NCBI RefSeq assembly: GCF_017488845.2
Contig: NZ_CP083371.1
Span: forward strand, 682,001 to 746,000
Source of the DNA: Ensifer canadensis
GTDB lineage: Bacteria > Pseudomonadota > Alphaproteobacteria > Rhizobiales > Rhizobiaceae
Reading direction: 5' to 3'
DNA length: 64,000 bases
Shown here piece by piece: positions 1 to 64,000 of the stretch (its first letter is position 1; the number at the start of each line of letters is the position of its first letter). A program made the translations under genes and the position numbers. A model generated the notes under the pieces. It saw only the letters and a program-made list of their open reading frames with translations. It did not search any database and was not told the DNA's origin.

Positions 1-238
1 GAAGAAGGGACGCTCTGGCAGCGACACGACGGTCGCGGAGAGTCAGGTTATCGGCATCAAAGCGGCGGTTGTGGAACACGTCGAGAATCAACTCTCTCGT
101 TCGCTGCGCTCCGAGTTGCCGATGGGGGCGCAGGGGCGGGGGCAACTCTCCGAAGCATGCCGTCCTCTCGTCGTCCTGGTGCTGGTCCTGCTGGGCACGT
201 GAACTGATCGATGCACCCTGATCGTTCATAAAGATTGT
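1..238 (+). other. Window edge; possible 3' end of an unidentified gene
   Basis: A frame entering from the left edge (first full codon at base 2) stays open for 66 codons and stops at 200-202. Its translation is mixed in composition and ends in a short Leu/Val-rich run, so it could be the tail of a real gene. No motif is recognisable and the stretch is too short to separate from chance in DNA of this GC content. Nothing else is seen before the parD operator. Confidence 0.15.
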
Positions 239-255
239 CAATCCTTGTAGGATTG
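239..255. promoter_or_regulatory. Inverted repeat upstream of parD (putative TA operator)
   Basis: CAATCC (239-244), a 5-nt spacer and GGATTG (250-255) form a perfect inverted repeat ending 20 nt before the parD start. ParD-family antitoxins are ribbon-helix-helix proteins that repress their own operon by binding such short palindromes, so this is the natural candidate operator. The repeat is seen directly; the binding is inferred. Confidence 0.5.
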
Positions 256-275
256 GGTGGCGAAAGGATGCACAC

Positions 276-533
276 ATGCATATCTCTTTGACCGAAAAGC
301 TCGATGAATATGTCCGCGATAAGGTGGCGTCGGGCCTCTACAACAATGCCTCGGAGGTGATCCGCGAGGCGCTGCGTCTCAAGATTGCGGGGGAAGAATC
401 GGATGCGGCGAAGCTGCAGCAACTGCGCGAGGCGCTGGATCCTGCCTGGCGTCAGGCCGACGCGGGCGCTTGTGTCCCCTTTGATCTGACCGCGATTCTC
501 GATGAACTCGACCAGGAAACGGCGCATGCCTGA
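276..533 (+). CDS. parD: ParD-family type II antitoxin
   Basis: 85 residues. The first ~45 residues have the ParD ribbon-helix-helix pattern: an N-terminal beta strand (HISLTEKLDEYV), then a helix containing the family's YNNASEVIREALR segment. The C-terminal half is the acidic, less ordered part that normally wraps the toxin. The start has an AAAGGA ribosome site 7 nt upstream. The gene overlaps the following parE remnant by 8 nt, the usual coupling of parDE pairs. Because the partner toxin is truncated, this antitoxin may now be an orphan, perhaps able to neutralise a ParE encoded elsewhere. Confidence 0.85.
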   Translation: MHISLTEKLDEYVRDKVASGLYNNASEVIREALRLKIAGEESDAAKLQQLREALDPAWRQADAGACVPFDLTAILDELDQETAHA

Positions 534-699
534 ATTTGCGATCACGCCGCTTGCTCGTGAGGATGTGAAGGAAATCGGCCGCTACACCCAGCGAACTTGG
601 GGAGTGGCGCAGCGCGATTTGTATCTGCGTGGGTTCGCCGCTCTGTTTGAGCGCCTACGCACCGGCGCGATCGTCGGCCGGTTTGAGCGGCATCTATAG
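526..699 (+). pseudogene. ParE-family toxin, C-terminally truncated
   Basis: Starting at the ATG inside the end of parD, the 57-residue product matches the N-terminal half of RelE/ParE toxins: a first strand (EFAITPLAREDV), then a helix with the typical YTQRTWGVAQ segment and a second helix ending FERL. Intact ParE proteins are about 95-100 residues and finish with strands carrying the conserved GR...I.YR part. Here the frame ends right after the second helix. I could not find the missing half in either of the other two frames downstream, so this looks like loss of the 3' part, not a simple frameshift. An in-frame ATG at 502 would add eight residues and is less likely. Confidence 0.7.
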
Positions 700-979
700 C
701 CCTCTCCAATGCGACAGCCGGTCGTGGCCAGTTAAAAGTGAGAATGCGGCTGACCTCGGTCCGATTGGGGCTGTCTGCGGGGTGGTCATTTCCTGCCGGC
801 GTTTTTGTTCATCTAAGAATTAAGTGCGGGAAAGGCAGAAGAAAGGCGTTGATGCCAACCGCAGCGATCGCGATAGAGCGATATTGAAACGTCCAATGGT
901 TGCCGCCTTCACGATTGTCATACAAAGGACGAGCGCGGCAACCGCCGTTGATGCTGGGGAACCTTACCTGGCCTTTGTC
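700..979. other. Intergenic region without recognisable gene
   Basis: Between the truncated parE and the crossing hairpins at 980. Several short open frames exist but none has a ribosome site with plausible protein character. This is where the lost parE 3' end would have been; nothing resembling it remains. Confidence 0.4.
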
Positions 980-1020
980 GTTCAGTTCTCAATAGGCTCA
1001 ACTGAACTCTATTGAGGAGG
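980..1020 (+). promoter_or_regulatory. Two interleaved 8-bp inverted repeats abutting a ribosome-binding site
   Basis: GTTCAGTT (980-987) is complementary to AACTGAAC (1000-1007), and CTCAATAG (988-995) is complementary to CTATTGAG (1009-1016). The order A-B-A'-B' makes the two stems cross. With loops of 0, 4 and 1 nt both can hardly form together, so they would be alternatives. The second stem includes GAG, the first bases of the GAGGAGG ribosome site at 1014-1020, so it could hide it. It may be a small RNA switch or a pair of overlapping protein-binding dyads. Confidence 0.45.
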
Positions 1021-1025
1021 CGGAC

Positions 1026-1370
1026 ATGCAAAAGTCCATTCATAATCTTTTGGCGGCAGGCCTGCTCTCGGTCGGCGCCCTCTCAGCCGTTTCATCCACG
1101 TCGTCGGCGCAGTCCCTCGACCTCTACATCGGCCCGGACGGACGTCCTGAGCTGCGCGATAGAGATCTGGACCGTCGATACTACGAGGACCAGTACGAGC
1201 GGCCCGGCTGTAGCGAGCGGCAAGCGCTTCGTCATGCATCGAGACTTGGACTACGTGATCCGGAAATTCAGACCGTGACACGCAGACAAATCGTCATCGA
1301 TGGCGAACGGCGCGGGCGGTTCGTGACAGTCGCATTTGCCAACCGACCCGGCTGTCCGCGCCTCGGCTAA
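1026..1370 (+). CDS. Small secreted protein of unknown function
   Basis: 114 residues. The N-terminus is a clear Sec signal peptide: KSIH, a hydrophobic stretch, then SSTSSAQS with likely cleavage after about residue 29. The mature part is ~85 residues, rich in Arg and Asp, with two cysteines (PGCSERQALR and RPGCP) that could form a disulfide in the periplasm. The motif CSERQALRHASRLGL resembles a family of small exported rhizobial hypothetical proteins, but I cannot give it a name or function. GAGGAGG lies 5 nt before the ATG. The leader carries the crossing inverted repeats described separately. It appears monocistronic. Confidence 0.7.
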   Translation: MQKSIHNLLAAGLLSVGALSAVSSTSSAQSLDLYIGPDGRPELRDRDLDRRYYEDQYERPGCSERQALRHASRLGLRDPEIQTVTRRQIVIDGERRGRFVTVAFANRPGCPRLG

Positions 1371-1466
1371 GCGTGCTGCTTCATTATCATCGGCCAGTCA
1401 GTCAGTTCATCGCAGGCTTCATCGCCTGGACTGATGGCATCATGCCCCCGAGCGTAGTCATGTCGT

Positions 1467-2609
1467 TCAAGCAAAAGGCTGAGTTGGGCCGGTGGCGGGT
1501 TGCGTGAACCAGCGCGGTCCAGTGTCAGACATGAATATGTGGTCTTCGAGCCGGATACCGAACTGACCTGGTACGACGATCATCGGTTCGTTGGAGAAGC
1601 ACATGCCGGCACGAAGGCGCGTGCCGTTACCGCGCACGATGTAAGGTTCTTCGTGGATCTCGAGGCCCAGACCATGACCGGCCCGATGGGGTAGGCCCGG
1701 TAATCTATAATCCGGACCAAGGCCCTCGCGCACGAGCACCGCTCGGGCCGCCTCATCCAGCATGCGAGCCTCCACGCCGATCTGCGCGGCTTCGAAGACC
1801 GCCTGTTGTGCCTCGCGCTCGATCGACCAGACGCGCTCAAACTCTGCGTCCGCCTCGTCCAGCATGTAGGTGCGGGTGAGGTCCGAGTGATAGCCGTCGA
1901 TGCGTGTTCCCGTATCGACGAGGATCGCCTGTCCCTTCTCAAGCACCTGGTCGCCATCTGCCCCATGAGGCAGGGATGTGGCGGTTCCGAATGATACGAT
2001 ACAAAAGGTCGAGCCACCGGAGGCGCCGAGCGCGCGATGTTGTTCATCGATATAGCGCACGACATCGGATGCCCGTATACCCGGCTCCATCATGACGTGC
2101 GCGCGTTTGTGAACCTCGAGGGTGAGATCCATCGCGTACTGGATCAGCGCGATTTCGGCTGCTGACTTGCAGAGCCTGAGATCACGGATCAAACGAGCAC
2201 CATCACCGATGCGATCAACGCCGAGAGCCCTGACGAGCTCATGATAGGCAAACAGCGGCAGCGCATCGTCGAGCGCGAGCTTATCAGTGGCTGCAAGCAG
2301 TGAAGCAATGAGCCGAGCGGGGCTTTCCTCTTCCTCCCAAGTGGCGATTTCGCCAGGCAGGTGCGGCAGTGTTTCCACGCGACTGCGCTCGAAACCCGGA
2401 ACGATGTAAGTAAGTGTCGTGGGTGTCACCAGCGCACCGAGGAGACGTTCGCTTTGATGCCAGACAAGGCCAGTGAAATAGCGAAGGCTTTCTGTCGCTC
2501 CTATCAGAACGGCTGAGAAACCGGCAGCTTCCATGTTTTCGCGCAATCTTCCCAGTCGCGCATGTCTTTCCGTAGCGGAGATCGAGGCAGGGCGGGATGG
2601 CAAAGGCAT
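1467..2609 (-). CDS. M24-family metallopeptidase (Xaa-Pro aminopeptidase/creatinase type)
   Basis: 380 residues with the two-domain layout of the family: an N-terminal creatinase-like domain (~1-150) and a C-terminal pita-bread metallopeptidase domain. All five metal ligands are visible: Asp232 and Asp243 (VDTGTR...YHSD), His312 (AGHGLG), Glu341 (SNEP) and Glu355 (RLED). It should therefore bind two metal ions and be active, most likely cleaving Xaa-Pro dipeptides or oligopeptides; related enzymes are dimethylsulfoniopropionate lyases or creatinases, which sequence alone does not exclude. I use the ATG at 2609 because AGGAG lies 5 nt upstream; an in-frame ATG at 2660 would add 17 residues. 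No operon partners. Confidence 0.8.
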   Translation of the reverse strand: MPLPSRPASISATERHARLGRLRENMEAAGFSAVLIGATESLRYFTGLVWHQSERLLGALVTPTTLTYIVPGFERSRVETLPHLPGEIATWEEEESPARLIASLLAATDKLALDDALPLFAYHELVRALGVDRIGDGARLIRDLRLCKSAAEIALIQYAMDLTLEVHKRAHVMMEPGIRASDVVRYIDEQHRALGASGGSTFCIVSFGTATSLPHGADGDQVLEKGQAILVDTGTRIDGYHSDLTRTYMLDEADAEFERVWSIEREAQQAVFEAAQIGVEARMLDEAARAVLVREGLGPDYRLPGLPHRAGHGLGLEIHEEPYIVRGNGTRLRAGMCFSNEPMIVVPGQFGIRLEDHIFMSDTGPRWFTQPATGPTQPFA

Positions 2610-2760
2610 GTCGGCTCCTATGTCAGAATCTTTGAGGCTTTTGCCAATGTACGAGGCCAAAACCCAACTGTCGATTTTATATATTTTCTATGTAGGCAAT
2701 TTGTCGACAAGGATATTGGCGCGCGACACCCTGCTGAAAATTCGCTGAATGTACAAGGGG

Positions 2761-2790
2761 AACGCTAGCGTTCGCTTTCATAAGAGCGAA
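2761..2790. promoter_or_regulatory. Two short hairpins in the M24 peptidase/DUF6916 intergenic region
   Basis: AACGCTAGCGTT at 2761-2772 is a perfect 12-bp palindrome, directly followed by TTCGCT (2771-2776) pairing with AGCGAA (2785-2790) across 8 nt. They lie between two divergent genes (peptidase start 2609, next gene 2885). They could be an operator or a leader structure; no function can be assigned. Confidence 0.3.
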
Positions 2791-2884
2791 AGAACTCGAG
2801 ATGCCCGAAGTCTTTTGCGCTCAACCGCAATGCTGTAAGTGTACAGCCATCGACCTAAGCGGGAATCATCGGGGAGAACAGCGC

Positions 2885-3178
2885 ATGGAACTTCTGACGC
2901 TTCAAAATTTTGCGGGTTGTGTCGGCCAGGCGTTTGATCTGTCTCTTGGCGAGAGCACCGTGCCGCTGACCTTGGCGGAAGCTTCTCCGGGCACAACACA
3001 GATCCTGCCTGGCATGCGGCGCGCGCCTTTTTCCCTGGTGTTCCGCAGCAGTTCGGCGATCGTCCTGCCGCAGCAGATCTACCGCCTGAGGAATGCGTCG
3101 CTCGGCGCGCTGGAGATCTTCCTCGTACCGGTCGCCAGGGACAAGCAGGGCATCGTCTACCAGGCCGTATTCAATTGA
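2885..3178 (+). CDS. DUF6916-like protein associated with tail-collar genes
   Basis: 97 residues, no signal peptide or membrane segment. It begins MELLTLQNFAGCVGQ and ends with a beta-rich segment (GALEIFLVPVARD...YQAVF). This pattern resembles a small uncharacterised domain (DUF6916) that I associate with loci encoding phage-tail-collar proteins; the link is from memory and should be confirmed by a profile search. The ATG at 2885 is preceded by GGGAGA; an earlier in-frame start at 2801 has no ribosome site and adds a Cys-rich stretch unlike a protein. It converges with the adjacent GNAT and collar operon, which supports a shared role. Confidence 0.6.
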   Translation: MELLTLQNFAGCVGQAFDLSLGESTVPLTLAEASPGTTQILPGMRRAPFSLVFRSSSAIVLPQQIYRLRNASLGALEIFLVPVARDKQGIVYQAVFN

Positions 3179-3193
3179 TGAGGTGAAAGGCGG

Positions 3194-3757
3194 TCAGAGA
3201 CGCCCAGTCTCGGCGAGGTTGCAGCAAGACCATTCCATCTGGACGTGAGAACCACCATTCTCCTCGGCTCGAAAACCAAGACGATGGTAGAGAGCCTGCG
3301 CCCGGAAGTTATGCTGCTCGACGTGCAGGACGACGGCCTCGCAATCGGACACCGTCGCCTCGTGCTGAATGGCCGCCAACAGCGTGGTTCCGTGGCCTTG
3401 ACGGCGCCATTGCGGCAAAACACCGATATCGACGATGAGCCAACGCTCCTTCTTCGCATCAAGATAGACGCGGCCGGCTGGCTCGCCTCCGATCTCGACA
3501 ACGAGAAAATCTGTGTCGGGAAACGTCGCCATGTAGTGGCGATGCTGGAACAGGAACTGCTGTTGGAGAAAGGCGTGTTTCTGTTCGATTGACCAAGGCA
3601 CCGCCGCCAGTTCCTCCGCTCGAAACGACCGGTAGAGCTGTAGCAGAAACGGAAAATCCTCGGATGTGGCGTGGCGCAAGGACATGCCCGCGACCGGCAG
3701 GCGAGGCGGATCGAGGCGTGCCGGAAATCCGATCGTGGCAATGTCGGCTGGCAACAT
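3194..3757 (-). CDS. GNAT-family N-acetyltransferase
   Basis: 187 residues. The GNAT fold is recognisable: MSLRHATSEDFPFLLQLY at strand 1/helix 1, then VDIGVLPQWRRQGHGTTLLAA, the motif A loop (Q/RxxGxG/A type) that binds acetyl-CoA, then HVEQHNFRAQALYHRLGF (motif B). Its ATG shares one base with the stop of the preceding collar gene, so it is translationally coupled and is the last gene of the collar operon. Acetyltransferases frequently ride with such collar genes and may modify one of the collar proteins, but the substrate is unknown. A GTG one codon earlier (3760) is an alternative start. Confidence 0.8.
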   Translation of the reverse strand: MLPADIATIGFPARLDPPRLPVAGMSLRHATSEDFPFLLQLYRSFRAEELAAVPWSIEQKHAFLQQQFLFQHRHYMATFPDTDFLVVEIGGEPAGRVYLDAKKERWLIVDIGVLPQWRRQGHGTTLLAAIQHEATVSDCEAVVLHVEQHNFRAQALYHRLGFRAEENGGSHVQMEWSCCNLAETGRL

Positions 3758-4290
3758 CACCCGAACGACGGGAAGGTGCCGTTAAGGGCAATGCAGAAGT
3801 TCACGGCAAGATAAGGCTGTCGGTTTTCATGCGGCAGGTTGTTGCCCGCCAAGCCGATCATATTTGACGCGAATTGGGCATTCGGCTGAGCGTCCTTTGC
3901 CGTGACCGAGCTCTCGATGGGCACGGTCAACGCGTTGCCGGCAGAAGGTGCGCTTGCCCGTTTTGCCATGTCGGTCTGGTTGTAGATCGTGAACCCGTGC
4001 GTATGCGCCGGCATTTCCGACGTGCTCAGTGTGACGTTGTTTTCGCCGACAACCTCGCCGAGCGTGTGTTGCGAGAGCCCCGGTGCCATGCCCTGAGTGA
4101 AGCCGGCGCGGCCGGAAAAGTTTGGCAATTGAAAAGTGGAACTGCCATTGCCGCCGTAAGCTACGCCCAGTAATGAAAACAATGCCGTGTTCTGCTGAAT
4201 TGCAAGCGTCGCGCCATTACAAAGCGCCCAATTGCGGGGCGCGAAATTGAAGCCGAAAAGCTGGATTTCACCAATGAAAGGCTCTGACAT
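3757..4290 (-). CDS. Phage tail collar-domain protein (MdpB-like), third of three
   Basis: 177 residues. The N-terminal ~70 residues carry the tail-collar signature: GEI.LFGF..AP.NWALCNGATLAI, then ALFSLLG..YGGNG..TFQLPNFSGR. The middle part is low-complexity and variable. The C-terminus has the shared ending HENRQPYLAVNFCIAL.GTFP. In phages this domain forms tail-fibre tips; free-standing chromosomal copies are annotated as microcystin-dependent (MdpB) proteins of unknown function. AAGGGA lies upstream of the ATG at 4290; the in-frame codon at 4323 would overlap the previous stop and lacks a site. It follows two paralogues with gaps of ~20-35 nt. Confidence 0.85.
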   Translation of the reverse strand: MSEPFIGEIQLFGFNFAPRNWALCNGATLAIQQNTALFSLLGVAYGGNGSSTFQLPNFSGRAGFTQGMAPGLSQHTLGEVVGENNVTLSTSEMPAHTHGFTIYNQTDMAKRASAPSAGNALTVPIESSVTAKDAQPNAQFASNMIGLAGNNLPHENRQPYLAVNFCIALNGTFPSFG

Positions 4291-4322
4291 TTCTATTCCC
4301 TTATCGTGCAATGGGGGCTGCA

Positions 4323-4853
4323 TCAGCTTTGCGACGGAAAGACACCGTATAGCGAGATGCAGAATTGCACCGTCAAGGTCGGCATCATATTGTCGTGGGG
4401 TTGGGTTTGTCCGGTGGGCCCGGTCGAGTTCGGGGACGTATTGAACCCATTAAGGCCAGTGACATCAGTGGCATACATCGTGTTGCCCGAGAGTGCGCCG
4501 AGTTCGGCGTTCGTTCCGATCGCGGTCGCGCTGGCTGCTGTCGTTGTCGCAAACATCGGATGGTTGTGCGGCGGCAGCTGGGTCGCGAGAAGGGTCACGG
4601 TTTCGGTGCCGCCAAGTTGGCCGGGCAAGCGCGTGCTCAGTCCTTGGCCGGTGCCCTGATGCAGGGGCACGCGACCGCGAAGGTCGGGCACGCCGAACGT
4701 ATTCTGGCCGTCGCCGCCATAGGTGGTGCCAAGCAGCATGTACAGTGTGTCATATTCCGCGATTGACAGCAGCGAACCATCGCAGGCCTGCCAGCCGGTC
4801 GGCACGCGGGAAAAGCCAAACATCCGAATTTCCCCGATATAGGGAGTGCCCAT
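4323..4853 (-). CDS. Phage tail collar-domain protein (MdpB-like), second of three
   Basis: 176 residues with the same architecture as its neighbours: an N-terminal collar domain (PYIGEIRMFGF...GWQACDGSLLSI, then MLLGTTYGGDGQNTFGVPDLRGR), a Thr/Ala/Asn-rich middle (NHPMFATTTAA...NTMYATD) and the closing TVQFCISLYGVFP. It differs enough from the flanking copies to suggest old duplication and specialisation, for example into different subunits of one complex. GGAGG stands 7 nt before the ATG at 4853; the long in-frame extension upstream is Arg-rich and not protein-like. No signal peptide is seen. Confidence 0.85.
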   Translation of the reverse strand: MGTPYIGEIRMFGFSRVPTGWQACDGSLLSIAEYDTLYMLLGTTYGGDGQNTFGVPDLRGRVPLHQGTGQGLSTRLPGQLGGTETVTLLATQLPPHNHPMFATTTAASATAIGTNAELGALSGNTMYATDVTGLNGFNTSPNSTGPTGQTQPHDNMMPTLTVQFCISLYGVFPSQS

Positions 4854-4875
4854 TGTTATCCTCCGGCGGCTAGGT

Positions 4876-5406
4876 TCAATTGCGGGGCGGGTATACGCCC
4901 TGTAACGCAATGCAGAAACTGATGACGTTGAATGGCTGCATATTGGAGTGCGGCTGTCCGCCGCCCGCCGACGCGACGCTCTGGGGCGCCAGCACAACCT
5001 GCGCTTCGCCTGATGGCGCATAGATCGGCAGGGAGGTGGTACCGTAAAGCGTGTTCGTCGGGTTGCGCTGATTGGCCTCCGCAGTCGTCCCGTTGCCCTG
5101 ATGTTGGTGGGCAGGAATCTGCTGCTGCATGAGGGTCACAGCTTCAATGCCACCGGCCTCTCCGATTTCATAGGGTGTCGGGTTCCAGCTGGGGTCGGCG
5201 GACGGACCGGCCGCTGCAGGCGTTCGCCCCTGCAGATTCGGCAGGGCAAAGGTGGTTGAGCCGTTGCCGCCGTAGTACGTCCCCAGCAAGGAGAACAGGG
5301 CCTGGTTCTGATTGATCCCCAAAATCTGGCCGTTGCACAGTGCAAAACCGCGCGGCGCAAAGCCGAACCCGCTCATCATGATCTGCCCCACAAAAGGTTC
5401 GCTCAT
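4876..5406 (-). CDS. Phage tail collar-domain protein (MdpB-like), first of three
   Basis: 176 residues and first gene of the collar operon. It has the collar motif (GQIMMSGFGFAPRGFALCNG, then ALFSLLGTYYGGNGSTTFALPNLQGR), a central HQHQGNG segment like the His-rich middle of the other copies, and the ending MQPFNVISFCIALQGVYPP. It starts at the ATG at 5406, preceded by a G-rich weak ribosome site; an upstream start at 5460 would add a stretch without collar character. It is divergent from the giant autotransporter across ~240 bp, so the two may share control. No phage structural or lysis genes are near, so this is not an evident prophage. Confidence 0.85.
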   Translation of the reverse strand: MSEPFVGQIMMSGFGFAPRGFALCNGQILGINQNQALFSLLGTYYGGNGSTTFALPNLQGRTPAAAGPSADPSWNPTPYEIGEAGGIEAVTLMQQQIPAHQHQGNGTTAEANQRNPTNTLYGTTSLPIYAPSGEAQVVLAPQSVASAGGGQPHSNMQPFNVISFCIALQGVYPPRN

Positions 5407-5647
5407 GGTTGCCCCCATCCCGATAAAATTCGACGACTCTGGATTTATCCTGCGGCGCACTCTCTCTCATAACGAGCATCTTGGGAAGGGCGGTTTGACA
5501 AACTTTTTGAACGAGTTTCTCGCTAAAGTCGCACGATGCTGGGTTGTGTGACTCGAAAATACATGTCACTGGGTGAGGCGGTGAACGGACTGATCGTGAC
5601 GATGGACTTGCGTCCATGTGACGTGCCGTGCGCACAAGGGCGGAACA

Positions 5648-8600
5648 ATGGCGCAGAAATCGTTTGGTTGGGCAAACCTGGTGTGCGGATATCGCACGAA
5701 CGTGGCCCACCTCCTTGCTTTGGTGATGTTTGCCTGCCTGGCGGCGCTGTGGCCGATATCAGCGGCTCAGGCGGCCTGTATTTCACCGCAGACGGCAACT
5801 ATAAGCTCGGGCGGTACGGCAACCTTTACCTGCGCGGATTTCGGCTTTATTTCGCCGGCCAACATATCCCCGTCCCACGGCAGCCTGACCTTCGGAATGC
5901 CGTCGAACACTTCGGCGCTCATCTACACTAACAACGGCGACGGTGCGACATCCGACACGTTCATCGTCAAGGATGATTTCGCGACGCCGATTACATTCAA
6001 CATCACGATCAATCCGTCGACCTCCCCGCTGACGGTCACGCCCTCGAGCGTTGCCACGCCGGTGATCGGCACGTCCTATAATCAGGCGCTCAGCACGAGT
6101 GGCGGAACCGGCCCCTATTCCTATTCGCTCGTCGCAGGCAGCAATCTGCCGCCCGGCCTTTCCCTTTCCTCCTCCGGTGTCATCTCCGGTACGCCGACCG
6201 GCTCGGGTCCCTACAATTTTACCGTCCGTGTTGTCGATTCGACGACGCCGACGGCCAATACGCTCGATAAAGCCTACAGCGTCCTCATCGCCCCGCCTGC
6301 CATCGACGTAACACCGGATACTCCGCCGCACGGCGGTGTCGGTACGGCCTATAGCGTCCAGTTCTCTGCAAGCGGAGGCACCCCGGGCTACACCTATACC
6401 CGCGACAGCGGCAGCCTGCCCGCCGGGCTTACGCTCTCGGCCAGCGGGCTCCTGTCCGGCACGCCATCGGCGGTTGGCAGTTCGACCTTCAACCTGAAGG
6501 TCCAGGACAGCACCACCATCTCGACCGGCGGGGTGCACTTCATCACGCAGAACGTTACCGTCACCGTCAATGCCTTCCCGCCGGTGTCGCTGACGCCGGC
6601 AGGCGGCACGGCGCTTTCGGCCGGCGTGGTGGGAACCTCCTATTCCAACGCATCGATCTCGGCGAGCGGGGGGTCTGGTACAATCACCTACGCGGTCACC
6701 GCCGGCGCACTGCCGGCAGGCCTCGGCATCAATGGATCGACTGGCGCGATCACTGGCACGCCCACAGTGGGCGCGATTGGAACCGCGAATTTCACTGTGA
6801 CGGCGACGGCTGCGACTTCCGGTTCGGCTTCGGCCAGCTACTCGATAACGGTGTCAGCTCCACCGGTGGTGCTGACGCCGGCGAGCGGCGCTTTGACCGG
6901 CGGTACCGTGGGGGTGTCCTACTCTAACACCTCGATCTCGGCGAGCGGCGGTGTCGGGACGATCACCTATGCAATTACGGCCGGCTCGTTGCCGGCGGGT
7001 CTTTCCATGAGTACATCGACCGGTGCGATCAGCGGGACGCCGACGGCGGGCGGGTTCGGCACGGCGAATTTCACGGTGATGGCGACGGCCGCGACCACCG
7101 GTTCCGCTTCGGCTAGCTACTCGATCGCGATCGTAGCACCGCCTGTGGTGCTGACGCCGGCGAGCGGCGCCTTGGCGGGCGGCACGGTTGGCGCGATCTA
7201 TCCTGGTGCGTCAATTTCGGCGAGCGGTGGGTTGGGGACGATCAGTTACGCCGTGACATCAGGTGTTCTTCCTGCAGGCCTCGCCCTGAACCCGTCAACC
7301 GGTGCGATCAGTGGCACGCCGACGGCGGGCGGGTTCGGCACGTTCAACTTCACGGTGACGGCAACCGGCGCAACCGCGGGCTCGGCTTCGGCGAGCTATT
7401 CCATCACGGTGGCCGCGACGCCGGTAGTGCTGACGCCGTCAGATGGTACGACGCTAACGGCGGGAACCGTTGGCTCGGCCTATTCAGACGCATCGATTTC
7501 GGCGACCGGCGGCGCGGGCCCAATCTCCTATTCGGTGACCGCTGGCGCGCTGCCGGCCGGCCTCACCCTGAATGCATCGACCGGTGCAATCAACGGCACG
7601 CCGACGGCGGGCGGGTTCGGTACGGCGAATTTCGAGGTGACGGCCACGGCCGCGACCAATGGCTCGGCTACCGCCAACTATACGATCGTGATCGGAGCAC
7701 AACCGGTGGTGTTGACACCGGCCACAGGTACGGCTCTGACGGCCGGCACGGTCGGTTCTGCCTACTCGCAGACGATTTCGGCGAGCGGCGGTGTGGGTGC
7801 GTTCACGTATGTGGTTAGCAGCGGAGCGGTACCCGATGGCCTCTCTCTGAATGCGACGACCGGCACGATCAGCGGCACGCCGACAGCGGGTGCATTCGGC
7901 ACGGCGAACTTCACGGTGACGGCCACAGCGGCCACCTCGGGTTCTGCTTCGGCGACCTACTCGATTGAAGTCGGAGCTCCGCCCTTGGTCATGACACCGG
8001 CCAACGGTACGGCGCTTTCGGCCGGTACTGTTGGTGCGTCCTATCCGGGTGCGTCGATTTCCGCAACCGGCGGCCTGGGGAGCCTCAGCTTTTCGGTGAC
8101 ATCCGGTGCGCTTCCCGACGGCCTGACTATAGACCCGGCAAGCGGTGCGATAACGGGCACGCCGACTGCGCCCGCACTCGGCACTTCGACTTTCACCGTG
8201 ACGGCTATCGCGGCGACAAGCGGCACCGCTTCGGCGAGCTATACGATCACGGTGGTGGCGCCACCGGTGGTGCTGACACCAGCAGCCGGTGCGACCCTTA
8301 CGGGCGGCATGGTCGGATCGTCCTATTCGGAGACGTCGATCTCCGCGAGCGGCGGTGTGGGTGCGTTCAGCTACACTGTAACGACCGGCGCCCTTCCGGC
8401 GGGCCTCGCCATTGATCTGGCAACCGGTGCGATATCAGGCACGCCGACGGCGACCGGCTTTGGCACGGCGAACTTCACGGTGACGGCGACGGCGGCCACG
8501 GCAGGTTCTGCCTCGGCGAACTACACGATCGTGGTGGGGGCGCCGCCGGTGGTGCTGACGCCGGCAAGCGGCACGGCGCTTTCTGCCGGCACGGTCGGTT

Positions 8601-11600
8601 CATCCTATTCGGACACCTCGGTCTCGGCAAGCGGCGGCGCAGGTGCGATCGGCTTTGCGGTGACCGCTGGATCCCTGCCTCCCGGCCTCACGCTCAACGC
8701 ATCGACCGGCGCGATCACCGGCACGCCGACTGATGCAGCGCTCGGCCAGGCGAGTTTCACGCTGACAGCGACGGCGGCAACCAGCGGTACCGCGTCGGCC
8801 AGCTACACGATTGTGGTGGGAGCGCCGGCCGTGGTGCTGATGCCGGCGAGCGGCGCTGCGCTGTCGGGTGGAACGGTGGGGATCTCCTACTCGGAAACCG
8901 CGATCTCGGCGAGCGGCGGTGTAGGCACATTCACTTATGCGGTGACCGCCGGCTCGCTTCCGGCGGGCCTGAGCATCGACACGGCGACCGGCGCGATTGC
9001 CGGCACACCGACGGTTGCAGCACTCGGCACGGCGAATTTCTCGGTTACGGCGACGGCGGCAACGAGCGGCTCGGCTGCGGCCAACTACTCGATCACCATC
9101 GCGGCCCCGCCGGTGGTGTTGACTCCGGCAAGCGGCGCATTGGTGGCCGGGATCGTCGGTTCGACCTATTCAGACACGTCGATCTCCGCGAGCGGCGGCG
9201 TGGGTACGATCAGTTATGCGGTGACGGCGGGTACGTTGCCGGCGGGCTTGACCATCGATGCGACAACAGGTGCCATCACCGGCACGCCGACGGCAGCGGC
9301 ACTCGGCACGGCGAATTTCACGGTCACGGCGACGGCTGCAACCGCGGGCTCCGCCTCGACCGGCTACACGATCACAGTTGGTGCTCCGCCCGTGGTGCTG
9401 ACGCCGGCAACCGGCACAGCGCTTTCCGGTGGCACGGTGGGCTCGTCCTACTCGGACACCTCAATCTCCGCGAGCGGCGGTGTCGGCACGTTCAGCTATG
9501 CGGTGACATCAGGCGCTCTTCCGGCGGGCCTTGCTCTTGATGCGGCCACCGGCGCGATATCAGGCACACCGACGGCGGCCGGTTTCGGCACGACGAGTTT
9601 CACCGTGACGGCAACCGCGGCGACCAGCGGTTCGGCTTCGGCCAATTACTCGATCGCCATTGGAGCGCCGGCTCTGGTGCTGACGCCGGCTACCGGCACG
9701 GCGCTTTCGGCCGGCACCGCCGGCTCGTCCTATTCGGATATGTCGATCTCGGCGAGCGGCGGTGTTGGTACGATCAGCTATACGGTGACCGCCGGATCGC
9801 TGCCGGCAGGCCTGAGCCTCAATGCGTCGAGCGGCGCGATATCAGGCACGCCGACGGCGGGCGCGCTCGGTACGGCGACCTTCACGGTAACGGCAACGGC
9901 GGCAGTAACCGGTTCCGTCTCTGCAAGCTACTCCATCGCAATCTGGGCCCCGACGCTGGTGTTGACCCCGGCAACCGGCACGGTGCTGTCAGCCGGAACG
10001 GTCGGCGTTGCCTACTCGGATACGTCGATCTCGGCGAGCGGCGGTGTTGGTACGATCAGCTATGCTGTAACGACCGGTTCGCTGCCGGTGGGCCTGAGCC
10101 TGAATGCGTCGAACGGCGCGATATCAGGCACGCCGACGGTCGGCGCGATCGGCACCGCGAACTTCACGGTGACGGCGACGGCGGCGACTAGCGGCTCTGC
10201 CAATGCGAGTTATTCGATCACGGTCGCAGCGGTGCCGGTAGTTTTGACGCCGGCTACCGGCGCGACGCTTTCATCCGGCACTCTTGGCGTCAACTATTCG
10301 GACACGTCGATTTCTGCAAGCGGCGGCGTTGGTGGGTTTACCTACGCCGTGACATCAGGCGCCTTGCCTGGCGGTCTCATGCTGGATGAGTCAAGCGGCC
10401 GCATTTCCGGAAAGCCGTCCGCTGACGGCGACTTCCGCTTCACCGTGACGGCAACGGACGCGAGCGGCGCCACAGGCCAGGCGAACTACTCGCTCTCTAT
10501 CCTACCCAGCAATTTTGTCTTCAGCCCGTCTGCCGGTGCGCTGCCAGACGCGATGGTCGGCGAAGCCTATTCTTCGCGCATTTCGGCGACCGGCGGCGTT
10601 GGCGCTCTGGTCTACAGCGTCAAGAGCGGCGACCTGCCGAAAGGCATGGTTCTCAACGTCTCCACCGGGGAATTGACCGGGCCACTCGCCAGCGACGCGA
10701 CGCCCGACACCTACCGCTTCACCATCGCGGTGACCGACAGCCGCGGCGCCAGCGGATCGGCCACCTATACGCTGAAGCTGAACGGACGCTCTGTCACCGC
10801 GCCGGACTTCGTCATCGACGTTCCAGCGGGTTCGGCGCCGAACAACGTTTACCTCAACAGCGGCGCGACCGGTGGCCCGTTCATCAACGCCGCAATCGCC
10901 TCGGTCGAGCCTCCGATTGCCGGCAAAGCAGAAATCGTCGAGGGGGAACTTGCGGCCGCAGGCAGCTTCACACCGGTCGGCTACTATCTCAAGTTCACGC
11001 CCAACCCATCCTATTCCGGCTCTGCGGTTGTTGGTTACACGCTGCACAGCGCGTTCGGCTCCTCCAATGTCGGCCACGTAACCTATCGGATTGCGCTCGA
11101 TCGCGTGGCAGTCGGAGAAGAGATCGACGGCCTCGTGCGCGACTTCGTCCGCACACGGCAGAACCTGCTTTCGTCGACGGTCCAGGTGCCGGGCCTTCTC
11201 GATCGACGTCGGGCTGCGGCGAGTACCGATCCGGTGACGACGGCTGTAACGCCCACGGACAAGGGCGCACGGCTCGGCTTCTCCTCCAGCCTCGCCCAGA
11301 TCCAGGCAGCACGTGATGCAGCCGATGCGGCTGCAGCCGGCCAAACCTTCGTGAAGACTGACCAGCTCTTTGACATCTGGGTGAACGGTAGCTTCCTGTT
11401 CCACAAGGATGAAGATGACAAAAGCGACAAATGGGGCAATTTCGCGCTGTTCTCAGTTGGTGCCGACTATCTCATCAACGACCGTGCTTTGGTCGGCCTG
11501 TCCTTCCACTACGACTACATGACGGATCCGACGGCGGAGGACGCCGAACTGACCGGCAATGGCTGGCTCGCCGGCCCCTATGCCTCGTTCGAAATTGGGC

Positions 11601-12106
11601 AGGGCGTCTTCCTCGACGCCAACCTGCTCTATGGCGGCTCGTCGAACGACATAGATACCGGCATCTTCGGCGGCAGCTTCGACACCAGCCGCTGGATGGC
11701 GGATGTGAAGCTCACCGGCGAATGGCAGCTCGACGAGCTCACAGTTCTGACGCCGAAACTCAGAGCCGTCTATTTCAACGAGAAGACTGACGATTACACC
11801 GTGAAGAACGCGATCGGCGAGACGATCGATCTAAAGGGCTTCATCGAGGAACAGGCGCGCTTTAGCGTGGGGTTCGACGTCGAGCGGACGCTTGAGCTGG
11901 AAAACGGGTTGACCCTGTCGCCAACGGTCGGCGCGGATGTCGGCTTTGCCTCGCTCGATGGCGAAGGTCTGTTCGGACGGGTCGAGGCCGGGCTTGCACT
12001 TTCCAACAACGACAACTGGGACCTCGACTTCTCGCTGCTGTTCAACATCGAAGGTGACGGCTCGCAGTCGGCCGGTGCCAAAATCGGCGCGCGCGTCAGC
12101 TTCTGA
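5648..12106 (+). CDS. Giant repetitive autotransporter with Ig-like (He_PIG) repeats
   Basis: 2152 residues, predicted to be exported by Sec and anchored in the outer membrane as a surface protein. A long signal peptide covers residues 1-42 (hydrophobic core then ISAAQA). After a short cysteine-containing domain come about 17 putative-Ig repeats of ~94 residues, each with the GVG/SYSVTAGALPAGL...TGAISGTPT pattern; 14 of them (residues ~313-1622) are highly alike. Residues ~1625-1790 form a different linker, followed by an Ala/Asp-rich helical stretch. The last ~255 residues are an autotransporter beta-barrel with alternating amphipathic strands and the canonical final phenylalanine (RVSF). 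GGCGG precedes the ATG at 5648. Likely an adhesin or biofilm factor; repeat number probably varies between strains. Confidence 0.9.
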   Translation: MAQKSFGWANLVCGYRTNVAHLLALVMFACLAALWPISAAQAACISPQTATISSGGTATFTCADFGFISPANISPSHGSLTFGMPSNTSALIYTNNGDGATSDTFIVKDDFATPITFNITINPSTSPLTVTPSSVATPVIGTSYNQALSTSGGTGPYSYSLVAGSNLPPGLSLSSSGVISGTPTGSGPYNFTVRVVDSTTPTANTLDKAYSVLIAPPAIDVTPDTPPHGGVGTAYSVQFSASGGTPGYTYTRDSGSLPAGLTLSASGLLSGTPSAVGSSTFNLKVQDSTTISTGGVHFITQNVTVTVNAFPPVSLTPAGGTALSAGVVGTSYSNASISASGGSGTITYAVTAGALPAGLGINGSTGAITGTPTVGAIGTANFTVTATAATSGSASASYSITVSAPPVVLTPASGALTGGTVGVSYSNTSISASGGVGTITYAITAGSLPAGLSMSTSTGAISGTPTAGGFGTANFTVMATAATTGSASASYSIAIVAPPVVLTPASGALAGGTVGAIYPGASISASGGLGTISYAVTSGVLPAGLALNPSTGAISGTPTAGGFGTFNFTVTATGATAGSASASYSITVAATPVVLTPSDGTTLTAGTVGSAYSDASISATGGAGPISYSVTAGALPAGLTLNASTGAINGTPTAGGFGTANFEVTATAATNGSATANYTIVIGAQPVVLTPATGTALTAGTVGSAYSQTISASGGVGAFTYVVSSGAVPDGLSLNATTGTISGTPTAGAFGTANFTVTATAATSGSASATYSIEVGAPPLVMTPANGTALSAGTVGASYPGASISATGGLGSLSFSVTSGALPDGLTIDPASGAITGTPTAPALGTSTFTVTAIAATSGTASASYTITVVAPPVVLTPAAGATLTGGMVGSSYSETSISASGGVGAFSYTVTTGALPAGLAIDLATGAISGTPTATGFGTANFTVTATAATAGSASANYTIVVGAPPVVLTPASGTALSAGTVGSSYSDTSVSASGGAGAIGFAVTAGSLPPGLTLNASTGAITGTPTDAALGQASFTLTATAATSGTASASYTIVVGAPAVVLMPASGAALSGGTVGISYSETAISASGGVGTFTYAVTAGSLPAGLSIDTATGAIAGTPTVAALGTANFSVTATAATSGSAAANYSITIAAPPVVLTPASGALVAGIVGSTYSDTSISASGGVGTISYAVTAGTLPAGLTIDATTGAITGTPTAAALGTANFTVTATAATAGSASTGYTITVGAPPVVLTPATGTALSGGTVGSSYSDTSISASGGVGTFSYAVTSGALPAGLALDAATGAISGTPTAAGFGTTSFTVTATAATSGSASANYSIAIGAPALVLTPATGTALSAGTAGSSYSDMSISASGGVGTISYTVTAGSLPAGLSLNASSGAISGTPTAGALGTATFTVTATAAVTGSVSASYSIAIWAPTLVLTPATGTVLSAGTVGVAYSDTSISASGGVGTISYAVTTGSLPVGLSLNASNGAISGTPTVGAIGTANFTVTATAATSGSANASYSITVAAVPVVLTPATGATLSSGTLGVNYSDTSISASGGVGGFTYAVTSGALPGGLMLDESSGRISGKPSADGDFRFTVTATDASGATGQANYSLSILPSNFVFSPSAGALPDAMVGEAYSSRISATGGVGALVYSVKSGDLPKGMVLNVSTGELTGPLASDATPDTYRFTIAVTDSRGASGSATYTLKLNGRSVTAPDFVIDVPAGSAPNNVYLNSGATGGPFINAAIASVEPPIAGKAEIVEGELAAAGSFTPVGYYLKFTPNPSYSGSAVVGYTLHSAFGSSNVGHVTYRIALDRVAVGEEIDGLVRDFVRTRQNLLSSTVQVPGLLDRRRAAASTDPVTTAVTPTDKGARLGFSSSLAQIQAARDAADAAAAGQTFVKTDQLFDIWVNGSFLFHKDEDDKSDKWGNFALFSVGADYLINDRALVGLSFHYDYMTDPTAEDAELTGNGWLAGPYASFEIGQGVFLDANLLYGGSSNDIDTGIFGGSFDTSRWMADVKLTGEWQLDELTVLTPKLRAVYFNEKTDDYTVKNAIGETIDLKGFIEEQARFSVGFDVERTLELENGLTLSPTVGADVGFASLDGEGLFGRVEAGLALSNNDNWDLDFSLLFNIEGDGSQSAGAKIGARVSF
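6584..10513 (+). repeat. Fourteen tandem ~282-bp repeats inside the autotransporter gene
   Basis: Fourteen copies averaging 281 bp lie head to tail and in frame, each beginning near a (V/L)VLTPA codon block. Two more divergent copies precede them (from about 6034) and one follows (from 10514). Within the array the protein sequence is far more uniform than at the edges, while third-codon positions vary, so the copies are related by ancient duplication with continuing homogenisation and were not expanded recently. Recombination between copies could change the length in steps of one repeat without breaking the frame. Confidence 0.9.
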
Positions 12107-12133
12107 CAAACCGCGCGATGATCGGTGATAGCG

Positions 12134-12163
12134 GTCAGCTGGCGGCAATAAGGCGGCGCTGAC
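12134..12163 (+). terminator. Possible hairpin after the autotransporter gene
   Basis: GTCAGC (12134-12139) pairs with GCTGAC (12158-12163), 28 bp after the autotransporter stop. No run of T follows, so it is not a classical intrinsic terminator; it may only protect the 3' end of the message. Confidence 0.25.
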
Positions 12164-12597
12164 TAGTGACTGTGCGGCGATTGCTGAGACGATCACGTGG
12201 TGAGTGGGCCTGAGGCACTGACGGTCGCAAAAGGGCGGGCCACCCCAACCTCGCAGGCGACGCGTTACATCGCCTTATTCCTCAAACCTGCGAAAGCGCT
12301 CGTTCTGAACATCAGGTCGCACAATGTATCGATCGGATCCATTCCGGTCGCGGCACTCGATTTCATCGACCGGCAGAACAATACCCAGTATGGTTCTGCT
12401 GTTTCAACTCCACCCGCACGCACGGCAACACCCACCTGAAACCCCTGGCAAACTTCGTGCAGGCAATGATGCTGGCTTTCGGGTCAAATCCGCTCACATC
12501 AGGATTTTTGTCAATCAGCCGAGCGTCTGCATGGGCGTGGTAAACGATCCTCGGAATAGAATGTGAGGGTCTATTTTGCCAGATGGCAACGCGGGCA
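12164..12597. other. Intergenic region without a supported gene
   Basis: Between the convergent autotransporter and pcm genes. Open frames of about 80-100 codons occur on both strands but lack ribosome sites and domain features. The reverse-strand frame ending at 12363 reads somewhat protein-like in its last 60 codons and might be a degraded gene; I cannot identify it. Confidence 0.3.
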
Positions 12598-13269
12598 TCA
12601 GACCGTCTCGAGCCGGCCGAACCGAACCGGGATGAATTGCCGCGTCTCGAGTCGTCCCGCCGAATCCTTGTCAATGACAGTCAGAAACTGTTGTTCAGAG
12701 CCCATAGGAAGAACCAAACGGCCCATTGGCTTGAGCTGCTCGAGCAAAGCCGGCGGCGCCTCCTCGGCCGCCGCCGTAACCAGGATCTTGTCGAATGGCG
12801 CGCGTTCGGGCCAACCGCCAGACCCATCGCCGATACGAATGCCGACATTTGAGATGCCGAGGCTTCGGAGGAGAGCCTCGGCATGGCTTGCAAATTCCTC
12901 GATGATTTCAACGCTCCAAACCTGCCCGGCGAGCTCCGCGAGGATTGCGGCTTGGTAGCCCAAGCCGGTGCCGATCTCGAGCACTGCCTCATGCGGTTGG
13001 GGATCAAGGAGATCGATCATGAGAGCGACCATGAAGGGCTGCGACACGGTTTTATCGAAGCCGATCGGCAGCGGCATGTCCTGATAGGCAAAGGGCGCAG
13101 CCGGTGCGGGCACAAAGAGATGCCGGGGCACCTGGAGCATCGCTGCCATCACCCGTTCATCGAACGCCGCCTTGCCGAGTTCTTCGCTTTCAAGGTCGGC
13201 ATAGATTGCAATCACCTCGACCATGTGCCTGCGCAGAACCGCGAGGTGCTTTTCGTTCATTGGCTTCAT
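12598..13269 (-). CDS. pcm: Protein-L-isoaspartate O-methyltransferase
   Basis: 223 residues, the usual length. It methylates L-isoaspartyl residues in damaged cytosolic proteins using S-adenosylmethionine, starting their repair. Family marks are visible in order: VPRHLFVP, the AY.D.PLPIG..KTVSQPFMVA segment, the SAM motif I EIGTGLGYQAAILA (residues ~98-111), VGIRIGDGSGGWPERAPFDKILVTAA (motif II region), and LVLPMGSEQQ. The ATG at 13269 has GAGGAG about 12 nt upstream; an internal ATG three codons on is a less supported alternative. It stands alone, convergent with the autotransporter. Confidence 0.92.
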   Translation of the reverse strand: MKPMNEKHLAVLRRHMVEVIAIYADLESEELGKAAFDERVMAAMLQVPRHLFVPAPAAPFAYQDMPLPIGFDKTVSQPFMVALMIDLLDPQPHEAVLEIGTGLGYQAAILAELAGQVWSVEIIEEFASHAEALLRSLGISNVGIRIGDGSGGWPERAPFDKILVTAAAEEAPPALLEQLKPMGRLVLPMGSEQQFLTVIDKDSAGRLETRQFIPVRFGRLETV

Positions 13270-13729
13270 GAGCGCGGGCTCTCCTCAGCCAGGTGGGTGC
13301 CAGCTAGGTTTCTCACATTAAACGGCCATGGGTGTACGATCGCAAGATCAAAAGGCCAATAATGGCCCCAGCGATCCGGCGCCTCACAGGCAAAGGCTCA
13401 GAGGGGTGGATCGTCCATTGTCCCACTCGGTCCCTTCTCTTGCGTGGACTGTCGCGCGTGGCGCAATCTCGCTCAATTCAATGGGATTCCCATCCACCAT
13501 AAAAGGCTCACCGAAGCCAGGTACAGGATGGCATCTGCAAGCATTCTCTGACCGGGCTTCAAAGTGGTACCGAGCGTTTCATTCCGGCAAGGCCATTGCC
13601 GCGCGTCTTCCTGGATCATCATTTCACACCTTCCCGTGGGTTCGCGCTCCAGCCCGATGGCCGCGGCGGCGCGCATCTGACTGGCGGGATATGCGAAGCC
13701 CGGCTACATTAATCAAATGAATCAGGGCC
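13270..13729. other. Intergenic region between pcm and the LysR gene
   Basis: About 460 bp between two divergent genes. It must hold the promoters of pcm and of the LysR regulator. Open frames on both strands (for example 13328-13720 forward and 13473-13676 reverse) show no recognisable protein character or good ribosome sites. No transposon or RNA gene was recognised. Confidence 0.35.
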
Positions 13730-14719
13730 ATGTCGAATATGCGTGACGTTCATAATCTCGATCTCAATCTCGTGCGGATCTTCAATGCGGTGCTGGACGA
13801 GCGTGGCGTCACCCGGGCAGCCGAGCGCCTGCATCTGACGCAATCGGCTGTCAGCCATGCCTTGGCGCGACTGCGCGAGATCATCGGCGACGAACTGTTC
13901 ATCCGCGGTCCAGATGGCATGCACCCGACGCCCCGGGCGGCCGAATTGGCGCAATCGTTCAAGCCGGCTCTCGTCCAGATCGAGGCTGCGGTGTCCGAGC
14001 CGGTTTTCACTCCGGCAACGTCCGAGATCGAGTTTTCGATCTCGACCTCGGACTACATCACCGCAACGATTGTCCCGGATTTGATGTCGCGCATGCGCAA
14101 GGCGGCGCCGAACGCCCGCTGCCGCGTGCGCGCGCTCAGTGAAATGAACATCACCGAGGAACTCGATCGCGGAACAATCCATGTCGCCATCGGCGTTTTC
14201 GGCAAGACGCCCTCGCGCTTCGTCAGCGAACCGCTGTTTTCGGACCAAAGCGTCTGGCTGATGCGCCGGGATCATCCCGCCGCCAGGGGCGCCTTCGGCC
14301 TGCGCGAACTTTCGCTCTATCCGCAGATCGACATTCTGATCTCCGACCAGATCCAGGCGGGTGCTGGCGCGACAATCGATCAAGGCGGGCTGGAACGCGC
14401 CTATATCACCAGCAATCCGCGTCATATTGAGGCCCTGCTTGGTGCCGAAGGCCTGGTACGCAAGGTCGGAGCCACCGTTTCTCACATTTTGGCCGTGCCC
14501 TCGCTGGTGGCTGCGACCGATATGCTCGCCTTCACGCCGCTGCAATTTGCCAAGCGCGCCGCCAAGGCACTCGACCTGACCTGGCGGGAGCCGCCCTACC
14601 AGGCGCCGGCGTTTCAGATCTCCATGCTGTCACATCGCACCATGGGCGCACATCCGTCGGTGCAATGGCTGCGCAATGAACTGATCGAAAGCGCCAGGCG
14701 CTATGGCGTCGAAGAATGA
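13730..14719 (+). CDS. LysR-family transcriptional regulator
   Basis: 329 residues. The N-terminal winged helix-turn-helix (residues ~10-70) has the LysR hallmark: NLDLNLVRIFNAVLDERGVTRAAERL, then LTQSAVSHALARLRE and DELFIR. The rest is the periplasmic-binding-like effector domain, starting near IEFSISTSDY. The NLDLNLV opening resembles the NahR/NodD branch. The HlyD/MFS efflux genes start 131 bp downstream on the same strand and a LysR-type dyad lies in the gap, so it probably controls that pump in response to an unknown, possibly aromatic, compound. A second ATG three codons later (13739) could be the start. Confidence 0.85.
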   Translation: MSNMRDVHNLDLNLVRIFNAVLDERGVTRAAERLHLTQSAVSHALARLREIIGDELFIRGPDGMHPTPRAAELAQSFKPALVQIEAAVSEPVFTPATSEIEFSISTSDYITATIVPDLMSRMRKAAPNARCRVRALSEMNITEELDRGTIHVAIGVFGKTPSRFVSEPLFSDQSVWLMRRDHPAARGAFGLRELSLYPQIDILISDQIQAGAGATIDQGGLERAYITSNPRHIEALLGAEGLVRKVGATVSHILAVPSLVAATDMLAFTPLQFAKRAAKALDLTWREPPYQAPAFQISMLSHRTMGAHPSVQWLRNELIESARRYGVEE

Positions 14720-14739
14720 CGCCGGTATCTTTGATCTGC

Positions 14740-14754
14740 ATGAATGGCGTTCAT
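14740..14754. promoter_or_regulatory. LysR-type box upstream of the efflux genes
   Basis: ATGAA (14740-14744), 5 nt, TTCAT (14750-14754): a perfect dyad containing the T-N11-A core (T at 14741, A at 14753) of LysR-type operators. It lies ~100 bp before the HlyD start and right after the LysR gene. A second related AATGATCATTTCATTCATT stretch follows at about 14767-14785. Likely the binding site of the adjacent regulator. Confidence 0.5.
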
Positions 14755-14850
14755 TTCTCAAATGCTCAATGATCATTTCATTCATTGCCGCTCAGGGCTC
14801 ATATTGTCGAAATCTTGATCTGGTCCAACGGACCCAAAGGATTTACGGCA

Positions 14851-16020
14851 ATGAACGCAGTCGTCACGGAACTTCCCGTTCAGGACAAGCGAACGGCTCC
14901 GATGCAGACCCCAGCAACCGGCCGGTCGCAGAGCGAAGAGCCGAGGCAAACGAAAAAGCAGCGCCGCAAGCGGAGCTATCTCGCCCTTACGCGCGCCGCC
15001 GTCATCGTCATGGGCATAGGTCTTGCCACGGTGATACCGCTCGGCTGGGGGCAGTGGGTGGCCGGTTTCACCGACCAATCGACTGACAACGCCTATCTGC
15101 GCGCCGACATAACGCCGGTTAGCACGCAGATCGGCGGACTTGTTCGCGCCGTTCTCGTCAGGGACTTCGAGCGCGTGCACGCCGGCGATATCCTGGCCGA
15201 AATCGATCCTGCCGAATATCTGGCAAAGGTCAGCCGTGTGCGGGCTGCCGTATCGGCGGCCGAAGCGGCGATCCGCAATGTCGATAGCCGCGTACAGTTG
15301 CAGCACCGCATCATCGCGCAGGCGCAAGCGAGCATTCAGGCGACGGCCGCAGACCGCGATCGCGCGGCCGCCGAGCATGGTCGGCAGAAGACACTCGCCC
15401 GCGACGGCTGGTCGACCGGCCAGAGGCTGGAAGAGGCGCTTGCCGCCATCCGCCGCTTCGAAGCCCAGATGATCGAGAAGCAGGCCGAAGTCGATGCCGA
15501 GCGGCAGCAGTTGGACGTGTTGGGCACGCAGCGCGAACAGGCATCGGCCGAGCTTGCCAGTCGGCGCGCCGAGCTTCAGCTTGCCGAAATCGAACTTGGC
15601 TATACCAAGGTCATCGCGCCGACCGACGGCGTCGTCAATGTGAGCAGTGTGCGTGCCGGCCAGTATGTGTCGGCTGGGACGCGCGTGATCTCCGTCGTTC
15701 CGCTGCCGAATGTCTATGTGGTGGCGAACTACAAGGAAACGCAACTCGGCAAAGTCCGGGTCGGCCAGGCCGTCACGATCGCCGTCGATATGTTTCCGGG
15801 CGAACGCCTTGCCGGCCGCATAGAGCAGATCTCGCCCGCGAGCGGTTCGGAATTCGCCCTGTTGCCTGCCGACAACGCCACCGGCAACTTCACCAAGGTC
15901 GCCCAGCGCATCGCGGTGAAGATAGCGCTGACCGATGTGCCCGAGGGGCTGCGCCAGCAGTTGCGGCCCGGCATGTCGGTCGTGTCGACCATTCACACCG
16001 ATACGCCCGCGAAGCTCTGA
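14851..16020 (+). CDS. HlyD-family membrane fusion protein (EmrA-like)
   Basis: 389 residues. A cytoplasmic N-terminus rich in Lys/Arg precedes one membrane segment (residues ~48-70, LTRAAVIVMGIGLATVIPLGWG). The periplasmic part shows a biotinyl-lipoyl-like half (STDNAYLRADITPVSTQIGGLV), a long alpha-helical coiled coil (residues ~125-240, Ala/Gln/Arg rich) and the second lipoyl half plus beta-barrel (YTKVIAPTDGVVNVSSVRAGQYVSAGT). This is the adaptor that links an inner-membrane MFS pump to an outer-membrane channel. The ATG at 14851 has AAAGGA ~9 nt upstream. The pump follows 18 bp downstream; no TolC homologue is encoded here. Confidence 0.9.
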   Translation: MNAVVTELPVQDKRTAPMQTPATGRSQSEEPRQTKKQRRKRSYLALTRAAVIVMGIGLATVIPLGWGQWVAGFTDQSTDNAYLRADITPVSTQIGGLVRAVLVRDFERVHAGDILAEIDPAEYLAKVSRVRAAVSAAEAAIRNVDSRVQLQHRIIAQAQASIQATAADRDRAAAEHGRQKTLARDGWSTGQRLEEALAAIRRFEAQMIEKQAEVDAERQQLDVLGTQREQASAELASRRAELQLAEIELGYTKVIAPTDGVVNVSSVRAGQYVSAGTRVISVVPLPNVYVVANYKETQLGKVRVGQAVTIAVDMFPGERLAGRIEQISPASGSEFALLPADNATGNFTKVAQRIAVKIALTDVPEGLRQQLRPGMSVVSTIHTDTPAKL

Positions 16021-16038
16021 GGACGGGGAGGGCTGACG

Positions 16039-17607
16039 ATGACATCCGTTGCGATCGCAAAGCCTGGCGTGCCGTTGCCAAGCGTGAAAACCATCGTGGC
16101 GATCGGAGCCGTGCTTCTCGGCACCTTTACCTCGATCCTCAATTCGCGCCTGACAGAAATCGGGCTGGCGGATATCAGAGGCGCACTCGGTCTCGGCTTC
16201 GACGAAGCGTCTTGGATCACGACGGCCTATATCGTCGCCGAGGTCACCGCGATCCCGGCCGCAGTCTGGCTGCGCGGCATTCTCTCGCCGACGCGCGGGG
16301 TCATCATCGGCGCGGGGTTGTTTTCAATCTTTTCGCTCGCCGTTCCGCTCAGCCCGAACCTGCAGGTGCTTTTGACATTGCAGGCGCTGAGGGGACTGAG
16401 CGCCGGCATCCTCATTCCGATGGCTTATGCCGTCATAATGCGCCACTTGCCGCAGCAGCAGCGCCTGTATGGTCTGTCGCTCTATGCGTTGATTTCGACT
16501 GTCACACCCAGCCTTTCGGTCTCGCTCGAGGCCTGGGTGACCGATCGCCTGTCCTGGCAGTTCCTCTTCTGGCTCAATGCCGTCCCCGGCGCGCTGACAG
16601 TCTTTGCCGCCGGTTATGGCCTGGCGCACGAGCCGATCAAATATATGCGTTTCCGCAAGGTGGACGGTTTTGGGCTCCTGGCACTTTCGCTTGGTCTGGC
16701 GGCGTTGGTAACGGCGCTCGACCAGGGCAACAGGCTGGACTGGCTGCACTCGGGCCCGATCGTCGGGTTGCTTCTGGCCGGCATGTTCCTGATCGGCGCC
16801 TACTTCATCCACGCCGTGCTGCATCCGAAGCCTGTCGTCAGTCCGAAGCTGCTTTGGCGGCGCAATGTCGGGCTCGGATTGCTGATGATGTTTGCCGTCA
16901 GGCTCGCCATCATGTCATCCGCCTTCCTGATCCCGCAATATCTGATCCGCGTTCAGGGCTACCGGGCGCTCGAAAGCGGCGGGCTGTTTCTCAATGCGGT
17001 TATCCCGCAATTGCTGCTGACGCCCGTCGTCGCCTGGCTCTGCTACAGGGTCGACCCGCGCAATCTCTTGGCCGTAGGCGGGATCCTGACCGGCGGCGGC
17101 ATCCTGATGGCGGCCAATCTCTCCAGTGTCTGGGCGGCCGGCGATTTCCTGTTGCCGGTGATGCTGCAGGCGCTCGGGGCGCCGCTGCTGGCGGTGCCGA
17201 CCATGGTGCTGATCACCGAAGACATCCAGTTTCAGGAAATACCCTGGATCGCTTCGCTCGTGCATATCGTCAGGACGGTCGGGTCGGCCGTCGGCATGGC
17301 GCTTGTTGCGACGGTCGTTCGCGTGCAGGAGCAGGTCCATTCCAACCTGATCGGCCTTCACGTGCACAGCGGCAACCCCGAAGCACTCTCTCGCATGGAG
17401 GCGCTCGCGCGCACGCTGCGGCCACGGGCGCCAGGCGAACAGGATGCGGTGGGCCAGGCGACGGCAATGGTCGCCAGGGTCGTGCAGCGAGAGGCCTATA
17501 CAATGAGCTACGCCGACGCCTTCTTCCTGCTCGGCATCATCACGCTGCTGGCGACGGTGGCGTCGCTCGTCATGCGCCGGCCGTCGCTGCCGGGGCGATT
17601 TCTGTAG
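16039..17607 (+). CDS. DHA2-family MFS drug efflux transporter (EmrB-like)
   Basis: 522 residues with about 14 hydrophobic segments, matching the 14-TM DHA2 family. Near the N-terminus FTSILNSRLTEIGLADI and the GFDEASWITTAYIVAE stretch correspond to EmrB-type motifs (LDxTIVNVAL..I and S..Q.QWV/ITSY.La). It would export hydrophobic or aromatic compounds by proton antiport together with the preceding adaptor. A strong GGGGAGGG site precedes the ATG, 18 bp after the adaptor stop. The gene converges with the AraC-type regulator 45 bp on. The substrate is unknown; closeness to the pob/pca genes hints at aromatic acids, but that is only position. Confidence 0.9.
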   Translation: MTSVAIAKPGVPLPSVKTIVAIGAVLLGTFTSILNSRLTEIGLADIRGALGLGFDEASWITTAYIVAEVTAIPAAVWLRGILSPTRGVIIGAGLFSIFSLAVPLSPNLQVLLTLQALRGLSAGILIPMAYAVIMRHLPQQQRLYGLSLYALISTVTPSLSVSLEAWVTDRLSWQFLFWLNAVPGALTVFAAGYGLAHEPIKYMRFRKVDGFGLLALSLGLAALVTALDQGNRLDWLHSGPIVGLLLAGMFLIGAYFIHAVLHPKPVVSPKLLWRRNVGLGLLMMFAVRLAIMSSAFLIPQYLIRVQGYRALESGGLFLNAVIPQLLLTPVVAWLCYRVDPRNLLAVGGILTGGGILMAANLSSVWAAGDFLLPVMLQALGAPLLAVPTMVLITEDIQFQEIPWIASLVHIVRTVGSAVGMALVATVVRVQEQVHSNLIGLHVHSGNPEALSRMEALARTLRPRAPGEQDAVGQATAMVARVVQREAYTMSYADAFFLLGIITLLATVASLVMRRPSLPGRFL

Positions 17608-17651
17608 CGGCGGCAATCGTATGCAGTCCGGTAGGCACTCTGGCTGGGCGC

Positions 17652-18539
17652 TTACGCGCCGAGCTTCGTGCGCTCGGAAAGACGCCAGGCTCTGGGTGTC
17701 ATGCCGGTCTGACGCAGGAAGAAGCGAGAGAAATAAGCGGGATCGGCGAAGCCGAGCCGGAAGCTGATCTCCTGCACGCTGCCGCGGGTGAAGACGAGCT
17801 CGCGCCGTGCTTCGTCCGTCAGCTTGCGTGCGATGATCTCGTGGGCGCTTTGGCCGGTGATGCTGCGGGCGATACGGTTGAGATGCGTCGGCGATAGGCC
17901 GATCTCGCGTGCGTAGAACGCTGCAGGCTTGTGCGTGCGATGATGTTGCTGGACGAGGCTGATGAAAAGTTCGACGCGTTGCTCGTTTTCCGTGTCGGCG
18001 GCGTCGTCCTCGACGGGTTGCGCTTCATCGAGGCGGGCGCCCAGTGTCAACGCCGACGTTAGATAGGCGTCGAGCAGATCGGTGCGGTGGCTCCGGTTGG
18101 CTTCCCACTCCGCACCCAGCCGGGCAAGGGTCAATGCCACATACCGGCTGTCGTCGCCGCCGTCGAGGCGGGTGAGACGCGGCGTCGCCATCCAGGCGCC
18201 GAGGCGGCTGCGCTCGCCGGGCGATACCCTGAGATGCGTTGCGAGGACCGTGAACACGAACCCGTCGATGTCACGGGAAAAGCGGAAGCCATGGCTGATC
18301 GCCGGCGGCACGGTGATCATCACCGGTGGGCGAATGGGGTGCGCCGTGTCGCCGAACACCGCGTCTCCTGATCCGCCGGCAATGTACAGGATCTGAAAGA
18401 AACTCTCATGGCGATGCAGCCCGATCTCCCAATGATGCTGGCTGCTGCGCGACGGGATCGTCTCACAATGCAGCCAGAAATCCGGCCGTTCCAGCGATTG
18501 TTCGCCGTAAAGCTGGTAGGTTGGAACCGTCCTTTTCAT
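17652..18539 (-). CDS. pobR: AraC-family regulator of pobA (PobR-like)
   Basis: 295 residues. The N-terminal half is a cupin-like sensing domain (HWEIGLHRHESFFQILYI..GSG, PPAISHGFRFS). The C-terminal ~100 residues contain the double helix-turn-helix of AraC proteins (IGLSPTHLNRIARSITGQSAHEII, then SVQEISFRLGFADPAYFSRFFLRQTGMTP). Transcribed away from pobA with ~115 bp between them, the standard arrangement for the activator that responds to 4-hydroxybenzoate; this AraC type occurs in rhizobia. Start chosen at the ATG at 18539; one three codons upstream (18548) is equally possible. Confidence 0.8.
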   Translation of the reverse strand: MKRTVPTYQLYGEQSLERPDFWLHCETIPSRSSQHHWEIGLHRHESFFQILYIAGGSGDAVFGDTAHPIRPPVMITVPPAISHGFRFSRDIDGFVFTVLATHLRVSPGERSRLGAWMATPRLTRLDGGDDSRYVALTLARLGAEWEANRSHRTDLLDAYLTSALTLGARLDEAQPVEDDAADTENEQRVELFISLVQQHHRTHKPAAFYAREIGLSPTHLNRIARSITGQSAHEIIARKLTDEARRELVFTRGSVQEISFRLGFADPAYFSRFFLRQTGMTPRAWRLSERTKLGA

Positions 18540-18569
18540 CGACCGCATCCGTTGGTGATGTTCGATTAG

Positions 18570-20344
<1,775 letters not shown>

Positions 20345-20446
20345 TGGATCGATCGCATGGTGGTTTCGGTGAACGGATGAGGGCCGCAATCTCGGCTGAC
20401 GAGGAGGTTTTGTAAAGGTGGCTCGGTATCCGTTACCGGACGACCG

Positions 20447-21373
20447 TCAGGCTTTCGGCGCGATAGCCGCTGCCGCCTCGCGGATGGTCTGCATCAGGAT
20501 GGAAAGTGGCAGCGACGGAATGGAGTCCGCGCGCATCGTCAGGCCAACCGGGCCCTTTGTCTCGCTGGTGTCGATCGGCAGGACCGCAAGTGTGCCATCC
20601 TCGATGTCGCTGGCAACGACACCCGCCGAAATGATCCAGATCGCGTCGCTGGCGCGCACGAAGGCGCGGCCGAAGGCGTCGGAGACCGTTTCGATCTGGT
20701 TCGGCAGGCCCGGTATGCCGTTGGCAATCAGGAAGTGTTCGACGAAGGGGCGGATGATGGAGGCACGCGTCGGCATCAGCACCGGGTAGTCGCCGAGATG
20801 AGCGAAGGCCGATTGCGCGCCGGAAAGCAAGGGATGAGCGGCGCGAACAACAAAGACCACCTGCTCGGAATAGAGGTGCTCGAAGGAAAAGCCGGTCATC
20901 TTTTCCGGCGCCGCCAGCCTGCCGACGACGAGGTCGAGATCGCCAACCCGCAACTGTTCGAGAAGCACGGCATTCTCGCCGGTGACGATCTTGATCCGTG
21001 CGCCGGTATCCTCCTTCAGGAACAGCGACATTGCCCGCGGCATGATCCGCGTCGAGACCGTCGGCAATGCTCCGATGCGCACCGGCACGCCATCACCGGA
21101 GCGCTCCTGCGAGACCGAATCGAGCCCCTGGCGCAGTGCCGTTAGCGCCGCACCGGCATGGCGAAGAAAGACCTCGCCATAGCGGGTGATCTTGATGCCG
21201 CGTCCCTCGCGTTCGAATACCGCAACCCCCAGAACCTCTTCCAGCTCGCGGATCGTCTTGGTGACGGCCGGTTGGCTAACATGCAGAAGTTCGGCCGCCT
21301 TCATGACGCTCTTCTGCCTTGCGACCTCGACAAAAGTCTGCAGATGACGAAACTTGACCCGGGCGTCGACCAT
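20447..21373 (-). CDS. pcaQ: LysR-family activator PcaQ
   Basis: 308 residues. The N-terminal wHTH begins VKFRHLQTFVEVARQKSVMKAAELLHVSQPAVTKTIRELEE, a pattern typical of PcaQ, followed by the effector domain. PcaQ activates pcaDCHGB in response to beta-carboxy-cis,cis-muconate and gamma-carboxymuconolactone in Agrobacterium and Sinorhizobium. The gene is divergent from pcaD with ~90 bp between. Two ATGs are possible, 21382 and 21373; the second places the PcaQ-type operator (21381-21396) wholly outside the coding region and matches the usual MVDAR-like opening. Confidence 0.92.
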   Translation of the reverse strand: MVDARVKFRHLQTFVEVARQKSVMKAAELLHVSQPAVTKTIRELEEVLGVAVFEREGRGIKITRYGEVFLRHAGAALTALRQGLDSVSQERSGDGVPVRIGALPTVSTRIMPRAMSLFLKEDTGARIKIVTGENAVLLEQLRVGDLDLVVGRLAAPEKMTGFSFEHLYSEQVVFVVRAAHPLLSGAQSAFAHLGDYPVLMPTRASIIRPFVEHFLIANGIPGLPNQIETVSDAFGRAFVRASDAIWIISAGVVASDIEDGTLAVLPIDTSETKGPVGLTMRADSIPSLPLSILMQTIREAAAAIAPKA

Positions 21374-21380
21374 GGAATTC

Positions 21381-21396
21381 ATAACTCTTGAGTTAA
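21381..21396. promoter_or_regulatory. PcaQ-binding site
   Basis: ATAACTCTTGAGTTAA matches the published Sinorhizobium PcaQ consensus ATAACC-N4-GGTTAA in length and spacing, with one change in each half that keeps the symmetry. It lies ~70 bp before the pcaD start and against the pcaQ start, so one site could serve activation of pcaD and autoregulation of pcaQ. Confidence 0.7.
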
Positions 21397-21417
21397 TGGA
21401 ATGCCGTGAAATATCAT

Positions 21418-21436
21418 TTTACCTAACCAGATTAAA
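21418..21436. promoter_or_regulatory. Second LysR-type T-N11-A dyad before pcaD
   Basis: TTTA (21418-21421), 11 nt, TAAA (21433-21436). It lies 22 bp downstream of the PcaQ consensus site, the relative placement of an activation site next to a recognition site in LysR promoters, where it would overlap the -35 region. Sequence is AT-rich, so chance is possible. Confidence 0.35.
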
Positions 21437-21466
21437 CAGACAATTTGGTTGCAGAGGAGAAGCGCC

Positions 21467-22279
21467 GTGCAGTTTGCTCGCATTAACGACATCACAATCC
21501 ACTATCAGGTCATCGGCGCCACGGCCGAGCGGCCGGTGCTGGTCTTTGCCAATTCGTTGGGCACCGACTTTCGCATCTGGCGTGATGTCATCGTCCGCCT
21601 TGCCGGCGACTATGCGATCGTTCTCTACGACAAGCGCGGCCACGGTCTCTCCGATATCGGTCCGCTCCCTTACGCGATCGAAGACCACGCCAATGACCTT
21701 GCCGGCCTGCTCGACATGCTCTCGGTCAGCCAAGCGATCGTGTGCGGCCTCTCGGTCGGCGGATTGATCGCCCAGTCGCTCTATCAGCGGCGGCCGGATC
21801 TCGTGCGGGCCCTCGTTCTCTGCGATACCGCGCACAAGATCGGCACGCCGGAACTGTGGGCGCAGCGCATCGCGGCCATCGAAGCCCATGGCATTGAGGC
21901 GATCGCCGACGGCATCCTTGAACGCTGGTTTACGCCTGAGTTCCGACGCCCTGAAAATGCAGCGTTGATAGGCTACCGCAACATGCTGATCCGCCAGTCG
22001 GTAACGGGCTATGCCGCCACCTGCGGTGCGATCCGCGATGCCGATTATACCGAAGCGGCCGGGCGCATCGCCGTGCCCGTCCTTTGCGTCGTCGGCGACC
22101 AGGACGGATCGACGCCGCCGGATGTGGTGCTTAGCACGGCTCGCCTTATTGCCGGCGCCCGCTACGAGGTTATCCGCGATGCCGGGCATATCCCTTGCGT
22201 TGAAAAGCCGGAGGCATTGACTGCGGTATTGCGCGCCTTTTTCGAGATTGTAACGCATGGAGACAACAGCCATGAGTGA
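21467..22279 (+). CDS. pcaD: 3-oxoadipate enol-lactonase
   Basis: 270 residues, alpha/beta-hydrolase. It hydrolyses beta-ketoadipate enol-lactone to 3-oxoadipate. The catalytic triad is visible: Ser in GLSVGG, Asp in VGDQDGS, His in AGHIPCVE; the oxyanion region is FANSLGTD. The start is a GTG at 21467 with GAGGAG 8 nt upstream; an in-frame TTG at 21449 has no site. First gene of the pcaDCHGB operon. pcaC starts 8 nt before its stop. Lactonases and carboxymuconolactone decarboxylases are fused in some bacteria; here they are separate but overlapping. Confidence 0.95.
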   Translation: MQFARINDITIHYQVIGATAERPVLVFANSLGTDFRIWRDVIVRLAGDYAIVLYDKRGHGLSDIGPLPYAIEDHANDLAGLLDMLSVSQAIVCGLSVGGLIAQSLYQRRPDLVRALVLCDTAHKIGTPELWAQRIAAIEAHGIEAIADGILERWFTPEFRRPENAALIGYRNMLIRQSVTGYAATCGAIRDADYTEAAGRIAVPVLCVVGDQDGSTPPDVVLSTARLIAGARYEVIRDAGHIPCVEKPEALTAVLRAFFEIVTHGDNSHE

Positions 22280-22676
22280 TGCCTTCGCGCCCTCCGACCG
22301 CTATCGCCAGGGCATGGCGACGCGGCGGGCCGTCCTTGGCGACAACCACGTGGACCGTGCGCAATCGGCCTCGACCGATTTCGACCGGCCGTTCCAGGAA
22401 CTGATCACCGAGGCGGCCTGGGGACACGTCTGGTCGCGACCGACCTGGACGAAACGCGAGCGCTCGATCGTGACCATCGCGCTTCTGGCAGCACTTGGCC
22501 AGGACGAAGAGGTTGCCATGCATGTGCGTGCGACCGCCAATACCGGCGCCAGCCGTGACGATGTCTGCGAGGCGCTGTTGCATGTGGCGATCTATGCCGG
22601 CGTTCCGGCGGCGAACCACGCAATCAAGATCGTCAAACAGGTCTTTGCGGAAATGGACGCCGGCAAGGCGGCCTGA
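22272..22676 (+). CDS. pcaC: 4-carboxymuconolactone decarboxylase
   Basis: 134 residues, the usual size of this all-helical AhpD-like family. It decarboxylates gamma-carboxymuconolactone to the enol-lactone used by PcaD. Recognisable: [48 protein letters not shown] and the [35 protein letters not shown] helix pair. The ATG at 22272 has GGAG 8 nt upstream, inside the end of pcaD; an ATG at 22257 lacks a site. Second gene of the pca operon. Confidence 0.95.
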
Positions 22677-22689
22677 CGGGAGCAACGAG

Positions 22690-23439
22690 ATGTCCGATAG
22701 AGCCAACCGGAAGCCGGAGACCGGCGCCTTTTTTCCCCGCGACAGGAACTGGCATGCGCCGGCGCTGACGCCAGGCTACAAGACCTCCGTGCTGCGCTCG
22801 CCGCAGAAGGCGCTTTTGTCTCTCGACGGCACCATTTCCGAAATCACCGGCCCGGTCTTCGGTCATTCGATTCTGGGCGAACTCGACAACGATCTCATCC
22901 ACAACTTCGCCAAGCCGGGCGAAAGCGCGATCGGCGAGCGCATCATCGTTCATGGGCGCGTACTCGACGAACGCGGCCGGCCTGTTCCCGGCGCTCTTCT
23001 TGAATTCTGGCAGGCAAATGCCGGCGGGCGCTATCGCCACAAGAAGGAAAGCTATCTCGCAGCGCTCGATCCGAATTTTGGCGGCTGCGGCCGCACGATC
23101 ACCGACGAAGACGGCTTTTACTCCTTCCGTACGATCAAGCCCGGACCCTATCCCTGGCCGAATGGTGTCAACGACTGGCGCCCTGCCCATATCCATTTCT
23201 CGGTTTTCGGCCACGGCTTTGCCCAGCGGTTGATCACCCAGATGTATTTCGAGGGCGATCCGATGATCTGGAAGTGTCCGATCGTCAACACGATCGCCGA
23301 TCGCCGTGCGATCGAGCAACTGATCGCGCCGCTCGATTGGGCAAACACCATCCCGATGGACGCGCGGGCCTACAAGTTCGATATCGTCTTGCGCGGTCGT
23401 CGCTCGACGCTGTTTGAAAACCGCATGGAGGGCAATTGA
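22690..23439 (+). CDS. pcaH: Protocatechuate 3,4-dioxygenase beta subunit
   Basis: 249 residues. The iron-carrying subunit of the intradiol dioxygenase that opens protocatechuate to 3-carboxy-cis,cis-muconate. The ligand pattern is visible: a Tyr in GGRYRH, a second Tyr in KPGPYPWPN, and the His-x-His pair in [11 protein letters not shown]. The intradiol core begins with [36 protein letters not shown]-type site precedes the ATG at 22690. Its TGA shares one base with the pcaG ATG, keeping the two subunits in balance. Confidence 0.95.
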
Positions 23440-24053
23440 TGGTCCAGGCGCTCGGCTATTTCAAGGAAACGGCGTCGCAGACAGCCGGTCCCTATGTGCA
23501 TATCGGCCTCACGCCGAATTTCTGCGGCATTGGCGGCGTCTATGACGCCGACCTCGGCACAACGATGGTGAGCGAACGCACGCTCGGCGAACGCATCACC
23601 GTCAGCGGCCGGGTGCTCGATGGTACGGGGACGCCGCTTCGGGATGCGCTGGTGGAAATCTGGCAGGCAGATGCGGCAGGGCTCTACAATTCGCCGTCGG
23701 AAATGCGCGGCGCGGCGGATCCGAGCTTCTCCGGCTGGGGACGGTGTCCGACCGGTGCAGAAGACGGCGTCTTCCGTTTCGACACGATCAAGCCGGGGCC
23801 CGTGCCCTTCAAGGACGGCCGGCCGATGGCGCCGCACATCACATTCTGGATCGTCGCGCGCGGCATTAATATCGGATTGCACACACGGATGTATTTCCCC
23901 GATGAAGCCGAGGCGAACGCCGCCGATCCCTTGCTTTTGCGCGTCGAGCATCGCCATCGCGTCGCGACGCTTGTCGCGACCGGCAGCGCCCCTAGTTATG
24001 TCTTCGACATTCACCTGCAGGGTGAGAAGGAAACGGTCTTCCTCGACATCTGA
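23439..24053 (+). CDS. pcaG: Protocatechuate 3,4-dioxygenase alpha subunit
   Basis: 204 residues. Structural partner of PcaH in the dioxygenase. It has the intradiol core (RITVSGRVLDGTGTPLRDALVEIWQADAAGLYN, then FDTIKPGPVPF) but, as expected for the alpha subunit, the iron ligands are missing: the His-x-His region reads HITFWIVARG. The N-terminus SQTAGPYVHIGLTPNF is typical. The ATG overlaps the pcaH stop by one base; the following pcaB start is ~115 bp away. Confidence 0.95.
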   Translation: MVQALGYFKETASQTAGPYVHIGLTPNFCGIGGVYDADLGTTMVSERTLGERITVSGRVLDGTGTPLRDALVEIWQADAAGLYNSPSEMRGAADPSFSGWGRCPTGAEDGVFRFDTIKPGPVPFKDGRPMAPHITFWIVARGINIGLHTRMYFPDEAEANAADPLLLRVEHRHRVATLVATGSAPSYVFDIHLQGEKETVFLDI

Positions 24054-24170
24054 AGCCGGAATGTCACGCGAGAGGCCGATCCGTTGCATCTTGCTGCATG
24101 GACGGCGCAAGGCAGACCGTGGCATTCCGTTCAAGCGCGAGCGGGCATCGCGACATCAATCGGGGGGACC

Positions 24171-25226
24171 ATGACCTATTCCGCTTTCGATCATCCCTAT
24201 CTCTCCGGCCTTCTGGGCGACGAGGCGGTCGCCGCCGAGTTTTCGACTGCCGCCGACATTCATGCGATGCTCTCCTTCGAGGCGGCGCTGGCGCGCGCGG
24301 AAGCGATCCATGGCGTCATCCCGGAAAGTGCTGCCGACCGCATCACCGAGGCCTGTCGCGGGTTTTCTCCCGATGTCGCAGCGCTCAGGCGGGCCATGGC
24401 TGTCGACGGCGTCGTCGTTCCTGAACTTGTTCGACAGTTGCGTGCGGCCGTCGGTGGTGAGGCTGCAACGCATGTGCATTTTGGCGCGACCAGCCAGGAC
24501 GTCATCGATACGAGCTTGATGCTGCGCATGAAGGCTGTTGCCGAACTCTTCGGCACTCGTCTTGGCGATGTCGTTTCGGTGCTGGAGGAATGTGACGATC
24601 AATGGGGCGAGCGGATGCTGATGGGCCGCACGCGCATGCAGGCGGCTATACCAATCACGGTATCCGATCGCTTGCGCACCTGGATCGAACCGTTGCTCGA
24701 TCACAAGGATCGGCTGCAGGCGATGGATCGCGACCTCTTTGCGGTCCAGTTCGGCGGTGCGGCAGGCACGCTCGACAAGCTGAAAGACAGGGCCGACGAT
24801 GTTCGCGCCACGCTGGCCGAGGAACTGGCGCTTGCCGACTTTCCGCAGTGGCACAGCCAGCGTTCCGAAGTTGCCGACTTTGCCAACGCGCTGTCGCTCG
24901 TCACCGGCAGCCTCGGCAAATTCGGGCAGGACGTCGCGCTGATGGCGCAGCAGGGCGATGAAATCGAACTTGCCGGTGGCGGTGGATCTTCGGCGATGCC
25001 GCACAAGCAGAACCCGGTTGCCGCCGAGGTTCTGGTGGCGCTTGCGCGGTTCAATGCGACGCAGCTTTCCGGCATCCATCATGCGCTGGTGCACGAGCAG
25101 GAGCGCTCCGGTGCTGCCTGGACGCTCGAATGGCTGATCATGCCGCAGATGGCGGGGGCAACCGCAGCGGCGTTGCGTCTAGCAGCCGAGCTTGCCGGCA
25201 ATATCAGGCGGCTTGGCTCCGCCTGA
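24171..25226 (+). CDS. pcaB: 3-carboxy-cis,cis-muconate cycloisomerase
   Basis: 351 residues, fumarase/aspartase superfamily, bacterial class II. It cyclises 3-carboxy-cis,cis-muconate to gamma-carboxymuconolactone. Signatures: THVHFGATSQDVIDT (substrate-binding block) and GGGGSSAMPHKQNPVAAE (the mobile catalytic loop signature GSSxMPxKxNP). The protein is slightly short because the C-terminal helical region found in longer homologues is reduced. The ATG at 24171 is preceded by GGGGGG; the open frame upstream to 24084 is not protein-like. Last gene of pcaDCHGB. Confidence 0.95.
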   Translation: MTYSAFDHPYLSGLLGDEAVAAEFSTAADIHAMLSFEAALARAEAIHGVIPESAADRITEACRGFSPDVAALRRAMAVDGVVVPELVRQLRAAVGGEAATHVHFGATSQDVIDTSLMLRMKAVAELFGTRLGDVVSVLEECDDQWGERMLMGRTRMQAAIPITVSDRLRTWIEPLLDHKDRLQAMDRDLFAVQFGGAAGTLDKLKDRADDVRATLAEELALADFPQWHSQRSEVADFANALSLVTGSLGKFGQDVALMAQQGDEIELAGGGGSSAMPHKQNPVAAEVLVALARFNATQLSGIHHALVHEQERSGAAWTLEWLIMPQMAGATAAALRLAAELAGNIRRLGSA

Positions 25227-25283
25227 CGCCTAGCGCATCGCAATCCCTAGAAGTCGCGACTGCGCTTCAGGTTCTTGTTTTGC

Positions 25284-25316
25284 GCATGTCGGTATCGCCA
25301 CTTTTGCGCGACATGC
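25284..25316 (+). terminator. Hairpin between convergent pcaB and TPR gene
   Basis: GCATGTCG (25284-25291) pairs perfectly with CGACATGC (25309-25316) across 17 nt, in the ~100-bp gap where the pca operon meets the opposite TPR gene. Only a short TTT follows, so termination is plausible but not certain; on the other strand it is followed by no T run. Confidence 0.4.
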
Positions 25317-25325
25317 TTTGAGCCG

Positions 25326-25661
25326 TTAGGGCGAGCCTTTGTTCGCGGCCGCACACTGCTTGTCCAGCCGCTTGAGGAAGACGTTGATCTCGCGCGCCAC
25401 CTGCAGGTCGCCCTTTTTCTCGGCCACGGATCGCCCCTCAGTCCAGATGCGCCGCGCCTCTTCGATGCGGTTCAGTTTCAGCATCGCCGCGCCGATGAGC
25501 TTCCAGGCGGCCGAATAGCTGGGATCGAATTCGATTGCACGCCTGAGGTGGAGAAGGGCGGTCTCGGCATCCGTCTCCTGCAGACAGATGCTGCCGAGGG
25601 TGAAGCGCAAGAGCGCGTCATCACGCCCGTCGTCCAGAAGTTTTTCAAGCACCTGTCGCAT
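25326..25661 (-). CDS. Tetratricopeptide repeat protein
   Basis: 111 residues. Two to three TPR-like helical hairpins are readable: ALLRFTLGSICLQETDAETALLHLRRAIEFDP, SYSAAWKLIGAAMLKLNRIEEARRIWTEG and GDLQVAREINVFLKRL, with the usual A/G/Y spacing and the DP turn. Such short proteins act as docking scaffolds; no partner is indicated. The start at 25661 has GGGAG upstream. It lies 33 bp after the flavin reductase gene on the same strand and may be co-transcribed with it. Confidence 0.75.
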   Translation of the reverse strand: MRQVLEKLLDDGRDDALLRFTLGSICLQETDAETALLHLRRAIEFDPSYSAAWKLIGAAMLKLNRIEEARRIWTEGRSVAEKKGDLQVAREINVFLKRLDKQCAAANKGSP

Positions 25662-25694
25662 GGTCGCTCCCAAATGGGTGTCCGTTGGCGCCGC

Positions 25695-26285
25695 TCAGAG
25701 TGTTGGGCACGAGGTGGCCGATGGCAATGGGCGCCCGCCAGATGTGGCGGAAAAGGGCGCCGATCGCTCAAGTGCCTGGTATTGCCGCTCGCTCCAGAGC
25801 AGCGGGTCGGCGTAGGCGGCGGTTTCCGTGGCGATGATCGTTCCGACAAAGAGCCGGTGGTCGCCGACGAGGATGGAAGCGCTGAGCACGCAGTCGAGCC
25901 CGGCGGCGGCACCGAGAAGACGCGGACGGCCGGAGGGCCAATCCGCCCAGATGCCGACGAGATAGCGACTGGCTGCCGCGACCCGGCCGGCGAAGGCATC
26001 GGCAACCAGCTCCTGCCCCTGTGCGAGCATCGCCAGCGCAAACCCATCCTGCTTCGAGATGGTGTCCGCAAGGCCGCTGTCGGCCTTGATCGAGACGACG
26101 ATGGACGGAGGGCTCGCGGAAAGCGAGAAGACGGCGGTCGCCGTCCGGCCCTGGCACTCGGAGCCGCTGCCGGAGCTGACGACGCAGATGGTTGATGCCA
26201 GCCGCGCCATCGTGTCGGCGAACTGAGGTCTGGTGACGGCAAGTTCGGCGTGAGCGTCGATATCGACAGAGACGGTCTGGGTCAT
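25695..26285 (-). CDS. Flavin reductase-like FMN-binding protein
   Basis: 196 residues, of the flavin reductase domain family that supplies reduced FMN/FAD to two-component monooxygenases. Readable segments: QFADTMARLASTICVVSSGSGSECQGRTATAVFSLSASPPSIVVSI (N-terminal flavin-binding part) and CVLSASILVGDHRLFVGTIIATETA...PLLWSERQYQAL (the GDH-type signature and final Y). No partner oxygenase gene lies next to it. The ATG at 26285 begins the conserved part; the frame upstream is Ser/Ala-rich and not protein-like. It is 62 bp downstream of sodB on the same strand. Confidence 0.8.
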   Translation of the reverse strand: MTQTVSVDIDAHAELAVTRPQFADTMARLASTICVVSSGSGSECQGRTATAVFSLSASPPSIVVSIKADSGLADTISKQDGFALAMLAQGQELVADAFAGRVAAASRYLVGIWADWPSGRPRLLGAAAGLDCVLSASILVGDHRLFVGTIIATETAAYADPLLWSERQYQALERSAPFSATSGGRPLPSATSCPTL

Positions 26286-26346
26286 GGGCGCAATCCGGCT
26301 GAGGCATGGGCGTGGCGCCGCCGGCGCGGCACCACGGTTGGCGTGA

Positions 26347-26955
26347 TCAGGCGGACTTAAGCTCAGCCTCGGCGAACTCGTAGTTCGCCAACCGATCGAG
26401 GAAATTGCTGACATAGTCGGGGCGGCGATTGCGGTAATCGATGTAGTAGCTGTGTTCCCACACATCGAGACCGAGCAGGGCCTTGCCCTCATTGGTGGCG
26501 ATCGGGTTTGAGCCGTTGGCGGTCTTCGTCACCTTGAGCTTGCCGCTGGCGTCGAGCACGAGCCAGGCCCAACCGGAACCGAACTGGCTGGTGGCCGCAG
26601 TCTTGAACGCGTCCTTGAAGGCGGCGACGCTGCCGAAGTCCTCCACGATCTTCTTCTCAAGACTGTCCGGAATGCGCCCGCCCTTGGGGGAGAGATTGTT
26701 CCAGAACAGAATGTGGTTCCAATGCTGCCCGGCATTGTTGAAGACCGGCGCCAATTCCGCCTTGCCGTTGGCATGGCGAACGATGTCTTCCAGCGAAAGG
26801 CCGGCGAGGGTCTGGTCCTTTTCAACGAAGCCGTTGAGCGCAGTGACATAGGCCTGGTGGTGCTTGCCGTGGTGGAATTCCAACGTCTCGGCGCTCATGC
26901 CGGCTTCGGCCAAAGCGCCGGTGGAAAAGGGTAGGGAGGGGAGTTCGAAAGCCAT
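26347..26955 (-). CDS. sodB: Superoxide dismutase (Fe type)
   Basis: 202 residues. Dismutates superoxide in the cytosol. The four metal ligands are present: His28 (LEFHHGKHH), His81 (QHWNHILFW), Asp163 and His167 (LDVWEHSYY). The NAGQHWNH context with Gln in the N-terminal domain is the Fe-SOD signature, as opposed to AGGH in Mn enzymes; cambialistic use cannot be excluded. The gene is divergent from a SufR-like Fe-S regulator with inverted repeats between them, so expression is probably tied to iron-sulfur or oxidative status. Confidence 0.93.
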   Translation of the reverse strand: MAFELPSLPFSTGALAEAGMSAETLEFHHGKHHQAYVTALNGFVEKDQTLAGLSLEDIVRHANGKAELAPVFNNAGQHWNHILFWNNLSPKGGRIPDSLEKKIVEDFGSVAAFKDAFKTAATSQFGSGWAWLVLDASGKLKVTKTANGSNPIATNEGKALLGLDVWEHSYYIDYRNRRPDYVSNFLDRLANYEFAEAELKSA

Positions 26956-27020
26956 GGTTGAAATCCTCTTCAGCTGGATAGAACGCAGCGAATGTCTTGT
27001 GCGAGATCCATCCGGCGTGT

Positions 27021-27084
27021 ATTTAACAAGACAATTCTTTGTAAATCTCCGGGCAATAATATGTCAAGCGATCACTTGTTAAAT
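27021..27084. promoter_or_regulatory. Operator-like repeats between sodB and the SufR-like gene
   Basis: Three related elements: ATTTAACAAG (27021-27030), a second inverted copy ending TCTTTGTAAAT (27036-27046, forming a near-perfect 26-bp dyad with the first), and CTTGTTAAAT (27075-27084), the exact reverse complement of the first. The last lies just inside the regulator's coding region. They are candidate binding sites of the Fe-S regulator, giving autoregulation and control of sodB. Confidence 0.55.
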
Positions 27085-27759
27085 CCGGATCAAAGCCAGG
27101 GACGTTCGCCGGCCGAACGCATCCTGCTGGCGCTGAAGCTGCATGGGCCGCAGACGGCGGCGGCACTCGGCAAGCGCCTGTCGATATCAGGTGAGGCGGC
27201 GCGCCAGCAACTCGTGCGCCTGGCCGAGGAGGGGCTGGTAAATTCCTGGTCGGAGGCGCGGGGCGTCGGCCGACCCTCGCAGTTCTGGGGGCTGACCGCC
27301 TCGGGCCATGCGGAATTTCCCGATACCCATGCGGAGTTGACCGTGCAATTGCTGCGCACAATCCGCCAGACGCTCGGCGACGCGGCGGTCGATCGGGTCA
27401 TCGCGGCGCGCGAGGAGGAGACGCGAACCGGCTATCGCGCAGCGCTCGACGGCGCCATTAGCCTGCGTGATCGGGTGGAGAAGCTCGTGCGCCTGCGAAC
27501 CGCCGAAGGCTACATGGCCGGCTACGAGGAGACGGGCGACGGCACTTTTCTCTTCGTCGAGAACCATTGTCCGATCTGCGCCGCCGCTGCCAGTTGCCAG
27601 GGCTTTTGCCGTGCGGAGATCAATATCTTCCGCGACATTCTCGGTCGCGACGTCGCGGTCGAGCGCACCGAACATATTCTCGCCGGCGCACGCCGTTGCG
27701 CCTATGTCATTGCCCCGGCTCAATCGCGGGCGGTGCACGGTGAGCGTTCCGGCGCCTGA
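27061..27759 (+). CDS. SufR-like winged-helix regulator with Fe-S ligand cysteines
   Basis: 232 residues. The N-terminal winged helix (residues ~15-75) reads SPAERILLALKLHGPQTAAALGKRLSISGEAARQQLVRLAEEGLV and is followed by the GRPSQFW wing typical of this ArsR/DeoR-like family. The C-terminal domain holds four clustered cysteines (NHCPICAAAASCQGFC) and a fifth in RRCAYVI, as in SufR proteins that bind a [4Fe-4S] cluster and repress when the cluster is present. Location beside sodB suggests it senses oxidative damage to its cluster. Start at ATG 27061 has a weak ribosome site; the reading frame upstream is not protein-like. Confidence 0.78.
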   Translation: MSSDHLLNPDQSQGRSPAERILLALKLHGPQTAAALGKRLSISGEAARQQLVRLAEEGLVNSWSEARGVGRPSQFWGLTASGHAEFPDTHAELTVQLLRTIRQTLGDAAVDRVIAAREEETRTGYRAALDGAISLRDRVEKLVRLRTAEGYMAGYEETGDGTFLFVENHCPICAAAASCQGFCRAEINIFRDILGRDVAVERTEHILAGARRCAYVIAPAQSRAVHGERSGA

Positions 27760-27906
27760 TTTTCAGATGCTGTACGGAAATGCTTGTGGCGCCGCGCGAC
27801 AAACACGGCGTCCAAGGGATGCCATACCGTTCGAAACACGCTGCCTGTTCAGACAGTAGCACATTTGGCCGGACGCAACGCGCATCCGGGCTCTCAGATA
27901 TCAGTC

Positions 27907-28674
27907 TCAGCGTGCGCCCATGCGAAGCGCTCCGTCGAGGCGGATGACTTCGCCGTTCAGCATCCGGTTTTCGCAGATATGCTGGACAAGGGCCGCGAAT
28001 TCCTCCGGCTTGCCGAGGCGCTGCGGGAAGGGAACGCTCTTGCCGAGCGAGTCCTGTACTTCCTGTGGCATGCCGGCCATCATCGGTGTTTCGAAGATGC
28101 CCGGCGCGATCGCCACGACACGGATGCCGTGCCGTGCCAGTTCGCGGGCAATTGGCAGCGTCATGGCGACGACGCCGCCCTTCGAGGCGGAATAGGCAGC
28201 CTGGCCGACCTGCCCGTCGAAGGCAGCGACAGATGCGGTGTTGATGATGACGCCACGCTCGCCGTCGTCGCCGGGCGCTTCCTTTTCCATCGCCGCCGCC
28301 GCCAGGCGGATCATGTTGAATGTGCCGATCAGATTGATGCCGACCGCACGCGCAAAGCTGTCGAGCCGATGAGGGCCGTCGCGCCCAAGTACCCTTTCGC
28401 CCGGCGCGATGCCGGCGCAATTCACCAGCCCATTAAGATGGCCGAAGGTATCAACGGCGGCGGAAACTGCGGCTGCGCCATCGGTCTCGCTCGTGACATC
28501 CGTCTTGACGAAAAGAGCATTGCTCCCAAGCGCCTCGGCCATCTCCCGCCCGGCGTCTTCGTTGATATCAGCAAGGACGACACGAGCGCCCTTGCCGTGG
28601 AGCAGGCGTGCAACGCCGGCACCAAGGCCAGATCCGCCACCGGTCACAATGAAGACTTTTCCGTCGATCAGCAT
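27907..28674 (-). CDS. Short-chain dehydrogenase, 3-hydroxyacyl-CoA dehydrogenase-like
   Basis: 255 residues. Classical SDR with the NAD-binding TGGGSGLG near residue 12, D of ADINEDAG indicating NAD over NADP, the NCAG motif, and the catalytic Ser/Tyr/Lys ([10 protein letters not shown]...YSASKGG). The [43 protein letters not shown] stretch is close to 3-hydroxy-2-methylbutyryl-CoA dehydrogenase (HSD10-type) enzymes of isoleucine and acyl-CoA breakdown. GGAGGAG precedes the ATG at 28674; the upstream open frame is not used. It stands alone in a long non-coding neighbourhood, so its pathway is uncertain. Confidence 0.82.
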
Positions 28675-29386
28675 TCCATAACTCCTCCAATACCGAACTC
28701 CGCCACCGTTTGGCAGTTGTCGCCAACGACAGGGGCCGGAGTTCACCGCCATCAGGCGGTGATGGCGAGACGTTAGCCTCTTTGAAACGCGGCGGAAATC
28801 GGCCGAAGTGATTTTTGATTTTGTGTTGCCGATAAAATGGCGTCCCTCCTGCCGCCGTCAACGGCTGCACTCGTTGGTGGGCAAGGCTCTTGTAGAAAGA
28901 CACGGCGTTTGACCTAACTGGTGCAACAAATTCAATCGCTTAGAATGACCTGCGCCATCGCAAAATATCCCAAATGTCAGCCTAATTTGACCGCACCTCT
29001 AACCTGTAGAAATCGCTATGATTTTTTGAGTGCTGTCGGGGTGCTTTTTTGATGGTTTCCTAGCGCTGGGGCGGTCGCGTAAATTAAGCGGAAGCGAACT
29101 CCGCCTTGACTTCCGCTGATATCCCGCACGTAGAGCTATTCGGCAACTGAAAAGGTGCGCCGAATAGGAGAGAAATACGACGACCGCGATCCGTTAAAGC
29201 TCGAGATTATAGCTTATCTTCGGTCGATCGGCAGATTCGTGGATTTCACATGGCCTGATACACGGTATTAGAGCTTCCGAGGCACGCCGCGTCGTCGGCG
29301 CGCCTTGGCAATCACGCAAGTACGGGGTCCCTGACGTATGAACCGTCTGATGCAGAAGAACGGAAGCTCTGCTACCTCGAGGAGAA
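28675..29386. other. Long intergenic region, AT-richer than its surroundings
   Basis: About 710 bp between the SDR gene and a small ORF. No protein gene is supported. It contains the SDR promoter, two T-rich tracts near 29023-29050 (TTTTTTGA repeated) and two adjacent perfect hairpins (29087-29117 and 29136-29167) described separately. The drop in GC and absence of genes suggest an insertion boundary or an RNA gene. Confidence 0.4.
29087..29167 (+). ncRNA. Tandem hairpins; possible structured RNA
   Basis: AGCGGAAG (29087-29094) pairs with CTTCCGCT (29110-29117), and CTATTCGGC (29136-29144) pairs with GCCGAATAG (29159-29167). Two perfect stems of 8 and 9 bp with loops of 14-15 nt within 80 bp of a non-coding stretch are more than expected by chance. 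No known RNA family is recognised and the strand is not determined. Confidence 0.3.
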
Positions 29387-29572
29387 ATGTCTCTCGCCAC
29401 CGCCTTCATCTCCGAGCTCGTCTTGGTGGCGAACCAAGTCGCAGGCTTGACGGCCTTCGAACAGCGCCGGCTGCTTGAGCGTGCGGTAGTGACGATCCGT
29501 GAAATGCGCGAGAACGTCGGGATTTCATACGCCAACTATGCACCGCGCCTGTCGCTGTTGCCGTACCAGTAG
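29387..29572 (+). CDS. Small hypothetical protein
   Basis: 61 residues: MSLATAFISELVLVANQVAGLTAFEQ, then RRLLERAVVTIREMRENVG and a Pro/Tyr-containing tail. The amphipathic helical pattern resembles short conserved hypothetical proteins common in rhizobia, of unknown function. GAGGAG is placed only 2 nt before the ATG, a close but usable spacing. It is 57 bp upstream of the ABC ATPase gene but is probably independent of it. Overlapping reverse-strand frame judged spurious. Confidence 0.45.
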   Translation: MSLATAFISELVLVANQVAGLTAFEQRRLLERAVVTIREMRENVGISYANYAPRLSLLPYQ

Positions 29573-29628
29573 TCAAATAGCAAGGTGAGGCGTGGTAACC
29601 GGCGTCGGTGCCGCTAGATTAACTCTCT

Positions 29629-30288
29629 ATGATTCTGAACCTGACCGACATCACGAAATCCTACGACACCGCTGAGGGTCCGACTGCCGTTCTCCGGGGG
29701 GTTGATCTTCACCTCGACAGGGCACAGAGCCTGGCTCTTACAGGTGAGTCTGGAAGCGGTAAAAGCACATTGCTTCATCTGATAGGCGGCCTGGACAAAC
29801 CGGACAGCGGCGCGATCTTGGTCAACGGGCGTGATATCGGGCAGCTCGACGACAGCGGTCGCGCGCTCTACCGCCGAACTGAGGTCGGCGTCGTCTTTCA
29901 ACAGTTCAATCTGATCCCAAGTATCAACGTTGCGGCGAACATCTCCTTCCATGCCAAGCTGGCGGGACGCTCCGATCCCGTCTGGGAAGCGGAGCTCGTC
30001 GAGGAGCTCGGCCTCGGCCAACTCCTGGGCCGTTACCCCGAACAGCTCTCGGGCGGCCAACAGCAGCGGGTCGCCATCGGGCGGACGCTTGCGGCGCGAC
30101 CGCCATTGATCCTAGCCGATGAACCGACCGGAAATCTCGACGAGGCGACAGCCGATGTCGTGCTTGATATTATGCTGAGGCTCAGCAAATCGGCCGCTAC
30201 GGCGCTCTTACTCGTGACCCATTCCAGCCGCCTGGCCGAAAAACTCGATCGTCGAATTCTGCTTCGCGGGGGGAAGGTGGTCGAATGA
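29629..30288 (+). CDS. ABC transporter ATP-binding protein (LolD/MacB/AttE-like)
   Basis: 219 residues. Walker A GESGSGKST (~residues 38-46), Q-loop VVFQQFNLIPSINV, signature LSGGQQQRVAIGR, Walker B LILADEP and switch His (VTHSSR) are all intact. The IPSINVAANI segment after the Q-loop is typical of the MacB/LolD class that works with FtsX-like permeases and acts mechanically on periplasmic substrates, without importing solutes. Its stop overlaps the permease ATG (ATGA). First gene of a three-gene cassette with an AttH-like protein, like attE-H of Agrobacterium. Confidence 0.88.
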   Translation: MILNLTDITKSYDTAEGPTAVLRGVDLHLDRAQSLALTGESGSGKSTLLHLIGGLDKPDSGAILVNGRDIGQLDDSGRALYRRTEVGVVFQQFNLIPSINVAANISFHAKLAGRSDPVWEAELVEELGLGQLLGRYPEQLSGGQQQRVAIGRTLAARPPLILADEPTGNLDEATADVVLDIMLRLSKSAATALLLVTHSSRLAEKLDRRILLRGGKVVE

Positions 30289-32694
30289 GCCGGATCGCTT
30301 TCTGGGCTCTGCTTTCGCACTGGCGCTACAGGCCGCTGCAGTGCGCGACACTGATCCTCGGGATCGCGCTCGCGACGGCGCTCTGGTCTGGCGTGCAGGC
30401 GATCAACGCGGAGGCCCGCGCAAGTTATCAACGCGCGGCGACCGTTTTCGAACAGGGTAATCTTGTTCAGCTGGTTGCGAGGGACGGCGGGGGGATTTCA
30501 CCGCAAACGTACGCGAAACTCCGCAGGGGGGGGCTGGAGCGTTTCTCCCGTGATCGAGGGCGATCACAGGTTCGGCCAGAGCCGCATTAGGCTGATCGGT
30601 ATCGATCCATTGACGATGCCTTCGGAGGGACAAGGATTCCAGGTTTCAAACGCGTCGGACCTCGTCGAATTTGTCGGCGGTGCCGGACAAATCATCGTCT
30701 CGGCAGCAACGGCCGCGCGGCTCAAGGAAACTGACGGCCTATCAGTTAAGATCGCTGCCGATCTTCCAGACGACACGGCCTTCGTCGACATCGGCGTCGC
30801 CGATCGTCTTCTGAACCGCGATGCGGCTTTGAGCAGGATCGTCGTCACGCCGTCGCAGAAGCCCGGGCTCGCTCCCGTCGGAAATCTCGCGCCCGAGCTC
30901 GTTGTTAGAGATGCCGGTGAACGCCCTGATGTTGCACGGCTTACCGACAGCTTCCACTTGAACCTTACCGCGTTTGGCTTCCTGGCTTTCGTAGTCGGCC
31001 TCTTCATCGTCTATTCGGCCACGGGACTGTCTTTCGAGCAGCGACGCGGCACATTCAGGACGCTCAGGTCGTTGGGGATCTCGCTGCGAAGGCTCACGAC
31101 GATGTTGCTCATCGAGGTCACTGCTTTCGCGCTGATCTCCGGCGTTCTAGGCGTGGTCATCGGCTACTTCGTGGCGTCGGCGCTACTTCCAGGGGTCGCG
31201 GTAACGCTGCGAGGCCTCTACGGAGCAAGTGTGTCCGGAACGTTGACCCTCAGACCGGAGTGGTGGGCGGCCGGACTGGCAATGGCGTTGCTTGGCTCCA
31301 TTCTGTCATCGGCACAGAGCCTCTGGCGCGTTTGGACCATGCCGATACTTGCGGCACCGCAGCGGAGAGCCTGGGCGCGGGCGTCGGCAGCCGGGCTAGC
31401 AGTGCAGGCGGCCACTGGTCTGTTGTTACTGCTGTTCGCGCTTGGGCTGGCCTCGTTCGGCACCGGCCTGTATTCCGGTTTCGCTGTGCTCGCGGGTCTA
31501 CTGCTCGGTGCGGCGTTAATCCTGCCCGCCCTGTTGGGGTTCGCGATGAGCACTGGGGAGCGGCTTTCCAAGAATGTGCTCGCGAACTGGTTCTGGGCCG
31601 ACACGCGACAGCAGTTGCCCGGCCTATCCTTGGCGACTATGGCGCTCCTGCTCGCACTTTCCGCGAACATCGGCGTCGGCACCATGGTGGCGAGCTTCCG
31701 GCAAACGTTCTTGGGATGGCTCGACCAGCGTCTAGCCGCCGAGGTTTACGTCACGGCTCGCGATGAAGGCGAGGCCGCGCGCTTGCGTGAGTGGTTTCCC
31801 GCACACACGAAGGCCATCTTGCCGATCTGGAGCATCGAGGGCGACGTCGTTGGACAACATATGCAGATATACGGCGTCGCCGACGACCCCACCTATCGGG
31901 ATCACTGGCCCCTGATTGTCGGCTCTGCCGGGGTCTGGGACGAGCTCGCAAGCGGGCGGGGCGCGCTTGTGAACGAGCAGTTGTGGCGGGGCGGGAAAGC
32001 CGCGCCCGGACAGGAGATTGAGCTTCCGGGCGGTTGGCGGACAAAGGTGGTCGGCGTGTTTTCGGACTACGGCAATCCGAACGGCCAGGTCATCGTGGGG
32101 CTTAACGCTCTTGTCCGGCACTATCCGGAGGTTCCAAAACTGCGCTACGGGCTTCGCATGGATCCCATGCAGGTCGCGGACTTCAGGCAGCGGCTCGTCC
32201 GCGAAGTGGGTCTGCCGGAAAGCAGTATTATCGACCAGGCGTCGCTTAAACGACAATCCGCCGCCATCTTCGAGCAGACCTTCGCCGTCACCGGAGCGCT
32301 GAATGTCCTCACGCTGGCTGTAGCAGGATTCGCGATGTTCTCCAGTTTGCTGACGCTGTCTTCCGTTCGCTTGCCGCAATTGGCTCCCGTATGGGGAATG
32401 GGGCTACGCCGTCGCGATCTCGCGCTCTTCGAAGTTGTCCAGACAATCGCCCTCTGGCTGATGACCTTCGTCGTCTCCATCCCGGTCGGACTGGCACTCG
32501 CCTGGGTTCTGCTGGCGATCGTCAACGTAGAGGCTTTCGGATGGCGGCTGCCGCTGGTGCTTTTCCCTCTGGACTGGCTGAGGCTCGGGGCGATCGCCTT
32601 GGCCGCCGCTCTGATATCGGTGCTGATCCCGGTACGACGGCTGGCCACAACCGATCCGGCAGACCTTTTGAGGAGCTTCGCCAATGAACGCTAA
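30285..32694 (+). pseudogene. FtsX-like ABC permease, frameshifted at a G8 tract
   Basis: Read across one frame change this is an ~802-residue permease. The first part (30285 to ~30530) gives the N-terminal membrane anchor (WALLSHWRYRPLQCATLILGIALATALWSG) and start of the periplasmic domain. The rest continues in the next frame from the run of eight G at 30526-30533 (GGWSVSPVIEGDHRFG onward) with two FtsX-type membrane blocks, about eight further hydrophobic segments and an ending RLATTDPADLLRSFANER. Seven G would restore the frame exactly. It could be a sequencing error, a slippage switch or a real mutation. Everything else, including coupling to both neighbours, is intact. Confidence 0.8.
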
Positions 32695-33754
32695 AGCGAT
32701 GATACTCCTGCTAATTGCGTTTGCCACCTTGCTGGCCCCGGCGGCGGGCCTCACTCAAGGGTTCGCGGGCCTCGGCTCGGACGCCCAAGGCTTTGCCGTA
32801 CCACAACGAGGAGTCACGCTGGTGTTCCCCAGAGATCATGGAGCCCATCCGGACTTCAGAATCGAGTGGTGGTACGTAACTGCAAACCTCGAGACGTCCG
32901 ACGGGCAACGCATGGGCGCGCAGTGGACGCTTTTCCGTTCCGCCCTTGCTCCTGGAAATCGTCCCGGCTGGTCCGACCCGCAAATCTGGATCGGGCATGC
33001 CGCGATGACCACGGAAAACCGCCACTATGTAGCGGAGCGGCTTGCAAGGGGCGGAGTGGGACAGGCCGGAGCCACCCCCGAACCGTTCGAGACGTGGATC
33101 GACGACTGGCAGATGAAAGCCTCCGGAGGTGCCGCCCACGACCAGTTGGACCATCTTGATCTCAGGGCGAGCGGCAAAGATTTCGCCTACCAGCTGGTGC
33201 TCCGGGCGAAGGGACCGTTGGCGCTGCAGGGAGACCGTGGTTATTCGGTCAAGTCCCTGGCAGGCCAGGCGAGTTATTACTATTCGCAGCCGTTCTACGA
33301 GGTCCGCGGCACCGTGGAGCTCGACGGCAAGCCGCTCGATGTCTCGGGAAAGGCTTGGCTCGACAGGGAATGGTCGTCGCAGCCGCTGGCTTCCGACCAG
33401 ACCGGCTGGGACTGGTTCTCGCTTCATCTTGCCTCGGGGGAAAAGGTGATGGCGTTTCGCTTGCGCGACGGAGGCGAAGGCTACACCTCCGCGAACTGGA
33501 TCGCGGCCGACGGGAAAACGTCACCGCTTGCTTCAAACGATGTAGTCTTCGAGCCGCTACGGACAGCTGAGGTCGGCGGTCGATCGATGCCAGTCGAGTG
33601 GAGGGTCAGGATCCCCTCCCGAGGTCTCGATATCAGAACGACAGCACTGAACGATCAGTCGTGGATGGCGACATCGACCCCGTACTGGGAAGGCCCCATC
33701 GCATTTGATGGTAGCGTTTCGGGCGAGGGGTATCTTGAGATGACTGGGTACTAG
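32684..33754 (+). CDS. AttH-like lipocalin/carotenoid hydratase-family exported protein
   Basis: 356 residues. Signal peptide in the first ~25 residues (hydrophobic LLLIAFATLLAPAAG). The mature protein has the twin lipocalin-like domains of the CrtC/AttH family: RIEWWYVTANLET near residue 65, TLFRSAL, then GYSVKS..ASYYYSQPFYEVRGTVEL, and WLDREWSSQPLASDQTGWDWFSLHL. AttH family members travel with an ABC ATPase and FtsX-like permease and probably bind a lipid-like ligand in the periplasm; function is unproven. Its ATG lies 11 nt before the end of the permease frame, so it is coupled to it. Confidence 0.85.
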   Translation: MNAKAMILLLIAFATLLAPAAGLTQGFAGLGSDAQGFAVPQRGVTLVFPRDHGAHPDFRIEWWYVTANLETSDGQRMGAQWTLFRSALAPGNRPGWSDPQIWIGHAAMTTENRHYVAERLARGGVGQAGATPEPFETWIDDWQMKASGGAAHDQLDHLDLRASGKDFAYQLVLRAKGPLALQGDRGYSVKSLAGQASYYYSQPFYEVRGTVELDGKPLDVSGKAWLDREWSSQPLASDQTGWDWFSLHLASGEKVMAFRLRDGGEGYTSANWIAADGKTSPLASNDVVFEPLRTAEVGGRSMPVEWRVRIPSRGLDIRTTALNDQSWMATSTPYWEGPIAFDGSVSGEGYLEMTGY

Positions 33755-34084
33755 TTGGCGCAGGCTGGCACACCTTCAAGACCGTGGGAGAATTAGAAGC
33801 CACAAAGCTCAATCGTGGCAACAGTTTCAGCCTTCGGGATAAATGGAACATGCGAGAAGGGTCGGTCTCGCTTTCGTACAGGTGCTTCCGGGCCCATTGG
33901 GGCCGTACAGGAACAGCCGTTAGCAGATCGCGATTTGAGCCGTGTACCGCTTTTTTCATTAAATTATAGGATGATAAGCCATTGCTTAGGTCGGTTTTTG
34001 GTTTTCGGACATTTTGCTCGAACTTCTACACTCGACGCTAAGGGCTGGCCAAAACCGCAGCAATGGCTTAGAAGTGGCCCGCAT
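33755..34084. other. Intergenic region upstream of the queC riboswitch
   Basis: About 330 bp with no supported gene; short frames in all phases lack ribosome sites. It must contain the promoter of queCDE. A T-run (TTTTTT near 33950-33958) follows the AttH-like gene at some distance and could mark termination, but I see no convincing stem before it. Confidence 0.35.
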
Positions 34085-34116
34085 CCGGTCGCAGCCCACC
34101 CGGTCAAAACAAGGGA
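34085..34116 (+). promoter_or_regulatory. preQ1 class I riboswitch
   Basis: The segment has the preQ1-I layout in miniature. A short stem CCGG (34085-34088)/CCGG (34100-34103) encloses a loop ending AGCCCACC that resembles the conserved ligand-binding loop (AGCnnCACCC in known examples). The A-rich tail CAAAACAAGGGA follows at once, normally folding back into the loop as a pseudoknot. The tail contains the AAGGGA ribosome site 9 nt before queC, so ligand binding would block translation. Position ahead of queuosine-precursor genes strongly supports it. A covariance-model search would settle it. Confidence 0.6.
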
Positions 34117-34125
34117 CCCATTATT

Positions 34126-34836
34126 ATGAGAACTATCGTCATCTGCTCCGGCGGATTGGACTCCGTTTCGCTCGCGCACAGGATCGCGGCGGAGCACGAA
34201 CTCGTCGGCCTTCTTTCCTTCGATTACGGCCAGCGCCATCGCAAGGAACTCGACTTCGCCGCTGCCTGTGCCCACCGGCTTGGCGTTCCACACCAGATCA
34301 TCGACATCACCGGCATTGGTCAGCACCTGACCGGATCGGCGCTGACCGATGATGTCGAAGTGCCCGATGGCCATTATGCTGAGGAGACGATGAAGGCCAC
34401 GGTGGTGCCGAACCGCAATGCCATCATGCTGGCGATCGCCTTCGGCCTCGCCTCGGCGCAAAAGGCCGACGCCGTCGCCGTTGCCGTCCATGGCGGCGAC
34501 CATTTCATCTACCCAGATTGCCGGCCGGGCTTCATCGATGCGTTCCAGAAAATGCAGGACGAGGCGTTGGAGGGCTATGGCACCGTTCAGCTCCTTGCAC
34601 CCTATGTCAATGTCCCGAAGGCCGCCATCGTTACGGACGGCGCCAAGCACGGCACGCCTTTTGGTGAGACGTGGTCCTGCTACAAGGGCGGCGCACGCCA
34701 TTGCGGTCGCTGCGGTACCTGCGTCGAGCGGCGTGAAGCCTTCCATCTCGCCGGTGTCGATGACCCGACCGCGTATGCCGATCCGGATTTCTGGCGCGCT
34801 GCCACCAGCCGCTTCTCGGCAGAGGAGGTTCGCTGA
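34126..34836 (+). CDS. queC: 7-cyano-7-deazaguanine synthase
   Basis: 236 residues. Converts 7-carboxy-7-deazaguanine to preQ0 with ATP and ammonia in queuosine biosynthesis. The PP-loop ATP motif SGGLDSVSLA is at residues ~6-15, GQRHRKEL follows, and the C-terminal zinc site is intact (CYKGGARHCGRCGTCVERREAF). Full family length. Start ATG at 34126 with AAGGGA upstream inside the riboswitch tail. Overlaps queD by one base. Confidence 0.95.
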   Translation: MRTIVICSGGLDSVSLAHRIAAEHELVGLLSFDYGQRHRKELDFAAACAHRLGVPHQIIDITGIGQHLTGSALTDDVEVPDGHYAEETMKATVVPNRNAIMLAIAFGLASAQKADAVAVAVHGGDHFIYPDCRPGFIDAFQKMQDEALEGYGTVQLLAPYVNVPKAAIVTDGAKHGTPFGETWSCYKGGARHCGRCGTCVERREAFHLAGVDDPTAYADPDFWRAATSRFSAEEVR

Positions 34837-35192
34837 TGTACCGCATCACCAAGGAATTCCACTTCTCCGCCTCGCATCAGTTGAGCCATCTGCCCGCCGA
34901 TCACCAGTGCGCGCGGCTGCACGGCCACAACTACATCGTCGAGGTCGAGCTTGCCGCCGCGGATCTCGACGACGACGGCTTCGTGCGGGATTATCACGAC
35001 CTCGCCCCGCTGAAGCGCTACATCGACGGCAGCTTCGACCACCGTCATCTCAATGATGTGCTCGGTCACGACCGGGTGACGTCGGAGTGCCTGGCGAGGC
35101 ATTTCTACGACTGGTGCAAGGAGCGACTGCCGGAAACGTCGGCAGTTCGCGTCAGCGAGACGCCGAAGACCTGGGCGGAATATCGGCCATGA
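34836..35192 (+). CDS. queD: 6-carboxytetrahydropterin synthase
   Basis: 118 residues. Makes 6-carboxy-5,6,7,8-tetrahydropterin from dihydroneopterin triphosphate. Zinc-binding histidines are visible in [10 protein letters not shown] and [11 protein letters not shown], with the catalytic Cys in HQCARLHGH and the HRHLND segment. Starts on the last base of the queC stop (TGATG) and its own stop overlaps queE by 4 nt (ATGA), so the three genes are tightly coupled. Confidence 0.95.
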
Positions 35193-35917
35193 CGGGCGCT
35201 GCGATCCGCGTCAGCGAGATCTTCGGGCCGACAATCCAGGGTGAGGGCGTGTTGATCGGCCAGCCGACGGTGTTCGTGCGCACAGGCGGCTGCGATTACC
35301 GCTGTTCCTGGTGCGATACGCTGCACGCCGTTGACAGCGAGTATCGCGAACAGTGGCAACCGATGTCGGTCGAGGAGATCTGGATGGAGGTGAGACGGCT
35401 ATCGGGCGGCGTGCCGCTGACAGTCTCGCTTTCCGGTGGAAACCCCGCCATCCAGCCGCTCGGACCCTTGATCGATCGCGGCCATGGCGAGGGCTATCGC
35501 TTTGCGCTTGAGACGCAAGGCAGCGCCGCCAGGGACTGGTTCGCCGACCTGGACGTCCTCGTCGTCAGCCCGAAGCCGCCGTCGAGCGGCATGGAAACCG
35601 ATTTCTCAAAGCTCGACGAGTGTCTTGCGATGGCGGCCGGTCGGCCGATGACGGTGCTCAAGATCGTCGTTTTTGATGATCACGACTACGCCTATGCCAA
35701 GGATATGGCCGGGAGATACCCGGCGCTGCCGGTCTATCTGCAGCCGGGAAACCACACCCCACCACCGCCGGACGACGACAGTGCGACGGTGGACATCGAT
35801 GGCGTCATGAACCGCATGCTCTGGCTGGTCGACAAAGTGACCGGCGACAGATGGTTCGATGCGCGGGTGCTGCCGCAGTTGCACGTCTTGCTATGGGGCA
35901 ATCGACGGGGCGTTTAA
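35189..35917 (+). CDS. queE: 7-carboxy-7-deazaguanine synthase
   Basis: 242 residues. Radical SAM enzyme that contracts the pterin ring to 7-carboxy-7-deazaguanine. It has the modified cluster motif CDYRCSWCD (CX3CX2C, ~residues 34-42), preceded by [18 protein letters not shown], and [17 protein letters not shown] for SAM binding. ATG at 35189 overlaps the queD stop. The long C-terminal part ([11 protein letters not shown]...) fits the alphaproteobacterial subtype. Last gene of queCDE; a decayed RHS fragment follows. Confidence 0.93.
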
Positions 35918-36031
35918 GACAGGGAAAGCGCTGTCCATAATTTGGGCCGGGGCCCTTGCGGGCTTTCGTCCTGCTCAGTCTGCCCGCTCCGCTACTCGAC
36001 GCGTGGCACCGACCAATCACCACTCAAACTG

Positions 36032-36166
36032 GAATATGAAAAGGCTTTCCTGCATCGCGACCGCCTGTCGGTCCGTCTGGTCACCCATGCCAATGGCAAC
36101 CTCGTCGAACAAACCGGCTATGCCGCCTTCGGCGAGCGCACCAACACGAGGATTCTCAAAATGAAA
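36032..36166 (+). pseudogene. Fragment of an RHS-repeat protein
   Basis: About 45 codons read EYEKAFLHRDRLSVRLVTHANG, NLVEQTGYAAFGERTNTR. This is the signature of the conserved RHS core near its C-terminal boundary (usually H.D.L.S.R.VTD..G.....Y..FGE). There is no start and no continuation of the core (the usual ...LYYNRARYYDP.TGRFIS segment is missing); the frame runs into unrelated sequence. A scrap of a polymorphic toxin or wall-associated RHS gene left by deletion. Confidence 0.65.
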
Positions 36167-36296
36167 GGTACCATTCCAATGTGGTATCTATTACCTCCCT
36201 TTGCAGCAGCAACTGCAGCGGCTCTACGGACTGCCAGCCGCCGCCATTCCTGGAGGCATGCCAGGATCATGGAGCCCTGGGGTAGGAGTAGCTTTG

Positions 36297-37593
36297 ATGG
36301 TCGTTTCAATTCTTGGCCTGTCGTCGCACGCTTTTGAAGATGAGTTTGCCGGACGTGAGCAACTACGAGAGAGTTCCTCCGAATTCCGGAAGGAGGTCAT
36401 TAAAATCACGGACGGCGTCTTCGCCGCCGTTGGCTACTCGGCAAGCAACGTCACGCTGATCCAGGGACACAAGGGCTCGATTATCGTCGACACATCCGCG
36501 AACCCTGTCGACGCTGAGGCAATCGTGGGCGCCTTTGGGGATCGCTTGGTCCGTCCTGTCCGGGCGATCATCTACACCCACAATCACCCGGACCATTCTG
36601 GCGGCGCGAAGGTGTTTGCCGGGACTGACAAACCCGAAATCTACAGCCATCAGACGCTGGTGGAATCCGGTCCAGAGTTCGGAAGGGGAGCGCGCGACGG
36701 CGGCGACGCTTTCGGCACGAAGCTACCCGACAACCTGTTCATCAACGCAGGCACGCAGCTCGAATACGGCCGTGTGACACCGCATACGCGGGAGGGCTAC
36801 CTGCCGCCGACCCGCACCTTCAGTGGTGACAGCGAGACCATCGAGGTGGCGGGAGTCCGGATGCAGCTCATCCATACGCCAGGAGAATCTCCCGAGAACA
36901 CGGCCATCTGGATCGCCGACAAGGGCGTGCTAATCCCCGGAGACGATTTCCTCAAATCGTACCCAAACCTTTCGCCGATTCGTGGCCTTAAGCTGCGCCC
37001 CCCGGAGAAGTGGATCGCCAGCCTCGACAGGATGCTCGCCTTGAACGCCACCTACCTGGTCCAGGGTCACATGCGTCCGATCCTCGGGAAGGACGAGGTG
37101 CGCAAGGCTCTCGCCGACTATCGGGACGGCATCAAGACCGTCCTCGACCAGACCCTTGCCGGCATCAAGCAGGGAAAGACGCCGGACGAGCTTGTGCAAG
37201 AGGTGAAACTTTCTCCTGAGCTGGCAACGAGCCCATACCTGCAAGAGTACTACGGCAGTGTCGCTTGGACCGTACGCCGTCGGATGGTTCGATGGGAACG
37301 CCACCAATCTGAATCCTCTGCCACCTGCGGAGCGTGCCCGCAAAATGCTCGAAATGACAGGAGGGGCAGAGCAGATGATTGCCCGTGCCAGGGAAGCAGT
37401 CGAAGCAAAGGAGTTCCAATGGGCGGCCGAGATGATCGATCATGTACTGGCCATTGACCCTGCGAACATAGCAGCCAACGAGATCAAAGCCCGGGCACTT
37501 ACCGAGTTGGGCGAGCGCCAGATCAATGCCACCGCCCGTAACTATTACCTCACCACAGCTCAGTATCTGTCGAAGGGAAAGGAACAGAACTAG
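36297..37593 (+). pseudogene. Alkyl sulfatase-type MBL-fold hydrolase, frameshifted
   Basis: Two frames together make a BDS1/SdsA1-like protein. The first (36297 to ~37290) has a signal-like start (MVVSILGLSSHA), the metallo-beta-lactamase motif THNHPDHSGG, a long insert and HTPGESPENTAIW...GDDFLKSYPNL. The second (~37280-37593) continues GWFDGNATNLNPLPPAERARKM into the dimerisation domain ending YLSKGKEQN. At the joint (WTVR to GWFDGN) a few codons normally present are missing, so it looks like a small deletion of non-triplet length. The C-terminal SCP2-like domain of long homologues is absent. TAGGAG precedes the ATG at 36297; an alternative ATG at 36258 exists. Confidence 0.75.
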
Positions 37594-37938
37594 TCTTCAC
37601 AACGGAGTGGCCGTCACTAGACGGCGTCCGATGCCGGCGTTTTGCGCAACGGTAATGAAAGAGCTCCCGTCATGGCTCCGAACACCACACGATAACCAGT
37701 TTCCGAGCCCTAGGTCCCCCTCAAACTCGTGCTCGCGCGGATCGCGAAAGGCGGCGACCGATAACCGCGTTCTTTCACAAAGATCGGCTACGTCGCTTAC
37801 CCAAAAAGGGTGCCGCCAGGCCGCACGGGTATCAACTGCCTGAATGGGGCGTTCTCGATTTTGTTTCTACAACATGGACTGACGATCTGCGCAGACCGTG
37901 AGACACGCCAGGCCGTAATGCAGGAGCATCCGTCGGCA
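37594..37938. other. Intergenic decay zone
   Basis: About 345 bp between the sulfatase remnant and the convergent thiolase. No supported gene; frames are interrupted and Ser/Arg-rich. It may contain further debris of mobile or decayed genes but nothing was recognised. It would hold the terminator of the CoA operon; no clear stem with a T run was seen. Confidence 0.35.
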
Positions 37939-39141
37939 TCACGGTCGCGTCAGTAACATCGAGATGCCTTGTCCAACGCCAATACACATGGTGGCGACAG
38001 CTCGCCTTGCTCCTCGAAGTTCAAGTTCCAGTGCTGCGGTCAGCGCAAGGCGCGCACCGGACATGCCGAGAGGATGTCCCAAGGCAATGGCGCCGCCGTT
38101 GGGATTTACGTGGGCGGCATCATCTGCAAAGCCTAGCTGCCGCATGCAGGCGAGAGCCTGGGCTGCGAAAGCTTCATTGAGCTCGAGGATATCGATATCG
38201 CCGATGCCAACGCCGAGACGGTCCATGAGCTTTCTGGTGGAAAAGACGGGGCCCATGCCCATGACGCGTGGAGGAACCCCCGCCGTTGCCATCCCCTCGA
38301 CGCGAGCAAGTGGCGTGAGGCCGTAGTGTTCGACCGCGCGGCCTGAGGCAAGCAGAAGTGCGGCCGCGCCGTCGTTGACACCGGATGCATTGCCGGCTGT
38401 CACGGTGCCATTGGTGCGGAACGGCGTCGGCAGGCTGGCGAGCTTCTCGAACGTTGTCTCGCGCGGATGCTCATCCTCTAAGACGTGCGTCGTCTCGCCC
38501 TTGCGCCCTTTGATCGGATAGGGGGCGATTTCGCGCGCGAAGCGGCCATTCTTTTGCGCAGCCGCAGCGCGGGCCTGGCTGCGGAGTGCAAAGCCGTCCT
38601 GGTCCGCGCGCGAGATATCAAACTCGGCTGCAACGTTTTCGGCGGTCTCCGGCATGGACTCGATGCCGTACCGTTCTTGCATGACCGGATTGACGAACCG
38701 CCAGCCGATCGTTGTGTCGTGTACTTCGGTGCTGCGTTGGAAGGCGTTTTGGGCCTTCGGCATGACGAAAGGCGCGCGCGACATGCTTTCGACGCCACCG
38801 GCAATCACGACTTCCGCCTCGCCGAGCCGGATCGCGCGTGCGGCGTAACCGACGGCATCCAGCCCCGAGCCGCAAAGCCGGTTGATCGTCGTGCCAGGAA
38901 CCGCGTCCGGCAATCCGGCAAGCAAGGCGGCCATGCGGGCCACGTTGCGGTTGTCTTCGCCCGCCTGGTTGGCACAACCGAAGACGACCTCATCGATCGC
39001 TTCGGCCGGTACCGACGCGACGCGCGCCAGCGCGTCGCGGATTACGTGCGCGGCGAGGTCGTCGGCACGGGCGACCGACAAAGCGCCGCCGTATCGGCCG
39101 ATGGGCGTGCGGACGCCATCAATGATATAGGCCTCGCTCAT
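37939..39141 (-). CDS. Acetyl-CoA C-acyltransferase (3-oxoadipyl-CoA thiolase-like)
   Basis: 400 residues. Thiolase with all catalytic parts: nucleophilic Cys in NRLCGSGLDAV (~residue 90), NEAFAAQAL, the general base His in GGAIALGHPLGMSGARL and the second Cys in CIGVGQG. The sequence RYGGALSVARADDLAA and EVHDTTIGWRFVNPVM places it in the PcaF/PaaJ 3-oxoadipyl-CoA thiolase group. As last gene of the anthraniloyl-CoA operon it probably cleaves the final beta-ketoacyl-CoA of the opened ring, though it could also serve the pca pathway, which lacks its own thiolase here. Its ATG overlaps the preceding stop by 4 nt. Confidence 0.88.
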   Translation of the reverse strand: MSEAYIIDGVRTPIGRYGGALSVARADDLAAHVIRDALARVASVPAEAIDEVVFGCANQAGEDNRNVARMAALLAGLPDAVPGTTINRLCGSGLDAVGYAARAIRLGEAEVVIAGGVESMSRAPFVMPKAQNAFQRSTEVHDTTIGWRFVNPVMQERYGIESMPETAENVAAEFDISRADQDGFALRSQARAAAAQKNGRFAREIAPYPIKGRKGETTHVLEDEHPRETTFEKLASLPTPFRTNGTVTAGNASGVNDGAAALLLASGRAVEHYGLTPLARVEGMATAGVPPRVMGMGPVFSTRKLMDRLGVGIGDIDILELNEAFAAQALACMRQLGFADDAAHVNPNGGAIALGHPLGMSGARLALTAALELELRGARRAVATMCIGVGQGISMLLTRP

Positions 39142-41117
39142 GATTTCAGGTCCTTGCCTTGCTGCGCGGTAAACATCGGCCCGCCCTTGTGGGCCGGAAA
39201 GCCGTAACCGTTGATCATCACCAGATCGATGTCGCCGGGGCGCGCGGCGATGCCTTCGGCCAGCAGCGCCGTTCCTTCATCGACCATCGCCTTCAAAAGC
39301 CGGCCCATGATCTCTTCGGCAGTGATGGCTCGCGGCGTGATGTTCTTGGCGGCGCGCGCCGCCTTGATCATCGCCGTCACTTCCGGATCGACGGTGCGCT
39401 CGCCGTTGGGGTAGGCGTACCAGCCGCGGCCACTCTTGCGGCCAAGACGGCCCGCCTCGCAAAGCCTATCGGCGATCTCGACATAACGTGCGGCAGGATC
39501 CCGCGTCGCGGCCTGCCGCTTCCGGCGCGCCCAGGCGATCTCCAACCCGGCCATGTCATTGACGGCGAAGATGCCCATCGGAAAACCGTAAGCTTCGAAG
39601 GCGGCGTCGATCTCGTCGGGCACGGCGCCATCCTCGAGCATCAACTCTGCCTCGCGACGATAGGCGGAGAAGATGCGGTTGCCGATGAAGCCCTCGGTAA
39701 CGCCGCAGACGACGGGTAACTTGCCCAGGCGTTTGACGAAGGCGAGTGCACTCGCCAGCACATCGGGTGCGGTCTTGGCGCAATCGACGACTTCGACAAG
39801 CCGCATGACATTGGCGGGTGAGAAGAAGTGCAATCCGACCACCCGCGTCGGATCGGTCGTCGCCGCGGCGATCACGTCGGGATCGAGGTAGCTGGTGTTG
39901 GTTGCCAAAATGGTGCCTGGCGCAAGGATGCCGTCGAGCCGGCGAAACAGGTCCATCTTGACCTGGAGGTCGTCGAACACCGCTTCGATGACGAGATCAA
40001 CGGTGGCGAGGTCTGCCGCTTCAGCGGTGGTCTGTAATCTGGCGAGGCAGTCGTCGCGTCCATCCTGGCCCATCCGTCCGGAGCGGACGGTTTTGTCGAG
40101 TGTCTCGGCAATGCGGTCGCGCGCGCCGGCTGCTGCTTCCTTTGTCTGTTCCAAAGCGATGACGCGACAGCCGCTGATCAGGGCGGAGACCGCAATGCCT
40201 GCCCCCATCAGCCCCGCGCCGACCACCGCAACTGTCTCGATTCTGCGTGGCGAGACTGTCTCTAACCCTTCGATCTTGCCGGCGGCGCGTTCGGCAAAGA
40301 ATACGTGCAGCAGGGCAGCGGACTCGACGGAGTCGCGTAAACGCAGGAATGTGCAGCGTTCTTCCGCCAATCCCTGTTTCAGATCGACTTGACCGGCCGC
40401 CTTGACGAGACGTACCGCCTCGACCGGAGCGGATTGGCCGCGGGCTCGCGCCAGGACCTTCGCCTCCGCCGCGCTGACGGCTGCTGCGTCCACCGTCGGG
40501 ACCGCCATCAAGCCGGTGCGACGGAGCGGCTTTGCACCCAGTTCGCGCAGGAGCGTAAGGGCGGCGGCTACAGGGTCCGCGGCGGTGCCATCGGCAAGGC
40601 CGAGTGCGACAGCTTCGCTCACGTTGACGGTGCGCCCCGTTCCGATGAGATCGATGGCCGCGATCGTGCCGATCAGCCGTGGCAGGCGTTGTGTCCCGCC
40701 AGCACCCGGAACGATGCCGAGCTTCACTTCGGGCAGTCCGAACGCGGCCTTTTCTCCAGCTATGCGACCGTGGCAGGCGAGCGCCACCTCGCAGCCTCCG
40801 CCAAGGGCGGAGCCATTCACCGAGCAGACGACCGGCTTTTCGAAAGTCTCGATGCGATCGATCACCTCGGGAAGCATCGGCTCCATGGGCGGTTTGCCAA
40901 ACTCCTTGATATCAGCACCGCCGATAAACGTGCTGCCCGCACCGGTGATCACGAGACCGGTAATCGTCGGAAGGTCAGTAGCATGATCCAAAGCAGCCAT
41001 CAGGCCGGACCTGACATGCGCCGACAGCGCGTTGACGGGCGGGTTGTCGATGGTGACGACGAGAGCACCTTGTTCCCGACGGGCGGAAACGCTCTGCGAA
41101 AATCTGATCTCTGGCAT
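39138..41117 (-). CDS. FadJ/FadB-like enoyl-CoA hydratase/3-hydroxyacyl-CoA dehydrogenase
   Basis: 659 residues. Residues ~1-185 are a crotonase domain (ITGAGSTFIGGADIKEFG and GEKAAFGLPEVKLGIVPGAGGTQRLPRL). From ~285 follows a 3-hydroxyacyl-CoA dehydrogenase: Rossmann motif VVGAGLMGAGIA, catalytic HFFSPANVMRLVEVV, GFIGNRI, then the C-terminal domain (AVNDMAGLEIAW...GRKSGRGWYAY). Such fusions run two steps of beta-oxidation. In this operon it would act on the linear dicarboxyl-CoA product after ring opening. The ATG at 41117 has GAGGA ~9 nt upstream; a TTG at 41132 is unlikely. Confidence 0.88.
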   Translation of the reverse strand: MPEIRFSQSVSARREQGALVVTIDNPPVNALSAHVRSGLMAALDHATDLPTITGLVITGAGSTFIGGADIKEFGKPPMEPMLPEVIDRIETFEKPVVCSVNGSALGGGCEVALACHGRIAGEKAAFGLPEVKLGIVPGAGGTQRLPRLIGTIAAIDLIGTGRTVNVSEAVALGLADGTAADPVAAALTLLRELGAKPLRRTGLMAVPTVDAAAVSAAEAKVLARARGQSAPVEAVRLVKAAGQVDLKQGLAEERCTFLRLRDSVESAALLHVFFAERAAGKIEGLETVSPRRIETVAVVGAGLMGAGIAVSALISGCRVIALEQTKEAAAGARDRIAETLDKTVRSGRMGQDGRDDCLARLQTTAEAADLATVDLVIEAVFDDLQVKMDLFRRLDGILAPGTILATNTSYLDPDVIAAATTDPTRVVGLHFFSPANVMRLVEVVDCAKTAPDVLASALAFVKRLGKLPVVCGVTEGFIGNRIFSAYRREAELMLEDGAVPDEIDAAFEAYGFPMGIFAVNDMAGLEIAWARRKRQAATRDPAARYVEIADRLCEAGRLGRKSGRGWYAYPNGERTVDPEVTAMIKAARAAKNITPRAITAEEIMGRLLKAMVDEGTALLAEGIAARPGDIDLVMINGYGFPAHKGGPMFTAQQGKDLKS

Positions 41118-41128
41118 GTCGGCAATCC

Positions 41129-41524
41129 TCAATCGGGGATGACGGCCGTGACCTGGATTTCGATCTTGGCCCGGTCTTCGACCAGCGCGACCACCTGCAT
41201 TGCCGCCATTGCAGGGAAGTTCCTGCCGATGATGTCGCGGTAGGCTTGGCCGATACCGCGGAGGTTACCGATATATTCCTGCTTGTCGGTGAAGTACCAG
41301 GTCATCGTCGTGATGTGGTGCGGCTCCGCCCCCCCGGCGGCGAGCACCGCGACCACATTTTTCAGAGTCTGACGGACCTGCTCGACGAAATCATCGGTTT
41401 CGAACTCGGAGCGCTCGTTCCAGCCGATCTGACCGCCGACGAAGAGAGTGCGGCCCTTCGCAGCGACGCCGTTGGCATAGCCGATGGGCTTTGCCCAACC
41501 TTCAGGTTGCAGGATGGTGTGCAT
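41129..41524 (-). CDS. RidA-family enamine/imine deaminase
   Basis: 131 residues of the RidA/YjgF family. Segments LFVGGQIGWN, FVEQVRQTLKNVVAVLAAGGAEPHHITTMTWYFTD and IGRNFPAMAAMQVVALVEDRAKIEIQVTAVI match the fold; the conserved Arg of RidA proper seems replaced, so it is one of the divergent subfamilies found in catabolic operons. RidA proteins hydrolyse enamines/imines to carbonyl plus ammonia. The ring product of 2-aminobenzoyl-CoA is a vinylogous enamine, so this gene is a logical place for loss of the amino group. The next gene's ribosome site spans its stop. Confidence 0.8.
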   Translation of the reverse strand: MHTILQPEGWAKPIGYANGVAAKGRTLFVGGQIGWNERSEFETDDFVEQVRQTLKNVVAVLAAGGAEPHHITTMTWYFTDKQEYIGNLRGIGQAYRDIIGRNFPAMAAMQVVALVEDRAKIEIQVTAVIPD

Positions 41525-41616
41525 TGGTTGTCTCCAGATGTTGCGTCAGTGCGGCTCGGATATCGTCCGGCCATGCAAGGGAAGCGTGGTTGGCGAGCGA
41601 GGTGGTGACGCCACCG

Positions 41617-42813
41617 TTATCGTGCCGTGCCCTTCATCAGCTCGCGGCCGATGATGAGCTTTTGAACTTCGGTCGCGCCCTCGTAGATGCGCAGCGCACG
41701 GATCTCACGATAGAGCCGCTCCGTGATCTCGCCGACGCGTACCCCCCGACCGCCGAAGAGCTGCAGCGCCTGGTCGATGACCCACTGCGCATTCTCCGTC
41801 GCCGTCATCTTGGCCATTGCCGCCTCGCGAGTCGTCGGCCGCTTTTGCACGTCGCGTTGCCACGCCGTGCGGCAGGTCAGAAGGGCTGCGGAGTCGATCG
41901 CCGTTGCCATCTCACCGAGTGTGCTTTGCGCGGTCGGCAGGTCGGCAAGCGTTGCGCCAAACATCTTGCGGTTCTTCGCATGTGCCACCGCCTCGTCGAG
42001 CGCGCGACGGGCAAAGCCGATCGCGGCGGCAGCGACGGATGGGCGGAAGATGTCGAGCGTGCGCATGGCGATCTTGAAGCCTTCGCCCGGGCTGCCGAGA
42101 AGCTGTGACGACGGAATACGGCAATTGTCGAAACGAAGCCGGGCGAGCGGATGCGGCGCAATCGTCTCGATGCGCTCGGCGATCGTGAAGCCCGGCGTGT
42201 CGGCAAAGACCACGAAGGCGGATATGCCACGCGTGCCGGGCGCCTCGCCGGTGCGGGCAAAGACAGTGTAGACGTCGGCGATGCCTCCGTTCGAGATCCA
42301 GGTCTTCTCGCCGTCTAGCACGAAATGGTCGCCGTCGCGGCGCGCCGCACAGGCCATCGCCGCAACATCCGAGCCCGCATCGGGTTCGGAAAGCGCAAAG
42401 GCGGAGATGCACTCGCCGCGGGCGACCTTGGGCAGGGTGGCCTGCTTCAGCGCCTCGGAGCCGGAAAGGCTGATCGCGCCAGTCCCCAGCCCCTGCATGG
42501 CGAAGGCGAAGTCGGCAAGCCCGTCGGTATAGGCGAGCGTTTCGCGGATGAGGCAAAGCGATCGGCTGTCGATGTCTTCGCTCGTACCGCCGAACGCCTT
42601 CGGCACGCAATGGCGAAGTACGCCTGCAGCGCCGAGCGCAGCGACCAGATGTTTGCAGGCGGCATCCACATCCCGGTGATCGACTTCGCCAAGACCGCCG
42701 CCGGCAACGAAGCCGTCCAATTCGGCGGCAAGCGCGCGATGCCTATCCTCGTAGAATGGCCAGTCGAGATGGTCGCGGGTTGGTGGGTGCAAAGCCGTCT
42801 CATGGGAACTCAT
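41617..42813 (-). CDS. Acyl-CoA dehydrogenase
   Basis: 398 residues. FAD enzyme of the acyl-CoA dehydrogenase family. Readable: the flavin-binding stretch [35 protein letters not shown], the [16 protein letters not shown] region, LQLFGGRGV and the catalytic Glu in [17 protein letters not shown]. Cytoplasmic, passing electrons to ETF. In the operon it probably oxidises the reduced cyclic or opened CoA ester. Start ATG 42813 has GGGA nearby and lies 2 nt after the preceding stop. Confidence 0.88.
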
Positions 42814-42815
42814 GC

Positions 42816-43658
42816 TCAATTCCCTTTGAATTCCGGCTTCGCCTTGGCGGCAAAGGCCTCGAAGGCGCGGCGGAAGTCGCCGGTCGCCATGCAGATCGCT
42901 TGGGCCTGCGCTTCCGCTTCGATCAGCTGATCGATGCCCATCGCCCATTCCTGGTCGAGCATCTTCTTGGTCATTGCGTGAGCGAACCAGGGGCCATCGG
43001 CGATCGTGCGTGCGAATTTCTGCGCCTCGGCAAGCAGCGACGGACGCTCGTGGAGGGCGTTGTAGAAGCCCCAGGCGTGGCCCTCGGTCGCGGTCATGAC
43101 CCGTCCGGTGAAGAGCAGTTCGGCGGCACGGCCCTGGCCGATAATGCGGGGAAGGATGCCGCAGGCGCCCATGTCGGCGCCGGCCAGCCCGACGCGGGTG
43201 AAGAGAAACGCCGTCTTCGCCTCCGGCGTTGCCACGCGGAAGTCGGAAGCCATCGCCAGGATGGCGCCGGCACCGGCGCAGATGCCGTCGACGGCTGATA
43301 TGACGGGCTGCGGGCAGGCGCGGATCTGGCGCACCAGTTCGCCGGTCATACGGGTGAAATCAAGCAGATCCGGCATCGACATGCGCGTCAGCGGCTCGAT
43401 GATCTCGAAGACGTCGCCGCCGGAGGAGAAGTTGTCGCTGGCGCCGGTCAGCACCACGGCGCGCACATCGCTGGCGCGACCAAGCGCCCGGAAGAGATCG
43501 CAAAGCTCCTCGTAACTTTCGAAGGTCAGTGGGTTCTTCTTTTCCGGACGGTCGAGCGTGATCGTGGCGACCCGGCCGTCGGCGTCCGTTTCGAACAGGA
43601 AGTGCTTGGCCTTATGGTCTTTGAAGGCGCGCTTCTTGGCCTGCATCGGGTTTGTCAT
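42816..43658 (-). CDS. Enoyl-CoA hydratase/isomerase family protein
   Basis: 280 residues. Crotonase fold: [23 protein letters not shown], oxyanion loop segments [18 protein letters not shown] and [21 protein letters not shown], then [39 protein letters not shown]. The catalytic acids of true hydratases are at least partly replaced (GADMGA), and such members act as hydratases, isomerases or ring hydrolases on CoA esters. Here it may add water to the dearomatised ring. GGAGG 6 nt before the ATG at 43658; the 107-codon open frame upstream is antisense noise. Starts 2 nt after the SDR stop. Confidence 0.86.
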
Positions 43659-43660
43659 GT

Positions 43661-44437
43661 CTATCCTCCGAGAACTTCGCCGCCCGCCACTGGGATGGCC
43701 TGGCCGGTGATCGCGGTTGCCTTCTCCGACACGAGCCAGGAGACCGTGTGTGCGACCTCGTCGGGCGTCACCAGGCGCCCTTGCGGATTGGAACGGGCAA
43801 GGCTGGCGCGCGCTTCCTCGCGCGAACGGCCAGTCTTCTCGCTGATCGTGTCGAGCGCACCGTCGATGAGTGGCGTGTCGGTGAACCCCGGGCAGACGGC
43901 ATTGACGGTCACGTCGGTGCGGGCAAGTTCGAGCGCCAGCGCCCGCGTCAGGCCGATGACGCCGTGTTTCGAGGCGCAATAGGCTGAAACATAGGCGTAA
44001 CCGGTGAGGCCCGCGGTGCTTGCGACATTGACGATCCGGCCGTTGCCGGCCCGGCGCACGGAGGCAAGGGCTGCCTGCGTCACAAGAAACACCCCGGTCA
44101 GGTTGACCGTGAGCACTCGTTGCCAGAGTGAAAGATCGGTTTTCTCGAACGGCGCCGAAGGAGCCTCGCCGGCGCAGTTGACGAGAACCGCAATCTCTCC
44201 GCTCTTCGCAATCGCAGCCGAAATGCCTTGCTCGACCGCTGCCGGGTCAGTCACATCGAACTCATGGTGGACGTGGGCTTCGCCGCCTGATGAGTGGATT
44301 TCCTCTTTCACGGCTTCGAGCGGCGCGGCGCGGCGCCCCACAAGGCTGACGATATGGCCATCGGCTGCGAGTGCAAGCGCGATCGCCTTGCCGATGCCGC
44401 TTCCGGCGCCCGTGACGAGGGCGTGTCTGCGGTTCAT
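43661..44437 (-). CDS. SDR-family 3-hydroxyacyl-CoA dehydrogenase-like oxidoreductase
   Basis: 258 residues. SDR with [16 protein letters not shown] at the N-terminus, VNCAG, the catalytic [23 protein letters not shown] and PGFTDTP. The residue pattern after strand 2 (VGRRAAP) suggests NADP. In the operon it follows the fused monooxygenase/reductase gene, overlapping it by 4 nt, so it probably reduces or oxidises a ring alcohol/ketone of the CoA-bound intermediate. Confidence 0.85.
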
Positions 44438-46755
44438 GGCTTGCCTACCGTCGTTGCGGCGCGCGCCAGATTGTTCACATATTGCGCGCGGGCGGAGTGG
44501 TATTGCTTTGGCCAGGGCTGCCCGTCATAGCCGATCTTCGCCGCCTCGTGCATGACGAAGGACGGGTCGGCCAGATGCGGACGCGCAATTGCGCAGAGGT
44601 CGGCACGGCCGGCCGCAATGATGGAATTGGCGTGGTCGGCTTCGGAAATCGCTCCGACGGCGATGGTCGGAACCTGGATCTCGTTGCGGATCTTGTCGGA
44701 AAATGGTGTCTGGAACAGCCGGCCGTAAACCGGTTTTTCTTCCTTCACCACCTGACCGGAGGAGCAGTCGATCATATCGGCGCCGGCTTCCTTGAACAGG
44801 CGGGCGAAAATCGCCGCATCGTCAGGAGTGTTGCCGCCTTCGTGCCAGTCGTGCGTCGAAAGGCGCACCGACATCGGTCGGTCCTCGGGCCACGCCTTAC
44901 GGATCGCGTGGAACACTTCGAGCGGAAAGCGGGCGCGGGACGCATGGTCGCCGCCATAGTCGTCCGTGCGGAGGTTGGTGAGCGGCGACAGGAAGCTCGA
45001 CAGCAGGTAGCCGTGCGCCACGTGCAGTTCGAGGATGTCGAAACCGAGGTCACGGGCGCGTCCGGTCGCCTGCACGAAGTCGGCGACGACGCGGTCCATG
45101 TCGGCTCGGGTCATTTCGCGCGGCGTATCCGAATGCGCGAGGTAAGGCAGGGCCGACGCGGAAATGAGCGGCCAGGCGCCCTCGTTCAAGGGCTGGTCGA
45201 TCCCCTCCCAGGCCAATTTGGTCGCACCTTTTCTTCCGGCATGCCCGAGCTGGATGCCGATCTTGGCAGGCGTCTGCTGGTGCACGAAATCGACGATGCG
45301 CTTGAAGGCCAACGTCTGTTCGTCGTTCCAGAGTCCCAAGCATCCGGGCGTGATGCGGGCGTCAGGCGACACGCAGGTCATTTCAGGAAAAACGAGGGCC
45401 GCGCCGCCCATGGCGCGCGCACCGAGATGCACCAGGTGAAAGTCGTTGGGCACGCCGTCGGTCGCCGAATACATCGCCATTGGCGAAACGACGATGCGAT
45501 TCCTGAGCGTCAGGCCGCGAAGCTTGAAAGGCGTGAACATCGGCGGGGGAACCGTGCCATTCGACGCCGGCTCGGCGCCGGCACGTTCGGCGAACCAGCG
45601 TTCGAAACCTTCGAGCCAGTCCTTGTCGCGAAGGCGAAGATTCTCGTGGCTGATACGCTGTGAGCGGGTCAGCATCGAATACATGAATTGCTCCGGCTCC
45701 AGCGTATCGGCATAGCGCGTGCCGGCGACTTCGAACCACTCCATCGCATTGCGCGCCGCATTTTGGATGCGGGCGACATCAACCCGGCGTATCTCCTCGT
45801 AAGCCGCGAGCACAGCCGGGATGTTGGCTTCGTCGTGGCCGAGGATATCGAATTGTCGGGTAAGCTCGATGGCGTCATCGATCGCAAGCTTGGTGCCCGA
45901 GCCGATGGCGAAATGCGCCGTGTGGGCGCTGTCCCCCATCAAGACGACGTGGCTATTGCCGTTGAAGTGGCTCCACTTCTCGCAAATCAGCCGGCCGAAG
46001 TTCAGCCAGGCAGAGCCGCGCATATGGCGCGCATTGGTCATCAGCTTATGGCCGTCGAGCGTCTCGGCAAAGAGTTTTTCGCAGAACTCAATCGACTGCT
46101 GCTGGTCCATATGGTCGAGACCATGGGCCTGAAAGACGTCATCCGTGGTTTCGACGATGAAGGTCGAAGTGTTCTCATCGAAGCGGTAGATATGCGCCTG
46201 GAACCAGCCGTGTTCGGTGCGTTGGAAGTCGAAGGTGAAGGCGTCGAAGCGCTTGTCCGTGCCGAGCCAGACATAACGGTTTGGCCGAACGACCATGTCG
46301 GGTTGGAATACGTCGGCGTATCTATTGCGGATCCTCGAGTTGACGCCGTCGGAGGCGATGATGAGGTCCGCATCGGCGAATTCCTCGTCGCTTTCGACGT
46401 CGTGCTCGAACGCGAGTTCGACACCGAGTTCGAGGCAGCGATCCTGGAGGATATTGAGCATCTTCTTGCGGCCGATGCCGACGAAGCCGTGGCCCGTCGT
46501 CCTGATCTTACGGCCCTTGAAAACCAGTTCGATGTCGTCCCAGTGGTTGAAAGCGACCTCGATCGCCTCGGCAGTCTCCGGATCCCATTGGCGCATCGAC
46601 TGCATCGTCGCATCCGAGAAGACCACCCCCCACCCGAAGGTGTCGAAGGCGCGGTTCCGCTCGACGACCGTTATGCGGTGTTCCGGGTGCTGGCGCTTCA
46701 TCAGCAGCGCAAAATAGAGGCCGGCTGGCCCGCCACCGATACAGACGATCCGCAT
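44434..46755 (-). CDS. Fused FAD monooxygenase / OYE reductase (2-aminobenzoyl-CoA monooxygenase/reductase-like)
   Basis: 773 residues and two enzymes in one chain. Residues ~1-390 are a class A flavoprotein hydroxylase: FAD motif [12 protein letters not shown] motif [12 protein letters not shown] motif [21 protein letters not shown]. Residues ~410-770 are an old-yellow-enzyme barrel: [46 protein letters not shown] and an FMN-binding [14 protein letters not shown]. This is the architecture of 2-aminobenzoyl-CoA monooxygenase/reductase from Azoarcus evansii; annotators also call it bifunctional salicylyl-CoA 5-hydroxylase. The CoA ligase and kynurenine genes nearby favour 2-aminobenzoyl-CoA. 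GGGAGGAG precedes the ATG at 46755. First gene of a seven-gene operon. Confidence 0.88.
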
Positions 46756-46853
46756 GTCGTTCTCCTCCCGAGCTCCGGCTGCGTGTGTCACCGTCCAGAT
46801 GTCGTCGACCGTCATCCCGGACTGCGAGGAGCAGGGTGGACTCGTTCCAGAGA

Positions 46854-46871
46854 AATTTCAAGCTTAAAATT
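46854..46871. promoter_or_regulatory. Dyad operator in the promoter of the aminobenzoyl-CoA operon
   Basis: AATTTCAAGCTTAAAATT is an 18-bp palindrome with one mismatched pair, ~100 bp before the fused monooxygenase start and next to the MarR-type gene. Its core TTTCAAGCnTAAA recurs in the ligase/formamidase intergenic region (60898-60924). MarR proteins bind palindromes of this size, so the MarR regulator next door is the likely owner. Confidence 0.6.
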
Positions 46872-46975
46872 GTTTCGGCAAATGTGACGACGCTACATGC
46901 GTCCGGATTGCGGTGCGCGAGTGGCGAACCGTTTCGGAGAATCTCGGGAGACGGCGGAAAGAAAGGCGCAGTGCC

Positions 46976-47500
46976 TTAAGTGTTCCGGGCCAACGCAGCA
47001 ACGATGGATCGCTTGAGCTTGGCAAGCTCGTCCATCAACACACCGCCCTCCTTCGCTGAAAGTCCAGCGAACAGGTCGGAGATCCAGTCGGAATGCCTTG
47101 CCGCCATCTTCTCGAATTCGGCGCGGCCGAAGGGCGTCAGCGCGATGATCTGTACACGTCGATCCGTCGGCAGTGTCGTACGGCTGATGTGACCGCTCTC
47201 GGTCAGCCGTTCCACAAGAACCGTTATGTTGCCGGGTGAGACCATCATGCGCTTAGAGACTTCCCCCAGCACCATGCCATCAGGCGCTCGCTCGAGCTGG
47301 GCCATCAGGTCGAAACGTGGCAGCGTGGAGTCGAATTCTTCCCGGAGCCGCCGGCGGACTTCGCTCTCGACCAGTGTCGAGCACGTCAGCAGACGCAGCC
47401 AGAGCCTGAGCTCGACACGGTGATCGCCGGGAGCCTCGAGGGCCTTGGTCTCGCCATCCACCCATTCCGGCGAGATGTCGAACTTGTCTTCACCCATCAT
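46976..47500 (-). CDS. MarR-family transcriptional regulator
   Basis: 174 residues. Winged helix typical of MarR: STLPRFDLMAQLERAPDGMVLGEVSKRMMVSPGNITVLVERLTESGHISRTTLPTDRRVQIIALTPFGR, which includes the DxRxxxIxLT wing signature. MarR regulators of aromatic-CoA pathways respond to the aryl-CoA. It lies just upstream of and on the same strand as the aminobenzoyl-CoA operon, with the candidate operator between. Start uncertain: ATG at 47500, 47497 or a GTG at 47518, none with a strong ribosome site. Confidence 0.85.
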   Translation of the reverse strand: MMGEDKFDISPEWVDGETKALEAPGDHRVELRLWLRLLTCSTLVESEVRRRLREEFDSTLPRFDLMAQLERAPDGMVLGEVSKRMMVSPGNITVLVERLTESGHISRTTLPTDRRVQIIALTPFGRAEFEKMAARHSDWISDLFAGLSAKEGGVLMDELAKLKRSIVAALARNT

Positions 47501-47593
47501 ACCAACGTCCACTTTCACAAAGCTGCAGGCGTATACTGCCGCCTTGCCCTTATTAGAGATGTTTCCGGCTCTTGGACAGGCTGCGTTGGGCCG

Positions 47594-48367
47594 TCATTTG
47601 GACGCAATCCCCGGCAACGACGGGTGCCCGGAAGATTGAGAACGGCCACCGTCCTCGGATTGGACATAGACATTGACGGTAAAGCCGATGTGGTCGGCCA
47701 TCAGCGTCTTGGCGCGCTCGAAATCTCGATCAAGTGCCGCCTCCATCAGCTCAGTGTGATGCTCGATCGCCATGGCGTCTTGCAAGGCGGCGACCGCTTC
47801 CTCGTATCCCTTGCTCATCCCTGCGGCAGCCCTCAATGTCGGGGCCAGGCTGAGGAAACGGTGGTGGCGACGAAGCTGATCGGAAATCGTTGACTGGAAG
47901 CGGGTCAACCAGTTCGATCGTGCCGCACCGATCAGTGCTGCGTGGAAGGCGGCGTGCTTTTCGTCCCACTCGTCGATCTCGCTTTCGGAGAAATGCTCGA
48001 CCGAGACTTTGCAGCGGGACAGCCGGTAATGCGCGGTGACGACGGCCGATTCCCATGCGCTGTCGCCGTTCTCGATCGACTCGAGAAGCAGCGGCATTTC
48101 GACGGCCAGGCGCGCGCGGGTGAGATCGTCCAGTTCCTCGCGTGAAACCGGAGCAACGGCAAAGCCGCGGTTGCTGATCGCCGTGACCAGGCCTTCCGCC
48201 TCCAGACGCGACAGCGCTTCGCGCAGAGGTGTCCAGCCGATTCCGTAGCTTTCGCGCAGCACACTCAGCTTCATCGGAGCGCCAGGCTTGAGACGCGTCG
48301 CCAGAATATCGCGTCGCAGCAGCCGGTAGGCCAATTCGGTTTTGGTCGACTGTTCGTGGTCTTGCAT
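47594..48367 (-). CDS. GntR-family regulator (FCD subfamily)
   Basis: 257 residues. N-terminal GntR wHTH (TELAYRLLRRDILATRLKPGAPMKLSVLRESYGIGWTPLREALSRLEAEGLVTAISNRGFAV) followed by the helical FCD effector domain (residues ~85-220). FCD domains bind carboxylates, often with a metal through Asp/His residues. It is divergent from the TrpXYZ-like transporter/kynureninase operon; the AT-rich inverted repeats between them are its likely site. AAGGGA precedes the ATG at 48367. The effector may be kynurenine, anthranilate or tryptophan, but this is inference. Confidence 0.88.
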   Translation of the reverse strand: MQDHEQSTKTELAYRLLRRDILATRLKPGAPMKLSVLRESYGIGWTPLREALSRLEAEGLVTAISNRGFAVAPVSREELDDLTRARLAVEMPLLLESIENGDSAWESAVVTAHYRLSRCKVSVEHFSESEIDEWDEKHAAFHAALIGAARSNWLTRFQSTISDQLRRHHRFLSLAPTLRAAAGMSKGYEEAVAALQDAMAIEHHTELMEAALDRDFERAKTLMADHIGFTVNVYVQSEDGGRSQSSGHPSLPGIASK

Positions 48368-48399
48368 CAAGTTCCCTTAACGCCCGCATCGCATCGATA

Positions 48400-48444
48400 C
48401 AAATATATATAGTTCTGCGCCTCTGATGAAAATATATATATTTG
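48400..48444. promoter_or_regulatory. AT-rich inverted repeats, likely GntR operator
   Basis: CAAATATATATA (48400-48411) and TATATATATTTG (48433-48444) are perfect reverse complements. The right arm also sits within the 14-bp perfect palindrome AAATATATATATTT (48430-48443). They lie between the divergent GntR gene and the transporter operon, next to a TTGACA-like -35 at 48445-48450. FCD-type GntR regulators bind short AT-rich palindromes, often as pairs. Confidence 0.6.
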
Positions 48445-48528
48445 TTTGACAAGAAGTCTGACCGTCTCCATCATCCACCCACGCCGCCGAGGAGGGCGGT
48501 AACGCTCGTCAAATTCTGGGAGGGATGT

Positions 48529-49509
48529 ATGAGCAAGAGGACTTGGCTTTCGGGATTGGTTGTCGCCGGCGCGCTGGCGTGGGGAGCGGGAACGGCTGCT
48601 GCCGATCCGATCCGTATTGGCATCGCCAATTTCGGCGAACATCCGCAATTGAGTGCGTCGATCGCCGGCTTCAAGAAGGCACTGGCTGAAAACGGCTTCG
48701 TCGAGGGCACCGATGTCGTTTACACTGAAAGCCACACCAACTTCGACGCCTCGCTTGTTCCGCAGATGATTGCCAAGCTGCAGGCCGAGCAGCCGAAACT
48801 GATCTACACGATCACCACGCCGGTCTCGCAGATCGCCAAGAAGGCGCTCGCCGGATCCGGTATTCCGGTTGTCTTTTCCGCCGTCACCGATCCGGTGGCC
48901 GCGAAGCTCGTTCCGTCCTGGGGGGCGGGTGACGACGGCATGACTGGCGCGACGGACCTTCAGGACGTGGCTGCCGTGATGGCCTTTACCCGCAAGCTCC
49001 TTCCGGAGGCCAAGCGCTTCGGCGTTCCGTACAACCCTGGCGAGGCGAACGACACGGCTCTGCTCGACAAGATCAAGGCGGCTGCACCGGCCGCCGGCTT
49101 TGAGGTCGTGGCCGTTGGCGTCGACAACGTCAACGACATCCAGCAGCGCATTGCCTCCTTCGCCGGCAAGGCCGACGTGATCTATACGCCCGCATCCAAC
49201 CTGCTCCAGCCGGCAATCGGCGCCGTCTCGGCGGCTGCACGCCAGGCGCAGATCCCGATCGTCAACTCCGACGATGGTGCTGTGCGCGACGGCGTCGTGC
49301 CGGCAAGCTTTGCCGTCAACTACGAGCAGGTCGGCATGAATGCCGGCAAGATTGCCGCGGAGATCCTTGGGGGCAAGGACCCGAAGACGATCGCGCCGTC
49401 GCGTCCGAGCTATGAGGACCATGCACCGCTGATCTCGAAAAAAGCGGCGGCGGCCTTCGGCATCGCAATACCGGCATCGCTCGCCGATTGCGGCTGCCTG
49501 GTCGACTGA
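48529..49509 (+). CDS. TrpX-like ABC transporter substrate-binding protein
   Basis: 326 residues. Signal peptide (KRTWLSGLVVAGALAWGAGTAAA) followed by the type I binding fold of the ABC_sub_bind family: IRIGIANFGEHPQLSASIAGFKKALAENGFVEG, then PQMIAKLQAEQPKLIYTITTPVSQIAKKAL and PVVFSAVTDPVAAKLV. The family includes TrpX of Gram-positive bacteria, linked to tryptophan. Followed by ATPase, permease and kynureninase, so its ligand is most likely tryptophan or kynurenine. GGGAGGG before the ATG at 48529. No lipobox is seen; it should be a free periplasmic protein. Confidence 0.85.
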   Translation: MSKRTWLSGLVVAGALAWGAGTAAADPIRIGIANFGEHPQLSASIAGFKKALAENGFVEGTDVVYTESHTNFDASLVPQMIAKLQAEQPKLIYTITTPVSQIAKKALAGSGIPVVFSAVTDPVAAKLVPSWGAGDDGMTGATDLQDVAAVMAFTRKLLPEAKRFGVPYNPGEANDTALLDKIKAAAPAAGFEVVAVGVDNVNDIQQRIASFAGKADVIYTPASNLLQPAIGAVSAAARQAQIPIVNSDDGAVRDGVVPASFAVNYEQVGMNAGKIAAEILGGKDPKTIAPSRPSYEDHAPLISKKAAAAFGIAIPASLADCGCLVD

Positions 49510-49572
49510 TTTTGGGCGAATAGGTGACGGCGTCGGGAGCGCCGTCACTTCATGGGTTATGAGGGGGAGCCA

Positions 49573-50352
49573 ATGCTGGAAATCAGATCGGCCCGCAAGG
49601 TCTTCTACAAGGGGCAGGCAGACGAAAAGGTCGCACTCGACGGCCTCAGCCTCAGCCTTGCAACAGGCGAGTTCGGCGTCGTCATCGGCTCGAACGGCGC
49701 CGGCAAGAGCAGCATGCTCAACGCCATCTCCGGGGCGCTCGCGCTCGATAGCGGCCAGATCGTCATCAATGGCGACGACGTGACGGCGACGCCCGTGCAC
49801 AAACGCGCCATGCGGCTTGCGCGCGTGTTCCAGGACCCGATGCGCGGTACCGCCGCCAGCATGACGGTGGCCGAAAACATGCTGCTCGCCGAGCTTCGAA
49901 GCAACAAGCGCACCCTGCGCCGCGGGCTGAACGCGGCAAGGCTCACCGCCTACAAGGAGCGCCTGTCGCTTCTGGGCCTCGGCCTCGAAAAGCGTCTCGA
50001 CACGCGCGTGGAGCTACTGTCGGGTGGCCAACGGCAATCGTTGTCGTTGATCATGGCGGTCGGCGGTTCGCCGGAGCTGCTGCTGCTCGACGAACACACC
50101 GCGGCGCTCGACCCGCGCACCGCCGACATCGTCATGCAAGCGACGATCCGCGCCGTCGAAGCCTTGAAGCTGACGACGCTGATGGTGACGCACAACATGC
50201 AGCATGCCGTGGATTTCGGCCACAAGGTCGTCATGCTCGATGCCGGGCGCGTCCGCCTCGAAATCGATGGCAAGGACAAGGCCCAGACGACGGTGCCGGA
50301 CCTGATCGGCCATTTCTCCGTCAAAACCGACCGCATGTTCCTGGCGAGCTGA
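49573..50352 (+). CDS. ABC transporter ATP-binding protein (TrpZ-like)
   Basis: 259 residues. Walker A GSNGAGKSS, Q-loop RVFQDPMRGTAASMTVAENMLLA, signature LSGGQRQSLSLIMA, Walker B LLLLDEHTAALDPRTA and switch His (VTHNMQHAVDFG). The DEHTAALDPRTA form of Walker B/D-loop is characteristic of ATPases paired with ABC_sub_bind proteins. GAGGGGGAG precedes the ATG at 49573; the permease starts 6 bp after its stop. Second gene of the transporter-kynureninase operon. Confidence 0.88.
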   Translation: MLEIRSARKVFYKGQADEKVALDGLSLSLATGEFGVVIGSNGAGKSSMLNAISGALALDSGQIVINGDDVTATPVHKRAMRLARVFQDPMRGTAASMTVAENMLLAELRSNKRTLRRGLNAARLTAYKERLSLLGLGLEKRLDTRVELLSGGQRQSLSLIMAVGGSPELLLLDEHTAALDPRTADIVMQATIRAVEALKLTTLMVTHNMQHAVDFGHKVVMLDAGRVRLEIDGKDKAQTTVPDLIGHFSVKTDRMFLAS

Positions 50353-50357
50353 CGATC

Positions 50358-51281
50358 ATGGATATTATTCAAAACACAATCGCGAGTTTCGTCTCGCTCG
50401 TTCCCGTCACGCTGGCCCAGAGCCTGATCCTTGCCTTCGTCGTGCTGGGGATCATGATCCCGTTTCGCATGCTGAGCTTCCCGGATCTGACCAGCGAGGG
50501 CGCGTTCCCGCTTGGCGGTTGCGTCTGCGGTGTACTGATGGCGGCCGGCATGTCGCCGCTCGCCGCGATCGCCATCGCACTCCTCGCCGGTTTTGTCGCC
50601 GGCTGCTGCACGGCGTTCATCCATCTGAGATTCCGCATTCACACGTTGCTTGCCGGCATCCTGATGATGACGATGCTCTATTCGATCAATCTGCGCATCA
50701 TGGGCCGGTCGAACCTATCGGTTTTCGGGGCGCCGACGATGTTCGACTGGGTGCCAGGGCTGCAGCCGGGCTTCCCGGCAAGCAAGATCGTTGTCGCCGG
50801 CCTCATCGCACTCATCGTCTTCTTCCTGCTCTATCATTTCTTCAGGACCGAGAAGGGAACGGCGATCCGGGCCGTCGGCGCCAATCCCGACATGGCGGAA
50901 GCGCAGGGCATCAACGTCTGGCTGGCGACGATCGGCGGCGTCGGGCTTGCCGGCGCGTTTTCGGCGGCAGGCGGAGCGCTGATGGTGCAGTCGCAGGGCT
51001 TTGCCGACGTCAACATGGGCCTCGGCATCCTTATCAATGGGCTCGCGGCGCTGATGATCGGCGAGGCGATCGTCGGAAAGCAAAGCGTGTTGCGCCAACT
51101 CGCCGCCCCGTTTGTCGGCGCGGTCGTCTACTATCAGCTCGTCTCCTTCTGCCTGGCCGCCGGCATGCCACCACCGGATCTGAAACTTGCGACTGGCCTC
51201 TTCGTTCTCGCCATGCTGGCTCTTCCGAGCCTCAAGCGAAGCCGCGGGCCGGCACCCGCCCGCGAAACCGTTCGTGAATAA
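50358..51281 (+). CDS. ABC transporter permease (TrpY-like)
   Basis: 307 residues with about nine hydrophobic segments, of the BPD_transp_2 (LivH/M-type) family. Segments include LAQSLILAFVVLGIMIPFRML, FPDLTSEGAFPLGG near the N-terminus, and the EAA-like loop GTAIRAVGANPDMAEAQGINV that contacts the ATPase. A single permease gene implies a homodimeric channel. Overall layout SBP-ATPase-permease-kynU suggests uptake of tryptophan or kynurenine directly coupled to its cleavage. kynU begins 16 bp after the stop. Confidence 0.87.
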   Translation: MDIIQNTIASFVSLVPVTLAQSLILAFVVLGIMIPFRMLSFPDLTSEGAFPLGGCVCGVLMAAGMSPLAAIAIALLAGFVAGCCTAFIHLRFRIHTLLAGILMMTMLYSINLRIMGRSNLSVFGAPTMFDWVPGLQPGFPASKIVVAGLIALIVFFLLYHFFRTEKGTAIRAVGANPDMAEAQGINVWLATIGGVGLAGAFSAAGGALMVQSQGFADVNMGLGILINGLAALMIGEAIVGKQSVLRQLAAPFVGAVVYYQLVSFCLAAGMPPPDLKLATGLFVLAMLALPSLKRSRGPAPARETVRE

Positions 51282-51296
51282 CCAAGGACCATCTTC

Positions 51297-52544
51297 ATGA
51301 GTGCAGTTCCTGATTTTGCTGCGATAGAGGCCATGGATGCGGCCGACGTGCTACGCCCGATGCGCGATCGTTTCATCCTGCCACCGGGCCTCATCTATCT
51401 CGACGGCAACTCGCTCGGCGTTGCTTCGACCGCTGCCTTCGACGAGCTCCGCAAGGCGGCGACGGAGGAATGGGGCCAGGATCTCATCCGAAGCTGGAAC
51501 ACGGCCGGATGGTTCGAGATGCCGCTTGCGCTCGGGGACCGGGTTGGCCGACTGATTGGCGCTGGGGCCGGTCAGACGGTTGTTTGCGACACCACATCGA
51601 TCAACATCTACAAGGCCCTGCATGCGGCGATGGCCTTGCGGCCGGAGCGCTCGGTGATCGTCAGCGAAGGCAGCAGTTTCCCGACCGACCTCTACATGGC
51701 CGAGGGCGTGGTCTCGACGCGTCCGGGTGCGGCGCTGCGTCTCGAAGGGGTCGATGCGCCCGAGATCGAAGACCTGATCAACAGTGACGTTGCCGTGGTT
51801 CTGGTCAACCACGTGAACTACAAGTCCGGCGAACTGCGCGACATGGCGGCGCTGACGCGCAAGGCGCATGAGCATGGCGCGCTGATCATCTGGGATCTCT
51901 GCCATACGGCAGGCGCGCTGCCGATCGATCTTGAGGGTGCTGATGTCGATTTTGCCGTCGGCTGCACCTACAAGTACCTGAACGGCGGTCCCGGAGCACC
52001 AGCATTCATCTATGCCGCGACGCGTCACCATGGCGATATCCGCCAGCCGCTCAGTGGCTGGTGGGGGCATGCGCGCCCCTTTGCCTTCGAGAAGCACTAC
52101 GCGGCCGGCGAGGGGATCCGCCGCTTCCTTTGCGGAACGCAACCGATCCTGTCGCTTCGGGCGCTCAAGGGCGCGCTCGACGTCTGGGACGAGGTCGACA
52201 TGACCAAGTTGCGTGAGAAGAGCATCCGGCTCACCGACCTCTTCATCGCGCTGGTTGAGGCGAAATGCGGCGCCTACGGCCTCGAGCTCGAGAGCCCACG
52301 TGACGGCGCGAGGCGCGGAAGCCAGGTTTCGTTCAGCCATCCCAATAGCTACGAGATTATGCAGGCGCTTATCGCCCGCGACGTCATCGGCGACTTCCGC
52401 GCGCCGTCGACGATGCGTTTCGGTTTCACCCCGCTCTATGTAAGCTACGCCGACGTTTGGCAGGCGGTCGAAATTCTGGAAGAGATCCTGCGCACCGGTA
52501 CATGGCAGGATGCGCGCTTTGCCGTTCGTGCGGCCGTCACCTGA
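51297..52544 (+). CDS. kynU: Kynureninase
   Basis: 415 residues. PLP enzyme cleaving L-kynurenine to anthranilate and L-alanine. Signatures: YLDGNSLG near residue 34, the WDLCHTAGALPIDL block (with the PLP-contacting Asp) and the Schiff-base Lys226 in CTYKYLNGGPGAPAF; SGWWGHARPFAF and CGTQPILSL further support it. Full length. It is the fourth gene of the transporter operon, so import and cleavage of the substrate are co-expressed. The anthranilate it makes would be the input of the CoA ligase gene at 59.1-60.7 kb. Confidence 0.93.
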   Translation: MSAVPDFAAIEAMDAADVLRPMRDRFILPPGLIYLDGNSLGVASTAAFDELRKAATEEWGQDLIRSWNTAGWFEMPLALGDRVGRLIGAGAGQTVVCDTTSINIYKALHAAMALRPERSVIVSEGSSFPTDLYMAEGVVSTRPGAALRLEGVDAPEIEDLINSDVAVVLVNHVNYKSGELRDMAALTRKAHEHGALIIWDLCHTAGALPIDLEGADVDFAVGCTYKYLNGGPGAPAFIYAATRHHGDIRQPLSGWWGHARPFAFEKHYAAGEGIRRFLCGTQPILSLRALKGALDVWDEVDMTKLREKSIRLTDLFIALVEAKCGAYGLELESPRDGARRGSQVSFSHPNSYEIMQALIARDVIGDFRAPSTMRFGFTPLYVSYADVWQAVEILEEILRTGTWQDARFAVRAAVT

Positions 52545-52637
52545 TCTGATAGCATCGACAAGCTGCGGGCGGCATACCGCCCGCACCGTCACACTGAGAC
52601 GCCGATAAAGATCGCGCCGCCCAGGGGGACTTTCGCA

Positions 52638-53609
52638 ATGACCGCTGCACCACACCGGCCGACATTGGACGAAATCGCCGAGGCGCGTGGCCGCATCGCT
52701 CCCCACGTCGCGCGCACGCCGCTGGTCAGGCTCGACCTCGGACTTTCGGACCGGCAAATCTTCCTGAAACTGGAGACGCTTTCTCCGATTGGCGCCTTCA
52801 AGCTCCGCCCGGCGCTGAATGCAGTGCTGTCGCGCGACCCTGCTGCTCTGCGGGGCGGCGTCGCGGTCACGAGTTCCGGCAATATGGCCTACGGCATGGC
52901 CTGGGCCGCGCGCCTCATCGGTGTTCCGATGGTCGCCTATATGTACCGCGGAGCGCCACAGACCAAGATCGAGGGCGTGCGCGACCTTGGCGGGGAGGTG
53001 CGCTTCGTGAGCGCGGAGACCTGGTGGGACTACATTGTCTGCGCGGACAGGCCGGATGCGCCGGAACTGCTGATCAATCCGGTGACCGATCAGGCGGTGC
53101 TTTCCGGCAACGGCTCGATCGGCATGGAAATCGTCGAGGACCTGCCCGATGTCGACGTGGTGCTGACCCCCTATGGCGGCGGCAGCATGACCACCGGGGT
53201 CGCCAGTGCCATCAAGACCGGTTCCCGGCCGGCACGCGTCTTTGCGGTCGAAGACGACAGCGCCGCCCCGGTTTGCGCCGCACTTGAGGCGGGGCGGATT
53301 GTGATGATCGAAACCCGCCCGTCCTTCATCAAGAGCATCGGCGCTCCGTCGCTGGTCCCGCAGCTTTGGCCGGTCGCACGCGAACTGATCGACGGGGCCA
53401 TTGCCGTCAGTCCCGCTGAGGTGACAGACGCGATGCGGCTTTTGTTCAGGAAGGCCAAGATCGTGGCAGAAGGTGCGGGCGCCGCCTCACTTGCCGCCGC
53501 GATCGCCCGACCGGACCTTAAGGGAAACATCGTCTGCGTGATTTCCGGCGGCAATATCGACGCTGTGGCCTATTCCGTCGTGCTTGGTGGCGGCATTCCC
53601 GCCGCCTGA
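52638..53609 (+). CDS. PLP-dependent threonine/serine dehydratase-like enzyme
   Basis: 323 residues, fold type II. The PLP Lys55 sits in IGAFKLRPA (usual form SFKxRGA), the substrate loop reads SSGNMAYGMA (usual SxGNHxQG) and the phosphate-binding glycines are GGGSMTTG. These replacements set it apart from ordinary threonine deaminase or serine racemase, so the substrate is open. As the fifth gene after kynureninase it may act on a tryptophan-derived or co-imported amino acid. GGGGG-type site before the ATG at 52638. Its stop is 8 bp from the convergent Liv ATPase stop. Confidence 0.75.
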   Translation: MTAAPHRPTLDEIAEARGRIAPHVARTPLVRLDLGLSDRQIFLKLETLSPIGAFKLRPALNAVLSRDPAALRGGVAVTSSGNMAYGMAWAARLIGVPMVAYMYRGAPQTKIEGVRDLGGEVRFVSAETWWDYIVCADRPDAPELLINPVTDQAVLSGNGSIGMEIVEDLPDVDVVLTPYGGGSMTTGVASAIKTGSRPARVFAVEDDSAAPVCAALEAGRIVMIETRPSFIKSIGAPSLVPQLWPVARELIDGAIAVSPAEVTDAMRLLFRKAKIVAEGAGAASLAAAIARPDLKGNIVCVISGGNIDAVAYSVVLGGGIPAA

Positions 53610-53617
53610 CTGAAAGC

Positions 53618-54304
53618 TTAGACGCCGAGATAGCGATCCTGAAGCGCCGGCGTCAGCGCTGCCGGCGATCCCGTGAACACCGTCGCGCCCTTCTCCAGCA
53701 CGAAGCAGCGGTCGGCGAGGGGTAGCAATTCCGAAAGCGTCTTGTCGACGACGAGGATCGATTGGCCGGCCGTCTTCAGCGTACGGATCGCCGACCAGAT
53801 GTCCTGCCGGATCACTGGCGCCAGGCCCTCGGTCGCCTCGTCCAGAATGAGCAGGCTGGGATTGGTCATCAGCGCCCGGCCGATGGCAAGCATCTGCTGC
53901 TCGCCACCGGAAAGCGTATTGGCATATTGGTCGCGCCGTTCGCCGAGGCGGGGAAAGAGCGCGACCACCTTCTCCAAGGTCCACTCGCTGCCACGAGCGG
54001 TGGCAACGAGGTTTTCCATGACGGTGAGGTTCGGGAAGCAGCGCCGTCCTTCGGGCACGAGGCCAAGGCCGAGTCTGGCGATCCGGTGCGGCCGCATGCC
54101 GAAGATCGCCTTGCCCGCGAAGCTGATCACACCTGAGCGCGGGCGCACGAGGCCGAGGATGGAGTTGATCGTCGTCGTCTTGCCCATGCCGTTGCGGCCC
54201 ATGAGCGCAACCACTTCGCCCTCCCGCACATCGAGATTGACGCCGAAGAGCGCCTGGGAAGCGCCATAGAAGGTTTCGAGACCTTTTAGTTCCAGCAGGC
54301 TCAC
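53618..54304 (-). CDS. Branched-chain/aromatic amino-acid ABC transporter ATPase (LivF type)
   Basis: 228 residues. LivF-class ATPase: Walker A GRNGMGKTT, signature LSGGEQQMLAIGRAL, Walker B LLILDEATEGLAP, switch region ILVVDKTLSELLPLAD where the usual His is replaced by Asp/Lys. The loss of the switch His (VDKT in place of VEQN/VTH) is common in LivF. Overlaps the LivG stop by 4 nt (ATGA). Last gene of an operon starting with the CoA ligase and tryptophan dioxygenase, so the transporter probably imports tryptophan or a related aromatic. Confidence 0.88.
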   Translation of the reverse strand: MSLLELKGLETFYGASQALFGVNLDVREGEVVALMGRNGMGKTTTINSILGLVRPRSGVISFAGKAIFGMRPHRIARLGLGLVPEGRRCFPNLTVMENLVATARGSEWTLEKVVALFPRLGERRDQYANTLSGGEQQMLAIGRALMTNPSLLILDEATEGLAPVIRQDIWSAIRTLKTAGQSILVVDKTLSELLPLADRCFVLEKGATVFTGSPAALTPALQDRYLGV

Positions 54305-55050
54305 GCGGCTTCTCCCAGGTAGGCGCGGCGCACTTCCGGGTCGCTGCGTATTTCCTCGACCGTGCCCGTCGCGATGATGCGGCCATAGACAAGCACGGAT
54401 ATCCGATCCGCCAGTGCAAAGACCGCGTCCATGTCGTGCTCCACAAGCAGCATCGGTGCCTGCTGGCGCAACCCATCGAGGAAAGACGTCAGCCGTTTGG
54501 AGCCCTCCGGCCCCATGCCGGCCATCGGCTCGTCGAAGAGGAAGGCCTTCGGCGAAAGCGCCAGCGCAATGGCGATTTCAAGCTGCCGGCGTTCTCCGTG
54601 CGAGAGTTCGGCTGCGGGTACATGGGCGCGCGCGGCGAGGTCGACGCGCTCCAGCATCGCCATTGCCGGTTCGGTCAGGTCCTTGTCATCGACCACCTGG
54701 CGAAAGAAACGAAAGCTGCTGCCACGGCTTGCCTGCACCGCTAGCATGACGTTGCGAAGGGCCGAGAACTCCTGCGCCAGCGAGGAGATCTGGAAGCTGC
54801 GCGCAAGTCCAAGCCTCGCACGGGCGGCCATGTCGTGCCCGCTGATGTCCTGACCGAGAAAGCGGATCGTCCCGCTGTCGGCCTTGAGCGAGCCGGCGAT
54901 CTGGTGGATCAGCGTGCTTTTTCCGGCGCCGTTCGGACCGATCAGCGCATGGATTTGTCCCGGGTGAAGCTCGAGGCTCACCCCGTCGGTGGCCTTGAGC
55001 GCGCCGAAGGATTTTCTGAGGTCGCGGATTTCAAGAATTGGCTCAGACAT
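54301..55050 (-). CDS. Branched-chain/aromatic amino-acid ABC transporter ATPase (LivG type)
   Basis: 249 residues. Walker A GPNGAGKST, SLARSFQISSLAQEFSALRNVMLAVQ after the Q-loop (typical LivG insertion), signature LSHGERRQLEIAIAL, Walker B AFLFDEPMAGMGPEG and switch VEHDMDAVFALADRISVL. Partner of the LivF ATPase. ATG at 55050; the open frame upstream overlaps the permease gene and is not used. Begins 8 nt before the LivM stop. Confidence 0.88.
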   Translation of the reverse strand: MSEPILEIRDLRKSFGALKATDGVSLELHPGQIHALIGPNGAGKSTLIHQIAGSLKADSGTIRFLGQDISGHDMAARARLGLARSFQISSLAQEFSALRNVMLAVQASRGSSFRFFRQVVDDKDLTEPAMAMLERVDLAARAHVPAAELSHGERRQLEIAIALALSPKAFLFDEPMAGMGPEGSKRLTSFLDGLRQQAPMLLVEHDMDAVFALADRISVLVYGRIIATGTVEEIRSDPEVRRAYLGEAA

Positions 55051-56014
55051 GGCGCGGCTTTCCCGAGAGCAGGCCCAGCAGCCCTCCGCGTGCAAAAAGC
55101 ACGATGCCGAGCAGGATGAGGCCGAGGAAGAACTGCCAGCGCTCGGTGATGCCGCCGAGCACATATTCGAAGAACACGAAGATCATGGCGCCGGCGACGG
55201 GCCCGAACAGCCGGCCCTTGCCGCCGAGAATGATGAGAACGATCAGTTCGCCCGACATGTGCCACGACAGCATCGAAGGGCCGACGAAGCGATTGAGATC
55301 GGCATAGAGCGCACCGGCAAATCCGGTGATCATCGCGGAGGCTGCGAAGGCGACGAGCCGGATGTTGAAGGGCGCGATGCCGACGGCGGCAAGGCGCGTT
55401 CCGTTCTGTCGCGCTGCCTGCAGTGCGCTGCCGAACCGCGAGCCCTCGACGATGCGGAACAGGAGAAGCGTTGCCATCAGAGCGGCGTAGCAGACCAGGA
55501 AATAGGGCAGGGGCTTGGCGGTATTGACGCCGGGAAAGGCGTTGCGCACCGACATCGACAAGCCGTCTTCGCCACCATAGGCCGGCCAGGAGATCGCGAA
55601 ATAGTAGATCATCTGCGCGAAGGCGAGGGTGATCATGATGAAATAGACGCCTGTCGTGCGCAGGCTGATCGCACCGATGGGCAACGCAACGAGCCCTGCG
55701 ACCACCACCGCCGTTATCCAGATGAGTGGCATCGATGTGGTTGCCGGAATGTCGGCGAACAGCGGTTCGCCATTGAAGGCGTGCGTCGCAAGGATACCGG
55801 CGACATAGCCGCCGAGGCCGAAGAAGGCTGCATGGCCGAAGGAAAGCAGCCCGCCGAGCCCGAGCGCCAGGTTGAGGCCGACGGCGGCAAGTGCCAGCAC
55901 GGCGACGCGGGTTGCAAGCGTCACATAGAAGGGCTCGCCCATGCCGACGGCGACAAGCGGTGCGCCGAGTAGGAGGAGCGCCAGAAGCAGATTGACTGTC
56001 GTTTCGCGGTTCAT
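55043..56014 (-). CDS. Branched-chain/aromatic amino-acid ABC permease (LivM type)
   Basis: 323 residues with 8-10 hydrophobic segments. LivM marks: LGGLLSFGHAAFFGLGGYVAGIL near residue 60 and the cytoplasmic coupling loop RFGSALQAARQNGTRLAAVGIAPFNIRLVAFAASA. A gap of 7 bp separates it from LivH. It pairs with LivH to form the channel of the importer. Confidence 0.88.
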   Translation of the reverse strand: MNRETTVNLLLALLLLGAPLVAVGMGEPFYVTLATRVAVLALAAVGLNLALGLGGLLSFGHAAFFGLGGYVAGILATHAFNGEPLFADIPATTSMPLIWITAVVVAGLVALPIGAISLRTTGVYFIMITLAFAQMIYYFAISWPAYGGEDGLSMSVRNAFPGVNTAKPLPYFLVCYAALMATLLLFRIVEGSRFGSALQAARQNGTRLAAVGIAPFNIRLVAFAASAMITGFAGALYADLNRFVGPSMLSWHMSGELIVLIILGGKGRLFGPVAGAMIFVFFEYVLGGITERWQFFLGLILLGIVLFARGGLLGLLSGKPRHV

Positions 56015-56021
56015 CGGGACC

Positions 56022-56975
56022 TCACGACTGCGCGGCAAACAGGCCGCTCGGCCTGAAGGCGAGGATGAGGGCCATGACGACATAGATCAGCATCGAGGCC
56101 AGCGCCGCCCCGATCGTGGTTGCCTGCGATGCGGGCATGGTCAATGCCAGCAGCGAGGGCAGCAGGAAGCGGCCCATGGTATCGACGACCCCGACGATCA
56201 CAGCGCCGACGAGCGCACCCTTGATGGAGCCGATGCCGCCGATGACGATGACGACGAAGGCGAGGATAAGCACCGGTTCGCCCATTCCGACCTGCACCGA
56301 CTGGAGCGCCCCGACCAAGGCGCCGGCAAGACCCGCAAGGGCTGCGCCGAGCGCAAAGACGACTGTGTAAAGCGTGCCTATATCGACGCCGAGCGCTGCG
56401 ATCATCTCGCGGTCCGACTCGCCCGCCCTGATGCGCATGCCGAGCCGGGTCCTGGAGATCAGCAGATAAAGGCTGACGGCAACCGCGATGCCGACGCCGA
56501 TGATCGCCAGGCGATAGAGCTGATACTGACCGCCGCCAGGGAGCGGCACAGCGCCCTGAAGCAGGGGCGGTATATCGAGATAGAGCGGGAACGAGCCGAA
56601 AATCCAGCGCGCACCTTCGGACAGGATCAGGATCAGCGCGAAGGTGGCAAGCACCTGATCGAGATGATCACGGTCGTAGAGCCTGCGGATGACGGCGACC
56701 TCGATGATCGCACCGACGCCGGCGGCGGCCGTGAGGCTGGCGATCAGCCCCAGCCAGAAGGAGCCGGTCGCGGCTGCGACGGTGGCGCAGGCGAAGGCGC
56801 CGATCATGTAGAGCGAGCCATGGGCGAGATTGATCAGACCCATGACGCCGAAAATCAGCGTCAGGCCGGCGGCCATCAGAAACAGCATCACGCCGAGCTG
56901 GAGCCCGTTGAGCAGTTGTTCGATCAGGAGTGCGGTGAACAAGAGACCGGTCCAAGCTTGGTGTGAGGGGCGCAT
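56022..56975 (-). CDS. Branched-chain/aromatic amino-acid ABC permease (LivH type)
   Basis: 317 residues, about eight membrane segments. Characteristic LivH motifs: LLNGLQLGVMLFLMAAGLTLIFGVMGLINLAHGSLYMIGAF near the start and the loop SRTRLGMRIRAGESDREMIAALGVDIGTLYTVVFALGAALAGLAGALVG with the coupling Glu/Ser segment. Follows the binding-protein gene by 60 bp. Confidence 0.88.
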   Translation of the reverse strand: MRPSHQAWTGLLFTALLIEQLLNGLQLGVMLFLMAAGLTLIFGVMGLINLAHGSLYMIGAFACATVAAATGSFWLGLIASLTAAAGVGAIIEVAVIRRLYDRDHLDQVLATFALILILSEGARWIFGSFPLYLDIPPLLQGAVPLPGGGQYQLYRLAIIGVGIAVAVSLYLLISRTRLGMRIRAGESDREMIAALGVDIGTLYTVVFALGAALAGLAGALVGALQSVQVGMGEPVLILAFVVIVIGGIGSIKGALVGAVIVGVVDTMGRFLLPSLLALTMPASQATTIGAALASMLIYVVMALILAFRPSGLFAAQS

Positions 56976-57035
56976 GGATCATCGACCGGATGTCAGCACG
57001 AAAGCCGAGCACCCGGGCGACGACGGGTGCAAGTC

Positions 57036-58175
57036 TTACATCCCGCACTTCTCGGCGTAGGCATCCTTGTGATGCTCGAAGGCAGTCGCGATGATCTTGT
57101 TGGTCAGGACGCCGTCATCTTCCTTCACCACCTCGCGAACGTAGATGTTCTGGATCGGGTGGTTGTTGTTGTTGAAGGCGAACTCGCCGCGCACGGACTT
57201 GAAATCCGCTGCCTTGAGCGCCGCACGGAAGGCGTCCTTGTCCTTGACGCTCGCCTTTGAAAGCGCTGCGAGGATCAGGTTCGCCGTATCCCAGCTCTGC
57301 GCCGCGTAGATCGAGGGCAGGCGCTTGTACTCGGCCTTGAAGGCTTCGACGAATTTCTTGTTGGCTTCGTTGTCGAGATCCTTGGACCAGGTCGCCGAAT
57401 TCTTGACGCCAAGGGCCGCGTCGCCGATCGCCGGCAGAACGTCCTGGCTAAAGGAGAACCCGGGCCCCATAACCGGGATGCCGACGCCCGACTGGGCATA
57501 TTGCTTCATGAAAGCGATGCCCATGCCGCCGGGCAGGAAGAAATAGACGCTATCGGCACCGGAGGCGCGGATCTGGGCGATCTCCGCGGCATAGTCCGTC
57601 TGGCCGACCTGGGTATAGATCTCGCCGGCAAGGTCGCCCTTGTAGTAGCGCTTGAAGCCGGTCAGCGCGTCCTTCCCGGCCGGATAGTTGGGCGCCAGGA
57701 CAAAGGCGTTCTTGTAGTCTTTGTTGGCGTATTGTCCCATCGCCTCATGGAAGTTGTCGTTCTGATAGGCGACGTTGAAATAGTTCGGGTTGCAGTTCGC
57801 ACCGGCAAGTGCCGAAGGGCCGGCATTGGGCGAGAGATAGATCACGTCCTGTGCTACCGCGTTCGGAACGACGGCCATGGCGAGGTTCGACCAGATGATC
57901 CCTGTCATCAGGTCGACCTTGTCGCCCTGGATCATCTTCTCGGCGATCTGCACCGCAAGTTCCGGCTTCTGGGCATCGTCTTCGATCACCAGCTCGACGT
58001 CCTTGTTGCCCGATTGCTTGATCGCAAGCGTGAATGCGTCGCGCATGTCGATGCCGAGACCGGCGCCGCCGCCCGAAAGCGTGGTGATGACGCCGATTTT
58101 CACCGGCTCGGCGTAGGCAAGGCTCGACGTCGCAAGCACGAGGCCAAAAACGCTCGCTGCCAGAATGCGGTTCAT
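57036..58175 (-). CDS. Branched-chain/aromatic amino-acid ABC transporter substrate-binding protein (LivK type)
   Basis: 379 residues. Signal peptide (ILAASVFGLVLATSSLAYA) then the type I periplasmic fold: VKIGVITTLSGGGAGLGIDMRDAFTLAIKQ, IYLSPNAGPSALAGANCNPNYFNVAYQND, KDALTGFKRYYKGDLAGEIYTQ. The family includes binding proteins for branched-chain amino acids and for aromatics; the neighbours (tryptophan dioxygenase, CoA ligase) suggest an aromatic ligand such as tryptophan or anthranilate. GGAGGAG before the ATG; 42 bp after kynA. Confidence 0.88.
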   Translation of the reverse strand: MNRILAASVFGLVLATSSLAYAEPVKIGVITTLSGGGAGLGIDMRDAFTLAIKQSGNKDVELVIEDDAQKPELAVQIAEKMIQGDKVDLMTGIIWSNLAMAVVPNAVAQDVIYLSPNAGPSALAGANCNPNYFNVAYQNDNFHEAMGQYANKDYKNAFVLAPNYPAGKDALTGFKRYYKGDLAGEIYTQVGQTDYAAEIAQIRASGADSVYFFLPGGMGIAFMKQYAQSGVGIPVMGPGFSFSQDVLPAIGDAALGVKNSATWSKDLDNEANKKFVEAFKAEYKRLPSIYAAQSWDTANLILAALSKASVKDKDAFRAALKAADFKSVRGEFAFNNNNHPIQNIYVREVVKEDDGVLTNKIIATAFEHHKDAYAEKCGM

Positions 58176-58217
58176 GCTGTTCTCCTCCTAGTAGGTTCCC
58201 TTTTGAGTTGTGTTCTA

Positions 58218-59054
58218 TCAGAGACCTGTGCGCACATGCCAGAGCTCTGGGAAGAGTTCCACCTCGAGCATCTTCTTGAGGTAGGACGCGCCGGATGTTC
58301 CCCCGGTTCCGCGTTTCATGCCGATGATGCGCTCCACCGTCGTGACGTGGTTGAAGCGCCATCGACGGAAGTAATCCTCGAAATCGACCAGCTTCTCGGC
58401 GAGCTCATAGAGCATCCAGTAGCGCTCGGGATCGCGGTAGACCGTCTGCCAGGCCGCAAAGACCTTGTCGCTTTCCGTGCGCGTTTCGCGCCAATCCGTC
58501 CTGTCTGCTTCCTCGCCGACATCGAACCCTTTGCGAGACAGGAGCCGGATCGCCTCGTCATAGAGCGACGGTGCGGCTAAGATCGCTTCCAGCTTTTTAA
58601 GGGTCTCGGGACGATGCGTGTGTGGTCCGAGCATGGCGACGTTGCGATTGCCGGCGAGGAACTCGATCGCCCGGTATTGCCACGACTGGAAGCCGGATGA
58701 CTGCCCCAGAGACTCGCGGAACTGCGTGTATTCGCTGGGCGTCATCGTGCGAAGCACGTCCCAGGCGCTGTTCAACTGTTCGAAGATGCGCGCCACGCGC
58801 GTCAGCATCTTGAAGGCGGGTTCCAGCCGGTCTTCACGGATCGACCGGACAGCCGCGTTGATCTCGTGCAGCGCGAGTTTCATCCAGAGTTCAGACGTCT
58901 GATGCTGAATGATGAACAGCATCTCGTCATGAGCCTTTGAGAGCGGCTCCTGTGCGTCCAGCACTTTCTCCAGCATGAGGTAGTCGCTGTAGGACATGCG
59001 CCCCTTAAACGACATCTGGGCGCCTTCCTTGGAAGGATCGTATGGTTCGCTCAT
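58218..59054 (-). CDS. kynA: Tryptophan 2,3-dioxygenase
   Basis: 278 residues, bacterial TDO length. Heme enzyme opening the indole ring of L-tryptophan to N-formylkynurenine. Typical segments: [41 protein letters not shown] (distal pocket His), [51 protein letters not shown] (proximal heme His and substrate carboxylate loop) and [11 protein letters not shown]. It starts right after the ligase stop (2 nt gap), showing direct coupling of the first pathway step to the CoA-activating step. Confidence 0.95.
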
Positions 59055-59055
59055 T

Positions 59056-60675
59056 TCAGTTCTCCAACCGCAATCGGAACCGCTGGATCTTGCCCGTGGC
59101 TGTCTTCGGCAGGCTGTCCAGGAATTTTACCGACCGTGGATATTTGTAGGGCGCGATCGTCGCCTTCACGTGATCCTGCAAGCGCTTGATCGTCGCCTCG
59201 TCTGCCGACACGCCGGCCGACAGCACGACGTAGGCCTCGACGATCTCGCCGCGCTCGGCGTCGGGTGCACCGACGACGGCACACTCAACGACTTCCGGAT
59301 GCGAGATCAAGGCCGCTTCGACTTCTGGGCCGGCGATGTTGTAGCCCGCGGTTATGATCATGTCGTCGGATCGGGCGGCGAAATGGAAGAAGTCGTCCTC
59401 ATCCTGATAGAAGGCGTCACCCGTGAGATTCCAGCCATCGCGGACATAGTCACGCTGGCGCGGATCGGCCATGTAGCGGCAGCCGGTCGGGCCGCGCACT
59501 GCAAGCTTGCCGATCGTGCCGCGAGGAACTTCCTGCATCTCGTCGTTGACGATCCGTGCTTCGTAGCCACCGACGGGCTTCCCGGTCGAGGCGGCCTTGC
59601 GGTCCTCGAACCGGTTGGAAATGAAGATGTGCAGCATCTCTGTCGCGCCGATCCCGTCGAGGATCGGCTTGCCAGTCTTGTTCGTCCATTCCTCGAAGAC
59701 GGGGCCCGGCAGTGTCTCGCCGGCCGAAATTGCAACCCGCAGAGACGAAAGGTCCGCGCCGTTGTCCATCGCCTTCATCATCGCCCGATAGGCGGTAGGG
59801 GCGGTGAACGAGATCGTTGCTTTGTATTTCTCGATAATCTCCACCATGTTCGCGGGCGTCGCGTGCTCAAGAAGCGTTGCTGCCGCCCCGAAGCGTAAGG
59901 GAAAGATCGCAAGGCCACCGAGGCCGAAGGTGAATGCAAGTGGAGGCGAGCCGACAAAGATATCGTCGGGTGTGACCCCTAGGACTTCGCTGGCGTAGCC
60001 GTCTGCGATCATCATCAGATCGCGATGGAAGTGCATGGTTGCCTTCGGGATCCCGGTCGTGCCCGAGGTGAAACCGAGAAGCGCCACGTCGTCCCGACCG
60101 GTGTGCACCGCCTCGAAGAGGACGGATTTGTCGAGTGCAATCCGGTCAAGTTCAGCGTCGTGGTTTGCAGTCCCGTCGAAGCTGACGACCTGTTTCAGGT
60201 AGCGGCTATCCTTTGCGCAGGCGACCATCTCGTCCATCAGACGTGTGTCACAGAGCGCCAGGCTGATCTCGGCCTTGTCGATGATCTTGGTCAGCTCTCC
60301 GGCTCTGAGCATCGGCATCGTGTTGACGACGACGGCGCCGGCCTTGGTGGCTGCCAACCAACAGGCGACCATGGCGGGGTTGTTGGCCGAGCGTATGAGC
60401 ACGCGATTGCCCGGTCTGACGCCGTAATTCTCGACAAGCGCATGGGCCAGCCTGTTCGTCCAGTCGGAAAGTTCCTTGTACGTTCGCCGACGACCGTTGC
60501 CGATCAGGGCGGTGTGGTCGCCAAAGCCCTTGGCGACCATGGCGTCGGTCAGTTCGACGGCGGCGTTGAGGTGGTCCGGATAGTTGAAGCCTTCGAGAAG
60601 GAAGTCTGGCCATTCTTCCGGCGGAGGCAGATGGTCACGGGTAAACGTATCGACGTGTGAAGTCGGTCCAAGCAT
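59056..60675 (-). CDS. Benzoate/2-aminobenzoate-CoA ligase family protein
   Basis: 539 residues from the ATG at 60675 ([11 protein letters not shown]); an ATG at 60720 would add 15. ANL-family adenylating enzyme: P-loop [56 protein letters not shown] (hinge Asp) and the C-terminal catalytic Lys in [12 protein letters not shown]-type pocket residues cannot be assigned from sequence alone. Closest to benzoate-CoA/2-aminobenzoate-CoA ligases. In this locus it should convert anthranilate from kynureninase to 2-aminobenzoyl-CoA. First gene of the operon ligase-kynA-LivKHMGF; divergent from the formamidase. Confidence 0.88.
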
Positions 60676-60897
60676 GTGGCGGCTAATCCCCTGTTCCGTT
60701 CCTGCCTGTTGCTCAGGCATTTTTAAAGCCGGCTATAATTCTTGCGTTCGTGCGGAGCCCGGCCGTGCAAACCGGTTGCGGGCGTCGCCGGATCGTTGCC
60801 GATGAAGCGCGTCGTCGCTGAGACGACTCCAATGATCGTGATAGGCACAGCGAGACCTCCACTTCTCGGCTGAACATGGGGCAGCATCGCACCGCTC

Positions 60898-60924
60898 AAA
60901 AACTATTTCAAGCCTAAAGTTTTT
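60898..60924. promoter_or_regulatory. Dyad operator between ligase and formamidase genes
   Basis: AAAAACT (60898-60904) and AGTTTTT (60918-60924) enclose ATTTCAAGCCTAA, which repeats the core of the palindrome at 46854-46871 (TTTCAAGCnTAAA). It sits in the shared promoter of the two divergent transcription units, so one repressor could control both, along with the aminobenzoyl-CoA operon 14 kb away. Confidence 0.6.
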
Positions 60925-61000
60925 TTGGATGATGGCATTGTGTTTACCGGTCTGGCAGGCGATTGCTACGCCTGAGGAGAAAACTAGGAGGATTAAATCG

Positions 61001-61831
61001 ATGCTGGAACGCCGCATTACCGATTGGGACGACGCCTATGCGAATGGCTCGAATATCGCTCGTGGCAACCTATGGCCGGAAGCGTGGGTCAAGCCAGCCG
61101 AAGCCTTTCGCAGTGCCCTTCGGGCAGCGGGGCGTGCAAAACTCGACCTCAGCTATGGCGAGCGGACGAGAAACCGCATGGACCTGTTTTTCCCTGATGG
61201 CTCAGCCAAGGGCCTTGTCGTCTTCGTGCATGGTGGATACTGGCTGCAACTCGATAAGAGCTTTTGGTCGCATTTGGCCGCCGGCGCTGTTGCCAGCGGC
61301 TACGCCGTCGCCATCCCCTCGTACACGCTTTGCCCCGAAATTCGCATCGCTGGGATCGTCGAAGAGGTAGCTGCGGCCATCGGCGAGGCCTCGAAGCTGG
61401 TCGATGGGCCGCTGAATTTGACCGGGCATTCGGCCGGAGGGCATCTCGTCAGCCGGATGATCACGACGACCGCGCCGCTGGCGCCGCATGTACAGCAGCG
61501 GATTCGAAACGTCGTCTCGATCTCGGGCGTTCATGACCTGCGTCCGATCATGGCAACCACGATGAACGAGAGGCTTGCGATCGACGAGAGCGAGGCGCTT
61601 TCGGAAAGCCCGGCTCTGCTGCGCCCCATGGCAAATGCCCGCATCACCTGCTGGGTCGGGGGCGGCGAACGGGCCGAGTTCTTGCGCCAGAGCGCTCTGC
61701 TCGCCAATATCTGGACCGGACTGGGTGCAACAACGGCCGCGACCGCGGAACCGGACAAACATCATTTCAACGTTATCGACGGCCTCGCCGACGTCGGACA
61801 CGCCCTCACGCGGGTGCTGCTTTCGGAGTGA
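61001..61831 (+). CDS. Alpha/beta-hydrolase, probable N-formylkynurenine formamidase
   Basis: 276 residues. The oxyanion motif HGGYW (residue ~74 onward) and the nucleophile elbow GHSAGGHLVSRM identify the arylformamidase-type alpha/beta hydrolases related to eukaryotic AFMID, not the metal-dependent cyclase-like KynB more common in bacteria; a catalytic His is likely in DKHHFNVIDGL. It supplies the one kynurenine-pathway step otherwise missing from the region. AGGAGGA stands upstream of the ATG at 61001; earlier in-frame start 60929 would overlap the operator. Divergent from the CoA ligase. Confidence 0.82.
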   Translation: MLERRITDWDDAYANGSNIARGNLWPEAWVKPAEAFRSALRAAGRAKLDLSYGERTRNRMDLFFPDGSAKGLVVFVHGGYWLQLDKSFWSHLAAGAVASGYAVAIPSYTLCPEIRIAGIVEEVAAAIGEASKLVDGPLNLTGHSAGGHLVSRMITTTAPLAPHVQQRIRNVVSISGVHDLRPIMATTMNERLAIDESEALSESPALLRPMANARITCWVGGGERAEFLRQSALLANIWTGLGATTAATAEPDKHHFNVIDGLADVGHALTRVLLSE

Positions 61832-61987
61832 GCGGAGCAGTATCGCTTTCTGATCACTGCCAAGTCAGAAACTGCGCCCCGGAAAGCGCCGGCGTGCCGG
61901 AATGAGTTCCGCCGTGCGTCGGTCTGTATCGGTTCGTAATAGCGATCAAACGGGCCGTCTGACGAACGCGCTTCTAGGGATGGTGCA

Positions 61988-62019
61988 GTTGTCCCGCCGC
62001 ACATGTGCGGCCGGACAAC
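61988..62019. terminator. 32-bp near-perfect palindrome between convergent genes
   Basis: Bases 61988-62019 form an inverted repeat with one mismatch pair out of 16; the central 16 bp (61996-62011) is a perfect palindrome, GCCGCACATGTGCGGC. It stands between the convergent formamidase and TIM-barrel genes, where a bidirectional terminator is expected. There is no T run on either side, so Rho-independent termination is not certain; a site-specific binding or recombination site is another option. Confidence 0.5.
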
Positions 62020-62056
62020 CAATCAACATGGATGGTAACGCGCTATCCGGAACTCG

Positions 62057-62971
62057 TCAGGCAGCTGATCGAAGGCCCACCACGGTAGCCAAACGCCTTG
62101 CCCGTTCCAGGCTCGCAGGTTGCTGATCAGCAAAACGCTCGGCGTTTATTTCCATGATTAATGCCGTGTCTGGAAGGAAGATCAGTTCGGCGAAGATGTC
62201 ATCCCAAGGAATATCGCCCCAACCAATTGGCAGATGCAAATCTCCGATGCCTAGTGCCGTCGCCTCAGCTGGATGATAGAAGCGGTTCATGGAGTAGGGC
62301 AGCCCAAAACTGTCGTGAACATGCAGGTGGCCTGCCACCGGTGCCATTGCCCGCAATTGCTCGCGAAAATCCAGCCCGCGATGCGTGGCCTCGATGTAGG
62401 CATGCGAGAAGTCGATAAGCGCAACGACGTTGTCGGAGCCGATCGAACGGACTGTTTCGGCGACCTGGCTCGGTGTTTGCCGATACTGTCCGGTTTCCGT
62501 CGTGAAAATGTTTTCAAGCGCGATGCGTACCCCATATCCTTTTGCGATATCCGACATCTCTGCGAGTGCGTCGCGTTCCATCTTGTCGAGATCAGCGGCG
62601 CTCTCTCCGGCGGCAAGCTGCGCCGCGCCGGAGTGATGGACAAGGATTCCCGCGCCGAGCCGATCGCACAGCTCGAGCATCGCTCTCACGACCTTCTTCT
62701 GCAAATCGTGATGCTGGCGATCCATGAAGTTGGATACGATCTGACCGTGCAGCGAAAGCTTCTTGAAATGGTACTTGCGCGTGATGTCGGCGACGCGCTG
62801 GAGCCGATCCTCGATGAGGCGACCTCGGCTGATGATCTCCTCGCCATAGATCCCGATCTCGCAGGCATCCGCGCCCGTATCGGCGATTTCGCGCAAAGAA
62901 GCGTCAAGGCTCGACAGATCTCCCTTGCCCGTCCGGTTGCAAAAGCCAATAGCGGATATGAACTCGTTCAT
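62057..62971 (-). CDS. Sugar phosphate isomerase/epimerase (TIM barrel)
   Basis: 304 residues of the AP-endonuclease-2-like TIM barrel family. Metal-binding and barrel landmarks: ACEIGIYGEE, KKLSLHGQIVSNFMD, GAGILVHHSGAAQ, VRIALENIFTTETGQYRQ, VVALIDFSHAYIEA, GHLHVHDSFG and LIMEINAERF, together giving the Glu/Asp/His set of a divalent-metal isomerase. Substrate not predictable; located directly before a UgpC/MalK-type ATPase gene, it probably belongs to a sugar or polyol uptake operon. The second ATG (62971) fits the AAGGAG site better than the first (62977). Confidence 0.8.
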   Translation of the reverse strand: MNEFISAIGFCNRTGKGDLSSLDASLREIADTGADACEIGIYGEEIISRGRLIEDRLQRVADITRKYHFKKLSLHGQIVSNFMDRQHHDLQKKVVRAMLELCDRLGAGILVHHSGAAQLAAGESAADLDKMERDALAEMSDIAKGYGVRIALENIFTTETGQYRQTPSQVAETVRSIGSDNVVALIDFSHAYIEATHRGLDFREQLRAMAPVAGHLHVHDSFGLPYSMNRFYHPAEATALGIGDLHLPIGWGDIPWDDIFAELIFLPDTALIMEINAERFADQQPASLERARRLATVVGLRSAA

Positions 62972-62997
62972 TTCCATCTCCTTCGATGTTGCGATGA

Positions 62998-64000
62998 TCA
63001 GACTGCTTCGAGCACCTGCCGCGCATTGCGGCCACTGCGAGGCTCGACTTCAAGCTCGATACGCCGACCAGTCTCTCGGTCGAACACATGCAAATGTGCA
63101 AGCGGCAGTTCCAGCGCGATCCGGTCGCCAGGCCTTACGTACGTCTCTTCATCGACACAGGCTGCAAAGGGCTGGCCATCCAATTCCGAGTGGATGACGC
63201 GGCCAGCTCCGAGCTCTTCTACAAAGTCCACTTTCATCGAGATGCCTCTTGCCCCAGTGGCAACAACACACTGTTCCGGACGAATGCCCACGGTCACACG
63301 TCTTTCACCCAAGCGTGTGGCAAGAGCCCTGTCGATCGGCATCTTCGTGCCGCTGAACGCAAGGCAGGCGTCATCGACGTTGATGTGAGCGTCAAACAGG
63401 TTCATCGCCGGCGAACCGATGAAGGAGGCGACGAAAATGCTTGCTGGGCGGTGGTAGATGTCAAGCGGCTGGCCCACCTGTTCGACGACGCCCTTGTTCA
63501 TGACGACCAGCTTGTCTGCGAGAGTCATCGCTTCTACCTGATCATGCGTGACGAAAACGGACGTTGCCGACAGGCGCTGATGGAGCTTGCGGATCTCGGC
63601 GCGCATGGTGACACGAAGCTTGGCATCGAGATTCGACAACGGTTCGTCGAAAAGGAATACGTTCGGTTCCCGGATGATCGCGCGCGCCATGGCAACCCGT
63701 TGCCGCTGGCCACCGGAGAGGGCCGCAGGTTTGCGATCGAGATAGTCGGCGAGCCCGACGATCTTGGCTGTCTCCTCGATGCGGCGAAGGCGCTCTGCCT
63801 TTGGTACGCCAGCGACTTTCAGGGCATAGCCGATGTTTCCCGCGACCGTCATGTGTGGATAGAGGGCATAATTCTGAAACACCATGGCGCAACCGCGTTC
63901 GCGCGGTTCAAGCCTGTTAACGACCCGTCCGTTGATGGCGATCTCACCCGCGGTGATTTCCTCCAGTCCCGCGATCATCCTGAGAAGCGTGGATTTGCCA
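62998..64000 (-). CDS. UgpC/MalK-type ABC transporter ATP-binding protein (5' end beyond window)
   Basis: At least 333 residues to the window edge, entering just at the end of Walker A ([14 protein letters not shown]). Signature [15 protein letters not shown], Walker [17 protein letters not shown], switch His [18 protein letters not shown], and a C-terminal TOBE/regulatory domain ([12 protein letters not shown]..., [11 protein letters not shown], and final [13 protein letters not shown]). This is the carbohydrate-uptake ATPase class (glycerol-3-phosphate, trehalose, polyols). Same strand and 26 bp upstream of the TIM-barrel gene, so likely one operon with permeases beyond the window. Confidence 0.9.

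Follow-up and report, generated by a model that had tools for sequence, protein, structure and literature searches.

Positions 37939-61831 of the window (the whole stretch of 64,000 nucleotides analysed, from the Ensifer-like genome of a soil bacterium) very probably constitute a tryptophan-to-anthraniloyl-CoA catabolic locus, in which tryptophan or kynurenine would be degraded via anthranilate and its CoA ester as far as central metabolites. The new element of our analysis is the tight pairing of the fused monooxygenase/reductase of this route (ACMR) with a Rid protein in which methionine stands for an essential arginine. All of the genes listed in a first-pass annotation of this DNA are present within the span by NCBIfam and Pfam models, and the two ABC importers and the MarR and GntR/FCD regulators that it named were recovered with Pfam.

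We propose that tryptophan 2,3-dioxygenase (TDO) would open the indole ring of tryptophan, an AFMID-type hydrolase would remove formate, kynureninase would yield anthranilate and alanine, and a ligase would make anthraniloyl-CoA. ACMR would then hydroxylate and reduce anthraniloyl-CoA to 2-amino-5-oxocyclohex-1-ene-1-carboxyl-CoA, followed by deamination, ring opening and beta-oxidation-like steps via an SDR, a hydratase, a dehydrogenase, a FadJ-like protein and a thiolase. Uptake may be shared between a TrpXYZ-like importer, paired with kynureninase, and a Liv-type importer, paired with TDO and the ligase. Gene identities and gene order were computed, and the substrates and the order of the late steps we infer. 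The genes for import and for the steps as far as anthraniloyl-CoA are:

48529-49509, + strand: TrpX-like substrate-binding protein (PF04392, 181.8 bits; PDB 6hni, 3lkv, 3lft)
49552-50352, + strand: TrpZ-like ABC ATPase (PF00005)
50358-51281, + strand: TrpY-like ABC permease (PF02653)
51297-52544, + strand: kynureninase (TIGR01814, 364.7 against a cut-off of 246.4 bits; PDB 1qz9, 481.5 bits)
52638-53609, + strand: PLP dehydratase (PALP) of the threonine dehydratase / serine racemase fold (PF00291; best PDB match 5cvc)
53618-54304, - strand: LivF-like ABC ATPase (PF00005)
54301-55164, - strand: LivG-like ABC ATPase ORF, start uncertain (PF00005, PF12399)
55043-56083, - strand: LivM-like permease ORF, start uncertain (PF02653)
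56022-56975, - strand: LivH-like permease (PF02653)
57036-58175, - strand: Liv-type substrate-binding protein, livK (PF13458; best PDB match 4evq)
58218-59054, - strand: TDO (TIGR03036, 428.8 against a cut-off of 390.7 bits; PDB 2nox, 369.9 bits)
59056-60720, - strand: candidate anthranilate (2-aminobenzoate)-CoA ligase (TIGR02262, 380.6 against a cut-off of 375.25 bits; best PDB match 4wv3)
61001-61831, + strand: alpha/beta-hydrolase, candidate AFMID-type N-formylkynurenine formamidase (HGGYW and GHSAGG motifs by eye; PDB 2pbl, 4e11)

The tryptophan/kynurenine and anthranilate-CoA pathways are physically joined, as had been claimed, with 1 bp between the ligase and TDO genes and 42 bp between TDO and livK. 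Against PDB, the ligase scores 299.8 bits with the anthranilate-CoA ligase 4wv3 and 259.9 bits with the best benzoate ligase. Its segment AFTFGLGGL has FTFG as in 4wv3, where the three benzoate ligases aligned have FAYG. Of the 44 ligase matches that cover this segment (E 1e-40 or better and at least 300 residues aligned; others were dropped), 42 have it unchanged. The kynureninase possesses W/G/T at the positions of Pseudomonas fluorescens residues 64/281/282, where the human enzyme has H/S/N; we take this to mark the kynurenine-preferring type. The row of ABC_sub_bind protein, permease and ATPase expected of a TrpXYZ importer is present (PF04392, PF02653, PF00005); the binding protein is homologous to 3lft and 6hni and may bind tryptophan. 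The PALP gene downstream of kynU is absent from the first-pass annotation, and comparison with PDB gave it no assignment finer than the fold.

The formamidase-like hydrolase of that annotation is present, its start probably at 61001 rather than 60929. It is above the cut-off for the NCBIfam model 'HaHSL_fam', and in PDB it matches 2pbl, with a weak further match to 4e11, a kynurenine formamidase. A KynB-type formamidase was not found in the whole genome (TIGR03035, best 48.1 against a cut-off of 223.05 bits). Likewise, the genome holds no anthranilate 1,2-dioxygenase above cut-off (best 119.5 against 671.9 bits) and no match to 3-hydroxyanthranilate dioxygenase. These absences support the CoA-ester route that had been put forward. 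The genes downstream of anthraniloyl-CoA (abm) form a single row:

37939-39141, - strand: 3-oxoadipyl-CoA-type thiolase, PcaF/PaaJ-like (TIGR02430, 650.4 against a cut-off of 597 bits)
39138-41132, - strand: FadJ-like fused enoyl-CoA hydratase / 3-hydroxyacyl-CoA dehydrogenase (3HCDH and ECH domains; below the FadJ equivalog cut-off)
41129-41524, - strand: abm-type Rid protein, Met106 at the RidA Arg105 position (PF01042, alignments, phyletic match, model)
41617-42948, - strand: acyl-CoA dehydrogenase ORF, domain from residue 69 (PF00441, PF02770, PF02771)
42816-43979, - strand: enoyl-CoA hydratase family ORF, match from residue 111, start probably near 43650 (NF006107, 466.8 against a cut-off of 330 bits)
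43661-44437, - strand: short-chain dehydrogenase, SDR (PF00106)
44434-46815, - strand: candidate ACMR (2-aminobenzoyl-CoA monooxygenase/reductase), FAD monooxygenase fused to an Old Yellow Enzyme domain (NF006101, 1353.4 against a cut-off of 1078 bits; FAD_binding_3, Oxidored_FMN)

Two features of the abm pathway are in the cluster, namely the fused FAD monooxygenase/Old Yellow Enzyme (NF006101, Pfam) and the beta-oxidation-type enzymes (SDR, ECH, ACAD, FadJ-like, thiolase). The NCBIfam name of NF006101 is 'salicylyl-CoA 5-hydroxylase/oxidoreductase', a label which is no test of substrate. Taken with the membership of the ligase in the benzoate-CoA ligase family, this name would allow the ligase and the fused monooxygenase to act on salicylate or benzoate. 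We consider that very improbable, since the closest solved structure to the ligase is that of an anthranilate-CoA ligase, the genes linked to the fused monooxygenase are a beta-oxidation-like set plus Rid, and linkage to TDO and kynureninase is conserved. None of the genes called in the locus belongs to the gentisate side of a salicylyl-CoA / gentisyl-CoA route.

The first-pass annotation called the small protein between the FadJ-like and acyl-CoA dehydrogenase genes RidA. It does have the Rid fold (PF01042), but Arg105, the catalytic, carboxylate-binding residue of RidA, is missing. This position is Met in 86 and Ile in one of 87 abm-linked Rid homologues, comprising 75 from 80 ACMR loci and 12 from later loci, close relatives included, and it is again Met in 30 of 30 later-fetched loci, some of them from the same genomes. 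Using a profile (A1) built from ACMR-linked Rid proteins, with the ten best first-look candidates scored in most genomes, we detected this Rid type in 69 of 71 genomes with ACMR and in none of the 327 without it, the latter being the informative control (counts not corrected for relatedness). It is present in 15 of the 16 ACMR genomes that lack TDO, and in 0 of the 40 TDO genomes that lack ACMR.

We give about even chances to the proposal that the group with Met for Arg is a CoA-thioester enamine deaminase, converting 2-amino-5-oxocyclohex-1-ene-1-carboxyl-CoA to 2,5-dioxocyclohexane-carboxyl-CoA with release of the ammonia of anthranilate. The arginine would be dispensable because the carboxyl of the substrate is tied up as a CoA ester. 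If true, this supplies a function for an Arg-less Rid protein and fills the deamination step of the pathway. Alternatively, the protein may be a general damage-control imine deaminase guarding PLP enzymes (KynU, the PALP dehydratase), and catalyse none of the ring-pathway steps itself. According to one account (PMC4433059), genes for RidA are found clustered with those for PLP enzymes, threonine dehydratase among them, and the locus has its PALP gene. This is unlikely, however, given the near-universal Met and the way in which Rid tracks ACMR, also where TDO is absent; moreover, within 10 kb of ACMR in the 80 loci, Rid occurs in 75, PALP in 11 and kynU in 15. The phyletic pattern weakens the damage-control reading.

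The functions of Rid4-Rid7 'remain completely unknown' in the portion available of a 2015 paper (PMC4433059), and by 2021 no member with demonstrated deaminase activity appears in that of a second (PMC8113886). As described in these excerpts, Rid4-Rid7 share with the abm Rid the Rid fold, the retained Glu and the loss of Arg105. At the position of the arginine, where the abm Rid has Met, Rid4 and Rid7 have Trp, and Rid5 and Rid6 vary; for this reason the abm group could lie in Rid5 or Rid6. Whereas Rid4-Rid7 have no known function in that portion of the record, the abm Rid is tied to one enzyme, ACMR, and to a precise candidate substrate, so that an open question becomes testable.

The joined locus recurs. 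Among 13 genomes of Ensifer, Shinella and Aminobacter, 12 have the same gene set, with TDO between livK and the ligase on a contig equal in length to the one that carries ACMR; in the thirteenth (L010/G155), TDO and ACMR are on different contigs. This conserved arrangement is more than chance. Of 398 genomes, 55 contain both ACMR and TDO by our computation, where 16.9 would be expected (not corrected for relatedness). The two are within 12 kb in 15 of these 55, and in the other 40 they are not within 30 kb on one contig, where contig breaks can hide linkage. At the distance step TDO places in ACMR-less genomes, which cannot pair, were partly omitted. Neighbour counts are of above-cut-off matches, taken by eye; a TDO-like match near ACMR in G101 was below cut-off and excluded. 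The claim that the two pathways are joined here therefore describes a real locus, but not a unique one. Kynureninase and Rid each occur in 9 of 10 fetched joined ACMR-TDO clusters. TDO is missing at E 1e-60 from 16 of the 71 genomes with ACMR, and ACMR is missing from 40 of the 95 with TDO, so neither half of the pathway needs the other. With TDO in 55 of the 71 sampled ACMR genomes, the little-studied anthranilate CoA route accompanies tryptophan breakdown in many Pseudomonadota.

The aerobic hybrid 2-aminobenzoyl-CoA (abm) pathway is that of Azoarcus (Aromatoleum) evansii (Schuhle et al. 2001, via an excerpt of PMC4539516). As described there, it shares with the present locus a CoA ligase, in Ensifer a candidate by homology, the fused monooxygenase/reductase and the beta-oxidation-type enzymes; the Ensifer locus joins to these TDO, kynureninase, the formamidase candidate, TrpXYZ-like and Liv-type importers, MarR and GntR. 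The kynurenine-anthranilate pathway, kynBAU (Kurnasov et al. 2003, via an excerpt of PMC6210171), has in common with it TDO, a formamidase step and a kynureninase yielding anthranilate. It differs in that KynB is replaced in Ensifer by the candidate AFMID-type alpha/beta-hydrolase, and anthranilate is expected to go onward as its CoA ester, not to catechol. Cupriavidus metallidurans CH34, for which kyn, abmG and abm genes are listed together (PMC8879955), has the same overall route by gene content. The portion of that account available inventories pathways, both central and peripheral, and does not state a joined locus or shared operator. We found no description of a joined locus with a shared operator in listings and excerpts of the literature searched, which took in few subscription journals. 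Because the joined locus recurs and both halves are published for Cupriavidus, we regard it as a variant of known biology. The same partial source records no growth of C. metallidurans on anthranilate despite its kyn and abm genes, and gene content therefore does not prove use.

The regulators and their putative sites are:

46856-46871, + strand: operator-like site TTTCAAGCTTAAAATT, probably for MarR, lying some 40 bp before the ACMR ORF
46976-47518, - strand: MarR-family regulator (PF12802, PF01047)
47594-48370, - strand: GntR/FCD-family regulator (PF00392, PF07729)
48400-48444, + strand: two AT-rich boxes (CAAATATATATAG; AAAATATATATATTTG), the second beside a TTGACA hexamer, a putative GntR operator
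60906-60921, + strand: second operator-like site TTTCAAGCCTAAAGTT, between ligase and hydrolase

An exact search of the 8.09 Mb genome finds this operator pattern just twice, once ahead of ACMR and once in the gap separating the ligase from the formamidase candidate. Conservation of the sites was computed: allowing one mismatch at most, the pattern precedes ACMR in 17 of 17 close loci and adjoins the ligase/hydrolase in 16 of 16. In Mesorhizobium composti it is kept at both places though these are about 175 kb apart. In an alignment of 17 rows across the ligase/hydrolase region, conservation is 98% within the site and 66% in the surrounding sequence. Best sites near ACMR in the distant joined clusters L120-L124 have 1, 3, 2, 2 and 3 mismatches, respectively. 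A weight matrix made from six sites of the close relatives of the window, loci that match by construction, outscored all of the locus's own random windows in 65 of 80 loci; for L019, L048, L039 and L049 the controls include a high-scoring site from another part of the locus. A pair of AT-rich boxes of this type can be aligned across all 19 gntR-trpX intergenic regions compared, that of the window included.

From position, we infer that MarR probably pairs with the operator-like sites and GntR probably with the AT-rich boxes; the inducers are putative. MarR is the probable repressor of the abm genes, of the ligase-TDO-liv operon and of the hydrolase gene divergent from it; trpXYZ-kynU-PALP is probably under GntR control. 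No abm-type operator, allowing up to 3 mismatches, was found at gntR/trpX in the window, which weakens the first-pass idea of one regulon: the abm and ligase/TDO/liv/hydrolase genes do carry the probable MarR operator, but trpXYZ-kynU-PALP has a separate box beside gntR.

Another reading is that the locus serves anthranilate that comes from outside or is formed from quinaldine, indole-3-acetate or indole, and that the adjacent tryptophan genes do something unrelated. Such a reading would fit the regulator and AT-rich box that trpXYZ-kynU has to itself, the ACMR genomes without TDO and the other anthranilate feeders that have been published (PMC9613470, PMC3534580, each in part). We find it improbable: TDO sits inside the ligase operon under an abm-type operator, ACMR and TDO are found together far more often than expected and are close neighbours in 15 sampled genomes, and kynureninase recurs in the joined clusters. 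Read as a locus for tryptophan breakdown through anthraniloyl-CoA, the region offers predicted regulators and sites for testing. Besides the operator-like site, the ligase/hydrolase flanks contain a second conserved block.

All of the genes that the first-pass annotation had named for a route from tryptophan through kynurenine and 2-aminobenzoyl-CoA were located within 37939–61831, using NCBIfam curated cut-offs and Pfam. The former were exceeded by tryptophan 2,3-dioxygenase (TDO), kynureninase (kynU), the candidate 2-aminobenzoyl-CoA monooxygenase/reductase (ACMR, an FAD monooxygenase fused to an Old Yellow Enzyme), a benzoate-CoA ligase family member, a hydratase (ECH) and a PcaF-type thiolase; Pfam matched the acyl-CoA dehydrogenase (ACAD), Rid, SDR, FadJ-like, MarR and GntR proteins and both ABC importers. 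ACMR is 92–95% identical in Ensifer/Sinorhizobium (L005–L011), the nearest named relatives. Absent from the original list is a gene after kynU for a PLP dehydratase (PALP) of the threonine dehydratase/serine racemase fold, which has a counterpart close to ACMR at 11 of 80 loci and in none of 10 distant joined clusters. Based upon strands and gaps (1 bp between ligase and TDO), we recognize four gene rows which would represent operons:

abm (2-aminobenzoyl-CoA pathway) row, minus strand: ACMR, SDR, ECH, ACAD, Rid, FadJ-like, thiolase
regulator row, minus strand: GntR, MarR
tryptophan importer row, plus strand: trpX, ATPase, permease, kynU, PALP (52638–53609, plus strand)
ligase row, minus strand: ligase, TDO, livK, H, M, G, F; hydrolase divergent from the ligase

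The best solved relative of the ligase is the anthranilate-CoA ligase 4wv3 (299.8 bits), followed by the benzoate-CoA ligase 2v7b (259.9), and the alignment of TDO with 2nox spans almost its full length. The kynureninase scored 481.5 bits against 1qz9, which we take to be the P. fluorescens enzyme. Kynurenine preference is set by the positions held by W64, G281 and T282 there and by H102, S332 and N333 in the human counterpart; the first three residues are retained. The hydrolase is similar to 2pbl (263 bits), with a weak likeness to the kynurenine formamidase 4e11 (65 bits). Searches of the whole genome (8,094,229 bases, 6 contigs) gave nothing over cut-off for KynB (best 48.1 versus 223.05 bits) or the large subunit of anthranilate 1,2-dioxygenase (119.5 versus 671.9), and no match to 3-hydroxyanthranilate dioxygenase. 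The genome also encodes a further TDO-like protein, divergent in sequence (279-aa ORF, G000:C2:1310492–1311277, L003), which scored 190.9 bits, below the TIGR03036 cut-off of 390.7; beside its gene are a 338-aa ORF that no Pfam family matched and another that resembles a LysR regulator by eye.

Two operator-like sites, TTTCAAGCTTAAAATT at 46856–46871 and TTTCAAGCCTAAAGTT at 60906–60921, are the only exact matches to TTTCAAGCNTAAARTT in the genome; with two mismatches allowed there were 12 rows (one being the first site on the other strand) versus 3 for the reversed pattern. With at most one mismatch, the site precedes ACMR in 17/17 close loci scanned (L005–L019, L048, L075) and lies beside the ligase and hydrolase in 16/16 (L106–L119, L019, L048). 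Mesorhizobium composti (L075, L119) keeps it at both gene groups, some 175 kb apart. Across 17 aligned ligase/hydrolase regions the site is 98% conserved versus 66% for surrounding sequence. In five remoter joined clusters (L120–L124) the best sites near ACMR had 1, 3, 2, 2 and 3 mismatches, and in wider abm loci a related TTTTAAG-type site outscored all of the locus's own random windows in 65 of 80, a partly circular count. From its position, MarR is probably the protein that binds the site. The gntR–trpX intergenic region carries instead two AT-rich boxes, the second near TTGACA, in 19/19 aligned regions. Since the shared site marks the abm and ligase/hydrolase genes and the AT-rich boxes mark gntR–trpX, there are two regulatory arms, and not the single regulon first proposed. 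Upstream of the ligase, the 17-row alignment has a second conserved block (about 60843–60873, minus strand), with a ribosome-site-like GGAGGT and then GTG in 14 rows. This GTG starts a short frame, 41 codons long in the window, that encodes a non-conserved peptide; the block could be a leader, or the ligase start may have been mis-set.

In 13 Ensifer, Shinella and Aminobacter genomes (L005–L017), kynU and the tryptophan-type importer ATPase and permease lie within 10 kb of ACMR. The order livK–TDO–ligase holds in 13/13, and TDO is on a contig equal in length to that of ACMR in 12, the two being on separate contigs in the thirteenth. Among 150 genomes of the order, 43 had ACMR above cut-off, 24 had TDO and 32 had kynureninase; among the places listed, above-cut-off ACMR and TDO were no more than 20 kb apart in 6 genomes, and 3 genomes had all three genes that close together. 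Across 398 genomes of the phylum (E 1e-200 for ACMR, 1e-60 for TDO), ACMR occurred in 71, TDO in 95 and both in 55, versus 16.9 expected (Fisher p 2.8e-27, a statistic that ignores relatedness). The two lie within 12 kb in 15 of the 55, and ten of these regions were matched to the window's genes. TDO, ACMR, SDR, MarR, ECH and ligase were found in all ten (SDR weakly in L127), and ACAD, Rid and kynureninase in nine each; in L133, counted without Rid, the gene is just outside the examined stretch (G399). Hydrolase was found in five, FadJ-like in three, trpX, livK and GntR in two each, thiolase in one and PALP in none. Taken with the wider genome counts, these show that the joined core recurs, both in the class to which the window belongs and in at least one further class (G398), while the importers, GntR and PALP are local additions. 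One record titled Bacillus subtilis SK6B4 (L039, JAHREI010000003.1) has an abm cluster ordered as in Pseudochrobactrum kiredjianiae (L049) and is probably mislabelled or contaminated.

Both pathway halves are already known. PMC8879955 lists them together for Cupriavidus metallidurans, in which growth on anthranilate was not observed, and work cited in PMC6210171 expressed the kynBAU operon in E. coli. As far as the literature reached by our search shows, the operator spanning both halves, the distinct GntR arm, and the match of ACMR to a Rid protein with an Arg-to-Met change are new. Overall, the locus is a variant of known systems, and Rid offers the best lead.

This protein has Met at the position of RidA Arg105. 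PMC4539516 and PMC3534580 describe the ACMR product as an enamine with its carboxyl group bound to CoA as a thioester. We propose that Rid deaminates this compound, for which it would not need the Arg because there is no free carboxylate. By contrast, the substrate of AmnE, a 2-aminomuconate deaminase of the Rid family, does have free carboxylates, and Arg117 is among the conserved cleft residues of this enzyme (PMC6742747); this Arg may correspond to Arg105. A C7H8O4-CoA ester, perhaps cyclohexanedione-carboxyl-CoA, was reported from anthranilate-grown Arthrobacter Rue61a (PMC3534580), as expected if deamination comes before ring opening. Alternatively, spontaneous hydrolysis might deaminate the ACMR product, or Rid might do something else, such as tautomerisation. 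A further Rid paralogue (family f35; 108–135 bits against the abm Rid profile) lies away from ACMR in G035, G112, G143, G353, G370, G438, G440, G486, G516 and G534.

Adjoining the catabolic locus are QueC, QueD and QueE homologs for queuosine precursor synthesis (34126–35917, plus strand). The window also encodes a 4-hydroxybenzoate 3-monooxygenase (18588–19826, plus strand; TIGR02360, 683 versus 538.7 bits), near genes for a LysR protein and an MFS transporter, and a 2162-aa ORF (5618–12106, plus strand) with 17 putative Ig-domain (He_PIG) stretches, probably a large repetitive surface or secreted protein.
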